Assembly (NCBI RefSeq): GCF_000422085.1 | Contig: NC_021741.1 | Coordinates: 2,170,001-2,234,000, forward strand | Direction: 5' to 3' | From: Serratia liquefaciens ATCC 27592 | GTDB lineage: Bacteria; Pseudomonadota; Gammaproteobacteria; Enterobacterales; Enterobacteriaceae | DNA length: 64,000 bases | Part shown: one piece after another, positions 1-64,000 of the stretch | Position numbering within the stretch: the stretch's first letter is position 1 | How the letters are laid out: each line of letters begins with the position of its first letter | Notes under the pieces: model-generated | Told to the model about the DNA's origin: nothing | The model's input: only the letters and a program-made list of their open reading frames with translations | Database searches by the model: none | Translations under genes and position numbers: made by a program

Positions 1-1
1 C

Positions 2-991
2 GTGGTGCAGAGCATTCGTCAGAAGCTCGAGGCGCTGGCGACTCGGTCAACGGGCTACACCTCAGTGCTGTTGCAAGGCAGCGGCAGTTTTGCGGTCGAA
101 GCGGTATTGGGCACGGTAATGGGGCCGCAGGACAAATTGCTGATCGTCAATAACGGCGCTTATGGTGCGCGGATGATCGAAATGGCCCGATTGATGGACA
201 TCAATCACCATGCGTTCAACTGTGGTGAAGTGAATGAGCCGGATGTTGAGGCGATGGAGGCGGTATTGAAAGGCGATGCTGGCATCAGCCATATCGCCAT
301 GGTGCATTGTGAAACCACCACGGGAATGCTGAATCCGCTGGAGCGCGTCTCAGGCCTGGCGGCGCGAAATGGCAAAACCCTGATCGTGGATGCGATGAGC
401 AGTTTCGGCGGTATTCCGCTGGATGTCGATGCGCTCGGCATTGATTATCTGATCAGCTCGGCCAATAAATGCATTCAGGGCGTGCCGGGTTTCGCCTTTG
501 TTATTGCCCGCCGCAATGAACTGAATAAGTGCGCGGGGCGCTCGCGCTCGCTGTCGTTGGATCTGTATGCCCAGTGGCGCTGTATGGAAGATAATGCCGG
601 CAAATGGCGCTTTACCTCGCCGACGCATACGGTGCTGGCGTTTGCTCAGGCGCTGCGCGAGCTGGAGCAAGAAGGGGGGATCGATGCCCGCCACGCTCGT
701 TACCGGGCAAACCAGCAGCGGCTGGTGGCTGGGATGCGCGCGCTGGGGTTCGAAACCCTGTTGGAGGATGATTTGCACTCGCCGATCATCACCGCGTTTT
801 ATTCACCGAAGGCCGACACTTACCGTTTTACCGAGTTCTATCAGCGCCTGAAACAGCAGGGCTTTGTCATCTATCCGGGCAAGGTATCGCAGAGCGACTG
901 CTTCCGCATTGGCAATATCGGCGAAGTTTACCCGCAGGATATCGAACGTTTGCTGGCCGCGGTCGGGCAGGCAATGTACTGGGAGCAATGA
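2..991 (+). CDS. phnW: 2-aminoethylphosphonate--pyruvate transaminase, 5' end cut by window
   Basis: PLP-dependent class V aminotransferase that moves the amino group of 2-aminoethylphosphonate to pyruvate, giving phosphonoacetaldehyde and alanine in the cytoplasm. About 329 residues are visible; the family is about 367 residues, so roughly 38 N-terminal residues lie before the window. The [13 protein letters not shown] phosphate-binding stretch is near visible residue 26 and the Schiff-base lysine is in SSANKCIQG (visible K156). It overlaps the start region of phnX, which uses its product, so the two form a two-step phosphonate pathway. Identity rests on the motifs and the neighbour. Confidence 0.95.
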
Positions 992-999
992 GGATGAGC

Positions 1000-1809
1000 A
1001 TGAGTCAGATTAACGCAGTAATACTCGACTGGGCCGGCACCACGGTAGATTTCGGCTCCTTTGCGCCAACGCAGATTTTTGTTGAAGCCTTTAAGCAGAC
1101 CTTTGATATCGACATCAGCCTGGCGGAGGCGCGCATTCCGATGGGGTTGGGCAAATGGCAGCACATTGAGGCTTTGGGCAAATTGCCCGAGGTGGATGCA
1201 CGTTGGCGGCAGCAGTTGGGCCGCTCCATGAGTCATCAGGACATTGACGCGCTGTATCAGGCTTTTATGCCGTTGCAAATCGCCAAGGTGGTCGACTTTG
1301 CCGATCCGATTGAGGGTGTGCCACAGGTGATTGCTGCATTGCGTGAGCAGGGCATCAAGATAGGTTCCTGTTCGGGTTATCCGCGGGCGGTGATGGAAGT
1401 GCTGGCGCCGGCAGCAGCGCTGCGAGGTTACGCGCCGGATCACTGGGTTGCGACTGACGATTTGGCCGCTGGTGGGCGTCCAGGCCCGTGGATGGCGCTG
1501 CAAAACGTGATTACGCTGGGTATCGATTCGGTGGCGCACTGTGTGAAAGTGGATGATGCAGTGCCGGGTATCAGCGAAGGATTGAATGCAGGCATGTGGA
1601 GCATCGGGCTGGCGCTGTCGGGTAACGAGTTTGGTGCTACCTGGCAGGAATACCAACAAATGAGTGAGTCGGAAGTTAACAAGCGGCGCGCTTTGGCAAC
1701 CGATAAACTGTATTCCGCCGGTGCGCACTACGTGATTGATACATTGGCACAACTGCCGGATGTGATTGCTGAAATCAATCAGCGACTGGCGGCGGGCGAA
1801 CGGCCCTGA
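1000..1809 (+). CDS. phnX: Phosphonoacetaldehyde hydrolase (phosphonatase)
   Basis: HAD-superfamily enzyme cleaving the C-P bond of phosphonoacetaldehyde to acetaldehyde and phosphate. The HAD nucleophile motif [10 protein letters not shown] is at the N terminus and the family stretch [11 protein letters not shown] lies mid-protein; about 269 residues, typical. ATG 1000 is chosen because TGAGG (989-993) is correctly spaced before it and the [11 protein letters not shown] start matches the family. ATG 988, overlapping the phnW stop, has no well-placed ribosome site. It is translated with phnW and followed by a strong terminator. Confidence 0.95.
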
Positions 1810-1830
1810 GTGGATTGCAGATATAAAAAA

Positions 1831-1860
1831 ACCGGGGCTGCGAACAAGCCCCGGTTTTTT
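1831..1860 (+). terminator. Rho-independent terminator after phnX
   Basis: ACCGGGGCT pairs with AGCCCCGGT across a 7-base loop, followed by six T. It sits between convergent phnX and tcyP and could also serve the minus strand. Confidence 0.85.
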
Positions 1861-1874
1861 ATTGCCGACGAGAT

Positions 1875-3266
1875 TTACTGGTGAGCCAGTTCCACTTCGT
1901 CTTCACTGTCCATAATGGACTTGTCTGTTTGCTTCATCAGTTGGCTGGTGATGGTACCTGCCGCCATAGAGCCGTTGACGTTCAGTGCGGTACGGCCCAT
2001 GTCGATCAGCGGTTCAACGGAGATCAGCAGGGCAACCAGCGTCACTGGCAGACCCATTGCCGGCAGTACGATCAGCGCAGCGAAAGTCGCGCCGCCACCC
2101 ACGCCGGCTACACCGGCGGAGCTGATGGTGACGATACCGACCAGGGTCGCGATCCACACCGGGTCCAGCGGGTTAATCCCGACAGTTGGGGCCACCATCA
2201 CCGCCAGCATCGCTGGGTACAAGCCTGCACAACCGTTCTGGCCAATGGTGGCGCCGAACGAGGCCGAGAAGCTGGCAATGGATTCCGGTACGCCCAGACG
2301 ACGGGTTTGCGCTTCCACGTTCAGCGGAATGCTGGCGGCGCTGGAGCGGCTGGTAAAGGCGAAAGTGATGACCGGCCATACCTTGCGGAAGAACTTCAGC
2401 GGATTAACGCCGGTGAAGGCCAGCAGGGCAGCGTGCACCGCAAACATGATCGCCAGACCCAGATATGAAGCCACGACGAAGCTACCCAGTTTGATGATGT
2501 CGTGAACGTTAGAGCCTGCAACCACTTTGGTCATCAGCGCCAGAACGCCATACGGAGTCAGTTTCATCACCAGACGCACCAGCTTCATCACCCAGGCCTG
2601 CAGGGTGTCGATAGCGACCAGCACGCGCTCACCTTTTGGCTTGTCGTCTTTCAGCAGCTGCAGCGACGCCACACCCAGGAAGGTCGCGAAGATTACCACG
2701 CTGATGATTGAGGTAGGGCTGGCACCGGTCAAATCGGCGAACGGGTTTTTAGGAATGAAGGACAGCACCATCTGCGGTACGGTCAGGTCGGCCAGTTTGC
2801 CCACATAGTTGCTTTGGATTGCGGACAGACGCGCACTTTCCTGCGCCCCTTGCACCAAGCCTTCAGCGGTCAGACCGAACAGGTTAGTTACCAGCACGCC
2901 CACCAGCGCCGAAATCAGCGTGGTGAACAACAGGGTGCCGATAGTCAGGAAGCTGATTTTCCCCAGGGAAGAGGCGTTATGCAGCTTGGCGACCGCGCTC
3001 AGAATCGAGGCGAAGACCAGCGGCATGACAATCATTTGCAGCAGTTGCACATAGCCGTTACCGACGATGTTGAACCAGCTGATGGATTCTTTCAGTACCG
3101 GATTGTCCGAACCGTACACCAGCTGCAGTGCCAAACCGAACACCACACCCATGACCAGGCCGACCAGTACCTTTTTCGCCAGGCTCCATTGCTTATGGCG
3201 GCTTTGCGCCAACAGCAAAAGGAGGGCGACAAAAATCACCACGTTAATAACCAGCGGAAAATTCAT
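1875..3266 (-). CDS. tcyP: L-cystine/proton symporter of the DAACS family
   Basis: Inner-membrane importer of L-cystine (E. coli TcyP/YdjN) of the dicarboxylate/amino-acid:cation symporter family. About 463 residues with eight or more hydrophobic segments. The family's serine-rich re-entrant loop ([18 protein letters not shown]) and second re-entrant region ([18 protein letters not shown]) are visible, and the C terminus ends in the acidic [11 protein letters not shown] tail. The start at MNFPL matches E. coli; an upstream ATG at 3281 is in frame but less likely. Next to ydjM as in E. coli. Confidence 0.93.
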
Positions 3267-3449
3267 CCCCAATGTCTCCAAAATTTTTTCTTATATGAAA
3301 ATGGCTATGCACCATGGCGTAGCGATACTAAATATCGTAACAGTTTGCTTAACGGCTCACTTATATCCAAATGGAATTTGATATAACTCATTGCGTAAAT
3401 TTGTTTAATTTATGCACTCTGCGGTTATTAAGTGTCCGTTTTTATGTGA

Positions 3450-3998
3450 TCACAGTCTGATATTTTTTATTTGTTCAAAATAAGACTGCACTGGGATGGT
3501 GCATCCGCCCTGCCAATAGATAGCGAAAGCCACCAGGCACAGGCACAGGGCGCGCTCAAGCTGATTGCCTTTCTGAGAATTTAGCAGCGGCAGACGAAAA
3601 CGCCAGCGGCATGGCCAGAGTAAGGGGACGCCGGCGGGAGTGAGCATATCCGCCAGCAGATGGCTGAAGTAACCGATGATCATGGCATGCAAGACGTCGG
3701 CCGGAATCGGCCAACTGCGCGGCACGTCAAGCTGGAACAACGCCATGCCGCCGGCGATCGCCAGCAGGCTATGGGTAAAACCGCGGTGGCCGAAGGCGCG
3801 CGATATCGGAATGGCAATCCAGCGCAACCGTTGGCCCAATACCGACTTGGGGTGATCGATATCGGGCAGCAGTGAGGTCAACAGCGCGGCAGGGATGATG
3901 TGCCACCAGTCGCCCGTTGCCAGCTCTGGGGTCACCTCGGCCTTCTTGGCGAAAATCGCGCAAGCGACAGAAAAAATAAGATGTCCTTCCGCGGTCAT
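3450..3998 (-). CDS. ydjM: YdjM-family inner-membrane metal-dependent hydrolase (DUF457)
   Basis: Integral membrane protein of about 182 residues from the LexA-binding, metal-dependent hydrolase-like family. Predicted metal ligands are in SLLPDIDHPKSVLG (about residues 42-55) and AFGHRGFTHSLLA (about 68-80), with later histidines in FSHLLADMLTPAG. Four to five hydrophobic segments. Its biochemical role is unknown. In E. coli ydjM is an SOS gene, and a LexA-type box lies just upstream here, so DNA-damage control appears conserved. Confidence 0.88.
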   Translation of the reverse strand: MTAEGHLIFSVACAIFAKKAEVTPELATGDWWHIIPAALLTSLLPDIDHPKSVLGQRLRWIAIPISRAFGHRGFTHSLLAIAGGMALFQLDVPRSWPIPADVLHAMIIGYFSHLLADMLTPAGVPLLWPCRWRFRLPLLNSQKGNQLERALCLCLVAFAIYWQGGCTIPVQSYFEQIKNIRL

Positions 3999-4019
3999 AC
4001 TGCTGTTCCGGCTGATAAA

Positions 4020-4035
4020 CTGTTAATTTATCCAG
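4020..4035 (-). promoter_or_regulatory. Putative LexA box upstream of ydjM
   Basis: CTGTTAATTTATCCAG fits the CTG-N10-CAG consensus and lies about 20 bp upstream of the ydjM start. E. coli ydjM is a known LexA target, which supports the reading. The inner ten bases are A/T-rich, as expected. Confidence 0.65.
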
Positions 4036-4169
4036 TATATGGGAAAATTCCCAGTAGTGGAAGCAGTTACCCTGTAACCAATTGTTTATTTTTCCCGGTT
4101 TTACAACGGCTTGTTACTTAAATGGCCAAGTGCTGTACGCTTTTTCTGCGGTAAGGGGATGGGCGTAGG

Positions 4170-4244
4170 AGAAAGCGCCGGACGAGAGCGTAAGGCTGCG
4201 TGGCAGTGACAGCCTGTGCCTAACGTCCGGCGACTTTCTTGAAC
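4170..4244. repeat. Long imperfect hairpin in the hxpB-ydjM intergenic region
   Basis: AGAAAGCGCCGGAC near 4171 pairs with GTCCGGCGACTTTCT near 4230-4244 (14 pairs with one bulge). Inside, AGGCTG pairs with CAGCCT. There is no T-run on either side, so it is not an ordinary terminator. It may be a dispersed palindromic repeat or a 3'-UTR RNA structure of hxpB. The rest of 4061-4394 shows no gene. Confidence 0.5.
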
Positions 4245-4394
4245 TGCAGCATAATGAGGCCGCTACAGTAACTCAATAAAAATGAAATAATGTTTTATTT
4301 ATTTTATGACGTGCAGCCAGATTTTGAACTTAAGCAACGAAAAGGCGGGAGAAGTCAGGTTAGCGGCACCGGCAGTAAGCCGATGCCGTGAAAA

Positions 4395-5060
4395 TCAGGC
4401 CAGATGATCGGAGGTCAGTTGCTCAAGGGAATCGAGCTTGTGGTCGGCCAGCGCCCAACGGCCATCATGGCGATACTCGTGCGCAGGGATCACGATAGAA
4501 CGCATCCTCGCGGCCTTGGTGGCAATCATGCCGTTGAACGAGTCTTCCAGCGTTATACAGCGCAGGGGATCGCTGCCCAGGCGCTCGGCGGCGATCAGGT
4601 ACACTTCCGGGTGCGGCTTGCTGTAAGGCAAGTATTCGGCGGAGACAAGTTGATCAAAGTAGCCTTCGAGGTCAAACATCTGCAGCACCTGTTGTTGCAT
4701 GTGCAGCGGTGAGGCGGAGGCCAGGCCAATATTCAGATCCAGGCTGCGGCACAGCTCCAGCGCCTGTTGTACGCCAGGCAGCAGGGGGCGTTTTTCACGC
4801 ACCAGCTCGATGGCGCGCTCGATAATACGCGCAGAGACTTCTTCTTGCGACACCCCTTGCCACGGCATGGCCTGGTACCACATCTTCACCACCAGATCGA
4901 TGCGCAGACCCAGGGTATCCGGCAGTTTGTGGCGGTCTGACAAATCCAGCCCCAGTGCGCCAAAGATATCCAGTTCTGCCTGTAGCCACAGCGGTTCTGA
5001 ATCGATCAATAAACCGTCCATATCAAAAATAGCGGTTTCAATGCGTTGCGAATAGGCCAT
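4395..5060 (-). CDS. hxpB: HAD sugar-phosphate phosphatase (HxpB/YniC)
   Basis: Cytoplasmic HAD-like hexitol/2-deoxyglucose-6-phosphate phosphatase, 221 residues as in E. coli YniC. Motif I is FDMDGLLIDSE (residues 12-22), motif II lies in GLASAS, the motif III lysine is in YSKPHPEVY and motif IV is TLEDSFNGM. The beta-phosphoglucomutase-like cap lies between motifs I and II. It lies 58 bp downstream of the HdeD-fusion gene on the same strand and may be co-transcribed with it. Confidence 0.92.
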   Translation of the reverse strand: MAYSQRIETAIFDMDGLLIDSEPLWLQAELDIFGALGLDLSDRHKLPDTLGLRIDLVVKMWYQAMPWQGVSQEEVSARIIERAIELVREKRPLLPGVQQALELCRSLDLNIGLASASPLHMQQQVLQMFDLEGYFDQLVSAEYLPYSKPHPEVYLIAAERLGSDPLRCITLEDSFNGMIATKAARMRSIVIPAHEYRHDGRWALADHKLDSLEQLTSDHLA

Positions 5061-5118
5061 TATCGGTTAACTCCTGCCGGTGAATGTGCCCGACACTTTA
5101 TCATCGCCGGCGTTGAGA

Positions 5119-6399
5119 CTAAAATTTTTGCCTGCGTGGCTGAGCTTTGCCGAAACGCAGGATGCGCCACATCTCCTGCACTTTTAGCCACCAGCGCTGA
5201 TGCTGGCGTTCGGTAACCTGTTGCAGCATGCGGGCATAATCCAGCACCAACCCCGGTGTCCAGGTCATGCTTTCGCCACGGCTGCGCAGCACCGCCAACA
5301 TCCACAGGTTGGGATCGAGTATCAGCAACAGGAAACGCCGCCACAGATGTTTATCGCCCAGTACACCTTCCAGCGCGCTATCGAGCGCCTGAATAACCGT
5401 GGTGGAGCAGTTGCGACGAGTCAGATTGTAAGTGGCATCCTGACGATAACGCTGCCAGAAGGCGCGTAATGCCGTCGAGTTGTAACGGCGAAACTGTATT
5501 CTTTTGTCCGGGGGGCACCAGGCTGCCACTTCCTGTTGCAAATCGGGCAGAAAGCGTCCGTCGACGTTGTTTTGTTCGCCGGAGTGCAATAGCCGGCGGA
5601 AATCTTGTGCAGACTGGCTGATTTCGTTAAGCGGATAGTGGCTGATATACACGTCCGGTGCCAACGCCAGGGCGGCATGGCCAGTGGATATATTGCCGCT
5701 GCCGTCCACCGCCGCGATATAGCGATCGACGATGTAACGCCTGCGGGCATCTTTTGCCGATCCTGTCGGTGTCCAGACATACACCCTGAGCGGATTAGCG
5801 TCATTGGTTTGCGGCTGAGTGGCTAACTGCGGGTTCTGATTTAGCGAGAAGCTTTCCAGCCTGCGGGCAATGCGTAGCAGTGCCCAGCCGGAAAGCAGGA
5901 TCATCACGCCGATACAAAAAGGAACCGTCATCCGATGCGGCACCGGCCAGCCAATAAAAATCATCAGCGAAAGCAAGATTTCGCCGCTGCCCGCCAGCGC
6001 GACCGGTTTCCAGCGGCTGTGCTGGATCACCGTAGAAGAAGCAATGCGAACCGCACCGTCAAGCAGTAGCGCACTGCCAAACACCAGCGTGGCGACGATG
6101 TTGTCGTCGGCGGGCACGTCCCAAACTAAAAAGGCCAGAAACAAAAAGCCCAATCCCTTCAGCATCACTGGGCGACTGGCGGATGAGCCGATCACAAGTG
6201 CGGCGGAAATCGCCACTAATCCCTCCAGCGCCAGCAGTACCGCCAGCGCATCCAACGCCAGCACCGAACGCCCGTCCTGAAGTACATCGAACAGCATCAG
6301 CGCGCCTACGGCGATCCACGCCCAGCCGAACAGCATTAGCAGGCGGCGTTGCCCCCGCAGCGCTTGCGCACCCAGCAATAAGATAATCAGCCGAATCAT
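5119..6399 (-). CDS. HdeD-like (DUF308) membrane protein fused to a permuted NlpC/P60-like domain
   Basis: 426 residues. Residues 1-180 form six to eight hydrophobic segments of the HdeD/DUF308 acid-resistance type. After a linker rich in Q and N (185-202) comes a soluble region (205-426) with histidine in STGHAALAL (H241) and cysteine in RRNCSTTVIQAL (C331). His before Cys, with NC(S/T)T around the cysteine, is the arrangement of circularly permuted NlpC/P60 (papain-like) peptidases and acyltransferases. Catalysis is inferred from motifs only. It sits between hxpB and yniB, where E. coli has no gene, so it is an insertion in this neighbourhood. Substrate unknown. Confidence 0.65.
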   Translation of the reverse strand: MIRLIILLLGAQALRGQRRLLMLFGWAWIAVGALMLFDVLQDGRSVLALDALAVLLALEGLVAISAALVIGSSASRPVMLKGLGFLFLAFLVWDVPADDNIVATLVFGSALLLDGAVRIASSTVIQHSRWKPVALAGSGEILLSLMIFIGWPVPHRMTVPFCIGVMILLSGWALLRIARRLESFSLNQNPQLATQPQTNDANPLRVYVWTPTGSAKDARRRYIVDRYIAAVDGSGNISTGHAALALAPDVYISHYPLNEISQSAQDFRRLLHSGEQNNVDGRFLPDLQQEVAAWCPPDKRIQFRRYNSTALRAFWQRYRQDATYNLTRRNCSTTVIQALDSALEGVLGDKHLWRRFLLLILDPNLWMLAVLRSRGESMTWTPGLVLDYARMLQQVTERQHQRWWLKVQEMWRILRFGKAQPRRQKF

Positions 6400-6594
6400 G
6401 AAGGCCCCTGTTTAAACGGTTTGATTTAACTATATAACTATTTACCGGCAACGCGCGCTCGCCGTTAAGCTGTTGATTTCGGATAATCCCGGCTACGCTT
6501 GTAGCACAGCAGTGCTGAAGAAAACGGTGGGCGAGTTTCAATAACTACAGGTAGACTTAGCCCATTACGGTTACGTCGCTTACAAGGGGAACAC

Positions 6595-7155
6595 ATGACG
6601 TATCAACAGGCTGGGCGCATTGCCATTTTAAAACGTATTCTTGGCTGGGTGGTTTTCATCCCTGCGTTACTGTCAACGCTGATCTCGCTGCTGATGTTTG
6701 TGTATCAACACAGCGAAAAGACCAAAGGCATCAACGCAGTAATGCTGGATTTCGTTCACGTAATGGTAGATATGGTGCGCTTTAACACCCCGTTCCTGAA
6801 TATCTTCTGGTATAACTCGCCGGTACCGGACGTAGAAAAAAGCCTGTTCAGCGGCGCGAACCTGATGTTTATCATCATTTATATTCTGATTTTTGTCGGG
6901 CTGGCGCTGCAGGCCTCTGGCGCACGTATGTCACGTCAGGTGAAGTTTATCCGCGAAGGCCTGGAAGACCAGATGATCCTCGAACAGGCTAAAGGCAGCG
7001 AAGGGCATACGCGTGCGCAGTTGGAAGAGCGCATTACGCTGCCGCACCACACCATCTTGCTGCAATACTTCCCGCTGTACATTTTGCCGGTGGTGATTGC
7101 GGTGATTGGCTGGTTTGTGATCAAGCTGCTCGGCCAACTGGCCGGGGCGGCCTGA
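6595..7155 (+). CDS. yniB: YniB family inner-membrane protein
   Basis: Small integral membrane protein of 186 residues, slightly longer than E. coli YniB (about 178). Three hydrophobic stretches: near residues 15-38, 83-103 and a long C-terminal one near 155-183. Between them is a polar helical region (RQVKFIREGLEDQMILEQAKGSE). Function unknown. ATG 6595 follows AAGGGGAACAC. It is divergent from the HdeD-fusion gene and convergent with yniA. Confidence 0.85.
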   Translation: MTYQQAGRIAILKRILGWVVFIPALLSTLISLLMFVYQHSEKTKGINAVMLDFVHVMVDMVRFNTPFLNIFWYNSPVPDVEKSLFSGANLMFIIIYILIFVGLALQASGARMSRQVKFIREGLEDQMILEQAKGSEGHTRAQLEERITLPHHTILLQYFPLYILPVVIAVIGWFVIKLLGQLAGAA

Positions 7156-7172
7156 TAACGGCTGCTCATTAA

Positions 7173-7196
7173 AAAGGCGCTGATTTCAGCGCCTTT
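7173..7196. terminator. Bidirectional terminator between yniB and yniA
   Basis: AAAGGCGC pairs with GCGCCTTT around TGATTTCA, with A- and T-runs on the two sides, so it can end transcription from both convergent genes. Confidence 0.8.
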
Positions 7197-7199
7197 ATT

Positions 7200-8069
7200 T
7201 TATCGGGACTCGGGATGCAGCAACGCTTCCACCGCGCGTTGGGCCCGAACCAGATGCTGCCCGCCGAACAGGTTACTGCGGTTGAGCAGGTAATACAGTT
7301 GATAAAGCGGCTGACGTTCGATAAAGCCGCTCTCTAACGGCCAGACGCTCTGGTAGCCGTCGTAAATTTGCGGCGGCAGTTCCGGATACAGCGGCAGCAT
7401 GGCCAAATCACACTCTCTGTCGCCCCAATAGCAGGCCGGATCGAACAGCAGTGGGCCGTCGGCGGTCATTGCGCAGTTGGCCGGCCACAAATCCCCGTGC
7501 AGAAGAGAAGGTTGCGGCTGATGATGCTGCAAACGCAGATACACGATGTCGACAATCTCATCGATATCCCCAAAGGTCATGCCTTTCTCTGCCGCCATCT
7601 GCAGTTGCCAGCCAATGCGCTGTTCGGCAAAAAACTCTGACCAGCGGCGCTGCCAGGCGTTAGGCTGCGGGGTGGTGGACAGGTCGTTGTCGAAGTCGAG
7701 GCCAAACTGCGGCTGTTCGCTCCACTTGTGTAAATGGGCCAGCTGTTGTCCGAGACAGTGAGCGCCATGGGCGTCTAAAGGTTTCAGGGTTTGGTATTCC
7801 AGCAGCAAGAAGCTGTAATCGCGATCGCTGCCTACGCCGTACACCTGCGGAACCCGCACGGTTTTACTGCGCGCCAGCAAGGCCAGCTGGTCGGCTTCGG
7901 CGGTGAAGATGGGCAACAGTTCGCGAGCGTCGCATTTGACAAACACCTGATTGTCACCGTAACTCACGCGCCACGCCGGATGGATTTCTCCCCCGGGCAG
8001 TTCGGTCCTTTCGCGGATTTCTGCGCTGCCAAGATGTTCACTTAACAGACGGCTAACGGCTTGCCACAT
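7200..8069 (-). CDS. yniA: Fructosamine kinase family protein YniA
   Basis: Aminoglycoside-phosphotransferase-like fold kinase of the fructosamine/ketosamine-3-kinase family, proposed to phosphorylate glycated amines. The catalytic loop SLLHGDLWPANCAM and the metal-binding GPLLFDPACYWGDRE are visible in the C-terminal half; EYQTLKPLD marks the hinge. The ATG at 8069 is preceded by GAGGGGGTG and gives 289 residues, close to the usual 286-290. The 41-codon upstream extension is Cys-rich and unlike the family. Confidence 0.92.
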   Translation of the reverse strand: MWQAVSRLLSEHLGSAEIRERTELPGGEIHPAWRVSYGDNQVFVKCDARELLPIFTAEADQLALLARSKTVRVPQVYGVGSDRDYSFLLLEYQTLKPLDAHGAHCLGQQLAHLHKWSEQPQFGLDFDNDLSTTPQPNAWQRRWSEFFAEQRIGWQLQMAAEKGMTFGDIDEIVDIVYLRLQHHQPQPSLLHGDLWPANCAMTADGPLLFDPACYWGDRECDLAMLPLYPELPPQIYDGYQSVWPLESGFIERQPLYQLYYLLNRSNLFGGQHLVRAQRAVEALLHPESR

Positions 8070-8297
8070 GGTACACCCCCTCTGTGTTGCCTGCGAATTC
8101 ATTAGGTTAGCGTCTTTAGCCCTGTGAAAACACGACCTGGCGCACAGCTGGCACCAACAACCGGCGATTTTATCGCCATCGCATTTGCTCAAAGTATATA
8201 CGCTATTGATTAATTTAAGTACGACGTCTGTTGCAACTTGGCGGCGTGAGAGCGATGTTTATAAGGTCGTCAGCTATTACGGCAAGGGCAGGATTCA

Positions 8298-8316
8298 GAT
8301 AACTATCATTATCAAT
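8298..8316 (+). promoter_or_regulatory. Possible Fur box upstream of the GNAT gene
   Basis: GATAACTATCATTATCAAT matches 12 of 19 positions of the Fur consensus and ends 13 bp before the GNAT start. It suggests iron control of that gene, but the match is only moderate. Confidence 0.4.
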
Positions 8317-8329
8317 GAGATGAACAACA

Positions 8330-8779
8330 ATGGAGCAAAACCGGCAGTGGCAGCGAGGGGAATACCGGATCAACTGCGATACAAGTGAATTGAACCTCTC
8401 CTTTACTCACGCATTTTTGACCACTTCAAGCTGGGCGAGCGGCATTTCGTTGCCGACGGTGCAGTTGTCTATCGACAATAGCCTGTGTTTTGGCCTGTAC
8501 CATCAACACCAGCAGATTGGTTTTGCGCGTCTGGTGACGGATTACGTCACTTTTGGCTATCTGTGCGATGTGTTTGTCTCCCCGGACTACCAGGGACAAG
8601 GGTTAGCGCGTTGGTTGATGGACTGCACGCTGGAGCACCCGGTGTTGCAGCGGCTGCGACGGATTATGCTGGTGACCGGTACTGCGCCGTGGTTGTATCA
8701 AAAGGTGGGTTATGAAGCGGTAAACCGCGAGGATTTTGTCTGGCATATTGTCCGACCGGATATCTATCAGCAGCCGTAA
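8330..8779 (+). CDS. GNAT family N-acetyltransferase
   Basis: 149-residue acetyl-CoA-dependent acetyltransferase. Motif A is visible as LCDVFVSPDYQGQGLARWLMD (central acetyl-CoA-binding Q/R-x-x-G-x-G/A loop) and motif B as LVTGTAPWLYQKVGYEA. Substrate cannot be told from sequence. It lies between yniA and the sit operon, convergent with sitD. A Fur-like site in its promoter hints at iron-responsive expression. Confidence 0.85.
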   Translation: MEQNRQWQRGEYRINCDTSELNLSFTHAFLTTSSWASGISLPTVQLSIDNSLCFGLYHQHQQIGFARLVTDYVTFGYLCDVFVSPDYQGQGLARWLMDCTLEHPVLQRLRRIMLVTGTAPWLYQKVGYEAVNREDFVWHIVRPDIYQQP

Positions 8780-8784
8780 TGAGC

Positions 8785-8810
8785 AGCGGCGGCGCCATTA
8801 GGCACCGCCG
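8785..8810. terminator. G+C-rich hairpin between convergent GNAT gene and sitD
   Basis: GCGGCGGCGCC pairs with GGCACCGCCGC around ATTA with one mismatch. The T-run is weak on both strands, so termination may be inefficient. Confidence 0.5.
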
Positions 8811-8816
8811 CCTGTT

Positions 8817-9677
8817 TCAAGGTTTTGCGTCGAGCATTCCATTTTCGTGACGTTGTAACGGTTTAAATTTACTGTAGAGCAGGGCGAACACAAACAGAAT
8901 GGCCTGGACTATCACAATGCAGGGGCCGGTGGCACCGTCAATGTGGAAGCTGATCAAGGTGCCGAGTACGCAGGAGAACACAGACACCACCGTGGCGACT
9001 ATCAGCATGCGGTCGAAGCTGCGGCACAGCATGAAGGCAATGATGCCTGGAGCAATCAACATCGCAATCACCAGAATGACCCCGACGGCCTGCAATGAGG
9101 CGACAATCGTCAGCGCCAGCAGGCACAGCAGCCCGTAGTGCAACAGTTTCACCGGCAGGCCAATCACCCTGGCATGGTTGGGATCAAAACAGTAGAGCAT
9201 CAAATCTTTGCGTTTCAGCAACACCACCAGCAGCGTAATGCCAGCCATCAGCAACGTCTGTTTCAGCTCTGCGTCGGTAATGCCCAGCATATTGCCGAAC
9301 AGAATGTGGCTGAGGTGCTGATCGGTATCGATACGGGAAAACAGCACCAGGCCAAAGGCAAACATGCCGGAGAAAACGATCCCCATCACCGTGTCCTCTT
9401 TCACCCGGCTGTTTTCTTTCAGGTAACCGGTAGCTACCGCACAGAAAATACCGGAGAAGAAGGCACCTATCACCACTGGGATGCCGAGCACGAACGCCAC
9501 CACGATACCGGGCAGCACCGCATGCGAGATGGCGTCACCCATCAGCGACCAGCCTTTGAGCACCAGATAGCAAGAGAGCACTGCACACACCACGCCGGTC
9601 ACGATGGCGGCCAGGATTGCCCGCTGCATAAAGGGATAGGCGAAGGGCTCGCTGAGCAGTTGATACAGGGTTTCCAT
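8817..9677 (-). CDS. sitD: Mn2+/Fe2+ ABC transporter permease SitD (YfeD)
   Basis: 286-residue inner-membrane permease of the zinc/manganese/iron chelate (ABC-3) family, with about eight hydrophobic segments and the family stretch SLMGDAISHAVLPG near residue 45. The start abuts the end of sitC (they share base 9677), so translation is coupled. It forms a heterodimeric channel with SitC that receives metal from SitA and is driven by SitB. Confidence 0.93.
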   Translation of the reverse strand: METLYQLLSEPFAYPFMQRAILAAIVTGVVCAVLSCYLVLKGWSLMGDAISHAVLPGIVVAFVLGIPVVIGAFFSGIFCAVATGYLKENSRVKEDTVMGIVFSGMFAFGLVLFSRIDTDQHLSHILFGNMLGITDAELKQTLLMAGITLLVVLLKRKDLMLYCFDPNHARVIGLPVKLLHYGLLCLLALTIVASLQAVGVILVIAMLIAPGIIAFMLCRSFDRMLIVATVVSVFSCVLGTLISFHIDGATGPCIVIVQAILFVFALLYSKFKPLQRHENGMLDAKP

Positions 9678-10537
9678 CAGTGGCCTCCGGTCTGTTCACG
9701 TGCCACGCGGCGTTTGGACGCCAGTAGCCCATGTTTGGGGGCGAAGAAAAAGGCGGCCAGGAATACCAGCGTTTGCAGAGTCACGATCACCCCGCCGGTA
9801 GCCCCGTCGAGGAAGAAGCTGAGGTAAGCGCCCAGGCCGCTGGTCAGTGCGCCAATCACGATGGCGATAATCACCAACCGGCTGAAGCGGTCTGTCAGCA
9901 GGTAGGCGGTAGCCCCCGGCGTGATCACCATGGCGATCACCAAAATGGCGCCAACGGTTTGCAATGCCGCTACGGTGCAGGCGCTGAGCAGGGTGAAGAA
10001 CAGGATCTTTAACCGCAGCGGCGACAGGCCGATAGACACGGCGTGGTTTTCGTCAAAAAACACTGCCAGTAAGTCTTTCCACACCAGACACAAGATCAGT
10101 AGAGAAACGCTGATGATAATCTCGACCTGCAATACGTCTTCATCGGCGATACCGAGGATATTGCCGAAGATAATCGACTGGACGTTAACCGACGTCGGGT
10201 TTAGCGACACAATCAACAGGCCTACGGCGAAGAAGGTGGAAAAGATAAAGCCGATAATGGCGTCTTCGCGCAGGCGAGTCACGTGGCGCACCAGCGTCAT
10301 TGCCAGCGCGGCCAGCATGCCGGTGAAGAAGGCTCCGGCGGCGTAGGGCAGGCCTAGCGCATAGGCCCCGGCAACGCCGGGTACCACCGAGTGCGACAGT
10401 GCGTCCCCCATCAGCGACCAGCCCTTTAGCATCAGGTAGGCCGAAAGGAACGCGCAGGCGGCGCCGACGATGGCGCTGACCCAAATGGCTTTGACCATGT
10501 AGTTGTAACTGAAGGGTTGCAGCAGAAGTTCCAGCAT
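9677..10537 (-). CDS. sitC: Mn2+/Fe2+ ABC transporter permease SitC (YfeC)
   Basis: 286-residue ABC-3 permease paralogous to SitD (both carry the KGWSLMGDA block, here followed by LSHSVVPGVAG). About eight membrane segments. End-to-start contacts with sitB (10537) and sitD (9677) show tight translational coupling in the sitABCD operon. The C-terminal LASKRRVAREQTGGH tail is cytoplasmic and variable. Confidence 0.93.
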   Translation of the reverse strand: MLELLLQPFSYNYMVKAIWVSAIVGAACAFLSAYLMLKGWSLMGDALSHSVVPGVAGAYALGLPYAAGAFFTGMLAALAMTLVRHVTRLREDAIIGFIFSTFFAVGLLIVSLNPTSVNVQSIIFGNILGIADEDVLQVEIIISVSLLILCLVWKDLLAVFFDENHAVSIGLSPLRLKILFFTLLSACTVAALQTVGAILVIAMVITPGATAYLLTDRFSRLVIIAIVIGALTSGLGAYLSFFLDGATGGVIVTLQTLVFLAAFFFAPKHGLLASKRRVAREQTGGH

Positions 10538-11427
10538 CAGGGTTGTTTCTCCTTCGGCTGGCTTTGCGCCGGCGGATCGCTCTTGGTATGGCCGTAGAAC
10601 ACCGCTGGCCGCTCGTCATCGGTCAATACCGTGACCGTGCGTGGATCGTTGTCGTCGTGCAGATCCGGGCCTGACAGATTGATATGGCGCAGTACGCCGC
10701 CAAACGCCTGTTCCAGGTTGCTTTGGGTAAAGGTGGTTTCTGTTGGGCCGGCAGCCAGCACCGTGCGGTTAATCAGGATCACCCGATCGCAAAATTCCGG
10801 CACGCTCCCCAAGTTATGGGTTGAAACCAGGATCAGGTGGCCTTCATCACGCAGTGCGCGCAGCAGATCGATAATGGCGTTCTCGGTTTTGACGTCGACC
10901 CCGGTGAAAGGCTCGTCCAGCAGCAGAACGCTACCTTGTTGCGCCAGCGCCCGCGCCAGAAAGACGCGTTTTTTCTGCCCGCCGGAAAGCTCGCCGATCT
11001 GGCGGGTGCGTAACTCACTCAGCCCAACGCGCTCCAGCGCCTTGTCCACTCGCAGCCGGTCCTCTTTTGAAGGAATACGCAGGAAGTTCATCTTGCCGTA
11101 ACGGCCCATCATGACGACATCTTCCACCAGCACTGGGAAATTCCAGTCAACGTCCTCGGTTTGCGGCACGTAAGCAATAACGTTTTTCTTCAATGCCTGC
11201 GCGACTGGCTGCTCGTTGAGCTGTACGCGGCCCGTGGTGGGCCGCACCAGGCCCATAATGCTTTTGAACAAGGTCGATTTACCGCTGCCGTTGACGCCAA
11301 CCAGCGCGCAGATGGCACCGCCGCTCAGGGTAAAGCTGGCGTTGTGGATCGCGGTATGGCCGTTGTTGTAGGTCACGGTAACGTCGTCCACGCTCAACTC
11401 AGGGCGGACAAAAACCTCACTTGTCAT
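10537..11427 (-). CDS. sitB: Mn2+/Fe2+ ABC transporter ATPase SitB (YfeB)
   Basis: 296-residue ATP-binding subunit. Walker [10 protein letters not shown] is near residue 43, the signature [15 protein letters not shown] near 146 and Walker [12 protein letters not shown] near 167; the switch histidine is in LVSTHNLG. The C-terminal 50 residues are a hydrophilic tail typical of SitB/YfeB. It overlaps the end of sitA by 4 bp and abuts sitC. Confidence 0.95.
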
Positions 11428-12368
11428 TGATCAAATCCTTTGGCAATGGTTTGTACGGTGACGTTGAGCAGGTCGATATAGGTCGGTACCGGGCCATCCT
11501 GGGTGGACAGAGAGTCGACATAGAGCACGCCGCCGTATTTTGCGCCGGTTTCTTTCGCGACCTGCTTGGCCGGTTTGTCTGAAATAGTGCTTTCGCTGAA
11601 CACCACCGGGATGTGGTTGGCACGCACGGCGTCAATCACCCGGCGAACCTGCTGCGGTGAACCTTGTTCATCGGCGTTGATCGGCCACAGATAAACTTCT
11701 TTCAACTGATAGTCTTTGGCCAGATAGCTGAAGGCGCCCTCGCTGGTCACCAGCCAACGCTGGGCTTCCGGAATGCGAGACAGGCGTTCGCGCAGCGGGG
11801 CATCCAGCGCGGCAATTTTGGCAGCGTAGGTTTTAGCATTGCGATTGTAAGTTTCTGCATTGGCCGGGTCGTACTGCACCAGCGCTTTGCGGATATTTTC
11901 GATGTACACCTGCGCATTGCTGGCAGACATCCAGGCATGTGGATTCGGGTTGCCGTTATAAGGCCCTTCGCGGATCGGCAGCGGGGTGATGCCCTCGGTG
12001 ACCACGGCCGCAGGCACCTGTTTAATGTTCTCGAAGAAGCGTTGGAACCAGCGTTCCAGATTCATGCCGTTCCACAGGATCAGGTCGGCGTGCTGCGCTT
12101 TGACGATGTCGCGTGGTGTAGGCTGGTAATCATGGATCTCTGCACCCGGTTTGGTGATCGACTCCACTACGGCGGCGTCACCGGCTACGTTCTGGGCAAT
12201 GTCCTGAATAATGGTGAAAGTGGTCACCACGCGCAGCTTCTTTTCCGCCAACGCGGCATGGCTGGCAAGGCTGGCGGTCAACAACAGACACAGCAGGGTG
12301 AAAGGGCGGAAGTAGGCCCTGTTCTTAACGAGGGATAGGCGGGGAAAAGCGCGTTGTTTCAAAAACAT
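11424..12368 (-). CDS. sitA: Periplasmic Mn2+/Fe2+-binding protein SitA (YfeA)
   Basis: Substrate-binding protein (cluster A-I, ZnuA/TroA type) of the sit transporter, 314 residues. A Sec signal peptide ends near ASHAALA (about residue 41). Predicted metal ligands are in [29 protein letters not shown] and the late [14 protein letters not shown] region. The start at 12368 has GGAGATGTCACC before it. It is the first gene of sitABCD, with a near-consensus Fur box about 23 bp upstream, so iron-repressed expression is expected; Mn-dependent MntR control is also possible. Confidence 0.95.
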
Positions 12369-12390
12369 GGTGACATCTCCTGGCTCAAAT

Positions 12391-12409
12391 GAAAATGATT
12401 ATCAATATC
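12391..12409 (-). promoter_or_regulatory. Fur box of sitABCD
   Basis: GAAAATGATTATCAATATC matches 16 of 19 positions of the Fur consensus and is nearly palindromic. It lies just upstream of sitA; Fur control of sit/yfe operons is established in Enterobacterales. Confidence 0.8.
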
Positions 12410-12500
12410 AATTAGAGCAAAGTCAAGCGTCACCTGCAGGCAAACTGCCGGTTATTTCCACAGCGAAGCGAAATAATACCCAGCAGTGAGTTATAGCATT

Positions 12501-12800
12501 TTATGTATCAGTATGTAACCGCTTTACGTAGTCCTCATAGGTGACGATGTCGACCTCCGGCGCCTTGCCCAAGGCCACCTGACCAAGCTTCTGGGCCAAT
12601 TGCCGTACATCCTCTTGATCCAGTGGGGTTATTAACGCAAAACTGTTGCTGCCCAGCTCGTGCGGAACGCCATTTTCGTCGGCCACTGACGTGACAAATC
12701 CCTGCAGGGTTAATTGTCCTGTCAGCTTGGCTAAATCAGCTAATCCTTCTTCCTGATAGCGAAAAGTGACCACAAAACACGTCGTTGCAGATTGACTCAT
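12501..12800 (-). CDS. GhoS-family (DUF2622) protein, YdiZ-like
   Basis: 99-residue protein resembling the antitoxin endoribonuclease GhoS. The pattern VADENGVPHELGSNSFALITPL followed by a C-terminal DIVTYEDYVKRL corresponds to E. coli GhoS VADEYGIPRQLNENSFAITTSL and IMTVDDYFRQF, as I recall that sequence. GhoS cleaves the mRNA of the small membrane toxin GhoT. No GhoT-like hydrophobic ORF was found in the flanking few hundred bases, so this is probably an orphan relative. Its place near yniA matches E. coli ydiZ. Ferredoxin-like fold expected; activity untested. Confidence 0.7.
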   Translation of the reverse strand: MSQSATTCFVVTFRYQEEGLADLAKLTGQLTLQGFVTSVADENGVPHELGSNSFALITPLDQEDVRQLAQKLGQVALGKAPEVDIVTYEDYVKRLHTDT

Positions 12801-12908
12801 AAATCACCTCTTGGTATACGAGTAGCTTGAGAATAGACCAAAAAACCGTACAGGCGTCCTTACAAGTTGTATATGCTACGCAACTCATTGAAAGGAGTGA
12901 GGGATTCT

Positions 12909-13574
12909 GTGAAAACAAAAATAGGTTGCCTGACGGCAATTTTGCTTTTGTCGGGGTGCGCCAAAGACCCGCAAACAGCAACTAATAATTCAGGCAGTGG
13001 CACATCGCGTGGTGGTTGGCTAAAAACCCCCCCGCAGGCACCGGTTAACCGCACGGGGACACCGATAGCCTATAACGATTACATTCGTCAGGCAGCCAGC
13101 AGCTATGGCGTTGACGAAACGCTGATTAAAGCGATTATTCAGGTGGAGTCCGGGTTTAACCCGAACGCAGTCAGCACCTCGAACGCAGTGGGATTAATGC
13201 AGCTGAAGCCTTCAACCGCCGGGCGTGATGCCTATCGTTTAAAAGGAAGAAGCGGGCAACCAAGCTCGCGTGAGTTGAAGGATCCGGCGGTCAATATTGA
13301 TCTGGGAACGGCCTATATCAATATTCTTCAAAGCCAGCAGCTAGCCGGGATCAACAACCCACAGACGTTGCGTTACGCCACCATCGTTTCCTACGTGAAT
13401 GGGGCGGGCGCTATGCTTCGCACTTTCTCATCGGACAAGCGTGTGGCGGTGAACCGCATCAACCAAATGAGCCCGGATGAGTTTTATCAACACATCCAGA
13501 AAAAGCATCCTGCCCCGCAGGCGCCACGCTATCTCTGGAAAGTGACCACCGCCTACCAGGCGATGTCACCCTAG
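12909..13574 (+). CDS. emtA: Membrane-bound lytic transglycosylase (EmtA/MltE-like)
   Basis: Outer-membrane-anchored lytic transglycosylase of glycoside hydrolase family 23 that cleaves peptidoglycan glycan strands. The GTG start at 12909 is chosen because AAAGGAGTGA precedes it and it yields a lipoprotein signal ending LLLSGC. The catalytic glutamate is in IIQVESGFNPNAVS, followed by SNAVGLMQLKPSTAG and DLGTAYINIL, all SLT-domain hallmarks. 221 residues; E. coli EmtA is about 203, the extra length being a linker after the lipobox. Convergence of fold and lipobox makes the call firm. Confidence 0.9.
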   Translation: MKTKIGCLTAILLLSGCAKDPQTATNNSGSGTSRGGWLKTPPQAPVNRTGTPIAYNDYIRQAASSYGVDETLIKAIIQVESGFNPNAVSTSNAVGLMQLKPSTAGRDAYRLKGRSGQPSSRELKDPAVNIDLGTAYINILQSQQLAGINNPQTLRYATIVSYVNGAGAMLRTFSSDKRVAVNRINQMSPDEFYQHIQKKHPAPQAPRYLWKVTTAYQAMSP

Positions 13575-13589
13575 CCAAGATTTTTTCGT

Positions 13590-13620
13590 AAAACCGGCCG
13601 CGTCAGCAGCCGGTTTTTTA
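13590..13620 (+). terminator. Terminator after emtA
   Basis: AAACCGG pairs with CCGGTTT around a G+C-rich loop, followed by a run of T. Confidence 0.75.
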
Positions 13621-13881
13621 TTGGCTAGCGCTAAATTCGCGACATATCTCTCATTTTTCGTTATTTCCCATCCTGTTACCTAAAAAACCGCACGAATCGT
13701 TAACTTTACATTACCCATCAAATCTTTACGTTTATTCAATAAGTTACCGGTAACATTTTGGCTTTTGTTCACATTTTGGTCTTCAATAAATATACAAATA
13801 AGTAACAATTTGTGTTTAAAACCCGCATCGACCGCAAGGTTGAGGTTAAATAGTTGTGATTATCTTTGGATGGAATGTGAT

Positions 13882-14607
13882 ATGTCGGACGATAAAACTA
13901 ACAATTCACGGCGCGATTTCCTGTTGAAATCGATGACTTTAATTCCCGCAGCAGTGATTGGCGGCAGTGGCGTGAGTGCGCTGACAGCTCCAATCCCGGC
14001 GGTTGCGGCAACAGACACCTCAAAACAGCCAGATTACCAACCGACTTTCTTTACGCCGGAAGAGTGGGCCTTCGTTAAAGCCGCTGCGGCGCGACTGATC
14101 CCGGCGGATGAACGCGGCCCCGGTGCGCTGGAGGCCGGCGTGCCGGAGTTTATCGATCGTCAAATGAATACCCCGTACGCCACCGGTTCTATTTGGTACA
14201 TGCAGGGACCGTTTAACCCGGATGCACCGAAAGAAATGGGTTATCAACTGCCATTGGTGCCAAAACAGATCTATAACCTTGGCATCGCAGATGCTGATGC
14301 CTACTGCAAGAAAACCGCCGGTAAACCCTTTGCTGAACTTGACGCTGCACAGCAGGATGCGCTGTTGCAGAAGTTTGAGTCCGGAGAGGCGGAATTCTCG
14401 CAGTTGCCGGCAAAATTGTTCTTCTCCTACCTGTTGCAAAACACCCGCGAAGGTTTCTTCAGCGACCCGATCCATGGCGGCAATAAAGACATGGTTGGCT
14501 GGAAGCTGATTAATTTTCCGGGCGCGCGCGCCGACTTTATGGACTGGGTTGAGCGAGGGGAACGTTATCCCTTACCTCCGGTCTCGATTCGTGGGGAGAG
14601 GGGGTAA
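13882..14607 (+). CDS. Gluconate 2-dehydrogenase gamma subunit (subunit 3), Tat substrate
   Basis: 241-residue small subunit of a periplasm-facing gluconate (or related sugar acid) dehydrogenase. The twin-arginine signal [10 protein letters not shown] at residues 8-17 precedes a hydrophobic stretch and an AVAA cleavage site. The mature part carries the family stretch [19 protein letters not shown]. The ATG at 13882 is chosen because it places the Tat motif correctly; an upstream in-frame start at 13765 gives a non-signal extension. Two bases separate its stop from the flavoprotein gene. It likely carries the FAD subunit across the membrane by co-export. Confidence 0.9.
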
Positions 14608-14609
14608 CA

Positions 14610-16391
14610 ATGGCAACGGTAATGAAAAAAGTAGACGCGGTGATCGTCGGTTTCGGTTGGGTGGGCGCGATTATGGCCAAAGAGCTGACCGAAGCGGGCC
14701 TGAACGTGGTGGCGCTGGAGCGTGGCCCGATGCGCGATACCTATCCGGACGGTTCCTATCCGCAGGTGATCGACGAACTGACCTATAACATCCGCCGCAA
14801 GCTGTTCCAGGATCTGTCGAAAAGCACCGTGACCATTCGTCACAATACCAGCCAGACTGCGGTGCCTTACCGCCAGTTGGCGGCGTTCCTGCCGGGTACC
14901 GGCGTGGGCGGCGCGGGCCTGCACTGGTCCGGCGTCCATTTCCGGGTCGATCCTATTGAATTGCGTATGCGCAGCCATTACGAAGAGCGCTACGGCAAGA
15001 GCTTTATCCCGAAAGACATGACCATCCAGGATTTCGGCGTGAGCTACGCCGAGCTGGAGCCATTCTTCGACAAGGCCGAAAAAGTATTCGGTACTTCCGG
15101 TACCGCCTGGACCATCAAAGGCCAGAAAGTGGGTCAAAAGGGCGGCAACCCGTTCGCGGGTGACCGTTCGGACGACTTCCCGCTGCCGGCGCAGAAAAAT
15201 ACCTTCTCTGCCCAGCTGTTCGAGAAGGCAGCGCTGGAAGTAGGTTATCACCCGTATAACCTGCCTTCCGCCAACACCTCCGATTCCTATACCAACCCGT
15301 ACGGTGCGCAGATGGGGCCGTGCAACTTCTGCGGTTTCTGCAGCGGTTATGCCTGCTACATGTATTCCAAGGCTTCGCCGAACGTCAACATTCTGCCGGC
15401 GCTGCGCATGGAAAAACGCTTTGAGCTGCGCACCAACGCTAACGTGTTGAAAGTGAATCTGACCGCTGATAAATCCCGTGCGACCGGGGTGAATTACATT
15501 GACGCGCAGGGTCGTGAAGTCGAGCAGCCGGCGGAGTTGGTGATCCTGGGGGCATTCCAGTTCCACAACGTGCACCTGATGCTGCTGTCCGGCATCGGTA
15601 AACCTTACGATCCGGTGACCGGCGAGGGTGTGGTAGGGCGTAACTTCGCCTATCAGAACATGACCACCATCAAGGCGTTCTTCGACAAGGACGTATACAC
15701 CAACCCGTTCATCGGGGCCGGCGGTAACGGTGTCGGCGTTGACGACTTCAACGCCGATAACTTTGATCATGCCAAAGAAGGCTTCGTCGGCGGTTCGCCG
15801 TTCTGGGTCAACCAGGCGGGGACCAAGCCTATTTCCGGCTTGCCAACGCCGCCAGGAACGCCAGCCTGGGGTAGCAAGTGGAAAGCGGCAGTGGCCGATG
15901 CTTATACCCACCATGTATCGATGGATGCGCACGGTGCGCATCAGTCGTACCGCAGCAACTATCTGGACCTCGATCCCAACTACAAGAACGTCTTCGGCCA
16001 GCCCTTGCTGCGCATGACGTTCGACTGGCAGGAAAATGACGTCAAGATGTCGCAGTTCATGTACGACAAAATGGCACCTATCGCCAAGGCCATGAACCCT
16101 AAACTGATCGCCGGCAGCCCGAAAAACGCCAATAGCCACTTTGATACCACCAGCTACCAGACCACCCATATGAACGGCGGGGCGGTGATGGGGGAAGATC
16201 CGAAAACCAGCGCGGTGAACCGCTATCTGCAAAGCTGGGACGTGCATAACGTATTCTCGATCGGCGCGTCGGCCTTCCCTCAGGGGCTGGGTTACAACCC
16301 GACCGGCACCGTGGCCGCGTTGGCTTACTGGTCTGCCCGTGCCATTCGCGAGCAGTATCTGAAAAACCCAGGCCCTTTGGTGCAGGCATAA
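14610..16391 (+). CDS. Gluconate 2-dehydrogenase flavoprotein subunit (GMC oxidoreductase)
   Basis: 593-residue FAD-dependent GMC-family catalytic subunit that oxidises gluconate or ketogluconate in the periplasm. The dinucleotide-binding motif GFGWVGAIMAKELTEAG is at residues 14-30, with ALERG at the second strand end. The C-terminal substrate domain has NSHFDTTSYQTTHMNGGAVMG and SIGASAFPQGLGYNPTGTVAALA. A Cys-rich stretch CNFCGFCSGYAC near 240 is typical of this group. No signal peptide, consistent with export alongside the Tat-bearing gamma subunit. Exact sugar-acid specificity is not determined. Confidence 0.92.
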   Translation: MATVMKKVDAVIVGFGWVGAIMAKELTEAGLNVVALERGPMRDTYPDGSYPQVIDELTYNIRRKLFQDLSKSTVTIRHNTSQTAVPYRQLAAFLPGTGVGGAGLHWSGVHFRVDPIELRMRSHYEERYGKSFIPKDMTIQDFGVSYAELEPFFDKAEKVFGTSGTAWTIKGQKVGQKGGNPFAGDRSDDFPLPAQKNTFSAQLFEKAALEVGYHPYNLPSANTSDSYTNPYGAQMGPCNFCGFCSGYACYMYSKASPNVNILPALRMEKRFELRTNANVLKVNLTADKSRATGVNYIDAQGREVEQPAELVILGAFQFHNVHLMLLSGIGKPYDPVTGEGVVGRNFAYQNMTTIKAFFDKDVYTNPFIGAGGNGVGVDDFNADNFDHAKEGFVGGSPFWVNQAGTKPISGLPTPPGTPAWGSKWKAAVADAYTHHVSMDAHGAHQSYRSNYLDLDPNYKNVFGQPLLRMTFDWQENDVKMSQFMYDKMAPIAKAMNPKLIAGSPKNANSHFDTTSYQTTHMNGGAVMGEDPKTSAVNRYLQSWDVHNVFSIGASAFPQGLGYNPTGTVAALAYWSARAIREQYLKNPGPLVQA

Positions 16392-16403
16392 GGACGGCGA
16401 CTG

Positions 16404-17741
16404 ATGAAAGCATTTGTTCCCGCACTGGTTCTCAGTGCACTGAGTTTTTCCGTATGGGCGCAGGACGCCACGGTCAGCAGCGAGCTGATCAAACGCGGCG
16501 AGTATTTGGCGCGCGCCGGTGACTGCGTGGCCTGCCACACCAACGGCAAAAGCGGTAAAGAGTTTGCAGGCGGTCTGGCGATGGAAACGCCGATCGGCAC
16601 CATCTACTCCACCAATATTTCGCCGGACAAGAAAACCGGTATCGGTGATTACAGCTTCGAAGACTTCGACAATGCGGTACGCAAAGGCGTCGCCAAAAAC
16701 GGCAGCACCCTGTACCCGGCGATGCCGTATCCGTCGTTTGCCCTGGTGAAAGAGGATGACATGCGCGCCATGTACGCCTATTTCATGCACGGTGTGCAAC
16801 CGGTGGAGCAGGCCAACAAGGATTCCGACATCCCTTGGCCACTGTCGATGCGTTGGCCGTTGAGCATCTGGCGCGGCATGTTTGCGCCTTCGCCTGCCGA
16901 CTTTGTGGCTGACAGCAAGGCGGATCCGGTGATTGAACGCGGTCGCTATCTGGTGGAAGGGCTGGGTCACTGTGGCGCCTGCCATACGCCACGTAGCCTT
17001 ACCATGCAGGAAAAAGCGCTGAGCAATAACGACGGCGATACCTATCTGTCCGGCAGCAATGCGCCGATCGACGGTTGGGTGGCTTCCAGCCTGCGCGGTG
17101 ACAACAAGGATGGGTTGGGGACCTGGAGCGAAGCCGAACTGACGGAGTTCCTGAAAACCGGACGCAACGACAAATCTATCGTGTTTGGTGGCATGAGCGA
17201 CGTGGTGGAGCACAGCCTGCAGTATCTCAGCGATGAGGATCTGACGGCGATCTCGCGCTATCTGAAAACGCTGCCGCCGAAAGACGGCAAGCAGCAGGCG
17301 GCACCGGTCGAAGACAGCGTCGCCAAGGATCTGTGGCGTGGTAACGACAGCAAGCCCGGAGCGGCGCTGTACGTCGATAACTGCGCGGCCTGCCACCGCA
17401 CCGATGGCGTCGGCTATAAACGCGCCTTCCCGGCGCTGAAGGGCAATCCGGTGGTACAGACCGAAGACGCGACTTCGCTGATTCATATCGTGCTGACAGG
17501 TAACACCACGCCGGCGGTGAAAGGGGCGGTTTCCAACATCACCATGCCGCCGTTCGGCTGGCGTCTGAACGACCAGCAGGTAGCGGATGTGGTCAACTTC
17601 ATCCGTTCAAGCTGGGGCAACAGCGCCAAGCAAATCGACGCCTCAGACGTGGCCAGCGTGCGTAAAGACCGCTCGATGATCCGCGATGAGAAGGAGATGG
17701 GCAGCGCCGCCGTGCCGGAACATCCGGACGCCAACAAGTAA
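16404..17741 (+). CDS. Gluconate 2-dehydrogenase triheme cytochrome c subunit
   Basis: 445-residue membrane-anchored cytochrome c that passes electrons from the flavoprotein to ubiquinone. Signal peptide MKAFVPALVLSALSFSVWAQ, then three CxxCH heme motifs: CVACH (about residue 46), CGACH (about 194) and CAACH (about 331). It follows the flavoprotein by 12 bp and ends the operon at a strong terminator. Heme insertion needs the Ccm system, encoded elsewhere. Confidence 0.93.
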   Translation: MKAFVPALVLSALSFSVWAQDATVSSELIKRGEYLARAGDCVACHTNGKSGKEFAGGLAMETPIGTIYSTNISPDKKTGIGDYSFEDFDNAVRKGVAKNGSTLYPAMPYPSFALVKEDDMRAMYAYFMHGVQPVEQANKDSDIPWPLSMRWPLSIWRGMFAPSPADFVADSKADPVIERGRYLVEGLGHCGACHTPRSLTMQEKALSNNDGDTYLSGSNAPIDGWVASSLRGDNKDGLGTWSEAELTEFLKTGRNDKSIVFGGMSDVVEHSLQYLSDEDLTAISRYLKTLPPKDGKQQAAPVEDSVAKDLWRGNDSKPGAALYVDNCAACHRTDGVGYKRAFPALKGNPVVQTEDATSLIHIVLTGNTTPAVKGAVSNITMPPFGWRLNDQQVADVVNFIRSSWGNSAKQIDASDVASVRKDRSMIRDEKEMGSAAVPEHPDANK

Positions 17742-17746
17742 ATCTG

Positions 17747-17776
17747 AAAGGGCCTCGTTCGAGGCCCTTTTCTTTT
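17747..17776 (+). terminator. Terminator of the gluconate dehydrogenase operon
   Basis: AAAGGGCCTC pairs perfectly with GAGGCCCTTT around GTTC, followed by T-rich sequence. Confidence 0.88.
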
Positions 17777-17997
17777 GGCCGGGCGTGCTGATTTTGGCAG
17801 CATTTTCTGCTCGTAAATCACTCTGTCAGCCGATAAAACATAGACCCGAGCCGCATTTTTCATTATCCTTTGCCGTCCTTTTAGCAGGAATAAGAGTGAA
17901 ATACTGCGTTAATCCACTGATTAATATTAAAAATTCGCGGAGAAGGATATCCCGTTGAGCGCAATCGTTGTCGCTGAAGAGTAAGGTAAGCTTTCTT

Positions 17998-19281
17998 ATG
18001 AGTACTATTTCTCCCGATTCAGGCACGCTGGCAACCGCCCAGGCTGCCAAATGGAATAAAACCGATACCGTGTGGATGTTTGGGCTCTATGCCACCGCTG
18101 TCGGCGCAGGAACCCTGTTCCTGCCGATCAATGCAGGTCTGAATGGCCCGCTGGTCCTGTTGTTGATGGCGTTGTTCGCTTTCCCGCTGACTTATTTACC
18201 GCACCGCGCATTGAGCCGCTTTGTGCTGTCCGGCTCCAGCCGTGACGGCAATATCCATGATGTGGTGGTGGAGCACTTTGGCGTGCTGGCCGGCAAAATC
18301 ATCATGGTGCTGTACCTGATGGCGTTCTTCCCGATCGTGCTGGTGTACAGCATCTCGATCACCAATGCGCTTGACAGCTTCCTGATCCATCAGTTTCACC
18401 TGGCGCCGCTACCGCGTGTCTGGCTGAGCCTGGCGGTGGTGGTGGTTCTGAACCTGGTGTTGCTGCGCGGCAAAGACGCTATCGTTTCGGCGATGGGCAT
18501 GTTGGTGTTCCCGCTGCTGGTGTTTTTGATGGGTATCTCGCTGTATCTGGTACCCACCTGGCAAACGGCAAACTTTGTCAGCGGCCTGGCCAACACCCAG
18601 TTCAGCAGCCCGGACCTGTGGCATTCACTGTGGCTGGCGGTGCCGGTGATGGTGTTTTCTTTCAGCCATGCGCCGATTATTTCGTCCTTCGCCTCCACGC
18701 AAAAGAGCCTGTACGGTGAGAAGGCCGAACGCCGCTGCGCGCGTATCATGCGCTACAGTTATGTGCTGATCTGCGTCACCGTCTTGTTCTTTGTCTTTAG
18801 CTGCGTACTGAGCCTGTCACATGAGGATATGCAGCAGGCGAAAGATCAAAACATCACCGTGCTGACCACGCTGGCGAACAAATTCTCCAACCCGCTGATC
18901 GCCTACCTTGGCCCAATGATGGCGATGCTGGCGATGGCCAAGTCTTATCTCGGCACTTCCCTGGGCGTAACCGAAGGGGCAACCAGCCTGATCGACGGCC
19001 TGACGCGAGCGGTTGGCAAACCCTTGAGCTCGCGTATTACGCACCGGATTTCTGCGATATCGCTGTTCCTGCTGACCTGGGCGGCGACGGTGTGGAACCC
19101 AAGTGCGCTGCACATTATCGAAACCATCAGCGGTCCGCTGATTGCAGCGATCCTGTTTATTCTGCCGATGTACGCTGTGCGTGCAGTGCCCGCGATGCGC
19201 CGCTATCGTGCGCTGAGTAACGTCTTTGTCCTGGTGATGGGCCTGATAGCGCTGTCGGCGCTGATTTACGGCCTGATTTGA
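17998..19281 (+). CDS. SdaC/TdcC-type hydroxy/aromatic amino acid permease
   Basis: 427-residue inner-membrane proton-coupled amino acid importer of the HAAAP family, about eleven hydrophobic segments. It resembles E. coli SdaC through the N-terminal WMFGLYATAVGAGTLFLPINAG and VFSFSHAPIISSFA. Serine or threonine is the likely substrate, but paralogs such as YhaO and YhjV cannot be excluded, so no symbol is given. The ATG at 17998 is chosen over an upstream TTG because of the GTAAGGTAAG ribosome site. Confidence 0.85.
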   Translation: MSTISPDSGTLATAQAAKWNKTDTVWMFGLYATAVGAGTLFLPINAGLNGPLVLLLMALFAFPLTYLPHRALSRFVLSGSSRDGNIHDVVVEHFGVLAGKIIMVLYLMAFFPIVLVYSISITNALDSFLIHQFHLAPLPRVWLSLAVVVVLNLVLLRGKDAIVSAMGMLVFPLLVFLMGISLYLVPTWQTANFVSGLANTQFSSPDLWHSLWLAVPVMVFSFSHAPIISSFASTQKSLYGEKAERRCARIMRYSYVLICVTVLFFVFSCVLSLSHEDMQQAKDQNITVLTTLANKFSNPLIAYLGPMMAMLAMAKSYLGTSLGVTEGATSLIDGLTRAVGKPLSSRITHRISAISLFLLTWAATVWNPSALHIIETISGPLIAAILFILPMYAVRAVPAMRRYRALSNVFVLVMGLIALSALIYGLI

Positions 19282-19288
19282 CCTCAGT

Positions 19289-19317
19289 AGCGCATCGGAT
19301 CCGGTGCGCTGCTTTTT
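19289..19317 (+). terminator. Terminator after the serine-type permease
   Basis: AGCGCATCGG pairs with CCGGTGCGCT around AT, followed by a five-T run. Confidence 0.75.
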
Positions 19318-19369
19318 CCCTGTTCACATCCCTTTTCAATTAAGCGAAAACGCACCCGGGGTTCTCTTT

Positions 19370-19396
19370 GATAATGGGAGCGGTTCTCATTATTAT
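19370..19396 (+). promoter_or_regulatory. Degenerate Fur-type operator upstream of the Fe(III)-type binding protein
   Basis: AATGGGA and TCTCATTATTATT form an imperfect inverted repeat like a Fur site (Fur halves read AATGATAAT/ATTATCATT). It sits about 35 bp before the gene start. Plausible because the gene is an iron-type importer component. Confidence 0.4.
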
Positions 19397-19430
19397 TTCC
19401 GCACTGATTTCCTACGCTAAGGAGTTTTAC

Positions 19431-20564
19431 GTGCACCGTCGAATCACCCTGTTGGCTTTGGCCTGCGCCTGCGGTTTGTCCGCTCAGGCGATGGCGACCA
19501 CTTATCCGTTAACCCTGACAGATACCTCTGGCCAGAGCCTGACCATCAAGCAAGAGCCTAAACGCATTGTGGTGCAGGACGGGCGCGATATTCTGACGCT
19601 GGCCTTGCTCGACCGCGCCGATCCTTTCGCCCGGCTGGTAGCCTGGAATAACCTGCTCAAGAAAAGCGACGGTGAAACCTGGAAGATCCTGCGTAACAAG
19701 TGGCCGGAAGCCAACGGCATTATCGATATGGGCTTTAGTGATAAGGGCGAGGTCAACCTGGAAAGCGTGATCGCCAAACAGCCTGATCTGATGGTGGCTC
19801 AACTGCGTTCCAAGCCTTCACTGAGCCAGACTGGCGTGTTGGATAAGCTGAAAGCGCTCAACATTCCGGTGCTGTTTATCGACACCATGCTCAAGCCGGT
19901 GGAAAACACCCCGAAAAGCATCATGCTGCTGGGTGAGACCCTCAACCGCGAAAGCGAAGCGAAACAGTACACCGACTTCTATCAGCAGCATTATCAGAAC
20001 ATCCTGGATAAAACCAAAGCCGTCGAGCCAAAGCCGTTGGTATTTATCGAGGCAAAAGCCGGTCTTAACGGGCTTGAGTCCTGTTGTTTCACTCATTCTC
20101 ACGTCGGTTGGGGTGGGATGATCGAGGCGGTAGGCGCACGTAACCTGGGCTCCGCATTGTTGCCTGGCGCAACCGGCGATGTCTCCCTGGAAAAAGTGAT
20201 CAGCATGAAACCTGACGCCTATATCGTGTCCGGCTCTCAATGGGCGACCAAAACCAATGCCGCAGTGCCCTTTGGTTACGGTGTGACGCAGCAGCAGGTT
20301 GATGACGCCTTTAATCGGATGAAGCAACGCCCGGGTTTCGCTCAGGTTACGGCGGTGAAGGAGGGGCGCTTCTACGGCATTTACCATAACTTCTATAACC
20401 ACCCGTACAACATCGTCGGGCTGGAATATCTGGCGAAGTTTATCTATCCGAATCAGTTCAAGGAATTGGATCCGGCGAAAACCCACAGCGAAATCCTCAG
20501 CCGCTTTACCGAAGTGCCGGAAGGTAAGGGGATATTGGGTGCGCAGGCACCGGCAGGAAAGTAA
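19431..20564 (+). CDS. Periplasmic Fe(III)-siderophore/heme-type substrate-binding protein
   Basis: 377-residue class III binding protein (FecB/BtuF fold). The GTG start at 19431 follows TAAGGAGTTTTAC and gives a signal peptide VHRRITLLALACACGLSAQAMA. The fold signature is visible as EPKRIVVQDGRDILTLALL, DMGFSDKGEVNLESVIAKQPDLMVA and VSLEKVISMKPDAYIVSG. No permease or ATPase gene adjoins it, so it must work with a transporter encoded elsewhere. A longer upstream in-frame start at 19368 would destroy the signal peptide. Ligand unknown; heme or a ferric siderophore is likely. Confidence 0.85.
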   Translation: MHRRITLLALACACGLSAQAMATTYPLTLTDTSGQSLTIKQEPKRIVVQDGRDILTLALLDRADPFARLVAWNNLLKKSDGETWKILRNKWPEANGIIDMGFSDKGEVNLESVIAKQPDLMVAQLRSKPSLSQTGVLDKLKALNIPVLFIDTMLKPVENTPKSIMLLGETLNRESEAKQYTDFYQQHYQNILDKTKAVEPKPLVFIEAKAGLNGLESCCFTHSHVGWGGMIEAVGARNLGSALLPGATGDVSLEKVISMKPDAYIVSGSQWATKTNAAVPFGYGVTQQQVDDAFNRMKQRPGFAQVTAVKEGRFYGIYHNFYNHPYNIVGLEYLAKFIYPNQFKELDPAKTHSEILSRFTEVPEGKGILGAQAPAGK

Positions 20565-20572
20565 ACATCGTG

Positions 20573-20598
20573 AAGGGCGCGGCTGATACCGCGCCCTT
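20573..20598. terminator. Bidirectional terminator between the binding protein and marC
   Basis: AAGGGCGCGG pairs with CCGCGCCCTT around CTGATA between the two convergent genes. Confidence 0.8.
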
Positions 20599-20602
20599 AT
20601 TG

Positions 20603-21289
20603 TCAGGCCGCAGGCACGTAGGTGGAGATGATTTCCAGCACGCCGTTGATAATAAACTGCACGCCCATACACACCAGCAAGAACCCCATCAGACGCGAAA
20701 TGGCTTCGATGCCGCTTTTGCCCACCAGGCGCATAATAGCGCCGGAACTGCGCAGGCAGACCCACAGGATAAAGGCAACCGAGAAGAAAATCGCCACCGG
20801 GGCCACCAGCAGCACCCAATGGGCGAAACCCAGCGTATTTTCGTGAATGCTCGATGCGGAGCTGATGATCATGGCGATAGTTCCGGGGCCAGCGGTGCTT
20901 GGCATTGCCAGGGGGACAAAGGCGATATTGGCCGAGGTTTTCTTACGCAGTTCGTTTGACTTGGTTTCCACTTCTGGCGCGTCTTCTGCGCTTTGCTGCG
21001 GGAACAACATGCGGAAACCGATAAATGCCACAATCAACCCACCGGCAATACGCAGACCGGGAATGGAAATGCCGAAGGTGTTCATCACCACTTGGCCGGC
21101 GTAGAACGCCACCGTCATGATAAAGAACACATAAATGGATGCCATCAGCGACTGCTGATTGCGTTCTTCGCGCGTCATATTGCCCGACAGGCCAAGCAAC
21201 AGCGCGACGGTAGTCAGCGGGTTGGCCAGTGGCAACAGCAGCACCAAACCCAGTCCGATGGCCTGGAATAACTGCAGAATACTTGTCAT
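20603..21289 (-). CDS. marC: MarC family inner-membrane protein
   Basis: 228-residue integral membrane protein with six hydrophobic segments. It is nearly superimposable on E. coli Mar[23 protein letters not shown] at the N terminus, [50 protein letters not shown] and a C-terminal [14 protein letters not shown]. coli MarC was once linked to multiple antibiotic resistance, but that role was not upheld; function unknown. No marRAB genes are next to it here. Confidence 0.9.
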
Positions 21290-21413
21290 AAAGCGAACTC
21301 CCTGTTTTCAGTTAAAACACGACAGCGCAACCTGATCGCCTGCCATGAAATGCGAATTGCTTCCGCAATAAGTTACTTAAAATACAATGAATTAATAAAA
21401 TGTTCTCACGCCG

Positions 21414-21635
21414 TTAACCTGGGCTGCCAGGGGGGAGCAGTTCAAGAACGGCGTCGGTATTAGCGTCATCGTCGTTCACGCAATCATTGGCAATCTCCGG
21501 TGTATCCTCACATTCCATCGGCGGCTCATTCACCGCGATGGCCCGTGGATGACGGTCTGCTCCCAGATGGAGCAGGACAAAAAGAGCCGTCAGCACCAGG
21601 CAGGCGCCAACGAGTAATTTCAATAACCGGTTCAT
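21414..21635 (-). CDS. Small membrane-anchored protein of unknown function
   Basis: 73-residue ORF: a basic start MNRLLKLL, one hydrophobic segment (residues 7-24), then an acidic tail with CEDTPEIANDCVNDDDANTD that contains two cysteines. The arrangement looks like a signal anchor with a periplasmic acidic tail. The ribosome site is weak, and no family was recognised. It lies upstream of marC on the same strand, 124 bp away. Could be Serratia-specific. Confidence 0.5.
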   Translation of the reverse strand: MNRLLKLLVGACLVLTALFVLLHLGADRHPRAIAVNEPPMECEDTPEIANDCVNDDDANTDAVLELLPPGSPG

Positions 21636-21882
21636 GATGCGGGGTGCTTCTCAACTCTGCCGTTAATGGCATCAGGATAGCGGGAGCCAGAGATGTTCGC
21701 CATCGCTGATTTGCGCAATGTGCAGGGAGCAAAACGTCGGCTAAACACGGACAAAGAGTACATGTATCATTAGTTAATTTTATATTTTTGATCATTAAGC
21801 CACCCCTTTTTTTATTGGATTCTATACTGATAGGGCTTTCGGGCAGTTTTACTTAATCGAAAAGCTTAAAAGGAGTTTTACT

Positions 21883-22923
21883 ATGCAAGTGGCAAACGAA
21901 TTGGCAACGGTTAAAAAAATATCGTGGGGCAGCGTAATTGGCGGGGTTATCACCGTTTTGGCGGTGTCGCTGCTGCTGTCTACTCTGGGGACCAGTCTGG
22001 GGTTTTCCATCGTCGATCCGACCTCTGACGATCCGGTCAACGGGGCCGGCACTACTGTGGTGGTTTGGTCTGCAATTTCGATCATCCTGAGCCTGGCTGC
22101 CGGTGCCTTTATTGCCGGTCGTCTGGCAGCGAATGATGGGTTAATCCACGGTTTCCTGGTTTGGGCCACCTCGCTGATTGTAGCGGCGGTGTTGGGCGCT
22201 TTGTTGGTGGGTTCTGCAGTCAAAGCCACCGGGAACGCGCTGGGGGCTATTGCCTCAACTTCCGGTAGCCTGCTTTCCGGTGCCGGGTCAGCCATTGGTA
22301 AAGGCGCTTCGGGTCTCGCGGATGCCGGCGGCAAAGTGTTTGATAAGTTGGGTATCGACACCAAGTTGGAACCCGAAAAGTTACAAGACAATGTCGTGGC
22401 GGCACTGAAAAAAAGCGATATCCCTTCATTGCAGCCGGAGTTTATGCAGCAACAGTTGGACGCGGCCAAGAGTGAAGTGGGGGACGCGGTAAAAGCGTTG
22501 GCGCTGCAGCCTGAGAATAGCGATGCAATTATTCAGGATCTGGTTGCCAAATTGAAAAAACACGGTGAGGCCATTTCGCAGGACGTCGATGAGGATTCGC
22601 TCAAGAAAGCGCTGTCGGAGAATACCGATATGACACCGCAGGAAGTTGACCAGACCGTCAAAAATCTGGTGGATGCGAAAAACAAAACGGCGCAGCTGGT
22701 GAATCAGCGCTTGAATGACGTGGAAGTAAAAATTAATCAGGCTAAGCAGGAATATACAGAGCTGAAGCAAAAAGCACGCGAGCAGGCAGCGGAAGCGGCT
22801 AAGGCCTTGTCTCATGCGGCCCTGTGGTCATTCTTCGCATTGCTGATTGGCGCAGTCATCAGCGCGTTGGCCGGCCTGTGGGGCGTTAAGACCAACAGCC
22901 GTATCGTGGTGGTGAGAGAATAA
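21883..22923 (+). CDS. Membrane protein of the TIGR04086/YrzE type with alpha-helical insert
   Basis: 346-residue protein. N-terminal membrane helices lie near residues 14-36, 64-87 and 93-115, with glycine-rich GXXXG packing. A long cytoplasmic or periplasmic helical region (130-305) holds Ala/Gly-rich, then Lys/Glu-rich coiled-coil sequence; a C-terminal helix (310-334) follows. Relatives in Yersinia and Serratia carry the misleading name CAP-Gly protein. Preceded by AAAAGGAGTTTTACT, a very strong ribosome site, which suggests high expression. Function unknown; the structure suggests an envelope-stress or membrane-shaping role, but this is inference only. Confidence 0.7.
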   Translation: MQVANELATVKKISWGSVIGGVITVLAVSLLLSTLGTSLGFSIVDPTSDDPVNGAGTTVVVWSAISIILSLAAGAFIAGRLAANDGLIHGFLVWATSLIVAAVLGALLVGSAVKATGNALGAIASTSGSLLSGAGSAIGKGASGLADAGGKVFDKLGIDTKLEPEKLQDNVVAALKKSDIPSLQPEFMQQQLDAAKSEVGDAVKALALQPENSDAIIQDLVAKLKKHGEAISQDVDEDSLKKALSENTDMTPQEVDQTVKNLVDAKNKTAQLVNQRLNDVEVKINQAKQEYTELKQKAREQAAEAAKALSHAALWSFFALLIGAVISALAGLWGVKTNSRIVVVRE

Positions 22924-22930
22924 CGGCGAC

Positions 22931-23060
22931 AAGGAGTAAGCCGGGTCTTACTTGCGCGTCTCAGTATCGGGATGAGAGGCCCGGATCTTCACGACGGTGA
23001 AGTGACAGCCAGGAAAGACTGGCATCCTCCCTGGCAATTTGCCGGGGATTTTTGTTTTTT
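22931..23060 (+). ncRNA. Candidate structured RNA (four hairpins ending in an intrinsic terminator)
   Basis: Reading along: CCGGG (22941) pairs with CCCGG near 22980 enclosing an inner GTCTCA/TGAGAGGC stem; CTTCAC-GACG-GTGAAG is a perfect 6-bp hairpin (22987-23002); GCCAG-GAAAGA-CTGGC is a 5-bp hairpin (23008-23023); TCCCTGGCA/TGCCGGGGA plus TTTTTGTTTTTT is a strong terminator (23027-23060). Four stems in 130 bases is more than an ordinary 3' end needs. It may be a processed 3'-UTR sRNA of the preceding gene, a separate sRNA, or a leader RNA for the downstream membrane gene. No Rfam family was recognised. Confidence 0.5.
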
Positions 23061-23168
23061 ATGGCCCTTTAGTGGCAAATCAGACACGAAGTAAGCCTAT
23101 TCCGCATCAATTGCTACGATCCCCTTGCGCAGGTGAATACCATAGTCGCGCTTTAAATAATAACGAGT

Positions 23169-23786
23169 ATGACTATGAAACATGATCTGCAAATTTTACT
23201 GGGAAAAATAGGCTCCTTTCTGCTTTACAGCGCATTTTTGGCTGCGCTGATGGGCTTAATGTTCATTGATGTGCACTGGCTGCATAATTTTGTCTACGAA
23301 ACCTCCTTAACCGAATCGGCGCAGGAAGTGATGCTGGCCGCCATCTCCGGCTTGTTCTTTGTGGCTGCACGCCGGCAAGTTGCCTATCGGCCCGCGTGGG
23401 TGTTGGCGGGGGGGTTCTTCCTTTGCATGCTGATCCGCGAGATGGATTTTGCCTTCGATATGCTGTGGCACGGTTCCTGGCTGTGGTTCGCTTTGGCGGT
23501 GACGCTTGGATGCCTGTGGTATGCGTCACGCCACATTGAGGCCACGGTGCAGGGATTGGCGCATTTCGTGACGCATCCGAGCTACGGCATGATGTGCGCA
23601 GGCCTGCTGTGCATTCTGGTATTTTCACGCTTGTTTGGCATGAATTCTCTGTGGCAAATGCTGATGCTGGATGGTTACAACCGAGTGGTGAAGAACATGG
23701 TGGAAGAGGGCTGCGAGCTGTTGGGTTACGCCTTCTGCCTGATTGCCGCGTTGGGTTACCTGAAGGACCGCCCAGCTTCCCGCTAA
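23169..23786 (+). CDS. Integral membrane protein of unknown function
   Basis: 205 residues with five to six hydrophobic segments (about 12-34, 52-67, 76-93, 99-116, 138-160, 183-198) and acidic/His-rich loops such as REMDFAFDMLWHG and MVEEGCELLGY. No family recognised. Starts at 23169 or at the second Met codon, 23175; no convincing ribosome site separates them. It is the last chromosomal gene before the prophage remnant and is preceded by the structured RNA with terminator. Confidence 0.6.
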   Translation: MTMKHDLQILLGKIGSFLLYSAFLAALMGLMFIDVHWLHNFVYETSLTESAQEVMLAAISGLFFVAARRQVAYRPAWVLAGGFFLCMLIREMDFAFDMLWHGSWLWFALAVTLGCLWYASRHIEATVQGLAHFVTHPSYGMMCAGLLCILVFSRLFGMNSLWQMLMLDGYNRVVKNMVEEGCELLGYAFCLIAALGYLKDRPASR

Positions 23787-23878
23787 ATCCGGGCCTGTGC
23801 CGCAGTTTATTTATCCGGAACAATTTTAGTGATACTATCCGCTTAGCCAATATGGCTGTGAAGGTATGCTTTCCATTC

Positions 23879-23907
23879 TGTGTACCAAGTTAGGTTTCAA
23901 TCTGGCA
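23879..23907. other. Possible left end of the prophage (attL-like)
   Basis: TGTGTAC and ATCTGGCA occur 21 bases apart here and again 21 bases apart at 52215-52243, bracketing all phage-type genes. The 14 bases between them differ, so this is not a normal identical core. Offered as an eroded attachment site only. Confidence 0.25.
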
Positions 23908-23945
23908 ATTGTGGGCGAGATCTGAAATCTGGCTGACTAAACTTC

Positions 23946-24200
23946 TTAGAAGAGGGTGAAGTCGTCGTCAAACTTTTCTGCGTTTCGCTCGACTGACCTT
24001 GAGGCTAGGATGAATTGGATGCCTTCAAATAGCGACGTTGGTCGCTCAAGCCCGAATATGAACGCATCGTTGTATGTGCGCCCGAGCCAGTAGCCGCCGT
24101 ACTCCTTCAGGCGTTGGAAGAACACTCAGCCACCCTCTACGAAGTGAGGGAGGGTTTCGCCGCGATAGACGACTTGATAGCCGAGTTCTTTTGAAGCCAT
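23946..24200 (-). pseudogene. Small prophage ORF interrupted by an in-frame TGA
   Basis: An 84-codon reading frame from ATG 24200 is broken once, by TGA at codon 25 (24126-24128), then stays open to TAA. Conceptual parts: MASKELGYQVVYRGETLPHF then FFQRLKEYGGYWLGRTYNDA and later VERNAEKFDDDFTLF. The sequence on both sides looks like real protein (aromatic-rich, balanced). No family recognised. Readthrough is possible but a simple nonsense mutation in a decaying prophage is more likely. Confidence 0.45.
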
Positions 24201-24252
24201 AACTCACACCACAAAATACTGTTTATTTGCTCAGTATAATTGAGAGAGCGGG

Positions 24253-24618
24253 TTAGTCAATCAAGCAGCTCTCCACCACATCCTTTCGGTTATCTGCAAT
24301 GGTGTAGCCCATACCGAAAGTTTTATAGAACTTAACTGCCGATCCCGTTCCATTTGGGGTGATATCGGCGAACATAGTGTCTTTCCATGTAAAGACCGTG
24401 ATTTTATTACTCGACTGCTCAACATGTGTCGTGTTGTCTCGCTCAAGCATGACACGGGTATTGGTCCATCGTTCATAGATGCATTCACTGAGAACTTCAG
24501 GGGATTTGGTGCTTTCTCTGCTCAGAAGTGGTGCTTCGTTTCTTGCCTCATTAGGCGTTGATAGGCATCCAGACAGAAGTGCTGATGATGCCAAAATAAG
24601 TATTATTCCTTTTCTCAC
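24253..24618 (-). CDS. Prophage-borne small lipoprotein
   Basis: 121 residues with a lipoprotein signal VRKGIILILASSALLSGC; acylated Cys predicted at residue 18. The GTG start follows AAGGAAAAATC. The mature region is polar, with two further cysteines (ECIYERW and VESCLID) that may form a disulfide. It lies 298 bp downstream of the immunity gene on the same strand but past a terminator. It is too long to be a colicin lysis protein (about 45-50 residues). Function unknown. Confidence 0.65.
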   Translation of the reverse strand: MRKGIILILASSALLSGCLSTPNEARNEAPLLSRESTKSPEVLSECIYERWTNTRVMLERDNTTHVEQSSNKITVFTWKDTMFADITPNGTGSAVKFYKTFGMGYTIADNRKDVVESCLID

Positions 24619-24863
24619 GATTTTTCCTTTCGCTTGTTCTACATTTTATAATGTGAGTATAGCTTCAATCTGCTGTGTTTTCAGCGACCTGGTTCTCCGG
24701 TTTTGCCTGCATAGCGAGGTGGCATGCATTTCAGCCTTAATACCATTGAAAGCTCAGTACTTAACTGATGTCCTGCAATCCCTGCAGCCGTCTCCACTGG
24801 CCCTGGCATTAAAGTCTAGAAATACGCTGAAAGTGTCTCATTACGTCTTCTCGACGGAGTAGG

Positions 24864-24893
24864 CTAAAAAGAAGCCCGGCGTTTAACCGGGCT
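24864..24893 (-). terminator. Terminator of the bacteriocin-immunity operon
   Basis: AGCCCGG pairs with CCGGGCT (24873-24893); on the minus strand it is followed by TTCTTTTT. Lies 22 bp past the immunity stop. Confidence 0.8.
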
Positions 24894-24915
24894 GAAAGAG
24901 TGATAAATTATGGGG

Positions 24916-25170
24916 TCATGCTTTCCTGAAACCTGGCTTGCCGTTTTTAGATCGCCATTCTTTGATGACTTTAACTACAGCTTCAGCGCCTTGATTGCCT
25001 TTTTCAGGGTAATACAACAAATCCGATCCTGACGGATGCTCAGACAACCTCTCAAACTCCATAACAGCATCAATATGCGCTTCTTCGGATGGATAGGTGT
25101 CGTTATAAATACCCTTTACGAATTCGAGGAATTCTTTTTCCGTATAATCAGATATCGTCTTATTAGCCAT
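24916..25170 (-). CDS. Colicin E/pyocin S-type DNase immunity protein
   Basis: 84-residue acidic protein that binds the nuclease domain of the preceding bacteriocin and protects the producer. Its SDYTEKEFLEFVKGIYND and SEHPSGSDLLYYPEKG correspond to helix I and the conserved helix III (HPSGSDxxYYP) of Im2/Im7/Im8/Im9. The ATG at 25170 is chosen because GGGAGGGAAG precedes it and it starts one base after the bacteriocin stop. An in-frame upstream Met at 25206 would overlap the nuclease. Helix II residues (EEAHIDAVMEFERL) set specificity and should match the partner nuclease. Confidence 0.93.
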   Translation of the reverse strand: MANKTISDYTEKEFLEFVKGIYNDTYPSEEAHIDAVMEFERLSEHPSGSDLLYYPEKGNQGAEAVVKVIKEWRSKNGKPGFRKA

Positions 25171-25171
25171 G

Positions 25172-27373
25172 TTACTTCCCTCCCTTTCTTGAATGAATTT
25201 CAACATGTCGTTTCGGGGTTACGACACCAAGATTATCAACATCAAAGACACGCCCGCCATCTTTTATCATGTCTAAATGATGTAATTCAGCTTTAACCCT
25301 TTTCCCTGCTCGTTCGGCCTTTCGAACATACGGGGCTCTCCCCTTTTTCATGGTGGCTAAACTACCTGGATCAAATTGCTTGCTTAATTCAGGGTCTTTA
25401 CTAACTTCCCGCCAGAATGCATTACGAAAAGCATCAAAGTTCGCGAATTCTCGACCACGCAGCTTGTCAGCAATCTGACTGGGGACTGGGGCACCGAGTT
25501 CCTGGCCCGCTTTTTTTAGCCAGCCTTCACCTACTTTCTGTCCCTTGCCGCTCACTTTCCCTGGCATATCTCGTGGGCTTCTGAACACCACATAAATCGG
25601 CTCGACGCCGGTACCTTTGGCGTCAGGCTGCCAGTAGATAAAATCTTGTAGCCCATTGTTATCTGCGGCGCGTGAAGTAGTCACCACAATATTTTCCACC
25701 GGTTTTACATCGGTGCCAGTATGCAACGGTATTGCCGGTACAGACGGGGTCTGATTACCTGTATTCGAAGGTGCAGGCGGTGTTGCCGCTGGATTGATCA
25801 AAACCGTACGCGAAGGGGCACTAGTTGTCGCTGGCACCATGATGCGATCCAAGCCGGTTTTTTTATCACGTACAGCTGTCAACACCTGAACGGCTTTCGA
25901 CAAACCATCACCGGTTTTCAGCAGTTTCAGTGCCAATTGGCCGTTTGACATGACCAGTTGACCCCGGACGGGCAAATCGACCGTGGATGTCCCCGGTTTC
26001 AATCCCTGTTCTTTGGGCAACATGACGTTGGCAGGATAGCTAAACAGTGCAGGAACATCACGCCCCGGGACTTTGTCACTGCCTATCCCTACTTTGGGTG
26101 AATGGAAAATGGCTGCAATGACAAAGCCGCCTGCCAGTGGACTGGCCGCCCCGGTTGTCAGTGCTGAAATGCCTCTGCCAATGGAGGGACTGAGCACTTT
26201 CCCTCCCACATTCATCACACCTCTTCCCGCAATGGCCAACTGGGCTGTGCCAGGCCAACGCCCCAATGCCAGCACGCCGGCGCCACCCAGGGTTGCATTT
26301 GCCGCCTTCACCATATCCGGAGTGTACTCCGGTGCAGGTTTAACTCCGGCCTTTGCCAGCTCAGCAGCTACCTTCGCCAGTTCTGCCGCTATCTTCGCTT
26401 TGGTTTCCGCGGCCGCTTTCGCCTCTGCGTCTGCACGTGCTTTGGCCTCCGCTTCCGCTCTGGCTTTCGCCTCAGCTTTTGCCCGAGCGGCGGCTTCGGC
26501 TGCGGCTTTCACTTTGGCCTCTGCTTCAGCTTTGGCGCGTGCATCGGCTTCAGCCTGTGCACGTGCATCGGCTTCGGCTTTACGCGCGGCCTCTAGGGTG
26601 ACATCTGCCAGCCCTTTATCGACGTTAGCCTGATGCAGCGTTTGTTGAGCGGCGTTTAGTTCTGCTGTTGCTGCATCGACCTGTTGTTGAAGATTATTTA
26701 ATTTGGCTTCTTCTTCGTCCAACTGACCCAGATAAGTGGGGTCAAGGTTAAACATGTCGGTGAGCATCGAAACCAGCGTTTTTTTCTCGTCACGAGCGGG
26801 AATAGTTGAGGCCAGATGTTCATTTTTTTGACGTATCTGTTCCGCAGCCTGATTAATGCGCTCTTGGGCTTCCCGCACTTTATTTTCCGCCGCCGACACA
26901 CCAATTTTCGCGCCTTCGGAAATTGCATTGGCTTTGGCTTCTGCCTCCGCCCGAGCTCTGAATTCTGCTTCAGCTTGTGCGCGGGCCTTTTCCTCTGAGT
27001 TTTTCCTCGCGGCTTCCTGTGCTTTTTGCTTTGCTTCTTCGGCTTCTTTTTGTTGTTTTATCTTCTCCTGTTGTTCATACCACTCTTTTTGAAGGGCATC
27101 GAGCACGTCCCAGGAATCACCGCCAAGAATACCTGCCCATGGCGTCTTTGTTGGATTATCAGAGAAGCCCAGGCCTGGGAATGCCAGGTGATTTCCGTTA
27201 CCTGTCGTACCTTGATCATTAGGGCTTATCGTTAACGTATCTCCGTCCCATTGCCCTGTTGTTGGCCATCCCCATGACCCCGGGACACCGCCACCACCGG
27301 GTTCCCATACTAGCCCAGCTTGGGGCGGCACGCCGTTGTTATAGTTGCCGGGGTCGTAGTTGATATCACCCAT
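25172..27373 (-). CDS. S-type/colicin-like DNase bacteriocin
   Basis: 733-residue modular toxin. Residues 1-80 are Gly/Pro/Asn-rich with many Trp (translocation-type region). About 85-175 and 195-335 are Ala/Glu/Lys-rich coiled coils with long AEA-type repeats, like the receptor-binding rods of colicins. About 385-600 resembles the S-type pyocin domain. Residues about 600-733 are an HNH DNase of the colicin E2/E9 type: GKVSGKGQKVGEGWL start, SKDPELSKQF, then H698-H699, H723 and H727 of the beta-beta-alpha metal motif. It kills related cells by cutting genomic DNA. Next gene is its immunity protein. Upstream: LexA box, Fur box, AAGGAG ribosome site. No lysis gene adjoins it. Confidence 0.93.
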   Translation of the reverse strand: MGDINYDPGNYNNGVPPQAGLVWEPGGGGVPGSWGWPTTGQWDGDTLTISPNDQGTTGNGNHLAFPGLGFSDNPTKTPWAGILGGDSWDVLDALQKEWYEQQEKIKQQKEAEEAKQKAQEAARKNSEEKARAQAEAEFRARAEAEAKANAISEGAKIGVSAAENKVREAQERINQAAEQIRQKNEHLASTIPARDEKKTLVSMLTDMFNLDPTYLGQLDEEEAKLNNLQQQVDAATAELNAAQQTLHQANVDKGLADVTLEAARKAEADARAQAEADARAKAEAEAKVKAAAEAAARAKAEAKARAEAEAKARADAEAKAAAETKAKIAAELAKVAAELAKAGVKPAPEYTPDMVKAANATLGGAGVLALGRWPGTAQLAIAGRGVMNVGGKVLSPSIGRGISALTTGAASPLAGGFVIAAIFHSPKVGIGSDKVPGRDVPALFSYPANVMLPKEQGLKPGTSTVDLPVRGQLVMSNGQLALKLLKTGDGLSKAVQVLTAVRDKKTGLDRIMVPATTSAPSRTVLINPAATPPAPSNTGNQTPSVPAIPLHTGTDVKPVENIVVTTSRAADNNGLQDFIYWQPDAKGTGVEPIYVVFRSPRDMPGKVSGKGQKVGEGWLKKAGQELGAPVPSQIADKLRGREFANFDAFRNAFWREVSKDPELSKQFDPGSLATMKKGRAPYVRKAERAGKRVKAELHHLDMIKDGGRVFDVDNLGVVTPKRHVEIHSRKGGK

Positions 27374-27409
27374 AAGAACTCCTTTTTCTTAAACACAAAG
27401 TTGAATTAA

Positions 27410-27425
27410 CTGTATGCCCATACAG
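27410..27425 (-). promoter_or_regulatory. LexA box of the bacteriocin promoter
   Basis: CTGTATGCCCATACAG is a perfect palindrome fitting CTGT-N8-ACAG, 37 bp upstream of the bacteriocin start. On the minus strand TTGACG (27462-27457) and TACAGT 17 bases further could be the -35 and -10, placing LexA over the transcription start. DNA-damage induction, as for colicins, is expected. Confidence 0.85.
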
Positions 27426-27462
27426 TGATTTGAACTGTATATAAAAAGTTCCCACACGTCAA

Positions 27463-27484
27463 TGTAATGATAATCATTATCATT
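27463..27484 (-). promoter_or_regulatory. Near-perfect Fur box upstream of the bacteriocin
   Basis: The 19 bases from 27463 match 17 of 19 positions of the Fur consensus, and AATGATAATCATTATCATT (27466-27484) is a perfect palindrome. It ends next to the likely -35 hexamer (27457-27462). Repression by iron-loaded Fur in addition to LexA is inferred. The bacteriocin gene is the first gene downstream on the minus strand. Confidence 0.8.
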
Positions 27485-27611
27485 TGTGCCATAAATGATA
27501 CAACGCATGCTTGGAATAATGAGATGACAATGTGGGGTATTTTCTTAGGGGCTTTCAGATTAAAGTTATTGATCGAGCGTTAAAGACCTCGGAGCACTGT
27601 TGTTCTAACAC

Positions 27612-28499
27612 TTAGCGATGCCGGGCCTGTCCCATATAACGAATCATTTCCGCCCCAATCCAAGCGCCCACCGGAATGCTCACCCCATTGCCAATCTGCT
27701 TGTAAGCTGCGGTATCTGACACGGGAAAAATGAACCAGTCAGGTACACCCTGCAGGCGAGCATATTCACGCACTGAATACGGGCGAACTCCGTCAGGGAA
27801 GCGTTTATCGACAACAAGTCGAGTGCTCTTATCCTTCGCGTAATGGGCCACACAGGTTGGGGCGATATCTCCGCGTGCTGGGTCACTGATAATCGGTAAA
27901 TCCCTGTAAGAGCCACTGAGTCTCGCGTTGATGGCCTTAGGTAAAGTTACCTGTGGGTCTTCTTCCAATACCGCACTCAAGGGCAGCGGTTTGAATTTCT
28001 CGGGAGGCCTGATGGAAAACGCACGCCGGGTACCGATGATGATTAGGCGGTTACGGTGTTGTGGAAGCCATGTTTCGGATTGGATAGGGCAAAACACCTG
28101 AATGAAGTAATCAGGCATGCGGGTCATTGCTTCCATCACGACAGGGAAGGCTCGCATACCTGGGACGTTTTCGATCACATAAAACTCTGGTCGTGCAAGT
28201 GCGAAGTGACGCAAAGCATGCAGGAACAAGTCATCACCGGTATGCACTCCATGGATATCGCCGATAGTGCTGTATTTCGTACATGGGTAGGTGAACACCA
28301 TCCCATCACTGGCACCCTGTTCAAATACCAGTTCTTGGCTGATATCGCATTGCTTTACGTGATCGCCGATGTTGTGCCGGTAAGTCTTGCAAGCGTCAGA
28401 ATCAAGTTCGAAAGCTTGGTTAACCGTGATGCCTGCGCTCAGTAGGCCGACATCCATCATGCCAGCGCCGCAGAAAAATGAATTAACGGTTACGGTCAT
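27612..28499 (-). CDS. Phage DNA (cytosine-5) methyltransferase
   Basis: 295-residue C5 methyltransferase. Motif I FFCGAGMMDVG (residues 8-18), catalytic motif IV TYPCTKYS (C73; most relatives have PPCxxFS), motif VI ENVPG (110-114), motif VIII QHRNRLIIIG and motif X KQIGNGVSIP are all present in order. The target-recognition region is short. It overlaps the ParB-like gene by 4 bp. No restriction endonuclease adjoins it, so it is likely an orphan phage enzyme that protects phage DNA or alters gene expression. Confidence 0.88.
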   Translation of the reverse strand: MTVTVNSFFCGAGMMDVGLLSAGITVNQAFELDSDACKTYRHNIGDHVKQCDISQELVFEQGASDGMVFTYPCTKYSTIGDIHGVHTGDDLFLHALRHFALARPEFYVIENVPGMRAFPVVMEAMTRMPDYFIQVFCPIQSETWLPQHRNRLIIIGTRRAFSIRPPEKFKPLPLSAVLEEDPQVTLPKAINARLSGSYRDLPIISDPARGDIAPTCVAHYAKDKSTRLVVDKRFPDGVRPYSVREYARLQGVPDWFIFPVSDTAAYKQIGNGVSIPVGAWIGAEMIRYMGQARHR

Positions 28500-29341
28500 T
28501 TGGCCTCCTGTTGTTCAGCATCGAATGTCTGCGGGTGCTGTTGTCTGTACTCGTTGAGGATTTTGTTTATTTCCTCTCTGGTTCCTGGCGTCAGCAGCAG
28601 AACATCGCCCTCTTCACAGAGCATAGGGGCAGCGTCATAAAGCAGTTCGCATAATCTGCGTGCGCGGGTGGCGCTGAATAGGGGGGTGATAAAGGACTTG
28701 GTGACCTTCTTCTTGCCTGCCTTCTTGGCCTTTTCGACGTCACCGGCAAGCACTTTTCCTGCCGCTTCGCCGTGCTCTTTTACGCGGTCTACAGCGGCGT
28801 CAACGGCAACAGCACCCTCTCTAACGAGCGTCTGAACGTCGTGGTTTGCCTGGCTGAATGCCAGCAGCTTATCGACCGTTGCGCGGCTCTTACCGACCAA
28901 CGCGGCGATTTCATCAGGGGAAAGATTGAACCCGGCCAGCTCTTTTACAACGAGCGACTGCTCGTAAGGGGATAGGGGGAGCTGGGTGTTACTGTTCATG
29001 ATGCGAGCGATACGCTCTACATCATTTCCAGTAAACGGAATTATCTGTATGCGCTCTACAGGTTTACCTGCGTCACGACAGCGGCTATAAGCACGGCGAC
29101 GGCGGTGGCCTTCAACAACCCAAACACCGCCTTCATCACGAACTCTTACCTCGATCGGTGGCACCGGCTTGCCTTTCATCAGGTGCTGAAAGAGCTTTTC
29201 ATCCTCTGCCTGAGTGTGTTCATTCTCCACGCGCTTGTTAAAGCCTTCCTGAACGTGGATATCGTCCAGGTTCATAGTCATGCGCCCATCAGGACGTTTT
29301 ATCGTGCCGTCCTTTGCCATCTGCTTAAATGAGTTAGCCAT
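28496..29341 (-). CDS. ParB/Srx-fold N-terminal domain phage protein
   Basis: 281 residues. The ParB N-terminal fold is seen in DIHVQEGFNKRVENEH, VPPIEVRV and the phosphate-binding VVEGHRRRRAYSRC (about 73-87). A KorB/ParB-type helix-turn-helix follows: LSPYEQSLVVKELAG then LSPDEIAALVGKSRATVDKLL (about 120-160). The C-terminal part is Ala/Lys-rich, then a globular end. Often paired with DNA methyltransferases in phages. Role not established; DNA binding is likely. Confidence 0.82.
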   Translation of the reverse strand: MANSFKQMAKDGTIKRPDGRMTMNLDDIHVQEGFNKRVENEHTQAEDEKLFQHLMKGKPVPPIEVRVRDEGGVWVVEGHRRRRAYSRCRDAGKPVERIQIIPFTGNDVERIARIMNSNTQLPLSPYEQSLVVKELAGFNLSPDEIAALVGKSRATVDKLLAFSQANHDVQTLVREGAVAVDAAVDRVKEHGEAAGKVLAGDVEKAKKAGKKKVTKSFITPLFSATRARRLCELLYDAAPMLCEEGDVLLLTPGTREEINKILNEYRQQHPQTFDAEQQEAK

Positions 29342-29344
29342 CTG

Positions 29345-29581
29345 TTATTCAACCTCTCCGTGGATTGTGCTTTCGCTGTGGTGCTGTAGGCGACTGCTTG
29401 AAGGGTGGGTAATGGCATACGTCAGGACATATGCCGAACCGTCTTTAAAACCCGTCCAACGTGCGCATGCGCTGACTATCTGGCCCTGAACATCCTTACC
29501 CCGGTGATCTGAGTAATTCACGATGGTCCCAATGTGGTAACGCGGTTCGCACAGGCTCGGCGGGAGAGGTTTCTTTTCCAT
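29345..29581 (-). CDS. Small phage protein (beta-strand-rich, KOW/SH3-like length)
   Basis: 78 residues from ATG 29581, which has GGAGTTAATC before it. IGTIVNYSDHRGKDVQGQIVSACARWTGFKDGSAYVLTYAIT looks like a small beta barrel with alternating hydrophobic residues. No family recognised. Part of a leftward early operon of very short genes; its ribosome site lies in the last codons of the preceding gene. Confidence 0.55.
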   Translation of the reverse strand: MEKKPLPPSLCEPRYHIGTIVNYSDHRGKDVQGQIVSACARWTGFKDGSAYVLTYAITHPSSSRLQHHSESTIHGEVE

Positions 29582-29583
29582 GA

Positions 29584-29727
29584 TTAACTCCAAACAGCGC
29601 CAGCAGTGAGCAGGCACAAGGTAAAAATAAGCAGATAGAAGAGGTGTTTGCCGTGGTGGCGTTTAGGGGCAAAATCGCCCCCGGTAAGGTCGTACTTATG
29701 CTGGATGCGAGCGTTGAGCGTTACCAT
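29584..29727 (-). CDS. Small single-span membrane protein
   Basis: 47-residue ORF. A basic N-terminal half (DFAPKRHHGKH) is followed by a strong transmembrane stretch HLFYLLIFTLCLLTAGAVW. Its start overlaps the stop of the upstream gene by 7 bp and its end holds the ribosome site of the next gene, so coupled translation supports it. No family recognised. Confidence 0.5.
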   Translation of the reverse strand: MVTLNARIQHKYDLTGGDFAPKRHHGKHLFYLLIFTLCLLTAGAVWS

Positions 29728-29933
29728 GCTGGCCTCCGCTGCATTGTGTGCAGGCGGCGCTGCAGGGTTTTAATGCTGTTGCGTGTGACGTAGAAGCTGG
29801 AGCAGGTGTCGGCGCAGACGAGGATTCTCACGGTCTTATATCTGCCGTCTTCGTAGCGCTGAATGCTTACGCCCTTTTTCTCTACGCCGCGCGTCTTACC
29901 GCAGTGCTCACAGTATTTTGTGGTGGTTTGCAT
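29721..29933 (-). CDS. Small zinc-ribbon-like phage protein
   Basis: 70 residues. YCEHCGKTRG near the N terminus and LVCADTCSSFYV in the middle give paired Cys-x2-Cys and Cys-x3-Cys, suggesting one bound zinc. The C-terminal third is basic (NSIKTLQRRLHTMQRRPAW). The start MQTTTKYCEHC at 29933 follows GAGAGGACATGTT. Possibly a nucleic-acid-binding early protein. Confidence 0.55.
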   Translation of the reverse strand: MQTTTKYCEHCGKTRGVEKKGVSIQRYEDGRYKTVRILVCADTCSSFYVTRNSIKTLQRRLHTMQRRPAW

Positions 29934-30211
29934 AACATGTCCTCTCAATGAAAATTACATGGATAAAGGCACTGCCTGAGTTGATGCGCGCGCTCGGTTT
30001 CCCTACGGTTCCAGCACACTGGAGCGGGGCAGAGCCTTTATTGATGTAAAAAAGAGCCCCGACTAGCGGGGCAAAGGATGACAAGGGAGGTGTTACGGAA
30101 CAGGCTTGTGATGACTCACGCACCTGGTGGCGCATCGAACCGGGGATTTATACTGTGTAGGTTAAAATTAGAACCGGAATGATGCGCCACCAGATAAGTG
30201 AGACGCCGGTA

Positions 30212-30310
30212 TTACCCGGCGATGTATACGCAGCCAGAAATAGTTGCCACCCAAAGGGTTAAGCCGATGAGCACGCTATAGGTCATTGCCTTCCATCCGT
30301 TTAAACTCAT
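30212..30310 (-). CDS. Very small hydrophobic protein (32 residues)
   Basis: MSLNGWKAMTYSVLIGLTLW followed by VATISGCVYIAG: one membrane span. GAGGCAATC precedes the ATG. It sits in the leftward early operon between two other short genes. The 278 bases from 29934 to 30211 hold no convincing minus-strand gene. Confidence 0.45.
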   Translation of the reverse strand: MSLNGWKAMTYSVLIGLTLWVATISGCVYIAG

Positions 30311-30346
30311 GATTGCCTCAGTGCGCCCCGTAGGGCGCGGTGGGTA

Positions 30347-30502
30347 TTAGCTGGCCAGCCACTCGTCATAAGTTTTCAACGGCTTGCCGGTCATGAATTC
30401 GTTGCCTTTGCCGTCATCAGCGCAGGCCAGGTAAATCTGATATTCGCTGTCGTTGTCGCCGCGAGCTTTGGTCTGCCAATTGGCGTTCTGTTCGAGTCGC
30501 AT
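30347..30502 (-). CDS. Small phage early protein
   Basis: 51 residues from ATG 30502, preceded by GAGGGTTACACG: MRLEQNANWQTKARGDNDSE then YQIYLACADDGKGNEFMTGK and KTYDEWLAS. Looks like a short folded domain, rich in acidic and aromatic residues. No family recognised; an in-frame longer start at 30607 would run over the preceding gene. Confidence 0.5.
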   Translation of the reverse strand: MRLEQNANWQTKARGDNDSEYQIYLACADDGKGNEFMTGKPLKTYDEWLAS

Positions 30503-30521
30503 CGTGTAACCCTCTGCTGTG

Positions 30522-30683
30522 TTAGTTGGCGCACTGGTGCTTTTTGCTGAAGATGCGCTGAGCCTGCATTGCTTTACCCGTGCTTGGAGTGCGGTAGAAA
30601 ACTTCACGGCATTTGCTGCAAAACAAAACCTTCATGTCGTGACCATCAATGCCCCAGCCAACATGTTCGTTTATTGCTTTCAT
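30522..30683 (-). CDS. Small Cys-containing phage early protein
   Basis: 53 residues with GAGGAGTAACGCG before the ATG. VLFCSKCREVFYRTPSTGKAM and a terminal HQCAN give CxxC plus a later HxC, a possible single-zinc fold. First gene of the leftward operon after the pL-like promoter. No N-type antiterminator was recognised here. Confidence 0.5.
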   Translation of the reverse strand: MKAINEHVGWGIDGHDMKVLFCSKCREVFYRTPSTGKAMQAQRIFSKKHQCAN

Positions 30684-30910
30684 CGCGTTACTCCTCAGTG
30701 GTCTTAATGAAGCGCCCCACAGGACGCTTTATAAGTTCACTTCACCCAGTGCTGTCCGCCGCATGCCAGCTGTGCCATACCCCCGTAAGGGCTGGGGACT
30801 TCCAGGTACTGAGTTATGCAGATCTCTCTGCTCAACGCTGGGTGACTAAACCTGATTGTTAAAGAGCGACCCGGTGGTTTGGGGTGACGTTGTTGCTGTC
30901 GATGGATTGA

Positions 30911-30939
30911 GTTTAATTAATAATAAACTTAATCGTCAA
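30911..30939 (-). promoter_or_regulatory. Leftward early promoter (pL-like)
   Basis: On the minus strand TTGACG (-35), 17 bases, TTAAAC (-10). The stretch TACTTGACG...TTTATTATT closely resembles the pR-like promoter TACTTGACG...TTTAGTATT near 33254-33285, suggesting shared operators for the CI repressor. Read leftward it would drive the small-gene operon and the ParB/methyltransferase pair. Confidence 0.55.
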
Positions 30940-31075
30940 GTAAACACTAAACATAAGGTCGATGTTTATCGTTAACTAATTGAGAGTTTAGAGAATTTAG
31001 TTTTGTAAATTACTTGATAGGACTGGATTGGTAGCTTATGGGGGTATTTTGAGAGGGGATTTAACGGTGGAGACT

Positions 31076-31153
31076 ATGGCGGACCCAGATTCAGATCTGG
31101 TTTATGACGAGGCATGCAGGATAATGGGACAGTCTTGTTTGCTGCTGGCATAG
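31076..31153 (+). CDS. Possible 25-residue leaderless-type small ORF
   Basis: MADPDSDLVYDEACRIMGQS then CLLLA, with GGTGGAGACT before the ATG. Only the ribosome site and a plausible composition support it. It lies between the pL-like promoter and the terminator of the rex-position genes; the rest of 30940-31255 shows no gene. Confidence 0.25.
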   Translation: MADPDSDLVYDEACRIMGQSCLLLA

Positions 31154-31255
31154 AATAGCGATGAGATAGGTCGTGTAGATGGCCTACCAGCTTAAGCGAA
31201 TTCACTGACAGAAATGAACGAAAAACCGAGGATTGAATATTTAGAGGAGGTCCAT

Positions 31256-31281
31256 AAAAACCCGGAGAAAAAACCGGGTTT
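31256..31281 (-). terminator. Terminator ending the CI/rex-position operon
   Basis: AAACCCGG pairs with CCGGGTTT around an A-rich loop; on the minus strand five T follow. It ends five bases after the last gene of the operon. Confidence 0.8.
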
Positions 31282-31285
31282 CATC

Positions 31286-31528
31286 TCAGGAGGACCAGAC
31301 TGTTTGTGGTGGTAAAGTTCCTGTCTCTTTCCAGTCTAAAATCACTCTTCTTGCCGCTCTGGCAAAGTGTGTTTTTCTTGAGTCATTAGGCATTGGTTTG
31401 GTCAAGGCTAACTCACCTGTTTTACAGTTGATTGAAAAGTATCCATTCCTTCCATTTTCATCTGAAAACAAGTATGTCACCTTACTCCCTTCACGGCTAA
31501 CGATCCTAGCAGTTACTAATATCGCCAT
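31286..31528 (-). CDS. Small protein, third gene of the rex-position module
   Basis: 80 residues from ATG 31528 (GAGGCATATA upstream): MAILVTARIVSREGSKVTYL, FSDENGRNGYFSINCKTGEL and KTHFARAARRVILDWKETG. The first half looks like a beta sheet, the second a helix. Overlaps the preceding gene by 23 bp, so it is translated in the same unit. No family recognised. It is expected to be expressed in the lysogen from the repressor promoter. Confidence 0.6.
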   Translation of the reverse strand: MAILVTARIVSREGSKVTYLFSDENGRNGYFSINCKTGELALTKPMPNDSRKTHFARAARRVILDWKETGTLPPQTVWSS

Positions 31529-32036
31529 TATATGCCTCTTCAGGGTTCCATGTGTATCCACATGCTATGGTAGTTCTATGTGCTTCTGTTTGTGATACAT
31601 CCTTCCGCATCACAATTATAGACTCAAGTTGTTCGTGGCGGAAGAGTTTTTCATCCTCATCGACGTGGTCGCCCTCTGTCATCCTACTCCAAGAATTTAC
31701 AATTTCAGGGTCTGCATCTAACCTTCTATATTCGTCGATGTCATTAATTACAATTCTATGTTTTTTATAGAAAATATGCTCTTTTACTCTCGATACTACA
31801 GATTCTGGTTTCTGAATATTTTCTGCAATTTTTGCAACATCACTTGTATCCTGCCTTATAGCTTCGTAAAGTTCAACGGCTTTATCCCAGTTTTCTAGTT
31901 TATTTGGGTCAAGAACTACGCGTAATATTGTTGATGCATTCTCAAGATCACTTGAAATGATTTCATCAAGGAAGTCAAGAGCATCCTGAGCAGCATCATT
32001 AAAATCAAAGTCGCTGAGGATAGCTTGATTATTCAT
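31506..32036 (-). CDS. Acidic protein, second gene of the rex-position module
   Basis: 176 residues, A+T-rich DNA. The N-terminal half is helical and acidic (DFDFNDAAQDALDFLDEII). The C-terminal half carries VVSRVKEHIFYKKHRIVI, PEIVNSWSRMTEGDHVDEDE and KLFRHEQLES, a His-Glu pattern that recurs at the ends of some polymorphic and phage-borne toxin proteins. That comparison is from memory and weak. It overlaps the upstream gene by 4 bp (ATGA). Candidate effector of an exclusion or defence module. Confidence 0.6.
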   Translation of the reverse strand: MNNQAILSDFDFNDAAQDALDFLDEIISSDLENASTILRVVLDPNKLENWDKAVELYEAIRQDTSDVAKIAENIQKPESVVSRVKEHIFYKKHRIVINDIDEYRRLDADPEIVNSWSRMTEGDHVDEDEKLFRHEQLESIIVMRKDVSQTEAHRTTIACGYTWNPEEAYNGDISNC

Positions 32037-32431
32037 TTTACAAACTCTTGGATGCCGGACTTAGCCAAGGCAAAACCAAGAAGATTTAAGTTATATTTAA
32101 CAAATACTTTAAAACCTTCAAAGCCCATGCCATATGGTTTTATTAGACTAAAATGAAAAGCAAAATCTTTTTTTTCAATAGAGAAGCAGCCAGAAATTGC
32201 ATTGCTATTCATTTCATTGATTTTTCTCAACAATTCAAGTTCATTTGCATCATCTTTGATTCTGAAGAGTACGCGGAAAATTAAATTATTGCTTGGTAAA
32301 AGCTGAACGATAAATGTTGTAGCCTCGGTAGAAACGACTAGTAATTTCCCTTCTTGTTTTACATTAAAATCTAGTTGCTGAAGCCAGCCGATGTAGCCTT
32401 CCAGCGTGGTTTCTTTGGTTATTCTTTCCAT
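32033..32431 (-). CDS. YbjN-like fold protein, first gene of the rex-position module
   Basis: 132 residues, A+T-rich. ITKETTLEGYIGWLQQLDFNV, then alternating strands LLVVSTEATTFIVQLL and NLIFRVLFRIK, and a helix ELELLRKINEMNSNAIS followed by FSIEKKDFAFHFSLI, resemble the YbjN/type III secretion chaperone-like fold (low-confidence fold guess). It follows the CI gene by 141 bp in the same direction and is coupled to the next gene. Confidence 0.55.
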   Translation of the reverse strand: MERITKETTLEGYIGWLQQLDFNVKQEGKLLVVSTEATTFIVQLLPSNNLIFRVLFRIKDDANELELLRKINEMNSNAISGCFSIEKKDFAFHFSLIKPYGMGFEGFKVFVKYNLNLLGFALAKSGIQEFVK

Positions 32432-32572
32432 GTCAGTTAACCTTAAATAATAATTTAAAGATGAAGTATAATCACTTAACGCATGTTTTTTTGTTTAAAA
32501 ACGAATTATTAAAATTCATTTTATTTTGAGACCATTCATTAAGTGATACCAAAATTTTCAATATATGCCAGT

Positions 32573-33217
32573 TTATCCGTGGCGCTTAAATGCTTGTGAC
32601 TGACTCAATAGTACCTTACCAATCACTTTCAGTTTATGCTCGTTATCTTCAGTAATAACCCAATCTGAGTATTGCGAATTGTCAGAATGAACTAGCAGGT
32701 GATCTGGCAACATCTGAAGTCTTTTCACATGCAAATGGTTTTTGTACAGGAACACGTAGATGCCATCACCACTGAAGTAGTCTTTGCTCACATCAACAAA
32801 AATTGCATCCCCGAGTTCGATAGTCCCAGCCATGCTGTCACCATCTACGGTGATCGTCTTTACCTGTGATGCTTGCTTGCCGCCGAACATCATTGACGCG
32901 TGATCATCGGTATACTCAATCGAACGAATTGTCTGAACCACTTCGCTATTAATCACTCCTGGCCCAGCGCTCGCCTGTACGTCAAGGACTTCGATCCTGT
33001 AATTTGAGCTTTCCTGCTGTTCTAATCGGGCGTCGCTGACATCATCTAGAAATCCCGTAGGCATGCCATACGTTGATTCAAGGCGTCTTGCAGCCCTTTC
33101 ACCAAAAGAAGCTTTACCTGTCATCAACTGTGATAGGTAGCTTTTTTCATTGGCTGGTAACGTTTTATCTGCGAACCAAGCCTTCAGGCGCTCACGCCGA
33201 TTCTCTGTCGTATTCAT
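32573..33217 (-). CDS. Prophage CI-type repressor with S24 self-cleavage domain
   Basis: 214 residues. An N-terminal helix-turn-helix (about 20-58, LSQLMTGKASFGERAARRLE) is followed by a LexA-like S24 domain: cleavage site ASAGPG (A84-G85), catalytic serine in DGDSMAG (S128) and catalytic lysine in HVKRLQ (K165). All three are intact, so RecA-stimulated self-cleavage after DNA damage is expected. It keeps lytic genes silent in the lysogen. Divergent from cro across a promoter-operator region. Confidence 0.92.
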   Translation of the reverse strand: MNTTENRRERLKAWFADKTLPANEKSYLSQLMTGKASFGERAARRLESTYGMPTGFLDDVSDARLEQQESSNYRIEVLDVQASAGPGVINSEVVQTIRSIEYTDDHASMMFGGKQASQVKTITVDGDSMAGTIELGDAIFVDVSKDYFSGDGIYVFLYKNHLHVKRLQMLPDHLLVHSDNSQYSDWVITEDNEHKLKVIGKVLLSQSQAFKRHG

Positions 33218-33239
33218 ATTTCCATTCTGCGTAGTAGTT

Positions 33240-33285
33240 ACTAAACAAGCAAATACTTGACGCTTGGTTTAGTATTCAATAAACT
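33240..33285 (+). promoter_or_regulatory. Rightward early promoter (pR-like) with operator inverted repeat
   Basis: TTGACG (33257-33262), 17 bases, TAAACT (33280-33285). An inverted repeat ACTAAACAAGC / GCTTGGTTTAGT (33240-33273) surrounds the -35 and is a likely CI/Cro operator. It lies between cI and cro. Confidence 0.6.
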
Positions 33286-33308
33286 TCATTTAACTTATGA
33301 GGTGACCT

Positions 33309-33536
33309 ATGCAACTAAAGCAATACATCGACGAACTAGAACGGGGAGAGGCAAAGAAGCTTGCTGAGCGTTTATTCGTTTCCAGTTCCTATTTATCTCA
33401 GATGGCTTCTGGCCGGTGCTCAATTTCGCCTGCACGTTGCGTTGAGATCGAAACAGCAACAAACAGCAAGGTTACTCGGCGGGATCTTCGTCCAGACGAT
33501 TGGCAAAAGATTTGGCCGGAGCTAACTGCTGCTTAA
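33309..33536 (+). CDS. Cro-type regulator (YdaS-like)
   Basis: 75-residue helix-turn-helix protein: EAKKLAERLFVSSSYLSQMAS is the DNA-binding unit, and the C-terminal RRDLRPDDWQKIWPEL is typical of YdaS/Cro proteins of lambdoid phages. First gene right of pR; it represses the CI promoter during lytic growth. Confidence 0.88.
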   Translation: MQLKQYIDELERGEAKKLAERLFVSSSYLSQMASGRCSISPARCVEIETATNSKVTRRDLRPDDWQKIWPELTAA

Positions 33537-33551
33537 CAAGGACAACTATCA

Positions 33552-33875
33552 ATGGAAAACAATGCAATAGCACGAAAGTTAGAACCGCCAATTATCAACG
33601 CAGTTGAGATTGAAGGCGTATTGCTCAACCGGCTTGCATCGGTAGGGCAAAAGGCTTACGCGGAGCACTTAGGGATTAGTGAGTCGACTGCAAGTCGCCG
33701 TAAAGGAGAGGGGCATTTTGCAGCGATGGCCAAGGAGCTGGCATTCCTGGGAATTCAGGCTGCACCTCCTGAAGCGGTTTTGGTTTCTCGGGATTATTTG
33801 GCGTCGGTCGAAACATTGGCTGATATCGGATTGAAAGCTGAGCGCAGCCGACCAGGGCCGCTGGGATGGGACTAA
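33552..33875 (+). CDS. CII-family transcriptional activator
   Basis: 107 residues. IEGVLLNRLASVGQKAYAEHL and GISESTASRRKGEGHFAAMA match the CII DNA-binding helices that recognise promoters for establishing lysogeny. The C-terminal 40 residues are unlike lambda CII. AAGGACAACTATC precedes the ATG. Stop is directly followed by the next start. Confidence 0.85.
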   Translation: MENNAIARKLEPPIINAVEIEGVLLNRLASVGQKAYAEHLGISESTASRRKGEGHFAAMAKELAFLGIQAAPPEAVLVSRDYLASVETLADIGLKAERSRPGPLGWD

Positions 33876-34150
33876 ATGGCCTGGGACACTTTTGTTTACG
33901 ACAACATCAAGCGGCAGCTGGTGGCTGAAGGATTCAGCGAGGCAGTCGCTCAGGGGGGGGGGCAAATTATGGGGCTGATCACTATCGCCGTATGTCGCAG
34001 GCAAGCCGGAAGGGGATGGCATTCGACGACTGTCTCACCCGTGCCAGGCAGTTTGCGCTTGCGAGTTGTACGAAGGAAGAAAAGCCAGAGAAGGCGGGTA
34101 GGAAAGCAAAAAGCCGTGCAGTTACAGCTGCGCGGCCTTCACTAATCTGA
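33876..34150 (+). pseudogene. Phage early gene frameshifted at a run of ten G
   Basis: The gene starts MAWDTFVYDNIKRQLVAEGF. After the G10 tract (33953-33962) the annotated frame turns into basic, low-complexity sequence. In the +1 frame, ANYGADHYRRMSQASRKGMA then FDDCLTRARQFALAS is clearly protein-like and ends at 34148-34150. Eight or eleven G would restore one frame, giving about 90 residues. So it is either a slippage mutation or a homopolymer sequencing error. Homologous phage genes follow cII; function unknown. Confidence 0.6.
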
Positions 34151-34164
34151 TTTGGAGTTCTGCT

Positions 34165-34905
34165 ATGAACAACCTGATTGTGATTGAAAAGACCGCCATT
34201 CGTCAAGATGTCGTAGGGCGTTACTGCCTGAATGACTTGCATCGTGCTGCTGGTGGCGAGGAAAGACACAAGCCGAAATATTGGTATGCGACGCAGCAAA
34301 CGCAGGAGTTGGTGCGTCTTTTGACCGAGCGGGGAATTCCTCCCTCGCTCGAAAATCAGCCAATTAACGTTATTCGTGGTGGGTTAGAGCAGGGCAGCTA
34401 TGCCTGCAAAGAGCTCGTTTATTCATACGCCATGTGGATCAGTGCAACCTTCAACCTGAAAGTGATCCGCACGTTTGACGCAGTGCAGGCCCCATCGACT
34501 CTATCTGAAATGGAAATGATAGCCGCCATGGCTACGAACGCTGCGCAACAGCAACGCCAGATGCAGGCGCTGCAGCAACAGGTTAATGGCGTAACTCAGC
34601 AGATAGAGGAAATTTCAAACGGCGCTATACCACCTGGCTGGCAGACGGTTCGTAACTTGGTGGCTTTGTCTGGGCTGTCTGACAACAAAGTTAGAACCCT
34701 GATCTGCTCGTTTCATGTTACCAGCAAGAAAATCCCCTTTAACGCTCCAGGCGGCATCCTGACGAACGCGACGGTAGCCAAAGAGGATGACTTTCTTACT
34801 GCACTCAGTGAGGTGCGGAAGACGTCCACGCGGGCCTGCAGAAGCAAATACTGGTATCACCCGCGCCTCGGTCGTTTCGAGATGAAAGAACTCCATGGCA
34901 ACTAA
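34165..34905 (+). CDS. KilA-N domain phage protein
   Basis: 246 residues. The KilA-N DNA-binding domain covers about residues 1-110: GRYCLNDLHRAAGG, HKPKYWYATQQTQEL, and the C-terminal motif GSYACKELVYSYAMWISATF. A Gln-rich coiled coil (about 128-148) and a second small helical domain follow. Likely an early transcription regulator or antirepressor. Preceded by GGAGTTCTGCT. Confidence 0.85.
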   Translation: MNNLIVIEKTAIRQDVVGRYCLNDLHRAAGGEERHKPKYWYATQQTQELVRLLTERGIPPSLENQPINVIRGGLEQGSYACKELVYSYAMWISATFNLKVIRTFDAVQAPSTLSEMEMIAAMATNAAQQQRQMQALQQQVNGVTQQIEEISNGAIPPGWQTVRNLVALSGLSDNKVRTLICSFHVTSKKIPFNAPGGILTNATVAKEDDFLTALSEVRKTSTRACRSKYWYHPRLGRFEMKELHGN

Positions 34906-35077
34906 TCACTCTGTGCCATTAAACCGGAAATACCTTGATGACCACGGTAAACGCGTGACCGTCATTCGGTGGGATCGGGCTGAGCAACAGGTGATTTTTA
35001 TGCGAGAGGGCTACCCGTATGAATGCATGCAGCCACTTGAGCGATTTAAAGAGAAATTTAAGCGAGTCGAAGTATGA
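34895..35077 (+). CDS. Small DUF4222-type phage protein
   Basis: 60 residues: KYLDDHGKRVTVIRWDRAEQ and QVIFMREGYPYECMQPLERF match a conserved small family found before O-like genes in lambdoid phages. Overlaps the KilA-N gene by 11 bp and the replication gene by 4 bp. Function unknown. Confidence 0.75.
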   Translation: MATNHSVPLNRKYLDDHGKRVTVIRWDRAEQQVIFMREGYPYECMQPLERFKEKFKRVEV

Positions 35078-36096
35078 GCATGAACCTGATGGCGCAGGCT
35101 ATGAGCATCAAAGTGGGTAACCCACTGCGCAAGCTGGTGCTGATCAAGATAGCCGACAACGCTAACGACAAGGGCGAGTGCTGGCCTTCCTATCAGCATG
35201 TCGCTGACCACTGCGAGTGCAGCAAAAGCGCCGTGAGGGCGCACATTGAGTCGTTGATTAAGATGGGATTAATCACCAAAGAGAACCGTTTGGGTGTTAA
35301 CAACGGCAAAGGTAACACCTCTAACCTGTATTACCTGACGCTGGACACCCCTGTGGCGTCAGAAAGCATAGCCCCCTGTGCCGTCAAAAAGCATAGCCCT
35401 ATGCCGTCAAAAAGCACAGGGCTATGTCAGCAGGTGGCACCCCCTGTGCCGTCAGAAAGCACACCCCCTATGTCACCTGATGGCACCAGAACCAGTCACT
35501 CTTTTGAACCAGTCATTGAACCAAAAGGAACCCCCCCCATAGCCCCCCAGACTGAACAACCAGCGGCGGACACATCGGGCATGGCTGGGGAAGTGCTGGA
35601 TTTCTTGAATCTGAAAATCAACGGCAGAACGCCAAAGCGCGCCGATACCCTGAGAGAAATTTGTGAGCGACTGTCGGAAGGTAACAGCGTTGATGAACTG
35701 AAGCTGGTGGCAGAGCACCGCGCAAGCCTGTTACTGAGCGACCCGACGAAAGGGCATCTACTCAGCACCAAGATGATTTTTGACCCGGTACGTTTCAGCG
35801 GCTACCTGGCTGCGGCCAACACCTGGAATGTACAGCGCACTCGCAAAGCAGCTATGGCCGATGCAGTAGAACAACAACGCCAGGATCCCCCGGCTGGCGA
35901 TACTCCAGAAATAGATTTTGATGAGTCCTTTGACCGCTTAATCCGAGATGCCACGATGCCAGCTAACGCTGCAGAAAAACGAGCTCAGCAGCAGGTACGC
36001 AAAAACGGCTTTGGCAATGTTGACGAAAGTAAGGCCCGCCAGATGTGGCGTCCAATTTTAACCCGAGCATACGCAATGGCAGGAGCGCAGGTATGA
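35074..36096 (+). CDS. O-like phage replication protein with internal iterons
   Basis: 340 residues. N-terminal winged helix (CWPSYQHVADHCECSKSAVR and IESLIKMGLITKEN, about 30-75) binds origin DNA; a Pro/Ser-rich low-complexity linker (about 95-165) is encoded by repeated DNA (see iterons); a conserved phage replication C-terminal domain follows (VLDFLNLKINGRTPKRADTL ... MIFDPVRFSGYLAA, about 170-250). No P-like helicase loader follows; the next gene is a DUF968/HNH type. Recruitment of host helicase is expected. Confidence 0.85.
   Translation: MSMNLMAQAMSIKVGNPLRKLVLIKIADNANDKGECWPSYQHVADHCECSKSAVRAHIESLIKMGLITKENRLGVNNGKGNTSNLYYLTLDTPVASESIAPCAVKKHSPMPSKSTGLCQQVAPPVPSESTPPMSPDGTRTSHSFEPVIEPKGTPPIAPQTEQPAADTSGMAGEVLDFLNLKINGRTPKRADTLREICERLSEGNSVDELKLVAEHRASLLLSDPTKGHLLSTKMIFDPVRFSGYLAAANTWNVQRTRKAAMADAVEQQRQDPPAGDTPEIDFDESFDRLIRDATMPANAAEKRAQQQVRKNGFGNVDESKARQMWRPILTRAYAMAGAQV
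35356..35467 (+). repeat. Four iterons inside the replication gene: likely phage origin
   Basis: Nineteen-base copies at 35356 (GCGTCAGAAAGCATAGCCC), 35381 (CCGTCAAAAAGCATAGCCC), 35404 (CCGTCAAAAAGCACAGGGC) and 35449 (CCGTCAGAAAGCACACCCC). Starts are 25, 23 and 45 bases apart, so copies fall in different codon phases (ASES versus VKKH), meaning DNA rather than protein is conserved. Position within an O-like gene matches the lambda ori. Confidence 0.75.
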
Positions 36097-37076
36097 GAGC
36101 AATAGTGAAATCTAACGTACAGCGCGATCTGGGCATCGCGATGATCAAGGCTGGTGGCGAGTTGCTCTCACACCTGACAGGCCGCGTGCTGGTATCGACT
36201 CTGCCGGACGAAATGAAAGACCTCCCAGACGGAATTTTACCGAAGGTAGAGCATGAGATAGCGAACGATCCGCGCCTGCAGCCATTCTTTCAACATGAAC
36301 GGGTTATCAACGCTGCTGGTGGTATCAACTCGATGGAAGCCTGGGCAACGCGTTTCACCCAATGCCAATACGCCAGCGATAGCCACTCGTCCAACCTGAC
36401 CACGCGTCGTTATGGTCATGCTGCCATGCGTATCTGCTGGAGCTGTGACAACAGGACTGACGGGCATACAACGCCAAAGCTTGATGCAATAGCGAACGTG
36501 AACATGGCGCGCTGGGTTGTTGAGACGGCGAAGTGGCGGCTTAAGTCTGAAGGGCAACTGACTATCCCTGAGCTTGTTCTGTGGGCTGCCATTTCCGGCG
36601 TTGTAGACCTGGTCCCTAATGAAGTCTCAGCAGAATTACTTAGCTTGCCGAAACCTATTTTCGTATCAGGGCCAAAAAAAGAAGCAGACATGGTTGTTGG
36701 GTCTGCACCTACCGAAATCCTGAAGAAAACGGCGATTAAAGTTTTCACTGTTGACCCAGAACCGCCGAAGGCTTTCATGCTGCGTCCAAAACTGACCCGC
36801 GTTGAAGACAGCAAGTGGACACGCTGGGTTAAAACACAAATGTGTTGTTGTGGTTGTGGTTGTGGTCGCCGAGCTGATGACCCACACCACATTATCGGGC
36901 ACGGTCTGGGTGGAATGGGGACGAAGCCAAGCGACTACCTAACAATCCCATTAGCTCGTGACTGCCATCGCAAGCTCCACGACAACCCCGACGCATGGGA
37001 GGCTGAGCACGGCAGTCAGGCCGTATTGCTGGCCCAGTTCATGGAGTATTCCTACGGCGTGGGAGCGCTGGGATGA
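36093..37076 (+). CDS. DUF968/HNH-like phage protein
   Basis: 327 residues. The C-terminal third has CCCGCGCGRRADDPHHIIGH followed by DYLTIPLARDCHRKLHDNP: a Cys cluster, HH and CHRKLHD like DUF968/HNH nucleases. The N-terminal part contains ITQ/SYASDSHSSNLTTRRYGHAA-type and CWSCDN sequences, suggesting a second zinc site. The ATG overlaps the replication gene stop (ATGA). Likely a recombination or Holliday-structure nuclease; activity unproven. Confidence 0.75.
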   Translation: MRAIVKSNVQRDLGIAMIKAGGELLSHLTGRVLVSTLPDEMKDLPDGILPKVEHEIANDPRLQPFFQHERVINAAGGINSMEAWATRFTQCQYASDSHSSNLTTRRYGHAAMRICWSCDNRTDGHTTPKLDAIANVNMARWVVETAKWRLKSEGQLTIPELVLWAAISGVVDLVPNEVSAELLSLPKPIFVSGPKKEADMVVGSAPTEILKKTAIKVFTVDPEPPKAFMLRPKLTRVEDSKWTRWVKTQMCCCGCGCGRRADDPHHIIGHGLGGMGTKPSDYLTIPLARDCHRKLHDNPDAWEAEHGSQAVLLAQFMEYSYGVGALG

Positions 37077-37429
37077 AGAGTTACAACATAGTCCCTATCC
37101 CCAAGCCACGTCAGACGCAAAAAGACCGGTGGGCCAAGCGCCCGCCAGTTCTTCGCTATCGGGCATTCTGCGATGAAGTGAGGCTGCACCGCATATCGCT
37201 GCCTGAGAGCGGCTATCACGTGACGTTTGTATTACCCATGCCAGATAGCTGGAGCAAGAAGAAGCGCGCTGGGATGGCCGGTAAACCACATCAGCAGAAG
37301 CCTGATAAAGACAATCTGGAAAAGGCACTGTTGGATGCCATTTTTGAGGACGACTGCCGGATCTGGGACGGTCGAGTAACAAAGGTTTGGGGCGAAGTAG
37401 GCCAAATAATTATCGGAGAAATAGCATGA
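37073..37429 (+). CDS. rusA: RusA family Holliday junction resolvase
   Basis: 118 residues. The RusA active-site pattern is visible in HQQKPDKDNLEKALLDAIFE and DDCRIWDGRVTKVW, with several Asp that hold the metal. N-terminal IPIPKPRQTQKDRW is basic. Resolves four-way DNA junctions in phage recombination. ATGA overlaps join it to both neighbours. Confidence 0.92.
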   Translation: MKSYNIVPIPKPRQTQKDRWAKRPPVLRYRAFCDEVRLHRISLPESGYHVTFVLPMPDSWSKKKRAGMAGKPHQQKPDKDNLEKALLDAIFEDDCRIWDGRVTKVWGEVGQIIIGEIA

Positions 37430-38121
37430 GAATAGAGCACGCACTTTTAGCCAGCAGCCCAAAATCTCCTTCAATCATGAGCACCGCGCCTGATATTAAG
37501 CCTCAATCCAAGCTACTGATTGGACAGGATGGCATCCAGCAGGAACGGCGTGTGGTTCGCGCATCACAATGCCAAGGTGGCGGGCAAGGAGGCTATACCG
37601 ATGTCATGGTTGCATTGGGGATCACTCAATCCAGAGAGGCGCAGGGGCTCAGTCTGCTGTATGCGAAATTCAATAAGGACATGGCAGAGAGAGAAAAGGC
37701 GATCGAGCAACTTGCTCAGCATGCCTTTAAGCAAGCCCCAAAGCTGGTGGGGAAGGCTGCTGGTAGACAAATGGCACGATGCATGGTGCTGCTTTCAAAG
37801 CTGGCAGTTGATGACTTCTGCAGAACGGCAGACATAGAGCGGGCACGCTGTAGATGCGGCGGTAGTGGGAAAACCTACGATTTCGCAGCCACAAAGGCTG
37901 AAGGGCAAGTGATTGAGAAGATCTGCATCAGATGTAATGGGACGGGCTTAAAGCCTACCACGACTGCGCCAGCTCACAAGGTAGTGAAAGGCCTTATACC
38001 TACCTTGAGCCAGCCTACATGGAGTAGGAACTGGCATCGTTTTTATCAGATGCTGATCAGTAAGTGTTATCAGGATGCAGAAGCCGCAGAGAGAGTGCTT
38101 AGTAGAGTGACATCAAACTAA
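37426..38121 (+). CDS. Late antitermination protein Q (phage 82 type)
   Basis: 231 residues. A helical body is followed by a zinc-binding pair CRCGGSGKTYDF and CIRCNGTGLKP (about 139-174) as in Q of phage 82. The ATG is at 37426 (ATGA overlap with rusA). It lets RNA polymerase read through the terminator at 38262 into lysis and morphogenesis genes. Last early gene; a candidate late promoter follows at once. Confidence 0.85.
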   Translation: MRIEHALLASSPKSPSIMSTAPDIKPQSKLLIGQDGIQQERRVVRASQCQGGGQGGYTDVMVALGITQSREAQGLSLLYAKFNKDMAEREKAIEQLAQHAFKQAPKLVGKAAGRQMARCMVLLSKLAVDDFCRTADIERARCRCGGSGKTYDFAATKAEGQVIEKICIRCNGTGLKPTTTAPAHKVVKGLIPTLSQPTWSRNWHRFYQMLISKCYQDAEAAERVLSRVTSN

Positions 38122-38170
38122 CTTGATTGAGACATATGTCGACAAATTTATAAATTTTATCAACCAAGTC

Positions 38171-38199
38171 TTGCATTATTGAATAATTTTGGCTAGATT
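38171..38199 (+). promoter_or_regulatory. Candidate late promoter (pR'-like)
   Basis: TTGCAT, 17 bases, TAGATT, starting 49 bp after the Q stop and followed within about 65 bp by a terminator (tR'-like). Position matches Q-dependent late promoters. Confidence 0.5.
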
Positions 38200-38261
38200 T
38201 GCTCTTAATGATGGGATTTCAATGCCTACGGGCTGACAAATCACCACTGCCACATTAAAAG

Positions 38262-38287
38262 AACCCGCCTCCTTGCGGGTTTTTTTA
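38262..38287 (+). terminator. Terminator downstream of the late promoter (tR'-like)
   Basis: AACCCGC pairs with GCGGGTT around a CTCCTT loop, followed by seven T. It would block late transcription unless Q is present; also lies at the end of the opposite-strand membrane gene. Confidence 0.75.
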
Positions 38288-38887
38288 TGAAATTCTGCTA
38301 TGCAAAATTATGGCTTCAAAGGCACTATAGCATCCGAAGCAGAAGAAGATTAAAGAAGCTAATCCGGCTAATACAGCTAAAATGTTAAATATGTTTCCAG
38401 TAATCTCCCATTTGCATTTTTTATCACTGTCATCATCAAAATCGATGCTTGAATAACAATATTGGGCAATATAGGTAATCCCAGTGCAAAGTGCAGCAAA
38501 GCCAACGCCAATGCAAAAAAATAGAATACCGTAAGCAATCTCTGTCACTGTTCCTGCGCTCGGGCTTTTATTCCAGATATTACCTACGAATGCGAGCAGC
38601 GCTACAGCTGCGCCGCCATTGATGAGCATACAAGATTTAGACGCATTAGCTCCGGCTGCAACAACGCTACGGAAAGACTCTAAATTAACAGCAGACACTT
38701 GCTTATATCGTTCTATATGTAACTGGTTTGTTGCTTTCAATCTCTCGAGAATTTCTTCGTGAGATTGCTGTTCGTTGTCTTTTAAAGCACTCAGGTAATC
38801 TATTAGCTTATCTGTACCTATAAACTCGACCCCATCATCCTTTATAGACTGAACATCCTCAATGACTCTACCTATAGGGTTATTCAT
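38285..38887 (-). CDS. Prophage membrane protein inserted against the late operon (moron)
   Basis: 200 residues from ATG 38887. The N-terminal 90 residues are soluble and coiled-coil-like (HEEILERLKATNQLHIERYK); three or four membrane helices follow (SCMLINGGAAVALLAFVGNI, GILFFCIGVGFAALCTGITY, IFNILAVLAGLASLIFFCFG). DNA is A+T-rich relative to neighbours. Opposite orientation between Q and holin is typical of lysogen-expressed cargo such as superinfection-exclusion proteins; the role is inferred from position only. Confidence 0.65.
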   Translation of the reverse strand: MNNPIGRVIEDVQSIKDDGVEFIGTDKLIDYLSALKDNEQQSHEEILERLKATNQLHIERYKQVSAVNLESFRSVVAAGANASKSCMLINGGAAVALLAFVGNIWNKSPSAGTVTEIAYGILFFCIGVGFAALCTGITYIAQYCYSSIDFDDDSDKKCKWEITGNIFNILAVLAGLASLIFFCFGCYSAFEAIILHSRIS

Positions 38888-38999
38888 TTCGAAACGCCAT
38901 TTAGTGTGTAATTCCCAAATTCTATAACAAACACCCACCTCTGACCTAGAGGACTATCTATCACCCGGAGATCGGGCTAAGCCCCGACAGGGGGGGGAC

Positions 39000-39350
39000 A
39001 TGAAAATGCCATTTAACCCGCACAACTTCCCTGACGTTGGGGACATTTTACAAGCATGGTGGAGGGGGGAGACGCCGATCGGTGCGGTTCTGCTTGCCAT
39101 TGTTACTGCGGTTCTTCGTGCTGCGTACACGGGCGGTGGCTGGAAAAAGACGTTACTGGAAGGCCTCCTATGTGGCGCTTTGACGCTGGCTATCGTCTCA
39201 GCACTGGAGTATTTCGATCTTCCACGGTCGCTTTCAATCGCTGTGGGCGGGGGTGTCGGCTTTGTTGGCGTTGAGCAATTCCGAGTGTTCTTCCTGAACT
39301 TCATCGGCAACAGATTCGGGGGAGGCAATCAGAATGCAGATAAGCAATAA
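39000..39350 (+). CDS. Phage holin (lambda-family type)
   Basis: 116 residues with three hydrophobic stretches (TPIGAVLLAIVTAVLRAAYT, GLLCGALTLAIVSALEYF, LSIAVGGGVGFVGVEQF). Follows an AGGGGGGGAC ribosome site and is followed by the endolysin in the standard holin-endolysin-Rz order. Forms inner-membrane holes that release the endolysin. Confidence 0.85.
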   Translation: MKMPFNPHNFPDVGDILQAWWRGETPIGAVLLAIVTAVLRAAYTGGGWKKTLLEGLLCGALTLAIVSALEYFDLPRSLSIAVGGGVGFVGVEQFRVFFLNFIGNRFGGGNQNADKQ

Positions 39351-39774
39351 AGGCATTGAGCTGATTAAGCGCTTCGAAGGGTTAGAGCTGAAAGCCTACC
39401 AGGACTCTGTAGGCGTCTGGACTATCGGCTATGGCTGGACTCAGCCGGTAGACGGCAAGAAGATTGGCCCCGGCATGGTGATTGATCAGGCTACAGCAGA
39501 TCGGTTGCTGAAGTGCGGCGTGGTTCAGTATGAACAAGGTGTTAATCAGCTAGTGAAGGTAAAAATCACACAGGGCCAGTTTGATGCATTGGTGAGCTTT
39601 GCTTATAACCTCGGATTGCGCTCATTGAGCACTTCAACGCTACTTAGAAAACTGAATACAGGTGACAAACAGGGCGCTGCTAATGAGTTCGGTAAGTGGG
39701 TAAACGCTGGTGGTGTGAAGCTGGCTGGCCTTGTAAAACGCCGTTCGGCAGAGCGTGAGTTTTTTCTGTCATGA
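39334..39774 (+). CDS. Endolysin, GH24 lysozyme
   Basis: 146-residue T4-type lysozyme. Catalytic triad E15, D24 and T30 in FEGLELKAYQDSVGVWTIGYG, with QGQFDALVSFAYNLG downstream. No signal or SAR segment, so it needs the holin to exit. Overlaps the holin gene by 17 bp. Confidence 0.93.
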   Translation: MQISNKGIELIKRFEGLELKAYQDSVGVWTIGYGWTQPVDGKKIGPGMVIDQATADRLLKCGVVQYEQGVNQLVKVKITQGQFDALVSFAYNLGLRSLSTSTLLRKLNTGDKQGAANEFGKWVNAGGVKLAGLVKRRSAEREFFLS

Positions 39775-40154
39775 GTGGCTGGCTGGGTAAATTATCAAGG
39801 GCGGGAATGTTGCTCTTGCTGGTGGTATCAATCTGCCTGGGTGGTTACAGCTCGTTGTTGTCGCACCGGCTGGAATTGGCCAGAAAACAGGTGGGCGAGC
39901 AGGAAAAGACGCTGGCGCAGCAGTCAGGACTAATCTCAACGCTGCAAGAACAAGACCGGCAAAACAGAGTGTTAGCGGCTGAGCAGCAGAGAAGAGAGCA
40001 GCAACTACGCCAGCAGGGGGAAACGTATCAGAGGAAGTTACGCGATGCACTTAAAAGCGATAAATGTGGCAATAGTCCTATGCCTACCGCTGTTATTGAC
40101 CTCCTGCAGCAAAACGCCGGTAACTCCCCAACAGGTAGTGTTGTTACCCCCTGA
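39771..40154 (+). CDS. Rz inner-membrane spanin
   Basis: 127 residues. An N-terminal membrane anchor (LLLLVVSICLGGYSSLL) is followed by a coiled coil (EQEKTLAQQSGLISTLQEQD and so on). Pairs with Rz1 to fuse inner and outer membranes at lysis. Overlaps the endolysin by 4 bp. Confidence 0.88.
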   Translation: MSGWLGKLSRAGMLLLLVVSICLGGYSSLLSHRLELARKQVGEQEKTLAQQSGLISTLQEQDRQNRVLAAEQQRREQQLRQQGETYQRKLRDALKSDKCGNSPMPTAVIDLLQQNAGNSPTGSVVTP

Positions 40155-40311
40155 GTCAGTATTCAAGCGATGCGAGCAGCCAACGCTGCAGGGTGATACC
40201 TGGGGTGATGCTGCGAGTTACACGCTGGCGCTGCAAACCGCTTTATCAGTCTGCACTGGCCAGGTCGTCACACTAAACCAATGGCGTGAAGCAGCCGGGA
40301 GAAAACGATGA
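40045..40311 (+). CDS. Rz1 outer-membrane spanin lipoprotein
   Basis: 88 residues starting inside Rz in another frame. Lipoprotein signal with LLLTSC (Cys about 21) and a Pro-containing mature part (KTPVTPQQVVLLPPESVF). The nested arrangement with Rz is the standard Rz/Rz1 layout. Confidence 0.87.
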   Translation: MHLKAINVAIVLCLPLLLTSCSKTPVTPQQVVLLPPESVFKRCEQPTLQGDTWGDAASYTLALQTALSVCTGQVVTLNQWREAAGRKR

Positions 40312-40434
40312 ATGAAGCAAAACCGCAAGTTGGCAGCATGTGATGCCTGTATCGACCCCGACTCAGACATGCAAGTAGACATCGAAATAGCCCAATATCT
40401 TAGGCAGCTAAGGTTAGATAAATACCACTGGTAG
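40312..40434 (+). CDS. Small phage protein (40 residues)
   Basis: MKQNRKLAACDACIDPDSDM then QVDIEIAQYLRQLRLDKYHW. ATG directly follows the Rz1 stop. A CxxC pair and an amphipathic helix. Weak support beyond position. Confidence 0.35.
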   Translation: MKQNRKLAACDACIDPDSDMQVDIEIAQYLRQLRLDKYHW

Positions 40435-40526
40435 GCCTATTATCAAGCAGTAAATTCGAATAAAAGTTTATAAACTCCAAGAATGATGTAAAATATCCAC
40501 TTCGAATAACAAAAACTGGGTGGGTT

Positions 40527-40775
40527 ATGGACTTAACAAATATGATGGAACAAATTGAAGATAAGATGAGAATTGAAGAGCGACTGGGGTTATTGAAGAA
40601 ATATTGTAGCTATCTATCTGATAGGAATAAAATCTCTGATGTTTTCAATGGAGATATCCTTCCTTCGTCATTACATTATTTCTATCAAAAGATGGGGGAG
40701 GGTGATAAAGCCCAAGAGGCTATCGAATGGTGGTGTAAATTACCGCAGGCTGAAAAAGAAAGATACGATAGATAA
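40527..40775 (+). CDS. Hypothetical prophage protein
   Basis: 82 residues, A+T-rich, mostly helical, acidic then Trp/Tyr-rich at the end (AIEWWCKLPQAEKERYDR). Preceded by GGGTGGGTT. No family recognised. Between lysis genes and the terminase fragment, where cargo genes are common. Confidence 0.55.
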   Translation: MDLTNMMEQIEDKMRIEERLGLLKKYCSYLSDRNKISDVFNGDILPSSLHYFYQKMGEGDKAQEAIEWWCKLPQAEKERYDR

Positions 40776-41073
40776 CAGCACAACTGAAGTAATAGTAAAA
40801 GCCACACTAAAGTGCTTTTTTATTATAATAAGCAGCCGATTCATCATTAACAGAAAAAATCAGCGTTAGTTCATCTAATGCTACATATGTACCCGCCCCC
40901 CTAACCAAGAGGTATATGCTATGAGGGTCGCTGGTTGTAGTCGCATGACGGGATTGCTCCCCCCCTTAGTCCGAATCTTAACGATCGCCGGGCGAGTGAG
41001 TTATCTCTAAGGTTGAGAGAAAATGATGAATAAATTCATGGTGTTATATACTGGTCACTTTAAAGGAGAGTAA

Positions 41074-41310
41074 ATGTACGAGTTAGAAAATTTGGTGGGT
41101 GCTTTAGATAAAGTACTAAGCAATCAACAAGAACACTACCTAGATGTTAGTGTGTTTACTTGTGATGATCATAAAAATATTAGTATTGAAACTCGTAAGG
41201 CCAATCTTATTCAAGAACGAGGACGAAAAATCTCCTTATCTTACCCTTTAAAAAAGGCATACTGCGACTGGGATGTGGAGTTAATAGTTACCAAACTTGT
41301 CGAAAAATAA
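41074..41310 (+). CDS. Hypothetical prophage protein
   Basis: 78 residues, A+T-rich; AAAGGAGAGTAA is a very good ribosome site. Helix then strands (HYLDVSVFTCDDHKNISIET, KISLSYPLKKAYCDWDVELI). No family recognised. Bases 40776-41073 show only a weak hairpin near 40800-40823 and a doubtful 29-codon ORF at 40921. Confidence 0.55.
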   Translation: MYELENLVGALDKVLSNQQEHYLDVSVFTCDDHKNISIETRKANLIQERGRKISLSYPLKKAYCDWDVELIVTKLVEK

Positions 41311-41368
41311 CCACCTGCAGGCGGTTATTTTATAACTCAACACAGAGCATCCGGATGGACGTTGCGTA

Positions 41369-41509
41369 ATGAGTGGTAACCAAGCTACATCTTGGAATCA
41401 ATGGGTTGGTGGTATTCCAAGATTTAGGGATAGCGAAAAAGTACCAGCGTTCAACGAACTGATCTCCTATTCGGATTTAGAGGCGCACGGAATCCTACAG
41501 TTCGCCTAA
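41369..41509 (+). CDS. Possible small prophage protein (46 residues)
   Basis: MSGNQATSWNQWVGGIPRFR then DSEKVPAFNELISYSDLEAH and GILQFA. GGATGGACG lies upstream. May be real or the leftover of a larger gene at the edge of the deleted head module. Confidence 0.3.
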   Translation: MSGNQATSWNQWVGGIPRFRDSEKVPAFNELISYSDLEAHGILQFA

Positions 41510-41580
41510 CGAAGTTGCAGGTGGCATTCATTGAGTGCCACCGATGATACACACATCACTCTTCAAACTAACTTGATTTT

Positions 41581-41880
41581 TTAATAACAAGAAGAGTCTA
41601 ATACGGTGAAGTTTTCTCTAATTAAGCTTAATAACCCCTCATCGAGAACTTCTTCTTTAAAGGTAAATGTAATTAGTATTTCATCTTTTTTTTCATCATA
41701 CCCGTCCGTGATTTCACAGCTAACATCGCCTTTCTCAGCATTATGAAAGGTAGGGGCTGAATTAATGTAAAAGTGTTTGTCAGGTTCTGGTCGCTTAAAT
41801 TTATAATAGGGGTGACCAATAAGCCAAACGTGAAATTCATTTTTTTCATCTTTAGGAATTACAAACCAATATTCGCTCAT
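41581..41880 (-). CDS. Hypothetical prophage protein on the opposite strand
   Basis: 99 residues from ATG 41880 (AAGGAAGAGTCAG upstream). MSEYWFVIPKDEKNEFHVWL then strand-rich and acidic sequence such as GDVSCEITDGYDEKKDEIL. A+T-rich and antisense to the late operon, so likely a lysogenic cargo gene. No family recognised. Confidence 0.6.
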   Translation of the reverse strand: MSEYWFVIPKDEKNEFHVWLIGHPYYKFKRPEPDKHFYINSAPTFHNAEKGDVSCEITDGYDEKKDEILITFTFKEEVLDEGLLSLIRENFTVLDSSCY

Positions 41881-41911
41881 CTGACTCTTCCTTAGAGTAT
41901 GGGGTATTTTA

Positions 41912-42133
41912 ATGGCGCTCACCGACAAGCAAGAAATGTTTTGTCGCGAGTACCTCATCGATTTAAACGCCACACAAGCGGCTATTCGGGCGGGGTACAG
42001 CGCTAAAACAGCTAACCGCACTGCATCCGAAAACCTGTCAAAACCTGACATTCAGTTAAGGATCTCTAAACTGAAGGCTCAACGCAATGATCTGGTTGGT
42101 ATAAATCAACGGGGAGCAGGTCAACGGAGTTGA
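41912..42133 (+). pseudogene. Truncated small terminase subunit
   Basis: 73-residue remnant. LTDKQEMFCREYLIDLNATQ and AAIRAGYSAKTANRTASENL are the N-terminal DNA-binding half of Terminase_2/XtmA-type small subunits, usually about 140-180 residues. After about residue 60 the sequence turns unrelated (LVGINQRGAGQRS) and stops. It marks the left edge of a deletion that removed terminase large subunit, portal, capsid and tail-tube genes. Confidence 0.8.
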
Positions 42134-42137
42134 AACA

Positions 42138-42287
42138 ATGAAAAAACTGCTAGCACTTGTCACCAACCAATACTTCCTGGCATGTGTCGCTGCAACCATA
42201 ATGTATGTAGCAACGGGAGAACAAAACTACTTTAAGAACAGCATCGACTACGGCCTACAGGCTGTCTTCGAATCCAAAAGTAGGTAG
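42138..42287 (+). CDS. Small phage membrane protein
   Basis: 49 residues: MKKLLALVTNQYFLACVAAT then IMYVATGEQNYFKNSIDYGL and QAVFESKSR. One membrane span. Begins at the deletion junction; ribosome site GGAGTTGAAACA. A strong terminator follows. Confidence 0.5.
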   Translation: MKKLLALVTNQYFLACVAATIMYVATGEQNYFKNSIDYGLQAVFESKSR

Positions 42288-42292
42288 CCTCC

Positions 42293-42317
42293 AAACCCGC
42301 TTAGCTGCGGGTTTTTT
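42293..42317 (+). terminator. Terminator between prophage late genes
   Basis: AAACCCGC pairs with GCGGGTTT around TTAGCT, followed by T-run. Confidence 0.8.
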
Positions 42318-42378
42318 CGTTGCCACCGCCGCGACCTCTGCTAAGATCGGGTCATCTTTGATTGATGGGCAAGGAAGA

Positions 42379-42765
42379 ATGAAAAAGACATTAGCAGTAG
42401 TACTCGCCGTTATGGCTTTGACGGCATGCAAGCCTGGTGAGGAAAAAGCATTAGAACTTGCACAGAAGGAAATTTCTGCAGACTTGAAAGACCCTGATAG
42501 TGCAAAGTTTAGATATTTGCGAGTGGCAAAAACTCAAGAAAACGAGGATGGAACAGTTCTCGTCTTAGTGTGCGGGCAAGTTAATGCCAAGAATGGATTT
42601 GGTGCTTATGCTGGATTTCATTCTTTCATGATAGATATGAGCATGAAAGAAAAGGGATATTTCAGTAAAGCAGTGACCTATAAGGTTGGAAGTAAGAAGG
42701 TATCAACAGAAGATGATGCGCGCGACATGTATGGCTATACGGCTATGTGTGGTGAAGACGCTTAG
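42379..42765 (+). CDS. Prophage lipoprotein
   Basis: 128 residues. Lipobox in VVLAVMALTACKPG (Cys about 17). Mature part: EISADLKDPDSAKFRYLRVA, and VLVCGQVNAKNGFGAYAGFH with a second conserved cysteine near the end (YTAMCGED). The pattern resembles small phage/plasmid lipoproteins with a disulfide. Bounded by terminators on both sides, suggesting independent cargo (moron) expression. Confidence 0.65.
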   Translation: MKKTLAVVLAVMALTACKPGEEKALELAQKEISADLKDPDSAKFRYLRVAKTQENEDGTVLVLVCGQVNAKNGFGAYAGFHSFMIDMSMKEKGYFSKAVTYKVGSKKVSTEDDARDMYGYTAMCGEDA

Positions 42766-42783
42766 AAAATGTTAATAAAGAAC

Positions 42784-42809
42784 AACCTCGCTTCGGCGGG
42801 GTTTTTTTA
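42784..42809 (+). terminator. Terminator before tape measure gene
   Basis: CCTCGC and GCGGGG flank TTCG, then seven T. Confidence 0.75.
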
Positions 42810-42826
42810 TGCCTGGAGATTGCTAA

Positions 42827-45475
42827 ATGTCAGAGCAAGATGGTGGAAGCCTGGTCTATCAGGTTGATATTGAAACAGCCAAAATGATCACTGGCAGCCG
42901 AAAAGCTTCTGTTGTTCTAGAAGAAATGCAGCGCCAGACGGGGAAAGCCTCGAAGTCTGTCGATGCATTATCATCCTCTGCGGATAAAGCTGGCAATTCA
43001 ATGGGTGGCTTAAAAACCATTCTGACTGGGGTGGCAAGTGCAATCTCAGTTTCTTTAATAATCGACTATGGCAAAGCTTTTTTAACCGTAGCCGATAACA
43101 TCACTCAACTACAGGCGCGTATAGCGCGTTTAACAAGCGACACATCAACAGCTAAAAGCACCTTCATGGGGTTAGCGGCCATAGCTTCAAATACAGGTGC
43201 CAGCCTGAAGGATACAGCTAAGCTCTGGGAAACTATGACTGCATCTCTAAAAGAGACTGGAGCCACAAACTCACAGATACTGGCGCTTACCGACACATTG
43301 CAGAAAATTGGCCGAGTTGGCGGTAGTTCTTCCGAAGAGATGGCAAATGCTTTGAGGCAATTTGGTCAGTCTATTGCCTCCGGTACGGTGAGGGCAGAAG
43401 AGTTTAACTCTATTGTGGAGCAGATGCCGGAGCTTGCTCGTCAAATTGCGGCTGGTCTTGGCATGACTGGTGGTCAGCTAATGCAAGCGATGTTGGAAGG
43501 TAAATTAAGCGCTGAAGATGCTATCAACGCGATAATGAAGCAATCCGACTCTCTGAATGAAGAGTTTAAAAAGCTTCCTAGGACGATGGATCAGGCAAGC
43601 GATACCCTGACGATTTCATTGCAGATGCTGATAGGCAAAATGAATGAAACCGTAGGGGCGAGCCAAACAATGGTCACGATCATTGACTCCATCAGTTCTG
43701 CGATTGATAGGCTCAGCGGAAAGACAGAGACGGCGGCTCAACGTATATCAGACTTAACATCTACTGCAGAGATGTATGAGCGTAGAGCCAGAACGTGGTC
43801 ATGGCTTGGATTGGATGGTTGGTCTGAGCAGAACAAAGCGCTGGCTGTATTAAGTAATAGAGCCGCTACTTTGGTTGGTGATCTTGATTCAGTAGCTCAG
43901 GCGTCCGCGAGAGCTGCGGCTGGTCAAATCAAATTCAATAAAGCAGGCACCGCAACCCCTAAGCAAGATGCCTTGGTGAAACGCTCTCAGCGCCGTATAG
44001 AACTATCGAAACTAGAGGGGGAAGCTAGAGCTAGGTTGCAGGCGGTATATGACGCTGAAGATGCTGGCCTATCTAAGAATGATCCACGAGTGAAGATGCT
44101 CCAAGATCAGTATGCAGAGATTGAGCGGAATACTAAAGCCCAGAAAGAAAACAATGCGGAAGGTAAGAAATCTGCCAGCCAAGCCGAAAGTGCCGCCCAG
44201 AAGCTGGCTAACCTTAAGCAGCAGGCTGATCTTGCCGCAGATTCGACCAGCGAACTAAGCAGAGCACAAGCCATCCTCAACGCTCAACTGTCTCTTGGTA
44301 AGGGCGCAACGCAATCGCAGATCGCCGCGGCTGGAGAATTTGCGGCTAAAAAGTGGGACACAGCTAATGCCATTAAGGCGCAGGCCGCCGCCGAGAAACT
44401 ACTGCCGGAGGCGCGAGAAAACGCCAGCTATACGCAGGACGTTAAGGACTTAAACACGGCGTTAGCGGCCAAGAAAATCAGCCAGGAGCAGTACAACACC
44501 ACGGCTGAGCAACTGGAGCAACAGCATCAGGTTAACTTGGCAAAAATCCGGTCTGAAGCCGTGGTAAGTCCTCAGCAGCAAGCTGCCGGTATGGTTGACC
44601 CAGTGCAGCAGCTTGCCAACGAGAACGCGCAGAAGTTGGCGCTGATACAGCAATTTACCCAACAGAGAGTAATCACTGAGCAGCAAGGTCTGCTCCTCAT
44701 GAATGCGGCCAATCAACAATATGAGCAGCAGAGAACAGCGGCGCAATGGGAGATACTAAGCCAACAAAGCCTTGGTTACGACATGCTGACGAGTGCCGTA
44801 GACGCCTTTGCTGGCAATGCTTCCAACGCGATAACAGGGTTAATTACTGGCTCGATGAGCGCAGAAGAAGCGCTGAAATCACTTGGCAGCACGATGCTAA
44901 ACAGCGTCGTAAATAGCTTGGTTCAGGTCGGTGTTGAGATGTTGAAAAATTTCATCATCCAGCAAGTCATGGGGGGAGCAGCTACTACGGCCGGAGTTGC
45001 ACAGGCAGGCATCCTTGCTTCAGCTTGGGCGGCTCCAGCGGCATTAGCATCCCTTGCTTCATTTGGTGGTAACTCAGTCCCTGCAATGGCAGGTATGACT
45101 GCTACAGTAGGCCTCGCTAAAGGTTTGGCTGTGGCGGGCGCTCGCAAGAATGGCGGCCCCGTTTCTGCTGGAGGAATGTATCAGGTAGGAGAGGGGGGCA
45201 AGCCTGAGATATTGCAGCAGGGTAACCATAACTACCTTCTGAATGGTGACCGTACAGGTAAGGTGATCAGCAACAAAGAGTTGCAAGGAAGCGGGGTGGG
45301 TGGAGGGGTGGTTATTAACATCCAGAACTACACCACTGGCACCGTAGATGCGCAGGCTACCAATACCGGTAATGGAATCACCGTCGATGTAATTGTGGCT
45401 GACCTGGATAACGGTGGCCCTATAAGCCAAGGTATTTCGAGAAACCATCAAGCCCCTCGCAGGGCGACAAACTAA
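42827..45475 (+). CDS. Tail tape measure protein
   Basis: 882 residues. N-terminal tape-measure domain (about 60-290) with a hydrophobic stretch TILTGVASAISVSLIIDYG and QPGQSIASGTVRAEEFNSIV-type sequence; the middle (about 370-630) is Ala/Gln/Lys-rich coiled coil; the C-terminal part (about 700-820) is hydrophobic, with Ala- and Gly-rich helices. It sets tail length in siphophages. No tail-tube gene precedes it, so it has no scaffold here. Confidence 0.88.
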   Translation: MSEQDGGSLVYQVDIETAKMITGSRKASVVLEEMQRQTGKASKSVDALSSSADKAGNSMGGLKTILTGVASAISVSLIIDYGKAFLTVADNITQLQARIARLTSDTSTAKSTFMGLAAIASNTGASLKDTAKLWETMTASLKETGATNSQILALTDTLQKIGRVGGSSSEEMANALRQFGQSIASGTVRAEEFNSIVEQMPELARQIAAGLGMTGGQLMQAMLEGKLSAEDAINAIMKQSDSLNEEFKKLPRTMDQASDTLTISLQMLIGKMNETVGASQTMVTIIDSISSAIDRLSGKTETAAQRISDLTSTAEMYERRARTWSWLGLDGWSEQNKALAVLSNRAATLVGDLDSVAQASARAAAGQIKFNKAGTATPKQDALVKRSQRRIELSKLEGEARARLQAVYDAEDAGLSKNDPRVKMLQDQYAEIERNTKAQKENNAEGKKSASQAESAAQKLANLKQQADLAADSTSELSRAQAILNAQLSLGKGATQSQIAAAGEFAAKKWDTANAIKAQAAAEKLLPEARENASYTQDVKDLNTALAAKKISQEQYNTTAEQLEQQHQVNLAKIRSEAVVSPQQQAAGMVDPVQQLANENAQKLALIQQFTQQRVITEQQGLLLMNAANQQYEQQRTAAQWEILSQQSLGYDMLTSAVDAFAGNASNAITGLITGSMSAEEALKSLGSTMLNSVVNSLVQVGVEMLKNFIIQQVMGGAATTAGVAQAGILASAWAAPAALASLASFGGNSVPAMAGMTATVGLAKGLAVAGARKNGGPVSAGGMYQVGEGGKPEILQQGNHNYLLNGDRTGKVISNKELQGSGVGGGVVINIQNYTTGTVDAQATNTGNGITVDVIVADLDNGGPISQGISRNHQAPRRATN

Positions 45476-45476
45476 C

Positions 45477-45500
45477 AACCCGCTTCGGCGGGTTTTTTAT
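45477..45500 (+). terminator. Hairpin after tape measure gene
   Basis: AACCCGC-TTCG-GCGGGTT plus six T. Confidence 0.75.
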
Positions 45501-45515
45501 TACCGGGAGAAAACC

Positions 45516-45983
45516 GTGGCAATACCTTATCCCGACTGGCTATCCCTTCCTCAGAAGACCAACAAGAGCCGAACGATTGATGCCGGGTTTCGTACCGATC
45601 AACCTGCAGTAGGCGCGCCCATCTTCCAGCGGCTGACCGATGACCTTAAAACCACCTGGTCACTGAACTGGATTTTCACGCTGCAGGAAGACCGAGCATT
45701 TGAGCAGTGGTATCGCAGCCCGCGTTATCTCGATAACGGCAACCAGTGGTTCACCATGCTGTGTAATCTGGGGGGCTCAGGTCTGCAGATGCAGGAACTG
45801 CATTTTGTGGCCCCTCCGGTACAGACAAGCATCAACGGCAATACGACGACATGGACGGGGAACGTCATCACCCGGAAGGTTTACAACCCGGATGATGAAT
45901 TCTCAGACGTCATTGTTGAGCTGCCGCCGAACCAGTGGGGGATCATTGATGAGGTGGTTAACCGAGATTTACCGGAGTTTTAA
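45516..45983 (+). CDS. Minor tail protein (tail-tip assembly)
   Basis: 155 residues: IPYPDWLSLPQKTNKSRTID, LTDDLKTTWSLNWIFTLQED and FEQWYRSPRYLDNGNQWFTM. The order tape measure, this gene, DUF1833, NlpC-like, tip protein matches siphophage tail-tip clusters. Follows GGGAGAAAACC. Confidence 0.7.
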   Translation: MAIPYPDWLSLPQKTNKSRTIDAGFRTDQPAVGAPIFQRLTDDLKTTWSLNWIFTLQEDRAFEQWYRSPRYLDNGNQWFTMLCNLGGSGLQMQELHFVAPPVQTSINGNTTTWTGNVITRKVYNPDDEFSDVIVELPPNQWGIIDEVVNRDLPEF

Positions 45984-46454
45984 ATGCCAACTTTACGCGA
46001 ATTTCAGTCTCAGCGTCCCAACCGCATTCTCTACGATACCATGACGTTTTATCACTCGACATTCGGCTATATCCGCCTGGTTAATCGCCAGATTTACCCA
46101 AAGACGTTTGCGGGGCAGGTTTACACCCCATGCCGGATGGAGGTGTCAGAGAGCCAGCAGAGCAATACGCCGGTAATCAATTCATCGGCGAAATTTGGGC
46201 GTTTGGCGCAGGACTTTAAGCAGCAGTTGAAGTTGTGGCGCACGTATTCGCGGATAACGCCGATATCGGCCACGTACCAGCGCTTTGATGCCGCCGACAT
46301 GAATACACCGCTTAAGCCGTGGACGCTTTACGTGAAAGACGTGTCGATGGACGAGAGCGACGTTACATGCTCGCTGACTCTTCAGAACCCGCTGAACAAC
46401 AACATCGCCTTCCTCTACAACACAACCGACTTCCCAGGGCTTGCCAATGCATAA
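45984..46454 (+). CDS. DUF1833-type tail protein
   Basis: 156 residues matching the DUF1833 family pattern: GYIRLVNRQIYPKTFAGQVY, PCRMEVSESQQSNTPVINSS and late TCSLTLQNPLNNNI. Directly follows the previous stop. Structural protein of the tail tip. Confidence 0.78.
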   Translation: MPTLREFQSQRPNRILYDTMTFYHSTFGYIRLVNRQIYPKTFAGQVYTPCRMEVSESQQSNTPVINSSAKFGRLAQDFKQQLKLWRTYSRITPISATYQRFDAADMNTPLKPWTLYVKDVSMDESDVTCSLTLQNPLNNNIAFLYNTTDFPGLANA

Positions 46455-46878
46455 ATCTGACTTTGTGAACGCCATGGAGGGCAAACCGTGGCGCGATAGA
46501 GCGTGCTCGTTTGAGGCGGCGGATTGTTGGGTGCTCGTCGTTCTGTACTACCGGCATGTGCTCGGCATTGAGATACACCAAACGCCGGACTACGAAGCCG
46601 GTAGCGACTTCCTGACGTGCTTTGCGGGTGATGTCGTGTTCTGGCAGCAGGTAGAGAAGGCCGCCGACAGTAGCATATTTATCGCGTATTACGGCGCGGA
46701 GCCAAAGCATGTTGGTTTGGTGGTGAATGGCCAAGCATTCCATAGCCGTGGCGAGTCTGGACAGGTGCGTTTCGACAAGCTTCGGACGTTAGAAAAAGTG
46801 TTCACCAAAGTGGAGTTTTACGACTATGCCGTTGATCGAAGTTCAGCGCGTGCCGGGGATACCGAAAGAGCGACATAA
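46447..46878 (+). CDS. NlpC/P60-like tail assembly protein
   Basis: 143 residues. Cysteine in FEAADCWVLVVLYY and histidine in EPKHVGLVVNG are the catalytic-type pair of NlpC/P60 tail hydrolases (lambda K type), used to pass peptidoglycan. ATG 46447 overlaps the DUF1833 gene by 8 bp; it overlaps the tip gene by 53 bp. Confidence 0.72.
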   Translation: MHKSDFVNAMEGKPWRDRACSFEAADCWVLVVLYYRHVLGIEIHQTPDYEAGSDFLTCFAGDVVFWQQVEKAADSSIFIAYYGAEPKHVGLVVNGQAFHSRGESGQVRFDKLRTLEKVFTKVEFYDYAVDRSSARAGDTERAT

Positions 46879-49321
46879 CCTCGCAGCCGGCAGCATGTTT
46901 TACCCCTGGCTGAAAACGGCCAACCTGCATTGTGATGTTGAGATACTGAGGAACGGAGTAAAGCTTAAACCTGATGACGAGCTGAATTTCCCGCTGAACC
47001 ATGGCGACATCATCAGCGTGTTTGACCAGCCAAAGAGTGGCGCACTCGGCACAATCTTGAACCCGCTTGAACACTTCAACCCGATAAAGTTTACCCAGAA
47101 AATCCTTTCGTCACTCATCAAGCAGCCAAGCGCTAACGCAGCCACAAACAATTCCAAAACCTCACCGAATAATAGCCTGAAAGGGCAAACCAACATTGCC
47201 CGTAACAGTGAGGCAAAGCCTGATAACTACGGTCAGGTGAGGGCGTTTCCAGACCTGATCCAGGAGTCTCTATTCGAGTACACCAATAACATCAAAAAGG
47301 TGACCGAGTGGATGAACTTTGGCCTGGGCAAGTATGACGTGACGTCTGTTCGCTACTCAGAGTCGAATCTTGGTGCTCTAGCGGGTGCCTCATACCAGAT
47401 CTTCCAGCCAGGCCAAAACATACCGGTCATCAACGAAGGGTTCGCATTCGATGATATCGACGGTCAGGAATTGCCAGGGCCAAACGAGAGCGAAGACTTC
47501 CCTGCTGAAACGGCTACGACTACCACGGATATGGTTTCTGGTGAATTCGTTGCCGGTCAGGCTCAGGTGAAGATTAAGCAAAATAGTGACTTCGACTACT
47601 TCTATGATCTGCCGAAACCGCACTCAGTTTCATTCGTGGTTAGCGTCACCTACAACACGGTATCTGGCCCAGTAACGCGGGATATCACCGTGTTTGCTGA
47701 ACTAACCAATGCCACGACCACGGATGACGGTGCGCCTGTTGATCCTCAGTATTTCTATGAATTCACGTTTGCAAACCTCAGCGGGAACGACATCGGTCAA
47801 ATACCGGGTGATGCTGTAATCAATACCACTATATTCACGCTGAATGATAACGAGCCGCTGGTTATCGGGCCTTCGTTTTCACCCGTAGAAGGAACACAGC
47901 TCTGGATTCACCTGCAGGCTCAGCTTGGCCATGGGGATTACGCCAGAACAAACGTTACTTTCTACAAAGTTGATGACGACAACAACCAGATCCCCGGCAC
48001 GCTTGAGAGCTACAACGTTGGGTTAAATAACGACGATGAAAACACCGATACCAAATACGAAACTTTTAAGTTCACACCCGCTGCAGGTAATGGCCGGTAT
48101 GCTATTTCGTTCATTCGGTCGAATAACAGCAACGATCATTCGGTACTGAAGGTTGAGGCCGTCCACATTGTCAGGACGCGCAGTAATGTCGCGTACCCGA
48201 ATGACACACTCGTTACCGTCACTGTAACGGCCACCGAAAGGGCTACGAGCGCAAGGGAAAGGAAATATAACGCGCTCATTACCCGTCATGTCATCAGTTA
48301 CAACCTGAGCACTCAAACCGTCGATTACACCGAAAGGCCGTCACGCTCGTTTGCTGATGCCGTGCTTCATACGTGGATAAAAATGGGCGGGCAGGCCGAG
48401 TCCAGCATCGACATCTATGAGCTGTATTCGATAGCCGCGTCATTACCGGATCAGCGGCTGGGTTACTTCGACTACACGTTTGACGACGAAGATATCTCTC
48501 TCGGTGCCAGGGTGCAGACCATTTGCGATGCAGCCACAGTAACGGCGTTCTGGGATGACGGCGTGTTGTCGTTTACGCGTGACGAGCGTAAGCCAAACGC
48601 GGTGACCGTATTCAACCGCGCCAACACCAAGGCGGAGGATTACAGCCTCTCATACGACATGACCCTCCCTGGTGGATTTGACGGTGTGCAGGTCACTTAC
48701 AAGAACCCCACGACAAACAAACAGGCATTCATTCGCTATCGGATCACCGGCCCAACCATTGAAGAGGGAGAGCCAGTCAAGGCGAAGAAGTTCGACATGC
48801 TTTATGTCAGGAACTCATATCAGGCACGAGATAGGGCTTTGAAAGAGGTTAGGCGGTTGCTTTATTCCCGGCAAACGATGTCGATAAGGGCCTTGTCAGA
48901 TGGAGAGTGGGTAAACGTCGGTCAGATGGTGCAGGTGCCTGATATCTACGACGCCAATCAGCAGGACGGGTATATCGTTGCCAGGAATGGAAACGATTTT
49001 GACACAAGTGAACGCATTGAATGGCAAGGAGACATGTATGTCATCGTCACCGATGCTAATGGCACGCCAACCGCGAGAATCCAGGCATTTCCTCGTAGCG
49101 ACACGATATTTGGATTCTCCGCAACAGTACCAGCAATAACCCTCAATATTTTTGACGGCTACAACGTGCAATCACCCTCCCGATATGTCATCGCCACGCA
49201 AGTGGAGATGGATGCCACCAAGTGGACGATCACAGAAAAGAAACCTAATGGCGACGGGACTACCTCGTTAACCATGTCTGAATATAACGATGAAATGTAT
49301 AATTATGAGGTAACTGAATAA
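46826..49321 (+). CDS. Tail tip / host-specificity protein (J-like)
   Basis: 831 residues. A MoaD/ubiquitin-like N-terminal part (EILRNGVKLKPDDELNFPLN), a loop region (about 90-140) rich in Asn/Ser, then tip domains (about 280-560) with Thr-rich beta sheets, and a C-terminal part with SYDMTLPGGFDGVQVTYKNP and VNVGQMVQVPDIYDANQQDG typical of tip proteins. It would contact the host receptor. Coding density is intact. Confidence 0.8.
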   Translation: MPLIEVQRVPGIPKERHNLAAGSMFYPWLKTANLHCDVEILRNGVKLKPDDELNFPLNHGDIISVFDQPKSGALGTILNPLEHFNPIKFTQKILSSLIKQPSANAATNNSKTSPNNSLKGQTNIARNSEAKPDNYGQVRAFPDLIQESLFEYTNNIKKVTEWMNFGLGKYDVTSVRYSESNLGALAGASYQIFQPGQNIPVINEGFAFDDIDGQELPGPNESEDFPAETATTTTDMVSGEFVAGQAQVKIKQNSDFDYFYDLPKPHSVSFVVSVTYNTVSGPVTRDITVFAELTNATTTDDGAPVDPQYFYEFTFANLSGNDIGQIPGDAVINTTIFTLNDNEPLVIGPSFSPVEGTQLWIHLQAQLGHGDYARTNVTFYKVDDDNNQIPGTLESYNVGLNNDDENTDTKYETFKFTPAAGNGRYAISFIRSNNSNDHSVLKVEAVHIVRTRSNVAYPNDTLVTVTVTATERATSARERKYNALITRHVISYNLSTQTVDYTERPSRSFADAVLHTWIKMGGQAESSIDIYELYSIAASLPDQRLGYFDYTFDDEDISLGARVQTICDAATVTAFWDDGVLSFTRDERKPNAVTVFNRANTKAEDYSLSYDMTLPGGFDGVQVTYKNPTTNKQAFIRYRITGPTIEEGEPVKAKKFDMLYVRNSYQARDRALKEVRRLLYSRQTMSIRALSDGEWVNVGQMVQVPDIYDANQQDGYIVARNGNDFDTSERIEWQGDMYVIVTDANGTPTARIQAFPRSDTIFGFSATVPAITLNIFDGYNVQSPSRYVIATQVEMDATKWTITEKKPNGDGTTSLTMSEYNDEMYNYEVTE

Positions 49322-51255
49322 ATGGCTACCACACCAACAAATAAACAAATCCCTAGCGAAGATGTAAGGGGTTTAAAATTTAATGCCGGGAAAATTGACG
49401 AGGTAGTTAACTCAGGAAATCCAACATATAAAGACAGGTTCGGAATAGACCGCTATACAATTGAAGGCATAAGGAGGACACTAGCTCCTCTTGGGAAAAG
49501 TTATACTCTTACAGAGGCTAACGACGCCATTTCATCTGGTGAGATAATTAACGGTGCCTTTTTCTTCATTGTTTCTGACGACAGTTTTACTATCGCGGAC
49601 GAATATAAAAATGTTAATGGTGTCGCAACACCAACTGGGAAGGTATTTCGTGATTTAGTTCGCGTAGATGAAGGTAGCGCGATTTCTCATTTAGATGCTA
49701 ATGGGTATCCTGCAGCTTATATTCAAAACGGAAATATCTTCGCTGGAGATTTGGAGATTTGGAGATTTCATTAATATCAGGTGATGGAATTTACCTGATA
49801 GATAAAAATGGTTATGCGGTGGAACTGCAAGTTTCTTCAGCAGATACCGAAGAGGACTCCTGGCTTTCTGAACAGACAGAGAAAAGCGAAGTGTTAGCTC
49901 GCCAGAGCCGCGAGGCTATCGCTTCCCGTGGGAACAATGCGGTCCGTCCGTTAGCGCAAATTATTCACAATATCTATTACGGTCAGTCGCTGCAAAACGG
50001 CACCGAAGGGTGGCCGCGCCTGAGCACGACACAACCGCTGGATAATTTGATGTTTGGTGACTCATCAATGCCTGCATCACCAACAGCAGCCGTCTTCACT
50101 CCGCGTGGTAGTGCGACGCTAAAACCTTTGATCGCTACTTGCTGCGATGCCAACGGCAATGCATTAACTGATTCGCAGGTGTCCGCTCTGGCGCCAGGAA
50201 CGATCGCATATGGTGAGTCACCTGTAGAAGGAAGCCTGAATTCATGGCGTCGTCATCACCTCGACCGAGTAGGCCTATCCTCTGAACCCAACCGTGTGTT
50301 CGTTGGTTCTGCTACAGGGGTCGGTGGGCGAAACCTTGCGCAGCTAAGCAAAGGTGCCAGCCCAGATCTATATAACCGATTCTACACTGCAATGACCGGT
50401 GTTAAAGCTATCGCCGATGCCGCAGGCAAGTCATACCAGGTGGGCTGCATCGTTCACATGCATGGTCAGCAAGACTATCCGAACGCAAGTAAGGAGTATT
50501 TCAAAAGCGGGACACTACAGCTGCGCAACGACATGTATGCAGACATTACTGCCGTAACTGGCCAGTCTCGGATGCCTGCATTTATCATCGACCAGGCAGG
50601 AGCATCATTTACGCGTGACGAGCATGACATGGCTGTTGGCATGGCCCAGATCGAACTTGCAGAAGAGAATGAAAACATATTTCTGGCGGGCCCGACTTAT
50701 CCGTACACCGACAAAAACGGGCATCTGGATTCAAACGGTTACCGCTGGTTTGCAGAGAAACTGGGCGAAATCGCCTTTAAGATATGTGAGCTTGGCCAAG
50801 ACTGGAAGCCGTTACAGCCAATCACCGCTGTTTACCGTGGTGTTGACGTGCTGTTATCGATGCATACGCCAGCTCCACCTTTACGCTTCTCTCCGCCGTA
50901 TGTAGTGAACGCTGCTCAGGAATACGCTGACAAAGGGTTTACCGCCATTGATCGATTCAACGGTGCCGACACTCCGATCAGCGTACTGGACGTAGAGGTC
51001 CGTGGGCTTTCAACAATTCACATTACTTTAGTGCGTGAGCCGCTTGGCGAGCTGTTGATACGTTATGCCGACAAGGCTAATCACAATGGCAACGGCATGG
51101 TTTGTGATTCAAGCAATGGACTTAGCGAAAGTAAATATGAGTATTTGCCAGATAGTGGCATGTATCCGTCTGCAAACATACCGGAACTCGTTAATAACTA
51201 TTATGACCTTCGTAATTGGAGCGTCGCATATCAGATTACAGCAGAAGAGGCATAA
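49322..51255 (+). pseudogene. Tail spike gene split by an 8-bp tandem repeat: N-terminal adaptor plus SGNH-like esterase part
   Basis: Frame 1 (49322-49774, 150 residues) begins MATTPTNKQIPSEDVRGLKF and stops right after three copies of GGAGATTT. Frame 2 (open from 49759 to 51255) continues with SGDGIYLIDKNGYAVELQVS. With two (or five) copies the frames join into one protein of about 641 residues. The C-terminal part has SGNH/esterase-like blocks: YYGQSLQNGTEGWP, CIVHMHGQQDYPNAS and GHLDSNGYRWFAEKLG, as in phage enzymes that remove O-acetyl groups from surface sugars. Either a mutation or reversible phase variation. Confidence 0.7.
49745..49768 (+). repeat. Tandem octamer GGAGATTT x3 inside the tail spike gene
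   Basis: Three exact contiguous copies. Unit length 8 is not a multiple of three, so copy number changes shift the reading frame of the spike gene: two copies fuse the two frames, three copies stop translation. Confidence 0.9.
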
Positions 51256-51258
51256 ATA

Positions 51259-52042
51259 ATGGGCATTGCGTTATATGACAACAGCACAGACCTGAGCGGA
51301 AAAACAAGTTTCATTATGCCTCCTGTTCAGGAGGGATTGCTGGGATGGGGGCATCTCGGGCGGCAGTATTGAAAAGTCACTGAGAAACCTTGCACGTTAT
51401 CAACCAGCGTTTACTGTCGTTGGAAATCCAGAGGTTCACGGAAACTATTTACGATTTAAGGGTGGGCAAGACTTTTTAAGGACGTCAATATTCCAGCGAC
51501 GAAATCATACGCTGTTTTGTATTGCTCGCTCTAATGATACATTCGCAACTGATGAACATAAGCCAATGTTCATGGGTACGTTTAGTGGTCAGAACGTCGA
51601 AGCGCCGGGATTTGTTTCACATGGCTTATCGCTATTCGTAAACAATAATGACCCTGGAGCGCCAATGGGGAAACTTACTGCTCAAGCCGGTGTTTTCAAT
51701 CCGGCAGCGCCTTCTACATCAACACCGCTTTCGGTGAATGTGGTTAAGGATATGTCCAAATTTTCGATCATGTCGGTCACCTGCAGTAATACAACGATCA
51801 CGGTGAAGGATTGGATCACTGGCATCATGGCAACAAACCCTTTCCCAGCAGGTACCATTCCGGCGCTGTCAAACCGTGCATTTGCGGTGGGTGGTCCTGC
51901 GAATGAAACACAATCACTGAAGGGTTATAACGACGTGGCTGCTTTTGTTATTTACGAAGGGGTGTTGAGTGAGGTTCAGCAAAGCCTGACCACTGCTCGT
52001 CTTCACTCATACTGTAACAATATGGGCATTCCTCTTTCGTAA
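51259..52042 (+). pseudogene. Frameshifted phage surface protein with lectin-like domain
   Basis: The frame from ATG 51259 (MGIALYDNSTDLSGKTSFIM) stops at TGA 51370-51372 just after a GGGGG run (51346-51350). Removing one G gives LLGWGISGGSIEKSL and an open frame to 52042, about 260 residues. It has jelly-roll/concanavalin-like sequence (NYLRFKGGQDFLRTSIFQRR, NHTLFCIARSNDTF). Likely a tail fibre or chaperone partner of the spike. It has been inactivated, or the sequence has a homopolymer error. Confidence 0.6.
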
Positions 52043-52214
52043 GTTAATGTCGGAATGGACCAAGGCTATTTGATTTGGGATTTTGATGCCGCCATTGTGT
52101 CACTCCGGGGATGGTCATGGAGTAATGGTCGCTGGGATGTGTCTAGAAGTTCACCTGTTCATAGTGTTACACTCTCTTTTCCGTTATGGCGTAACAACAT
52201 AGTACATTTTAAAT

Positions 52215-52243
52215 TGTGTACATATGAGTGTACATATCTGGCA
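52215..52243. other. Possible right end of the prophage (attR-like)
   Basis: TGTGTAC ... ATCTGGCA, partner of the site at 23879-23907 with equal spacing but a different middle. Lies 130 bp before thrS. The 304 bases from 52043 to 52346 otherwise hold the thrS leader. Confidence 0.25.
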
Positions 52244-52302
52244 GGGTAAAGCTGGATAGCGTCGATAACCTCATGTAGTTAAACGTTATTGTATTTCTTC
52301 AT

Positions 52303-52323
52303 GTGATCTGTCGTGTGGGTCAC
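52303..52323 (+). promoter_or_regulatory. thrS translational operator hairpin (anticodon-like)
   Basis: GTGATCTGTCGTGTGGGTCAC folds with GTGAT/GGTCAC ends and a loop containing CGT, imitating the tRNA-Thr anticodon arm. E. coli ThrRS binds such a hairpin just before its own start to repress translation. It ends 22 bases before the ATG, as in E. coli. Confidence 0.8.
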
Positions 52324-52345
52324 CACTGTAGATAAGGAATTATTA

Positions 52346-54274
52346 ATGCCTGTTATTACTCTTCCTGACGGAAGTCAGCGTCATTTCGATCACCCTGTTT
52401 CCCCTTTGGATGTTGCCCGCGATATCGGCCCTGGCCTGGCGAAAGCCTGTATTGCCGGCCGTGTGAACGGTGAACTGGTTGATGCCGGCGATCTGATCGA
52501 ATCAGACGCGCAGTTGGCTATCATCACCATCAAGGATGCCGAAGGCCTGGAAATCATGCGCCACTCCTGTGCGCACCTGTTGGGTCATGCCATCAAGCAG
52601 CTGTGGCCAGACACCAAAATGGCTATCGGCCCAGTGATCGACAACGGTTTCTATTATGACGTTGATATCGACCGTACCCTGACGCAGGAAGACCTGGATC
52701 TGCTGGAAAAGCGGATGCATGAGTTGGCCGACAAAGATTATGACGTCATCAAGAAGAAGGTTAGCTGGCAAGAAGCCCGTGACACCTTTGCCGCGCGTGG
52801 TGAAAACTACAAAGTGGCGATTCTGGATGAGAACATCAGCCATGACGACCGTCCTGGCCTGTATCACCACGAAGAATATGTCGACATGTGCCGCGGTCCG
52901 CACGTGCCGAACATGCGTTTCTGCCATCACTTCAAACTGCAGAAAACGTCTGGCGCCTACTGGCGTGGCGACAGCAAAAATAAAATGCTGCAGCGTATCT
53001 ACGGCACCGCATGGGCAGACAAGAAACAGCTGAATGCCTATCTGCAGCGTCTGGAAGAAGCCGCCAAGCGTGACCACCGCAAGATCGGCAAGCAGCTCGA
53101 CCTGTACCATATGCAGGAAGAAGCGCCGGGTATGGTGTTCTGGCACAACGATGGCTGGACAATTTTCCGCGAGCTGGAAGCCTTTGTGCGCATGAAGCTC
53201 AAAGAGTACCAGTACCAGGAAGTGAAAGGGCCATTTATGATGGACCGTGTGCTGTGGGAAAAAACCGGCCACTGGGAAAACTATAAAGACGCCATGTTCA
53301 CCACCTCGTCGGAAAACCGCGAGTATTGCATCAAGCCGATGAACTGCCCGGGTCACGTGCAGATCTTCAACCAGGGCCTGAAATCCTACCGTGATTTGCC
53401 GCTGCGTATGGGTGAGTTCGGCAGCTGCCATCGTAACGAGCCTTCGGGTTCTCTGCATGGCCTGATGCGCGTACGCGGGTTCACCCAGGATGACGCCCAT
53501 ATCTTCTGTACTGAAGAGCAGGTGCGTGCCGAGGTGAACGAATGTATCCGTATGGTCTATGATGTCTACGGTACCTTTGGCTTCGACAAGATTGCGGTAA
53601 AACTTTCTACTCGCCCTGAAAAGCGTATCGGGACTGACGATATGTGGACCCGTGCGGAAGAGGATCTGGCTGCGGCGCTGACTGAAAACGGGATTCCGTT
53701 TGAATATCAGCCGGGTGAGGGTGCCTTCTACGGACCAAAAATTGAATTTACTCTGCATGATTGTTTGGATCGTGCATGGCAATGTGGTACCGTGCAGCTC
53801 GATTTCTTCTTACCTGGCCGTTTAGGCGCATCGTATGTTGGCGAAAACAACGATCGCGTGGTCCCGGTAATGATTCACCGCGCTATTTTGGGCTCCATGG
53901 AGCGTTTCATCGGTATTCTTACCGAAGAGTACGCAGGGTTCTACCCAACCTGGATTGCTCCGGTGCAGGTGGTGGTGATGAATATCACCGACAGCCAGTC
54001 TGATTATGTCCAGCAATTGACCAAAAAACTGCAGGACGCAGGGATTCGCGTTAAAGCGGACTTGAGAAATGAGAAGATTGGCTTTAAAATTCGCGAACAT
54101 ACTTTACGACGGGTTCCTTACATGTTGGTCTGCGGTGATAAAGAGGTCGAATCAGGCAAAGTTGCCGTTCGTACCCGCCGTGGCAAAGACCTGGGAAGCC
54201 TGGACGTAAACGAAGTCGTAGACAAGCTGCAAAAAGAGATTCGCAGCCGTAGTCTTCATCAACTGGAGGAATAA
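52346..54274 (+). CDS. thrS: Threonyl-tRNA synthetase
   Basis: 642 residues, the same as E. coli. N-terminal TGS domain ([20 protein letters not shown]), editing domain with [10 protein letters not shown] (about 73-82), catalytic core with zinc-type CPGHVQIF and [17 protein letters not shown]-terminal anticodon domain ([17 protein letters not shown]). Start ATG 52346 with GATAAGGAAT before it; an in-frame upstream ATG at 52313 lies inside the operator hairpin and is not used. Confidence 0.98.
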
Positions 54275-54277
54275 AGT

Positions 54278-54829
54278 ATTAAAGGCGGAAAACGAGTTCA
54301 ACCGGCGCGTCCTAATCGCATTAACAGAGAAATTCGCGCGCAAGAAGTTCGCCTAACCGGCGTCGATGGCGAGCAGATTGGTATTGTCAGTCTGAATGAA
54401 GCTCTTGAAAAAGCTGAGGAAGCGGGCGTTGATTTAGTAGAAATCAGCCCAAATGCCGAACCGCCAGTTTGCCGAATCATGGATTACGGCAAATTCCTCT
54501 ACGAGAAGAGCAAGTCGACAAAAGAACAGAAGAAGAAGCAAAAAGTTATTCAGGTCAAGGAAATCAAATTCCGTCCTGGTACCGATGATGGCGACTATCA
54601 GGTCAAACTACGCAACCTGATTCGCTTTCTGGAAGATGGCGATAAAGCCAAAATCACCCTGCGTTTCCGTGGGCGTGAGATGGCGCACCAACAGATCGGT
54701 ATGGAAGTGCTTAACCGCGTCCGTAAAGACCTGTGTGAAGATTCTGATTTGGCCATTGTCGAATCCTTCCCTACGAGGATCGAAGGACGTCAGATGATCA
54801 TGGTGCTCGCACCGAAGAAGAGACAGTAA
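54278..54829 (+). CDS. infC: Translation initiation factor IF-3, AUU start
   Basis: 183 residues when started at ATT 54278 ([20 protein letters not shown]), three bases after thrS stops. The rare AUU start is conserved and lets IF-3 repress its own translation. C-terminal IF3 domain includes [24 protein letters not shown] sequence and [17 protein letters not shown] precedes it. Three residues longer than E. coli. Confidence 0.97.
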
Positions 54830-54845
54830 GGCTTCCAAGTAATCG

Positions 54846-54878
54846 AACCCACGCAGCGCTTGCGTTGTGTGGGTTTTA
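54846..54878 (+). promoter_or_regulatory. Hairpin between infC and rpmI
   Basis: AACCCACGCA pairs with TGCGTTGTGGGTT around GCGCT. Sits in the leader of the rpmI-rplT unit, where ribosomal protein L20 represses rpmI through RNA structure in E. coli. Exact role here not shown. Confidence 0.5.
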
Positions 54879-54903
54879 TTCGCCTCACTGATTCGTTGTT
54901 TAA

Positions 54904-55125
<222 letters not shown>

Positions 55126-55150
55126 GCCATTTTTTTTGAATCTAGAATAA

Positions 55151-55525
<375 letters not shown>

Positions 55526-55533
55526 GTCAGTTG

Positions 55534-55557
55534 AAGAGGGAGCTTGCTCCCTCTTTT
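55534..55557 (+). terminator. Terminator after rplT
   Basis: AAGAGGGAGC-TT-GCTCCCTCTT followed by TT and A/T-rich sequence. Confidence 0.75.
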
Positions 55558-55641
55558 AATCTTTAGCTTTCAGAGACAATATTGACTTTTTTGCCCGCCG
55601 CTTTATCACTGGTGGACAATCATCGACAAGGTAACGTAATC

Positions 55642-55686
55642 ATGCACGCTGCTATTTTTCGTTTCTTCTTTTACTTTAGCGCCTGA
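55642..55686 (+). CDS. pheM: pheST leader peptide
   Basis: 14 residues [14 protein letters not shown] with five Phe, four of them within RFFFYF; E. coli has [14 protein letters not shown]. Ribosome stalling at Phe codons when charged tRNA-Phe is scarce lets pheST be transcribed. Confidence 0.95.
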   Translation: [14 protein letters not shown]

Positions 55687-55690
55687 TCTC

Positions 55691-55760
55691 AGGAGGCTTT
55701 GCGCGTAAGAAAAGAAACGAAAAGTAGCGCCTAAGCCTCCCCTGTGGAGGCTTTTTTGTT
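55691..55760 (+). promoter_or_regulatory. pheST attenuator
   Basis: Terminator: AAGCCTCC-CCTGT-GGAGGCTTTTTT (55733-55757). Antiterminator: AGGAGGCTT (55692-55700), just after the pheM stop, is complementary to AAGCCTCC and competes with the terminator. Confidence 0.88.
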
Positions 55761-55848
55761 TTTGGCCGTCTTCTGAGCCGGGTTAAAGCGTTAAATGCTT
55801 TGAAGATGTGCTAAAGGCGTGTTCGAATAATAGATAACAATTACTTAG

Positions 55849-56862
<1,014 letters not shown>

Positions 56863-56876
56863 GGCGGGAATATCAC

Positions 56877-59264
56877 ATGAAATTCAGTGAACTCTGGTTG
56901 CGCGAGTGGGTAAACCCGGCCATCAGCAGCGAAGCATTATCCGATCAAATTACCATGGCCGGTCTGGAAGTAGACGGCGTGGAGCCGGTTGCCGGCGTCT
57001 TTAACGGCGTGGTAGTAGGCCATGTGGTTGAGTGCGGTCAGCACCCTAACGCAGACAAATTGCGTGTGACCAAGGTCAACGTGGGTGGCGATCGCCTGCT
57101 GGACATCGTCTGTGGCGCACCAAATTGCCGTACCGGCCTGAAGGTGGCGGTTGCCACCGTAGGTGCAGTACTGCCGGGTGACTTCAAGATCAAAGCCGCC
57201 AAACTGCGCGGCGAGCCTTCCGAAGGCATGCTGTGTTCGTTCTCCGAGCTGGGCATTACCGACGATCACGACGGTATCATTGAGCTGCCGGAAGACGCGC
57301 CGATTGGCACCGATATCCGTGAATACCTCTCGCTTGACGACAACACCATCGAAATCAGCGTAACGCCAAACCGTGCCGACTGCCTGGGCATTATCGGTGT
57401 AGCGCGTGACGTTGGGGTGCTGAACCAGGTCGTGCTGACCGAGCCGGATATGAGCCCGGTAGCCGCCACTATTGCGGATACGCTGCCAATTCGCGTTGAC
57501 GCGCCGCAGGCGTGCCCGCGTTACCTGGGCCGCGTAGTAAAAGGCATCAATGTCAAAGCGGCAAGCCCACTGTGGATGCGCGAGAAGCTGCGTCGTTGCG
57601 GCATCCGCTCTATTGACGCAGTGGTTGACGTGACCAACTACGTACTGTTGGAACTGGGTCAGCCAATGCACGCTTTCGATCTGAGCCGTATTGAAGGCGG
57701 TATCGTGGTGCGTATGGCGAGCGAAGGCGAAACCCTGACGCTGCTGGACGGCAACGAAGCCAAACTGAATGCTGATACCTTAGTGATCGCCGATCACCAG
57801 AAAGCGCTGGCCATGGGCGGCATCTTCGGTGGTGAACACTCCGGCGTGAATGAAACTACTCAGGACGTGCTGCTGGAATGCGCGTTCTTCAGCCCGCTGT
57901 CCATTACCGGTCGCGCGCGCCGTAATGGTTTGCACACTGACGCTTCACATCGCTACGAGCGTGGCGTTGATCCTGCATTGCAGTACAAAGCGATGGAACG
58001 TGCGACCCGCCTGCTAATTGATATCTGTGGCGGCCAGGCTGGCCCGGTCATCGATGTGACAGCTGAAGCCGAATTGCCGAAGCGTGCCACCATCACCCTG
58101 CGTCGCGAAAAGCTGGACCGTCTGATCGGCCACGTGGTACCGAGCGAGCAGGTGAGCGATATTCTGCGTCGTTTAGGTTGCCAGGTGACCGAGCAAGGCG
58201 ACAACTGGCTGGCGGTCGCGCCGAGCTGGCGTTTCGATATGGAAATCGAAGAGGACCTGGTAGAAGAAGTCGCACGGGTTTACGGCTACAACAATATTCC
58301 TGACGTGCCGGTACGTGCTGACCTGATCATGACCAAGCATCGCGAAGCGGATCTGACGCTCAAGCGTGTGAAAACCATGCTGGTCGATCACGGCTTCCAG
58401 GAAGCGATCACTTACAGCTTCGTCGATCCTAAGGTTCAGGCCTTACTGCACCCGGGCGAAGAAATGCTGATCCTGCCAAGCCCAATCTCGGTAGAGATGT
58501 CCGCTATGCGCCTGTCGCTGTGGACCGGCTTGCTGTCTGCGGTGGTATATAACCAGAATCGTCAGCAGACTCGTCTGCGCCTGTTTGAAAGCGGCCTGCG
58601 CTTTGTGCCTGATACTGCGGCAAATCTGGGTATCCGTCAGGATGTCATGCTGGCAGGGGTGATTGCCGGTCATACGCACGAAGAACATTGGGATCTGGCG
58701 CGTAAGCCGGTCGACTTCTATGATTTGAAAGGGGATCTGGAGTCTGTCCTGGAGCTGACCGGTAAATTATCCGAAATTCAGTTCAAGGCAGAGACCAATC
58801 CAGCCCTGCATCCAGGGCAAAGCGCCGCTATTTATTTCCAGGGCGAACGTGTCGGTTTCATCGGTGTGGTTCATCCGGAACTTGAACGTAAACTGGATCT
58901 TAACGGCCGTACCGTGGTGTTTGAACTGGAGTGGAACAAGGTCGCAAGCCGCGCCGTGCCTCAGGCGCGGGAGATTTCTCGCTTCCCGGCAAACCGTCGA
59001 GATATCGCCGTTGTGGTGGCTGAAAACGTCCCCGCAGAAGATATTTTGGCAGAGTGTAAGAAAGTTGGCGCAAATCAGGTAGTTGGCGTAAACTTGTTTG
59101 ATGTGTACCGTGGCAAGGGCGTGGCAGAGGGTTATAAGAGCCTGGCTATCAGTCTGGTATTGCAGGATACCGCTCGTACACTGGAAGAAGAGGAGATAGC
59201 CGTTACCGTTGCAAAATGTGTAGAGGCTCTAAAACAGCGATTCCAAGCATCCTTGAGGGATTGA
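56877..59264 (+). CDS. pheT: Phenylalanyl-tRNA synthetase beta subunit
   Basis: 795 residues, same length as E. coli. N-terminal tRNA-binding (EMAP-like) domain with [21 protein letters not shown]3/B4 editing domain, B5 domain, and C-terminal FDX-ACB domain ending in FQASLRD. GGCGGGAATATCAC precedes the ATG. Confidence 0.98.
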
Positions 59265-59268
59265 ACCT

Positions 59269-59565
59269 ATGGCGCTTACTAAAGCTGAAATGTCAGAACA
59301 CCTGTTTGAAAAGCTTGGGCTTAGCAAACGGGATGCCAAAGACCTGGTAGAACTGTTTTTCGAAGAGGTACGTCGTGCTCTTGAGAACGGTGAGCAGGTG
59401 AAACTGTCAGGTTTTGGCAATTTTGATTTGCGTGACAAGAACCAACGTCCGGGGCGTAACCCGAAGACCGGCGAGGACATTCCGATTACGGCGCGCCGCG
59501 TGGTCACTTTCCGTCCAGGGCAAAAACTGAAAAGTCGGGTAGAGAACGCAAGCCCGAAAGAGTAA
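59269..59565 (+). CDS. ihfA: Integration host factor alpha subunit
   Basis: 98 residues. [20 protein letters not shown], then the DNA-bending arm [20 protein letters not shown] with its conserved proline. Starts 4 bp after pheT, so they are coupled. Heterodimer partner IhfB is not in this window. Confidence 0.98.
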
Positions 59566-59580
59566 GTTGCGTGAAACCAA

Positions 59581-59613
59581 AAAAGGCCGCTTTTGCGGCC
59601 TTTTTCTTTTTTT
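59581..59613 (+). terminator. Terminator after ihfA
   Basis: AAAGGCCGC-TTTT-GCGGCCTTT followed by long T-run. Confidence 0.9.
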
Positions 59614-59754
59614 GAAGAAAAATTCGGGTTATTCCTAAATTATGGCCGTAAGAACCTATGCGATTAAATAAAGTAGGTTGGTGTTTAATATTAAGATATA
59701 AATTTTTTGCGGATTTTTCTTATGGATATTAATTTCCTTGCTTTACCTAAAATA

Positions 59755-59782
59755 AAACCAGGAGCCTCGGCTCCTGGTTTTT
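59755..59782. terminator. Bidirectional terminator next to the small lipoprotein gene
   Basis: AAAACCAGGAGCC-TCG-GGCTCCTGGTTTT-type hairpin with A-run and T-run at its ends, overlapping the lipoprotein stop. Bases 59614-59754 carry nothing else recognisable. Confidence 0.75.
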
Positions 59783-59912
59783 AATAATGGTTGTAATAGT
59801 GGCCCGGGCCACCACCGCCACGATGACCGCCACCGTGGGGGCCGAAGCAGCAGGCGCTGAGCGCGGTGGTCAGCACGGCGACCGTGAACAACATTCCAAT
59901 GCGTTTAATCAT
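59781..59912 (-). CDS. Small Gly/His-rich lipoprotein (43 residues)
   Basis: MIKRIGMLFTVAVLTTALSA then CCFGPHGGGHRGGGGPGHYY. Clear lipobox LSAC (Cys 21). The mature peptide is only about 23 residues of Gly, His and Tyr, which might bind metal. Too short for many gene finders. Own terminator at the end; no similar family recalled. Confidence 0.6.
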   Translation of the reverse strand: MIKRIGMLFTVAVLTTALSACCFGPHGGGHRGGGGPGHYYNHY

Positions 59913-60144
59913 AATAATATCTCTTTGATAAGTGTCAGCGTCATTATAAATAGCGGCATGGCATCCGGTATGTCAGCTATTCGTTAAACGTTGTTAGCAG
60001 CTGTTTTATTTAATCTGAAAAATGAGAGTGTATGGATTATGTAAGCGAGGTGAAAACGATCTGAAAATAGGCATTGAGGCGATAGGCGTAAAATAAACGC
60101 GCTGATATAACCAGCTCAGCAAAAAATAAAGTGAGAGTGCCAAA

Positions 60145-60564
60145 ATGAAAAAGATCCTGTTGCTGGTGTGTTTACCGCTGCTGCTGCCGCTCGTGGCCCA
60201 GGCAGATGTCTCCATTGATATCAACGTGCCGGGCGTCTCGGTCCATCTGGGGGATCAGGATCGGCGAGGTTACTACTGGGACGGCTATGACTGGCGTCCG
60301 CCACAGTGGTGGCATGCCCATCAGGGACGCGGCGTGGGTGAGCGTAACAGCCGTGGTCTGTACTGGGACGGTGGTCGCTGGCAACCCTCACCGCCGCGCG
60401 GCAACGATCACCGGAGTCCAGAGCGGGGCGGCAATCCGTTCCACGGTGAACGCGATAACCGTAACGATGGCAACCGTCATGATAATGACCACGGTAAGGG
60501 CCGCGGCAACGACAATGACCACGGTAAACCCTACCCACAAAACGGAAATGATCCGCGACGCTAA
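60145..60564 (+). CDS. Periplasmic DUF2502 (YpeC-like) protein
   Basis: 139 residues. Signal peptide MKKILLLVCLPLLLPLVAQA, then DVSIDINVPGVSVHLGDQDR and RGYYWDGYDWRPPQWWHAH typical of DUF2502, followed by a long Arg/Asn/Asp/His-rich disordered tail with repeated NDNDHGK units. E. coli YpeC is shorter; the tail is an elaboration. Function unknown. Confidence 0.75.
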   Translation: MKKILLLVCLPLLLPLVAQADVSIDINVPGVSVHLGDQDRRGYYWDGYDWRPPQWWHAHQGRGVGERNSRGLYWDGGRWQPSPPRGNDHRSPERGGNPFHGERDNRNDGNRHDNDHGKGRGNDNDHGKPYPQNGNDPRR

Positions 60565-60736
60565 TTGAGTGTACGACGTCTGGTGTTGCCCCTCAGTGGA
60601 GGGGGCAGCATCAGCCGTTGTTTTCCTGCCATAATCCTTAAGCAAGGCTTTCCCTTCTGGCGCTAACCCCCTAATATTTGACCCAGACGTCAATTATTCG
60701 ACCGCCGCTCGCGGCCCGCAGGGAATCGCCACACCT

Positions 60737-61744
60737 ATGCCAACCAGCCAGACCTTTACTTTATTACTGCACAAACAGCGTCATCGCGATAAACGCCATT
60801 TATGGCTGTTGGCGCTGGGCGTTGCCGTGGCTTTTGTTTTTAGCCTCAGCGCGGGTGATGTCTGGCTTTGGCCCTCACAGTGGTCAAGTGATGCGGCACA
60901 GCTGTTTGTCTGGCAATTACGCCTGCCGCGTGCGCTAGCGGTGATGTTGGTCGGAGCCAGCCTGGCCATTGCCGGTGCGGTAATGCAGGCCTTGTTTGAG
61001 AATCCGTTGGCTGAGCCTGGCTTATTGGGAGTGGCTAATGGTGCCGGGGTTGCACTGGTGCTAATGGTATTACTGGGCAACGGCCTGCTGCCGGTAGCGT
61101 TGATGAGTCTGAGCGCCATTGCGGGTGCGTTAATCATGACCTTTATGCTGCTGAGCTTTGCTCGTCGCAAGCGTCTGACCAACGCGCGATTATTGTTGGT
61201 CGGCGTTGCCTTGGGCATTGTGTGCAGCGCAGTGATGACCTGGGCAGTGTACTTCAGTTCCAGCCTGGATCTGCGCCAGCTAATGTACTGGATGATGGGC
61301 GGCTTTGGCGGCGTAGACTGGCGCCAAAAATGGCTGGTGCTGGCCCTGGTGCCGGTGGTGCTGTGGCTGTGTTGCCAGGGCAAGGCGCTGAACTTCATGG
61401 CGCTGGGTGAGGTACAGGCCCGCCAGCTCGGGCTTTCACTGCATTTGTGGCGTAATCTGCTGGTGCTGGCAATCGGCTGGCTGGTAGGCGTTAGTGTGGC
61501 GTTGGCGGGGGTGATCGGATTTGTCGGGCTGGTGATACCGCATATGCTGCGCCTTAGCGGTTTGACCAATCAGCGTTATTTACTGCCGGGTTGCGCACTG
61601 GCCGGTGCCGGCGTCTTGCTGGCGGCCGACGTGGTGGCGCGTATTACGCTGCTGTCGGCTGAATTGCCCATCGGGGTGGTGACAGCCACCCTGGGGGCAC
61701 CTCTGTTTATCTGGTTGCTCACTCGGGTAAAAAGCGTAAGGTAG
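60737..61744 (+). CDS. btuC: Vitamin B12 ABC transporter permease
   Basis: 335 residues (E. coli 326), ten hydrophobic segments. [37 protein letters not shown] and [15 protein letters not shown], the BtuD-contacting L-loop, are typical of FecCD/BtuC permeases. No cobalamin riboswitch is visible upstream, as in E. coli btuCED. Confidence 0.95.
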
Positions 61745-61785
61745 TTTCTCTGTTCACCTGCAAGTAAAACAAGAGGATAAGCTCC

Positions 61786-62337
61786 ATGACTCAAGCTATT
61801 TATGACATTCCGCTGAACACCATCGAGAATCAATCTACCACGCTGGCACAATATAAAGGCCGCGTGTTGCTGGTGGTGAATGTGGCGTCGGAATGCGGCC
61901 TGACCAAGCAATATGAAGGGCTGGAAGCCCTGTACGAAACCTACCGGGATCAAGGTTTTGAGGTGCTGGGATTCCCCTCCAACGAATTTCTGGGGCAGGA
62001 GCCAGGCAGCAACGAAGAGATCCTGGCGTTTTGCCGGGGTACCTTTGGCGTTCAGTTCCCTATGTTTGCCAAACTGGAAGTGAACGGCGAAAACCGCCAT
62101 CCATTGTATCAGGCGTTGACCGCCGCCAAACCGCACGCCGTTGCGCCGCAGGGCAGTGAGTTCCTTGCGCGTATGAGCAGCAAGGGGCGGGCACCAAAGC
62201 AAACTGGCGATATCCTGTGGAACTTCGAGAAATTCCTGATTGGCCGCGATGGCAAGGTCATCGAGCGCTTTTCCCCGGATACGACGCCGGAAGATCCTGC
62301 ATTGCTGGCCGCCGTCAAACAGGCGCTGGCCGACTAA
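61786..62337 (+). CDS. btuE: Glutathione peroxidase-like thiol peroxidase BtuE
   Basis: 183 residues, same as E. coli BtuE. The peroxidatic cysteine is in NVASECGLTKQYEGL with the Gln of FPSNEFLGQEPGSNE and the Trp-Asn pair GDILWNFEKFL. Reduces peroxides with thioredoxin; not part of B12 transport itself. Preceded by AAGAGGATAAGCTCC. Confidence 0.95.
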   Translation: MTQAIYDIPLNTIENQSTTLAQYKGRVLLVVNVASECGLTKQYEGLEALYETYRDQGFEVLGFPSNEFLGQEPGSNEEILAFCRGTFGVQFPMFAKLEVNGENRHPLYQALTAAKPHAVAPQGSEFLARMSSKGRAPKQTGDILWNFEKFLIGRDGKVIERFSPDTTPEDPALLAAVKQALAD

Positions 62338-62357
62338 ATAAGGAGCGGTAATACATC

Positions 62358-63113
62358 ATGCTGCAACTCAGGCAGGTTGGGGTAGAAGGGCGCTTGGCCC
62401 CGTTTTCAGCACAGGTTGATGCTGGGTTGCAGTTTCACCTTATTGGCCCGAACGGCGCCGGTAAAAGCACGCTGTTGGCCTGCCTGGCGGGTATCTTGCC
62501 CGGTATCGGGGAGATCCTGCTGGACGGTCATCCGCTGAAAAGTTTTCAGGGCAATGAGCTGGCACTGCGTCGTGGTTATTTAAGCCAACAGCAGCCCCCG
62601 GTGGCGTTGATGCCGGTATTCCAGTATCTGGCATTGCATCAACCGGCGGGAGCTTCGGAAGAGGCGCTGGAAAGCGCCATTCTTTATCTGTGTCAGCGTT
62701 TAAAGCTGATGGACAAGCTGCCGCGTATGCTGACTCAGCTATCCGGCGGGGAATGGCAGCGAGTACGTCTGGCCGCGGTGCTGCTGCAGGTCTGGCCGAC
62801 GGTTAACCCGTACAGCCAACTGCTGTTGTTGGATGAACCGACCAACAGCCTGGACGTGGCGCAGAAGGTGGCATTGGACCGACTATTAAGAGAGTTTTGC
62901 CAGAGTGGGCGCAGTGCCTTGGTTTGCGCGCACGATCTCAACCACACCTTACAGCAGGCCGATCGGGTCTGGCTGCTGCATGCAGGGCGCTTAGTTGCTC
63001 AGGGCAGCACGCGGGAGGTGATGGAGCCGGTTCTGCTGTCACAAATTTATGACGTCGATTTTCATTTGCAGGCGGTGGGCGATCAACGCTGGATTATGAC
63101 CAAAACCGCCTAG
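62358..63113 (+). CDS. btuD: Vitamin B12 ABC transporter ATPase
   Basis: 251 residues. Walker A GPNGAGKST (about 34-42), signature LSGGEWQRVRLAAVLLQ, Walker B LLLLDEPTNSLD, switch His in CAHDLNH. Follows btuE by 20 bp, completing btuCED. Confidence 0.95.
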   Translation: MLQLRQVGVEGRLAPFSAQVDAGLQFHLIGPNGAGKSTLLACLAGILPGIGEILLDGHPLKSFQGNELALRRGYLSQQQPPVALMPVFQYLALHQPAGASEEALESAILYLCQRLKLMDKLPRMLTQLSGGEWQRVRLAAVLLQVWPTVNPYSQLLLLDEPTNSLDVAQKVALDRLLREFCQSGRSALVCAHDLNHTLQQADRVWLLHAGRLVAQGSTREVMEPVLLSQIYDVDFHLQAVGDQRWIMTKTA

Positions 63114-63376
63114 TGCGTTAGCGTATTGAAAATGCGGCCTAAACGAAAATTAAACGGACTCGATATAAATAGCCGAGTAAGCATCGGCTTTATTTCACTC
63201 TTCGCTAAAAATCACCTCATAAATCTTGAAAACCGTCGCTGACGTGCTACGCTGATTTAGTTCGAATAAAATAAGTAAATAATTATTAATAACTATAACT
63301 AATTGATTTTTAAATCAATATAAAATGATGATGATGGCCCTCGCAAATCAGATAGTCCGCTGATAATTAATCTCGC

Positions 63377-63393
63377 CTTAAGGTTTAGTTAAG
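63377..63393 (+). promoter_or_regulatory. PmrA-type box upstream of arnB
   Basis: CTTAAG-GTTTA-GTTAAG fits the tandem half-site pattern HTTAAK-N5-YTTAAK with one mismatch. The arn operon is a classic PmrA (BasR) target. Confidence 0.6.
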
Positions 63394-63442
63394 CTTGCGG
63401 CCGTACATTGGCAGTTAATCCACCGGGAACGATTCTCTCTGG

Positions 63443-63459
63443 CGTTTAATATTCGTTAA
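63443..63459 (+). promoter_or_regulatory. PhoP-type box upstream of arnB
   Basis: CGTTTA-ATATT-CGTTAA matches (T)GTTTA-N5-(T)GTTTA at 9 of 12 positions, 55 bp before the start. Direct PhoP control of arn is known in Yersinia, so it is plausible. Bases 63114-63376 hold a possible btuD terminator (AGCCGA/TCGGCT near 63174-63193) and nothing else. Confidence 0.5.
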
Positions 63460-63513
63460 ATAAAAGAGATCTACAGTGTCATTAAAAGAAATTTGATACG
63501 TTTGGGGTTAACT

Positions 63514-64000
63514 ATGGATCAATTTTTACCTTTCTCACGCCCGGCGATCGGCGATGAAGAAATCGCGGCGGTAGAAAAGGTATTGCGCTCAGGGTGGATC
63601 ACCACCGGACCGCAAAATCAGCAGTTGGAAAGTGAGTTTTGCGCCACCTTCGGCTGCAAACATGCGATTGCCGTTTGTTCCGCTACTGCAGGCATGCATA
63701 TCACCCTGATGGCTCTGGGCATTGGTCCCGGCGATGAAGTCATCACTCCCTCACAAACTTGGGTTTCAACCCTCAACATGATTGAGTTGCTCGGCGCCAC
63801 GCCGGTAATGATCGACGTTGACCGCGATACGTTGATGGTCAATGCCAGAGATGTTGAAGCCGCCATTACGACCAAAACCAAAGCTATTGTCCCGGTGCAT
63901 TACGCTGGTGCGCCATTGCAAATGGATGCATTGCGAGACGTGGCCAAACGCCATAATCTGCCGCTGATTGAAGACGCTGCTCATGCGGTGGGTTCCCGTT
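63514..64000 (+). CDS. arnB: UDP-4-amino-4-deoxy-L-arabinose aminotransferase, 3' end beyond window
   Basis: The first 162 residues of a DegT/DnrJ/EryC1-type PLP aminotransferase: [60 protein letters not shown] and [14 protein letters not shown]. Makes the L-Ara4N precursor that modifies lipid A and gives polymyxin resistance. The catalytic lysine lies beyond 64000. arnCADTEF is expected downstream. Confidence 0.93.

Follow-up and report, generated by a model that had tools for sequence, protein, structure and literature searches.

On a Serratia chromosome, just upstream of thrS, lies a prophage remnant of 28,354 bp (23943..52296; coordinates are forward-strand positions in the 64-kb stretch of DNA that was analyzed, referred to here as the window). 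Its ends were placed by comparison with two genomes in which the site is empty (G006 and G007). In both, the match to the window ends at 23942 and resumes at 52297, and the limits originally proposed, 23946–52243, were therefore correct to within 3 and 53 bp. A 17-bp attR core is present at the right end (52300..52316, + strand), and the identical core occurs at both ends of a 42-kb prophage integrated at the same att site in genome G024. The attL copy is missing at the left end of the remnant. The left flank has a match in 20 genomes, mostly of other species, and the site is empty in 17 of them. Apart from the copy in the window, the element was found once, on IMG/VR contig 2563366574_000002, where the DNA fetched is identical; the remnant is represented by one distinct sequence.

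The regulatory and replication genes include a CI repressor with a Peptidase_S24 domain on the − strand (32573..33217) and, on the + strand, a Cro-type regulator of the YdaS family (33309..33536), a CII-like regulator (phrog_725; 33552..33875), a KilA-N domain protein (34165..34905), a region with a replication-type gene (HTH_36), a DUF968 gene and RusA (35074..37429), and antiterminator Q (37387..38121). After Q, we recognized by eye a late-promoter-like block and then an intrinsic-terminator-like hairpin (38171..38289, +). In a related locus, L160, Q is followed by a closely similar block, and the late-promoter word had no further match in the 19 other fetched loci. Beyond an accessory gene (38285..38938, −; 75% identical in G004, no PHROG or Pfam match) is a lysis cassette on the + strand, consisting of a holin (39000..39350), a GH24 endolysin of the Phage_lysozyme family (39334..39774) and the spanins Rz (39771..40154) and Rz1 (40045..40311). 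Family matches confirmed these assignments of the original prediction, namely CI with S24, Q, holin, endolysin and Rz/Rz1, together with the DNase bacteriocin and immunity gene described below.

Downstream, a terminase small subunit gene (41912..42133, +) retains only its N-terminal half (profile 1–64 of 141) and forms the left edge of a deletion of the head genes. The right edge is a small gene (42358..42765, +) whose counterpart in L318, L319 and L323 (98.5% identical) likewise borders the gene for the tape measure, which places the deletion between 42133 and 42358. The tail genes, also on the + strand, encode a tape measure protein (42827..45475), minor tail proteins and a large tail protein (45516..49321), and end in a tail-fibre region (49322..52042) with two genes apparently split by frameshifts. 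The gene at 45516–45983 matches phrog_384, a virion structural protein in the PHROGs category ‘head and packaging’; we took it as a minor tail gene because its counterpart is located just after the tape-measure gene in G006 and G024. Outside the lost modules, the lesions are the apparent frameshifts in the two tail-fibre-region genes and a stop codon that interrupts the left-end gene in frame.

The element contains no integrase, all 13 PF00589 matches of this genome lying elsewhere, and the element ORFs scanned, which included part of the small ones, gave no match to large terminase, portal, capsid or tail-tube families, as had been claimed for these genes. With int and attL missing and no family match to large terminase, portal or capsid, the element does not qualify as a functional temperate prophage, and its gene content indicates that the remnant can neither excise alone nor make particles. 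Retention of the gene for the tape measure and of those for minor and large tail proteins could be taken to indicate a tailocin, or a satellite that either forms particles or relies on a helper for packaging. We consider this very improbable, since no family match was obtained to a tail tube, which the complete tail module of a tailocin would include, or to a large terminase, integrase and attL are lacking, and genes of the tail-fibre region are apparently broken.

The left arm contains a bacteriocin cassette of 2.94 kb (24690..27631, −). Its main gene (25172..27373, −) encodes 733 aa with Pyocin_S and Col-Pyo_DNase profile matches (DNase E 3.6e-51); PF06958 covers residues 462–596 and PF21431 residues 605–728, at all 124 positions. 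An immunity gene (24916..25206, −; Colicin_Pyocin, PF01320, E 1.6e-29) lies directly downstream and overlaps the 3′ end of the bacteriocin gene, and a terminator-like hairpin (24873..24893, −) is found 3′ of the immunity gene. Judged by its domains and the immunity gene, the product is an S-type/E-type DNase bacteriocin, and killing activity is predicted.

On one side of the cassette are genes for a C5 cytosine DNA methylase (27612..28499, −) and a ParB-like protein (phrog_1033; 28496..29341, −), and on the other a phage lipoprotein gene (phrog_914; 24253..24618, −; 95% identical in L160) and the left-end phage gene (23946..24200, −), whose in-frame stop is absent from the uninterrupted counterparts of 85–89 aa in L160, L161 and L167. 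The closest left arm, that of L160, has methylase, lipoprotein and left-end gene in the same order, and the 2.9-kb cassette appears in the comparison as a gap between methylase and lipoprotein. The bacteriocin is thus phage-associated, with L160-syntenic genes of the same phage type on both flanks. Its nearest homologous module (75–77%) is at a non-phage chromosomal site of S. quinivorans, with homology spanning promoter to terminator. The suggestion that the bacteriocin occupies the place of int was rejected because int of L160 lies beyond the lipoprotein and left-end genes, starting ∼3.6 kb beyond the methylase end.

As stated in the original prediction, no dedicated lysis gene was seen for the bacteriocin. 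Visual inspection of the 19 ORFs (≥20 aa) that overlap 24200–25180 revealed none, and the lysis lipoprotein gene that follows the immunity gene in group-A colicins is not found here. We considered the sole lipoprotein, 24253–24618, as a release protein and rejected it, since L160 has the same phage gene but no bacteriocin in its left arm. A tblastn search of 50,697 phage records gave no match to this bacteriocin, and relatives of it are present on 20 viral contigs, this element among them. A survey of ParB and methylase loci took in the best 80 of 236 and the best 80 of 119, respectively, with at most 8–10 kb per side, and no bacteriocin relative other than this one occupied the equivalent left-arm place. 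No intact phage that belongs to this lineage and carries the cassette turned up in the phage records, the viral contigs or the fetched ParB and methylase loci.

The promoter region of the bacteriocin gene contains, on the − strand, an exact match to the LexA pattern CTGT-N8-ACAG (27410..27425), an exact Fur 7-1-7 box, TGATAATNATTATCA (27468..27482), and between them a sigma-70-like promoter, TTGACG-17-TACAGT (27434..27462). The Fur box was absent from the original prediction and is added here. Allowing two mismatches, the 64 kb contain three Fur 7-1-7 sites, two of them overlapping, compared with 0.13 expected. The LexA pattern occurs twice in the window against 0.84 expected, which is weak taken alone, and the full 20-base LexA consensus had no match in the window at up to three mismatches. 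In order to assess recurrence, we used 38 distinct related upstream regions, of which five have a Fur box (≤2 mismatches) compared with 3 of 2120 mononucleotide shuffles. Four of these five also have a LexA box (≤1 mismatch), a pattern matched in the shuffles 235 times of 2120 with one mismatch and 11 of 2120 exactly. Both boxes are therefore found in 4 of the 38 promoters, this one and three relatives. By sequence, this is the arrangement of colicin Ib (ColIb)-type control, in which LexA and Fur would both bind, and expression of the bacteriocin is expected when SOS is induced under iron limitation. What appears to be new at this locus is this ColIb-like promoter, in which an exact Fur 7-1-7 box accompanies the LexA box. 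A search of titles and abstract openings, with most subscription journals outside its scope, found no nuclease bacteriocin under Fur and LexA.

In the original prediction, the remnant was interpreted as a release device that has been domesticated: selection for liberating the bacteriocin would have preserved the CI/Q/lysis circuit as the particle genes disappeared. The lysis cassette, CI and Q are indeed open although the head genes are gone and three other genes are apparently broken, and dN/dS is low for the endolysin (0.063 versus L167) and Q (0.081 versus L160). An open cassette is, however, what chance predicts: assuming three lesions, an even spread and 85% coding, 0.16 lesions are expected in it (P(0) = 0.85). 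Equally low dN/dS was obtained for ParB, methylase and lipoprotein, while that of Rz is 0.443; the low values mostly reflect selection in active phages. The tape measure and large tail genes are also open, though useless for release, and two other prophages supply lysis genes as well. The original prediction proposed checking whether other Serratia keep lysis and bacteriocin genes together. Of the 20 Serratia genomes matching the bacteriocin, 19 have no GH24 match within 30 kb of it on the same contig, this genome being the exception (two lists compared by eye, GH24 family only). Finally, as in a refuting condition that the original prediction had set for itself, apparently intact close relatives do without the toxin: no bacteriocin match was found over the 56 and 47 kb compared in G006:C42 and in G024, the relative at the same att site. 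Both G006 and G024 have integrases and, by eye, head-type ORFs, and G006 has a large terminase; the bacteriocin is also absent from the fetched parts of L160 and L167. We therefore regard domestication as quite unlikely, and the idea that the remnant is kept for toxin release is not supported.

A narrower form of the reading that we favor below is release in trans, mainly by two other prophages of the same genome (∼2,998–3,045 kb and ∼3,961–4,001 kb), with the remnant's cassette contributing little. Both carry GH24 endolysins. One has family matches to integrase, large terminase and portal, and the other to portal, capsid and S24 repressor, with a partial integrase match. ColIb of Salmonella, which has no lysis gene, was shown to be freed in trans by prophage lysis (PMC7374059). 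On the other hand, the lysis cassette of the remnant looks equally complete, and the other prophages are known from these gene families, their inducibility being assumed. This explanation is tenable, but less likely than not.

The locus is probably best read as a decaying prophage whose cargo, a bacteriocin under Fur and LexA control, escapes opportunistically when SOS triggers phage lysis, either in cis or in trans. A temperate phage would have integrated at the att site upstream of thrS in a Serratia lineage, with the self-contained cassette either carried in its variable left arm or received there later. One deletion would have removed attL and int and another the head genes, and small lesions would have accumulated. 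Low iron and SOS together would fire the bacteriocin promoter, while SOS would inactivate CI, leading to synthesis of Q and expression of holin, endolysin and spanins. Lysis, by the cassette of the remnant or of the other prophages, would then free the toxin–immunity complex. From the original prediction we thus keep that SOS could switch on both toxin and lysis, given the LexA-type promoter and the open CI/Q/lysis circuit, without the domestication drawn from it. Support for the cargo reading comes from the empty sites and the 42-kb relative in G024, the synteny with L160 minus the bacteriocin, the homology of the cassette with the non-phage S. quinivorans locus, the exact LexA and Fur boxes and the recurrence of such boxes in related upstream regions, the conservation in L160 of the block after Q, and the ColIb precedents (release by prophages, PMC7374059; Fur/LexA promoter, PMC3879352). 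Against it, both regulator boxes are matches to a consensus, with the LexA pattern weak by itself, and lysis could come from the two other prophages.

A stronger version of the cargo reading would be a chromosomal, cis-linked ColIb strategy, in which Fur and LexA together lock a DNase bacteriocin whose release is delegated to the CI/Q-controlled lysis cassette of a phage-incompetent prophage. We find this doubtful; if it were true, SOS in iron-poor conditions would turn producer cells into pure toxin bombs. The locus bears on the exit of bacteriocins that have no lysis gene. One non-mobile segment combines the toxin with a lysis circuit that appears complete, under separable controls, and release in cis or in trans can therefore be distinguished by gene removal.

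Phage-associated bacteriocins are known. Klebicins C and D of Klebsiella were reportedly described as such by Chavan et al. in 2005. As in the Serratia remnant, a colicin/pyocin-type bacteriocin and its immunity gene lie beside phage genes (PMC10269471). Several viral-contig relatives (L139, L141, L143–L145 and L153) have, by eye, the cassette between replication-type and lysis-type genes on the late-gene strand, with LexA-like boxes, no Fur box and an extra gene in front, taken for kcp/kdp by position only; L141, L143 and L153 have terminase- and portal-type ORFs by eye. In contrast to these klebicin-like contigs, the Serratia cassette is in the opposite arm of a decayed prophage, without the front gene and with Fur and LexA boxes. 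It shares its DNase domain and immunity family with the S-type pyocins and the DNase colicins (pyocin S2, colicins E2/E7/E9, klebicin G). The alignment with klebicin G spans most of the bacteriocin (E 3.5e-59), colicin D is closest to the central part (residues 328–608) among solved structures, and the N-terminal NNGVPP motif is shared with relatives in G007, G011 and L144.

In the telocins of Klebsiella telomere phages, a bacteriocin:immunity cassette is exchanged at one locus and some phages have none, a situation similar to that of the Serratia left arm. The five telocins described are pore-forming or peptidoglycan-degrading (PMC12042878 for both points), whereas the Serratia bacteriocin is of the DNase type. 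The remnant also resembles DLP12 of E. coli, a defective lambdoid prophage that has retained its lysis cassette; unlike the Serratia remnant, it has no bacteriocin inside. A parallel in control and release, both predicted here, is colicin Ib, which has a promoter under LexA and Fur and lacks a dedicated lysis gene. ColIb is a plasmid-borne pore former, whereas the Serratia bacteriocin is chromosomal, of the DNase type and physically linked to a lysis cassette. If the boxes are functional, the dual-box promoter would extend ColIb-type logic to nuclease-type bacteriocins of Serratia.

The remnant has a conserved gene (23169-23786) on one side and thrS on the other, in a host genome of 5.28 Mb on two contigs. 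In two close relatives (G006 and G007) the site is empty, the match to the window ending at 23942 and restarting at 52297. Among the 30 genomes of the genus searched, thrS was matched in all 30 and the left flank in 20. The site is empty in 17 of these 20, with flank and thrS matches ending 219-281 bp apart, and occupied in the window genome, G024 (~42 kb) and G019 (~4.1 kb). The 4.1-kb insertion (L112; G019:C2 ~5568.2-5572.3 kb) has the same attR arm as the window's at this thrS att site and is apparently another decayed element. A 17-bp core stands at both ends of the G024 prophage, whose integrase adjoins attL. The remnant carries one copy of this core, at its right end (52300-52316); none was found at its left end. 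Since the core occurs only at the right end and the G024 integrase adjoins attL, we infer that a single deletion, with its end at 23943, removed both attL and int. Homology with the phage contigs L161, L165 and L168 reaches this same position.

A second large deletion follows half of a small terminase gene (41912-42133). The gene at 42358-42765 (98.5% identity) also adjoins the tape-measure gene in L318, L319 and L323, so that this deletion lies between 42133 and 42358. The corresponding stretch in G006:C42 contains a large terminase, a DUF6260 protein where the capsid gene usually lies and, by eye, further head- and tail-type ORFs. Smaller lesions are an in-frame stop in the left-end gene and a frame change in the gene at ~51260-52042, whose open part covers only positions 104-251 of a 253-position profile. 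The tail-fibre gene seems to be split into 49322-49774 and 49759-51255; the latter piece matches a fibre profile only from position 248 onward, and the counterparts are single frames of 717 aa in G006 and 627 aa in G024.

CI, Q, holin, endolysin, Rz and Rz1, all listed in the original prediction, are open reading frames. CI has an S24 domain and an N-terminus matching solved phage CI domains, and its sequence shows residues that by their motifs look like the nucleophile, the lysine and the Ala-Gly cleavage site. The block after Q resembles a lambdoid late promoter and terminator and is conserved in L160, the contig with the closest left arm. Its terminator-like hairpin is followed by an accessory gene in inverted orientation (38285-38938) and this by the lysis genes, in the order holin, endolysin, Rz and Rz1. 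In G004 a 75% identical counterpart of the accessory gene is found close to the lysis genes. In L167, a related phage contig, the region controlling lysis holds a gene of ~116 aa between Q and holin, with a LexA-like box (CTGTATATGGATACAG) in front.

In the original prediction the remnant looked domesticated as a bacteriocin island and might serve as the release device of the toxin. The domestication reading is not supported. Some relatives that appear intact have no bacteriocin, and the tape-measure and large tail genes of the remnant are still open as well. If three lesions struck the coding part at random, the lysis cassette would remain unhit with P=0.85, and lysis and switch together with P=0.67. 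Endolysin and Q have low dN/dS, but so do methylase, ParB and lipoprotein, which probably reflects life as a phage before decay; only one remnant sequence was found, the IMG/VR copy being identical where compared. Among 20 Serratia genomes with a bacteriocin match, several of them fragmented assemblies, the window genome alone has a GH24 match (the only endolysin family counted, by eye) less than 30 kb from it on one contig.

The left arm was compared with L160 (IMG/VR 2927693043_000004; 16.5 kb read of a 29.8-kb contig), in which the order is ParB, methylase, a 216-aa gene, a lipoprotein (95% identical to that of the remnant), the left-end gene, small genes and an integrase-type gene. The bacteriocin was thought to occupy the place of int, but in L160 the integrase-type gene is farther out, past the lipoprotein and left-end genes. 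The window matches L160 at 30200-27632 (92.6%) and 24689-24031 (88.7%), and the bacteriocin cassette makes up the 2.94 kb between the two blocks. The span from its promoter to its terminator (27564-24866, gapped) aligns with a chromosomal locus of S. quinivorans, around which no phage genes were recognised by eye in 22 kb. Its absence from the otherwise matching L160 arm and its presence at that chromosomal locus mark the cassette as a mobile toxin unit that did not arise through decay of the prophage. An intact phage of the lineage carrying it was not found among phage records, viral contigs and the best-scoring ParB and methylase loci.

The bacteriocin cassettes of S. quinivorans (L122) and Pluralibacter (L123) both have, by eye, ccmA-like genes (cytochrome c maturation) within a few kb, which may mark a hot spot in the chromosome. 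Six partial bacteriocin matches within 6 kb at G007:C1:3419986-3426111 may represent a bank of toxin tips and cassettes. Also in G007, a bacteriocin that shares the N-terminal type and has a Fur box (L332; C1 ~1729.9-1738.4 kb) lies in an island behind an integrase, beside an smpB-like gene.

SOS control of the bacteriocin had been predicted, and a candidate LexA box is present; an exact match to the Fur pattern was absent from that account. On the minus strand, the candidate Fur box (27482-27468) is the 5'-most promoter element, followed by a -35 (TTGACG), a 17-bp spacer and a -10 (TACAGT, ending at 27434), then the LexA box (27425-27410) and the start codon. At ≤2 mismatches the Fur pattern occurs three times in the window (two overlapping) versus 0.13 expected. 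Upstream regions of related bacteriocins were then scanned at 54 loci, L020 being left out; one was too short, 53 were scored, and setting aside 15 with identical last 150 bp left 38 distinct regions. Fur sites at ≤2 mismatches were found in 5 of the 38 (window bacteriocin, L122, L005, L006 and L007) and in 3 of 2120 mononucleotide shuffles of the 53. Since the five toxins are related and all from Serratia, they do not count as five independent events. All but L005 also have a LexA site at ≤1 mismatch, a threshold reached in 235 of 2120 shuffles (exact in 11). Where a gene occupies the kcp-like position (seven loci: six viral contigs and L123), LexA-like sites at ≤1 mismatch lie close to its start; Fur sites were not found at ≤3 mismatches.

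Phage association and the idea of lysis-gene recruitment are already published; the candidate dual Fur and LexA boxes on a nuclease bacteriocin may be new. Phage-associated klebicins have been known since 2005 (cited in PMC5536347 and PMC10269471) and phage-borne telocins since 2025 (PMC12042878). Recruitment of phage lysis genes is one of two readings that PMC5536347 gives of its association between nuclease bacteriocins and phage genes. No nuclease bacteriocin with both boxes was found in the titles and abstract openings searched, and ColIa/b are called the only reported colicins under Fur and LexA control in PMC3879352. Release of the bacteriocin in trans is possible, as for ColIb, since GH24 genes occur in two further prophages of the host genome (C1:3023140 and C1:3983755). 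One has integrase, large terminase and portal; the other has portal, capsid, an S24 repressor and a partial integrase match. For ColIb, markedly less toxin is released by prophage-cured strains and lysis-gene mutants, according to PMC7374059.
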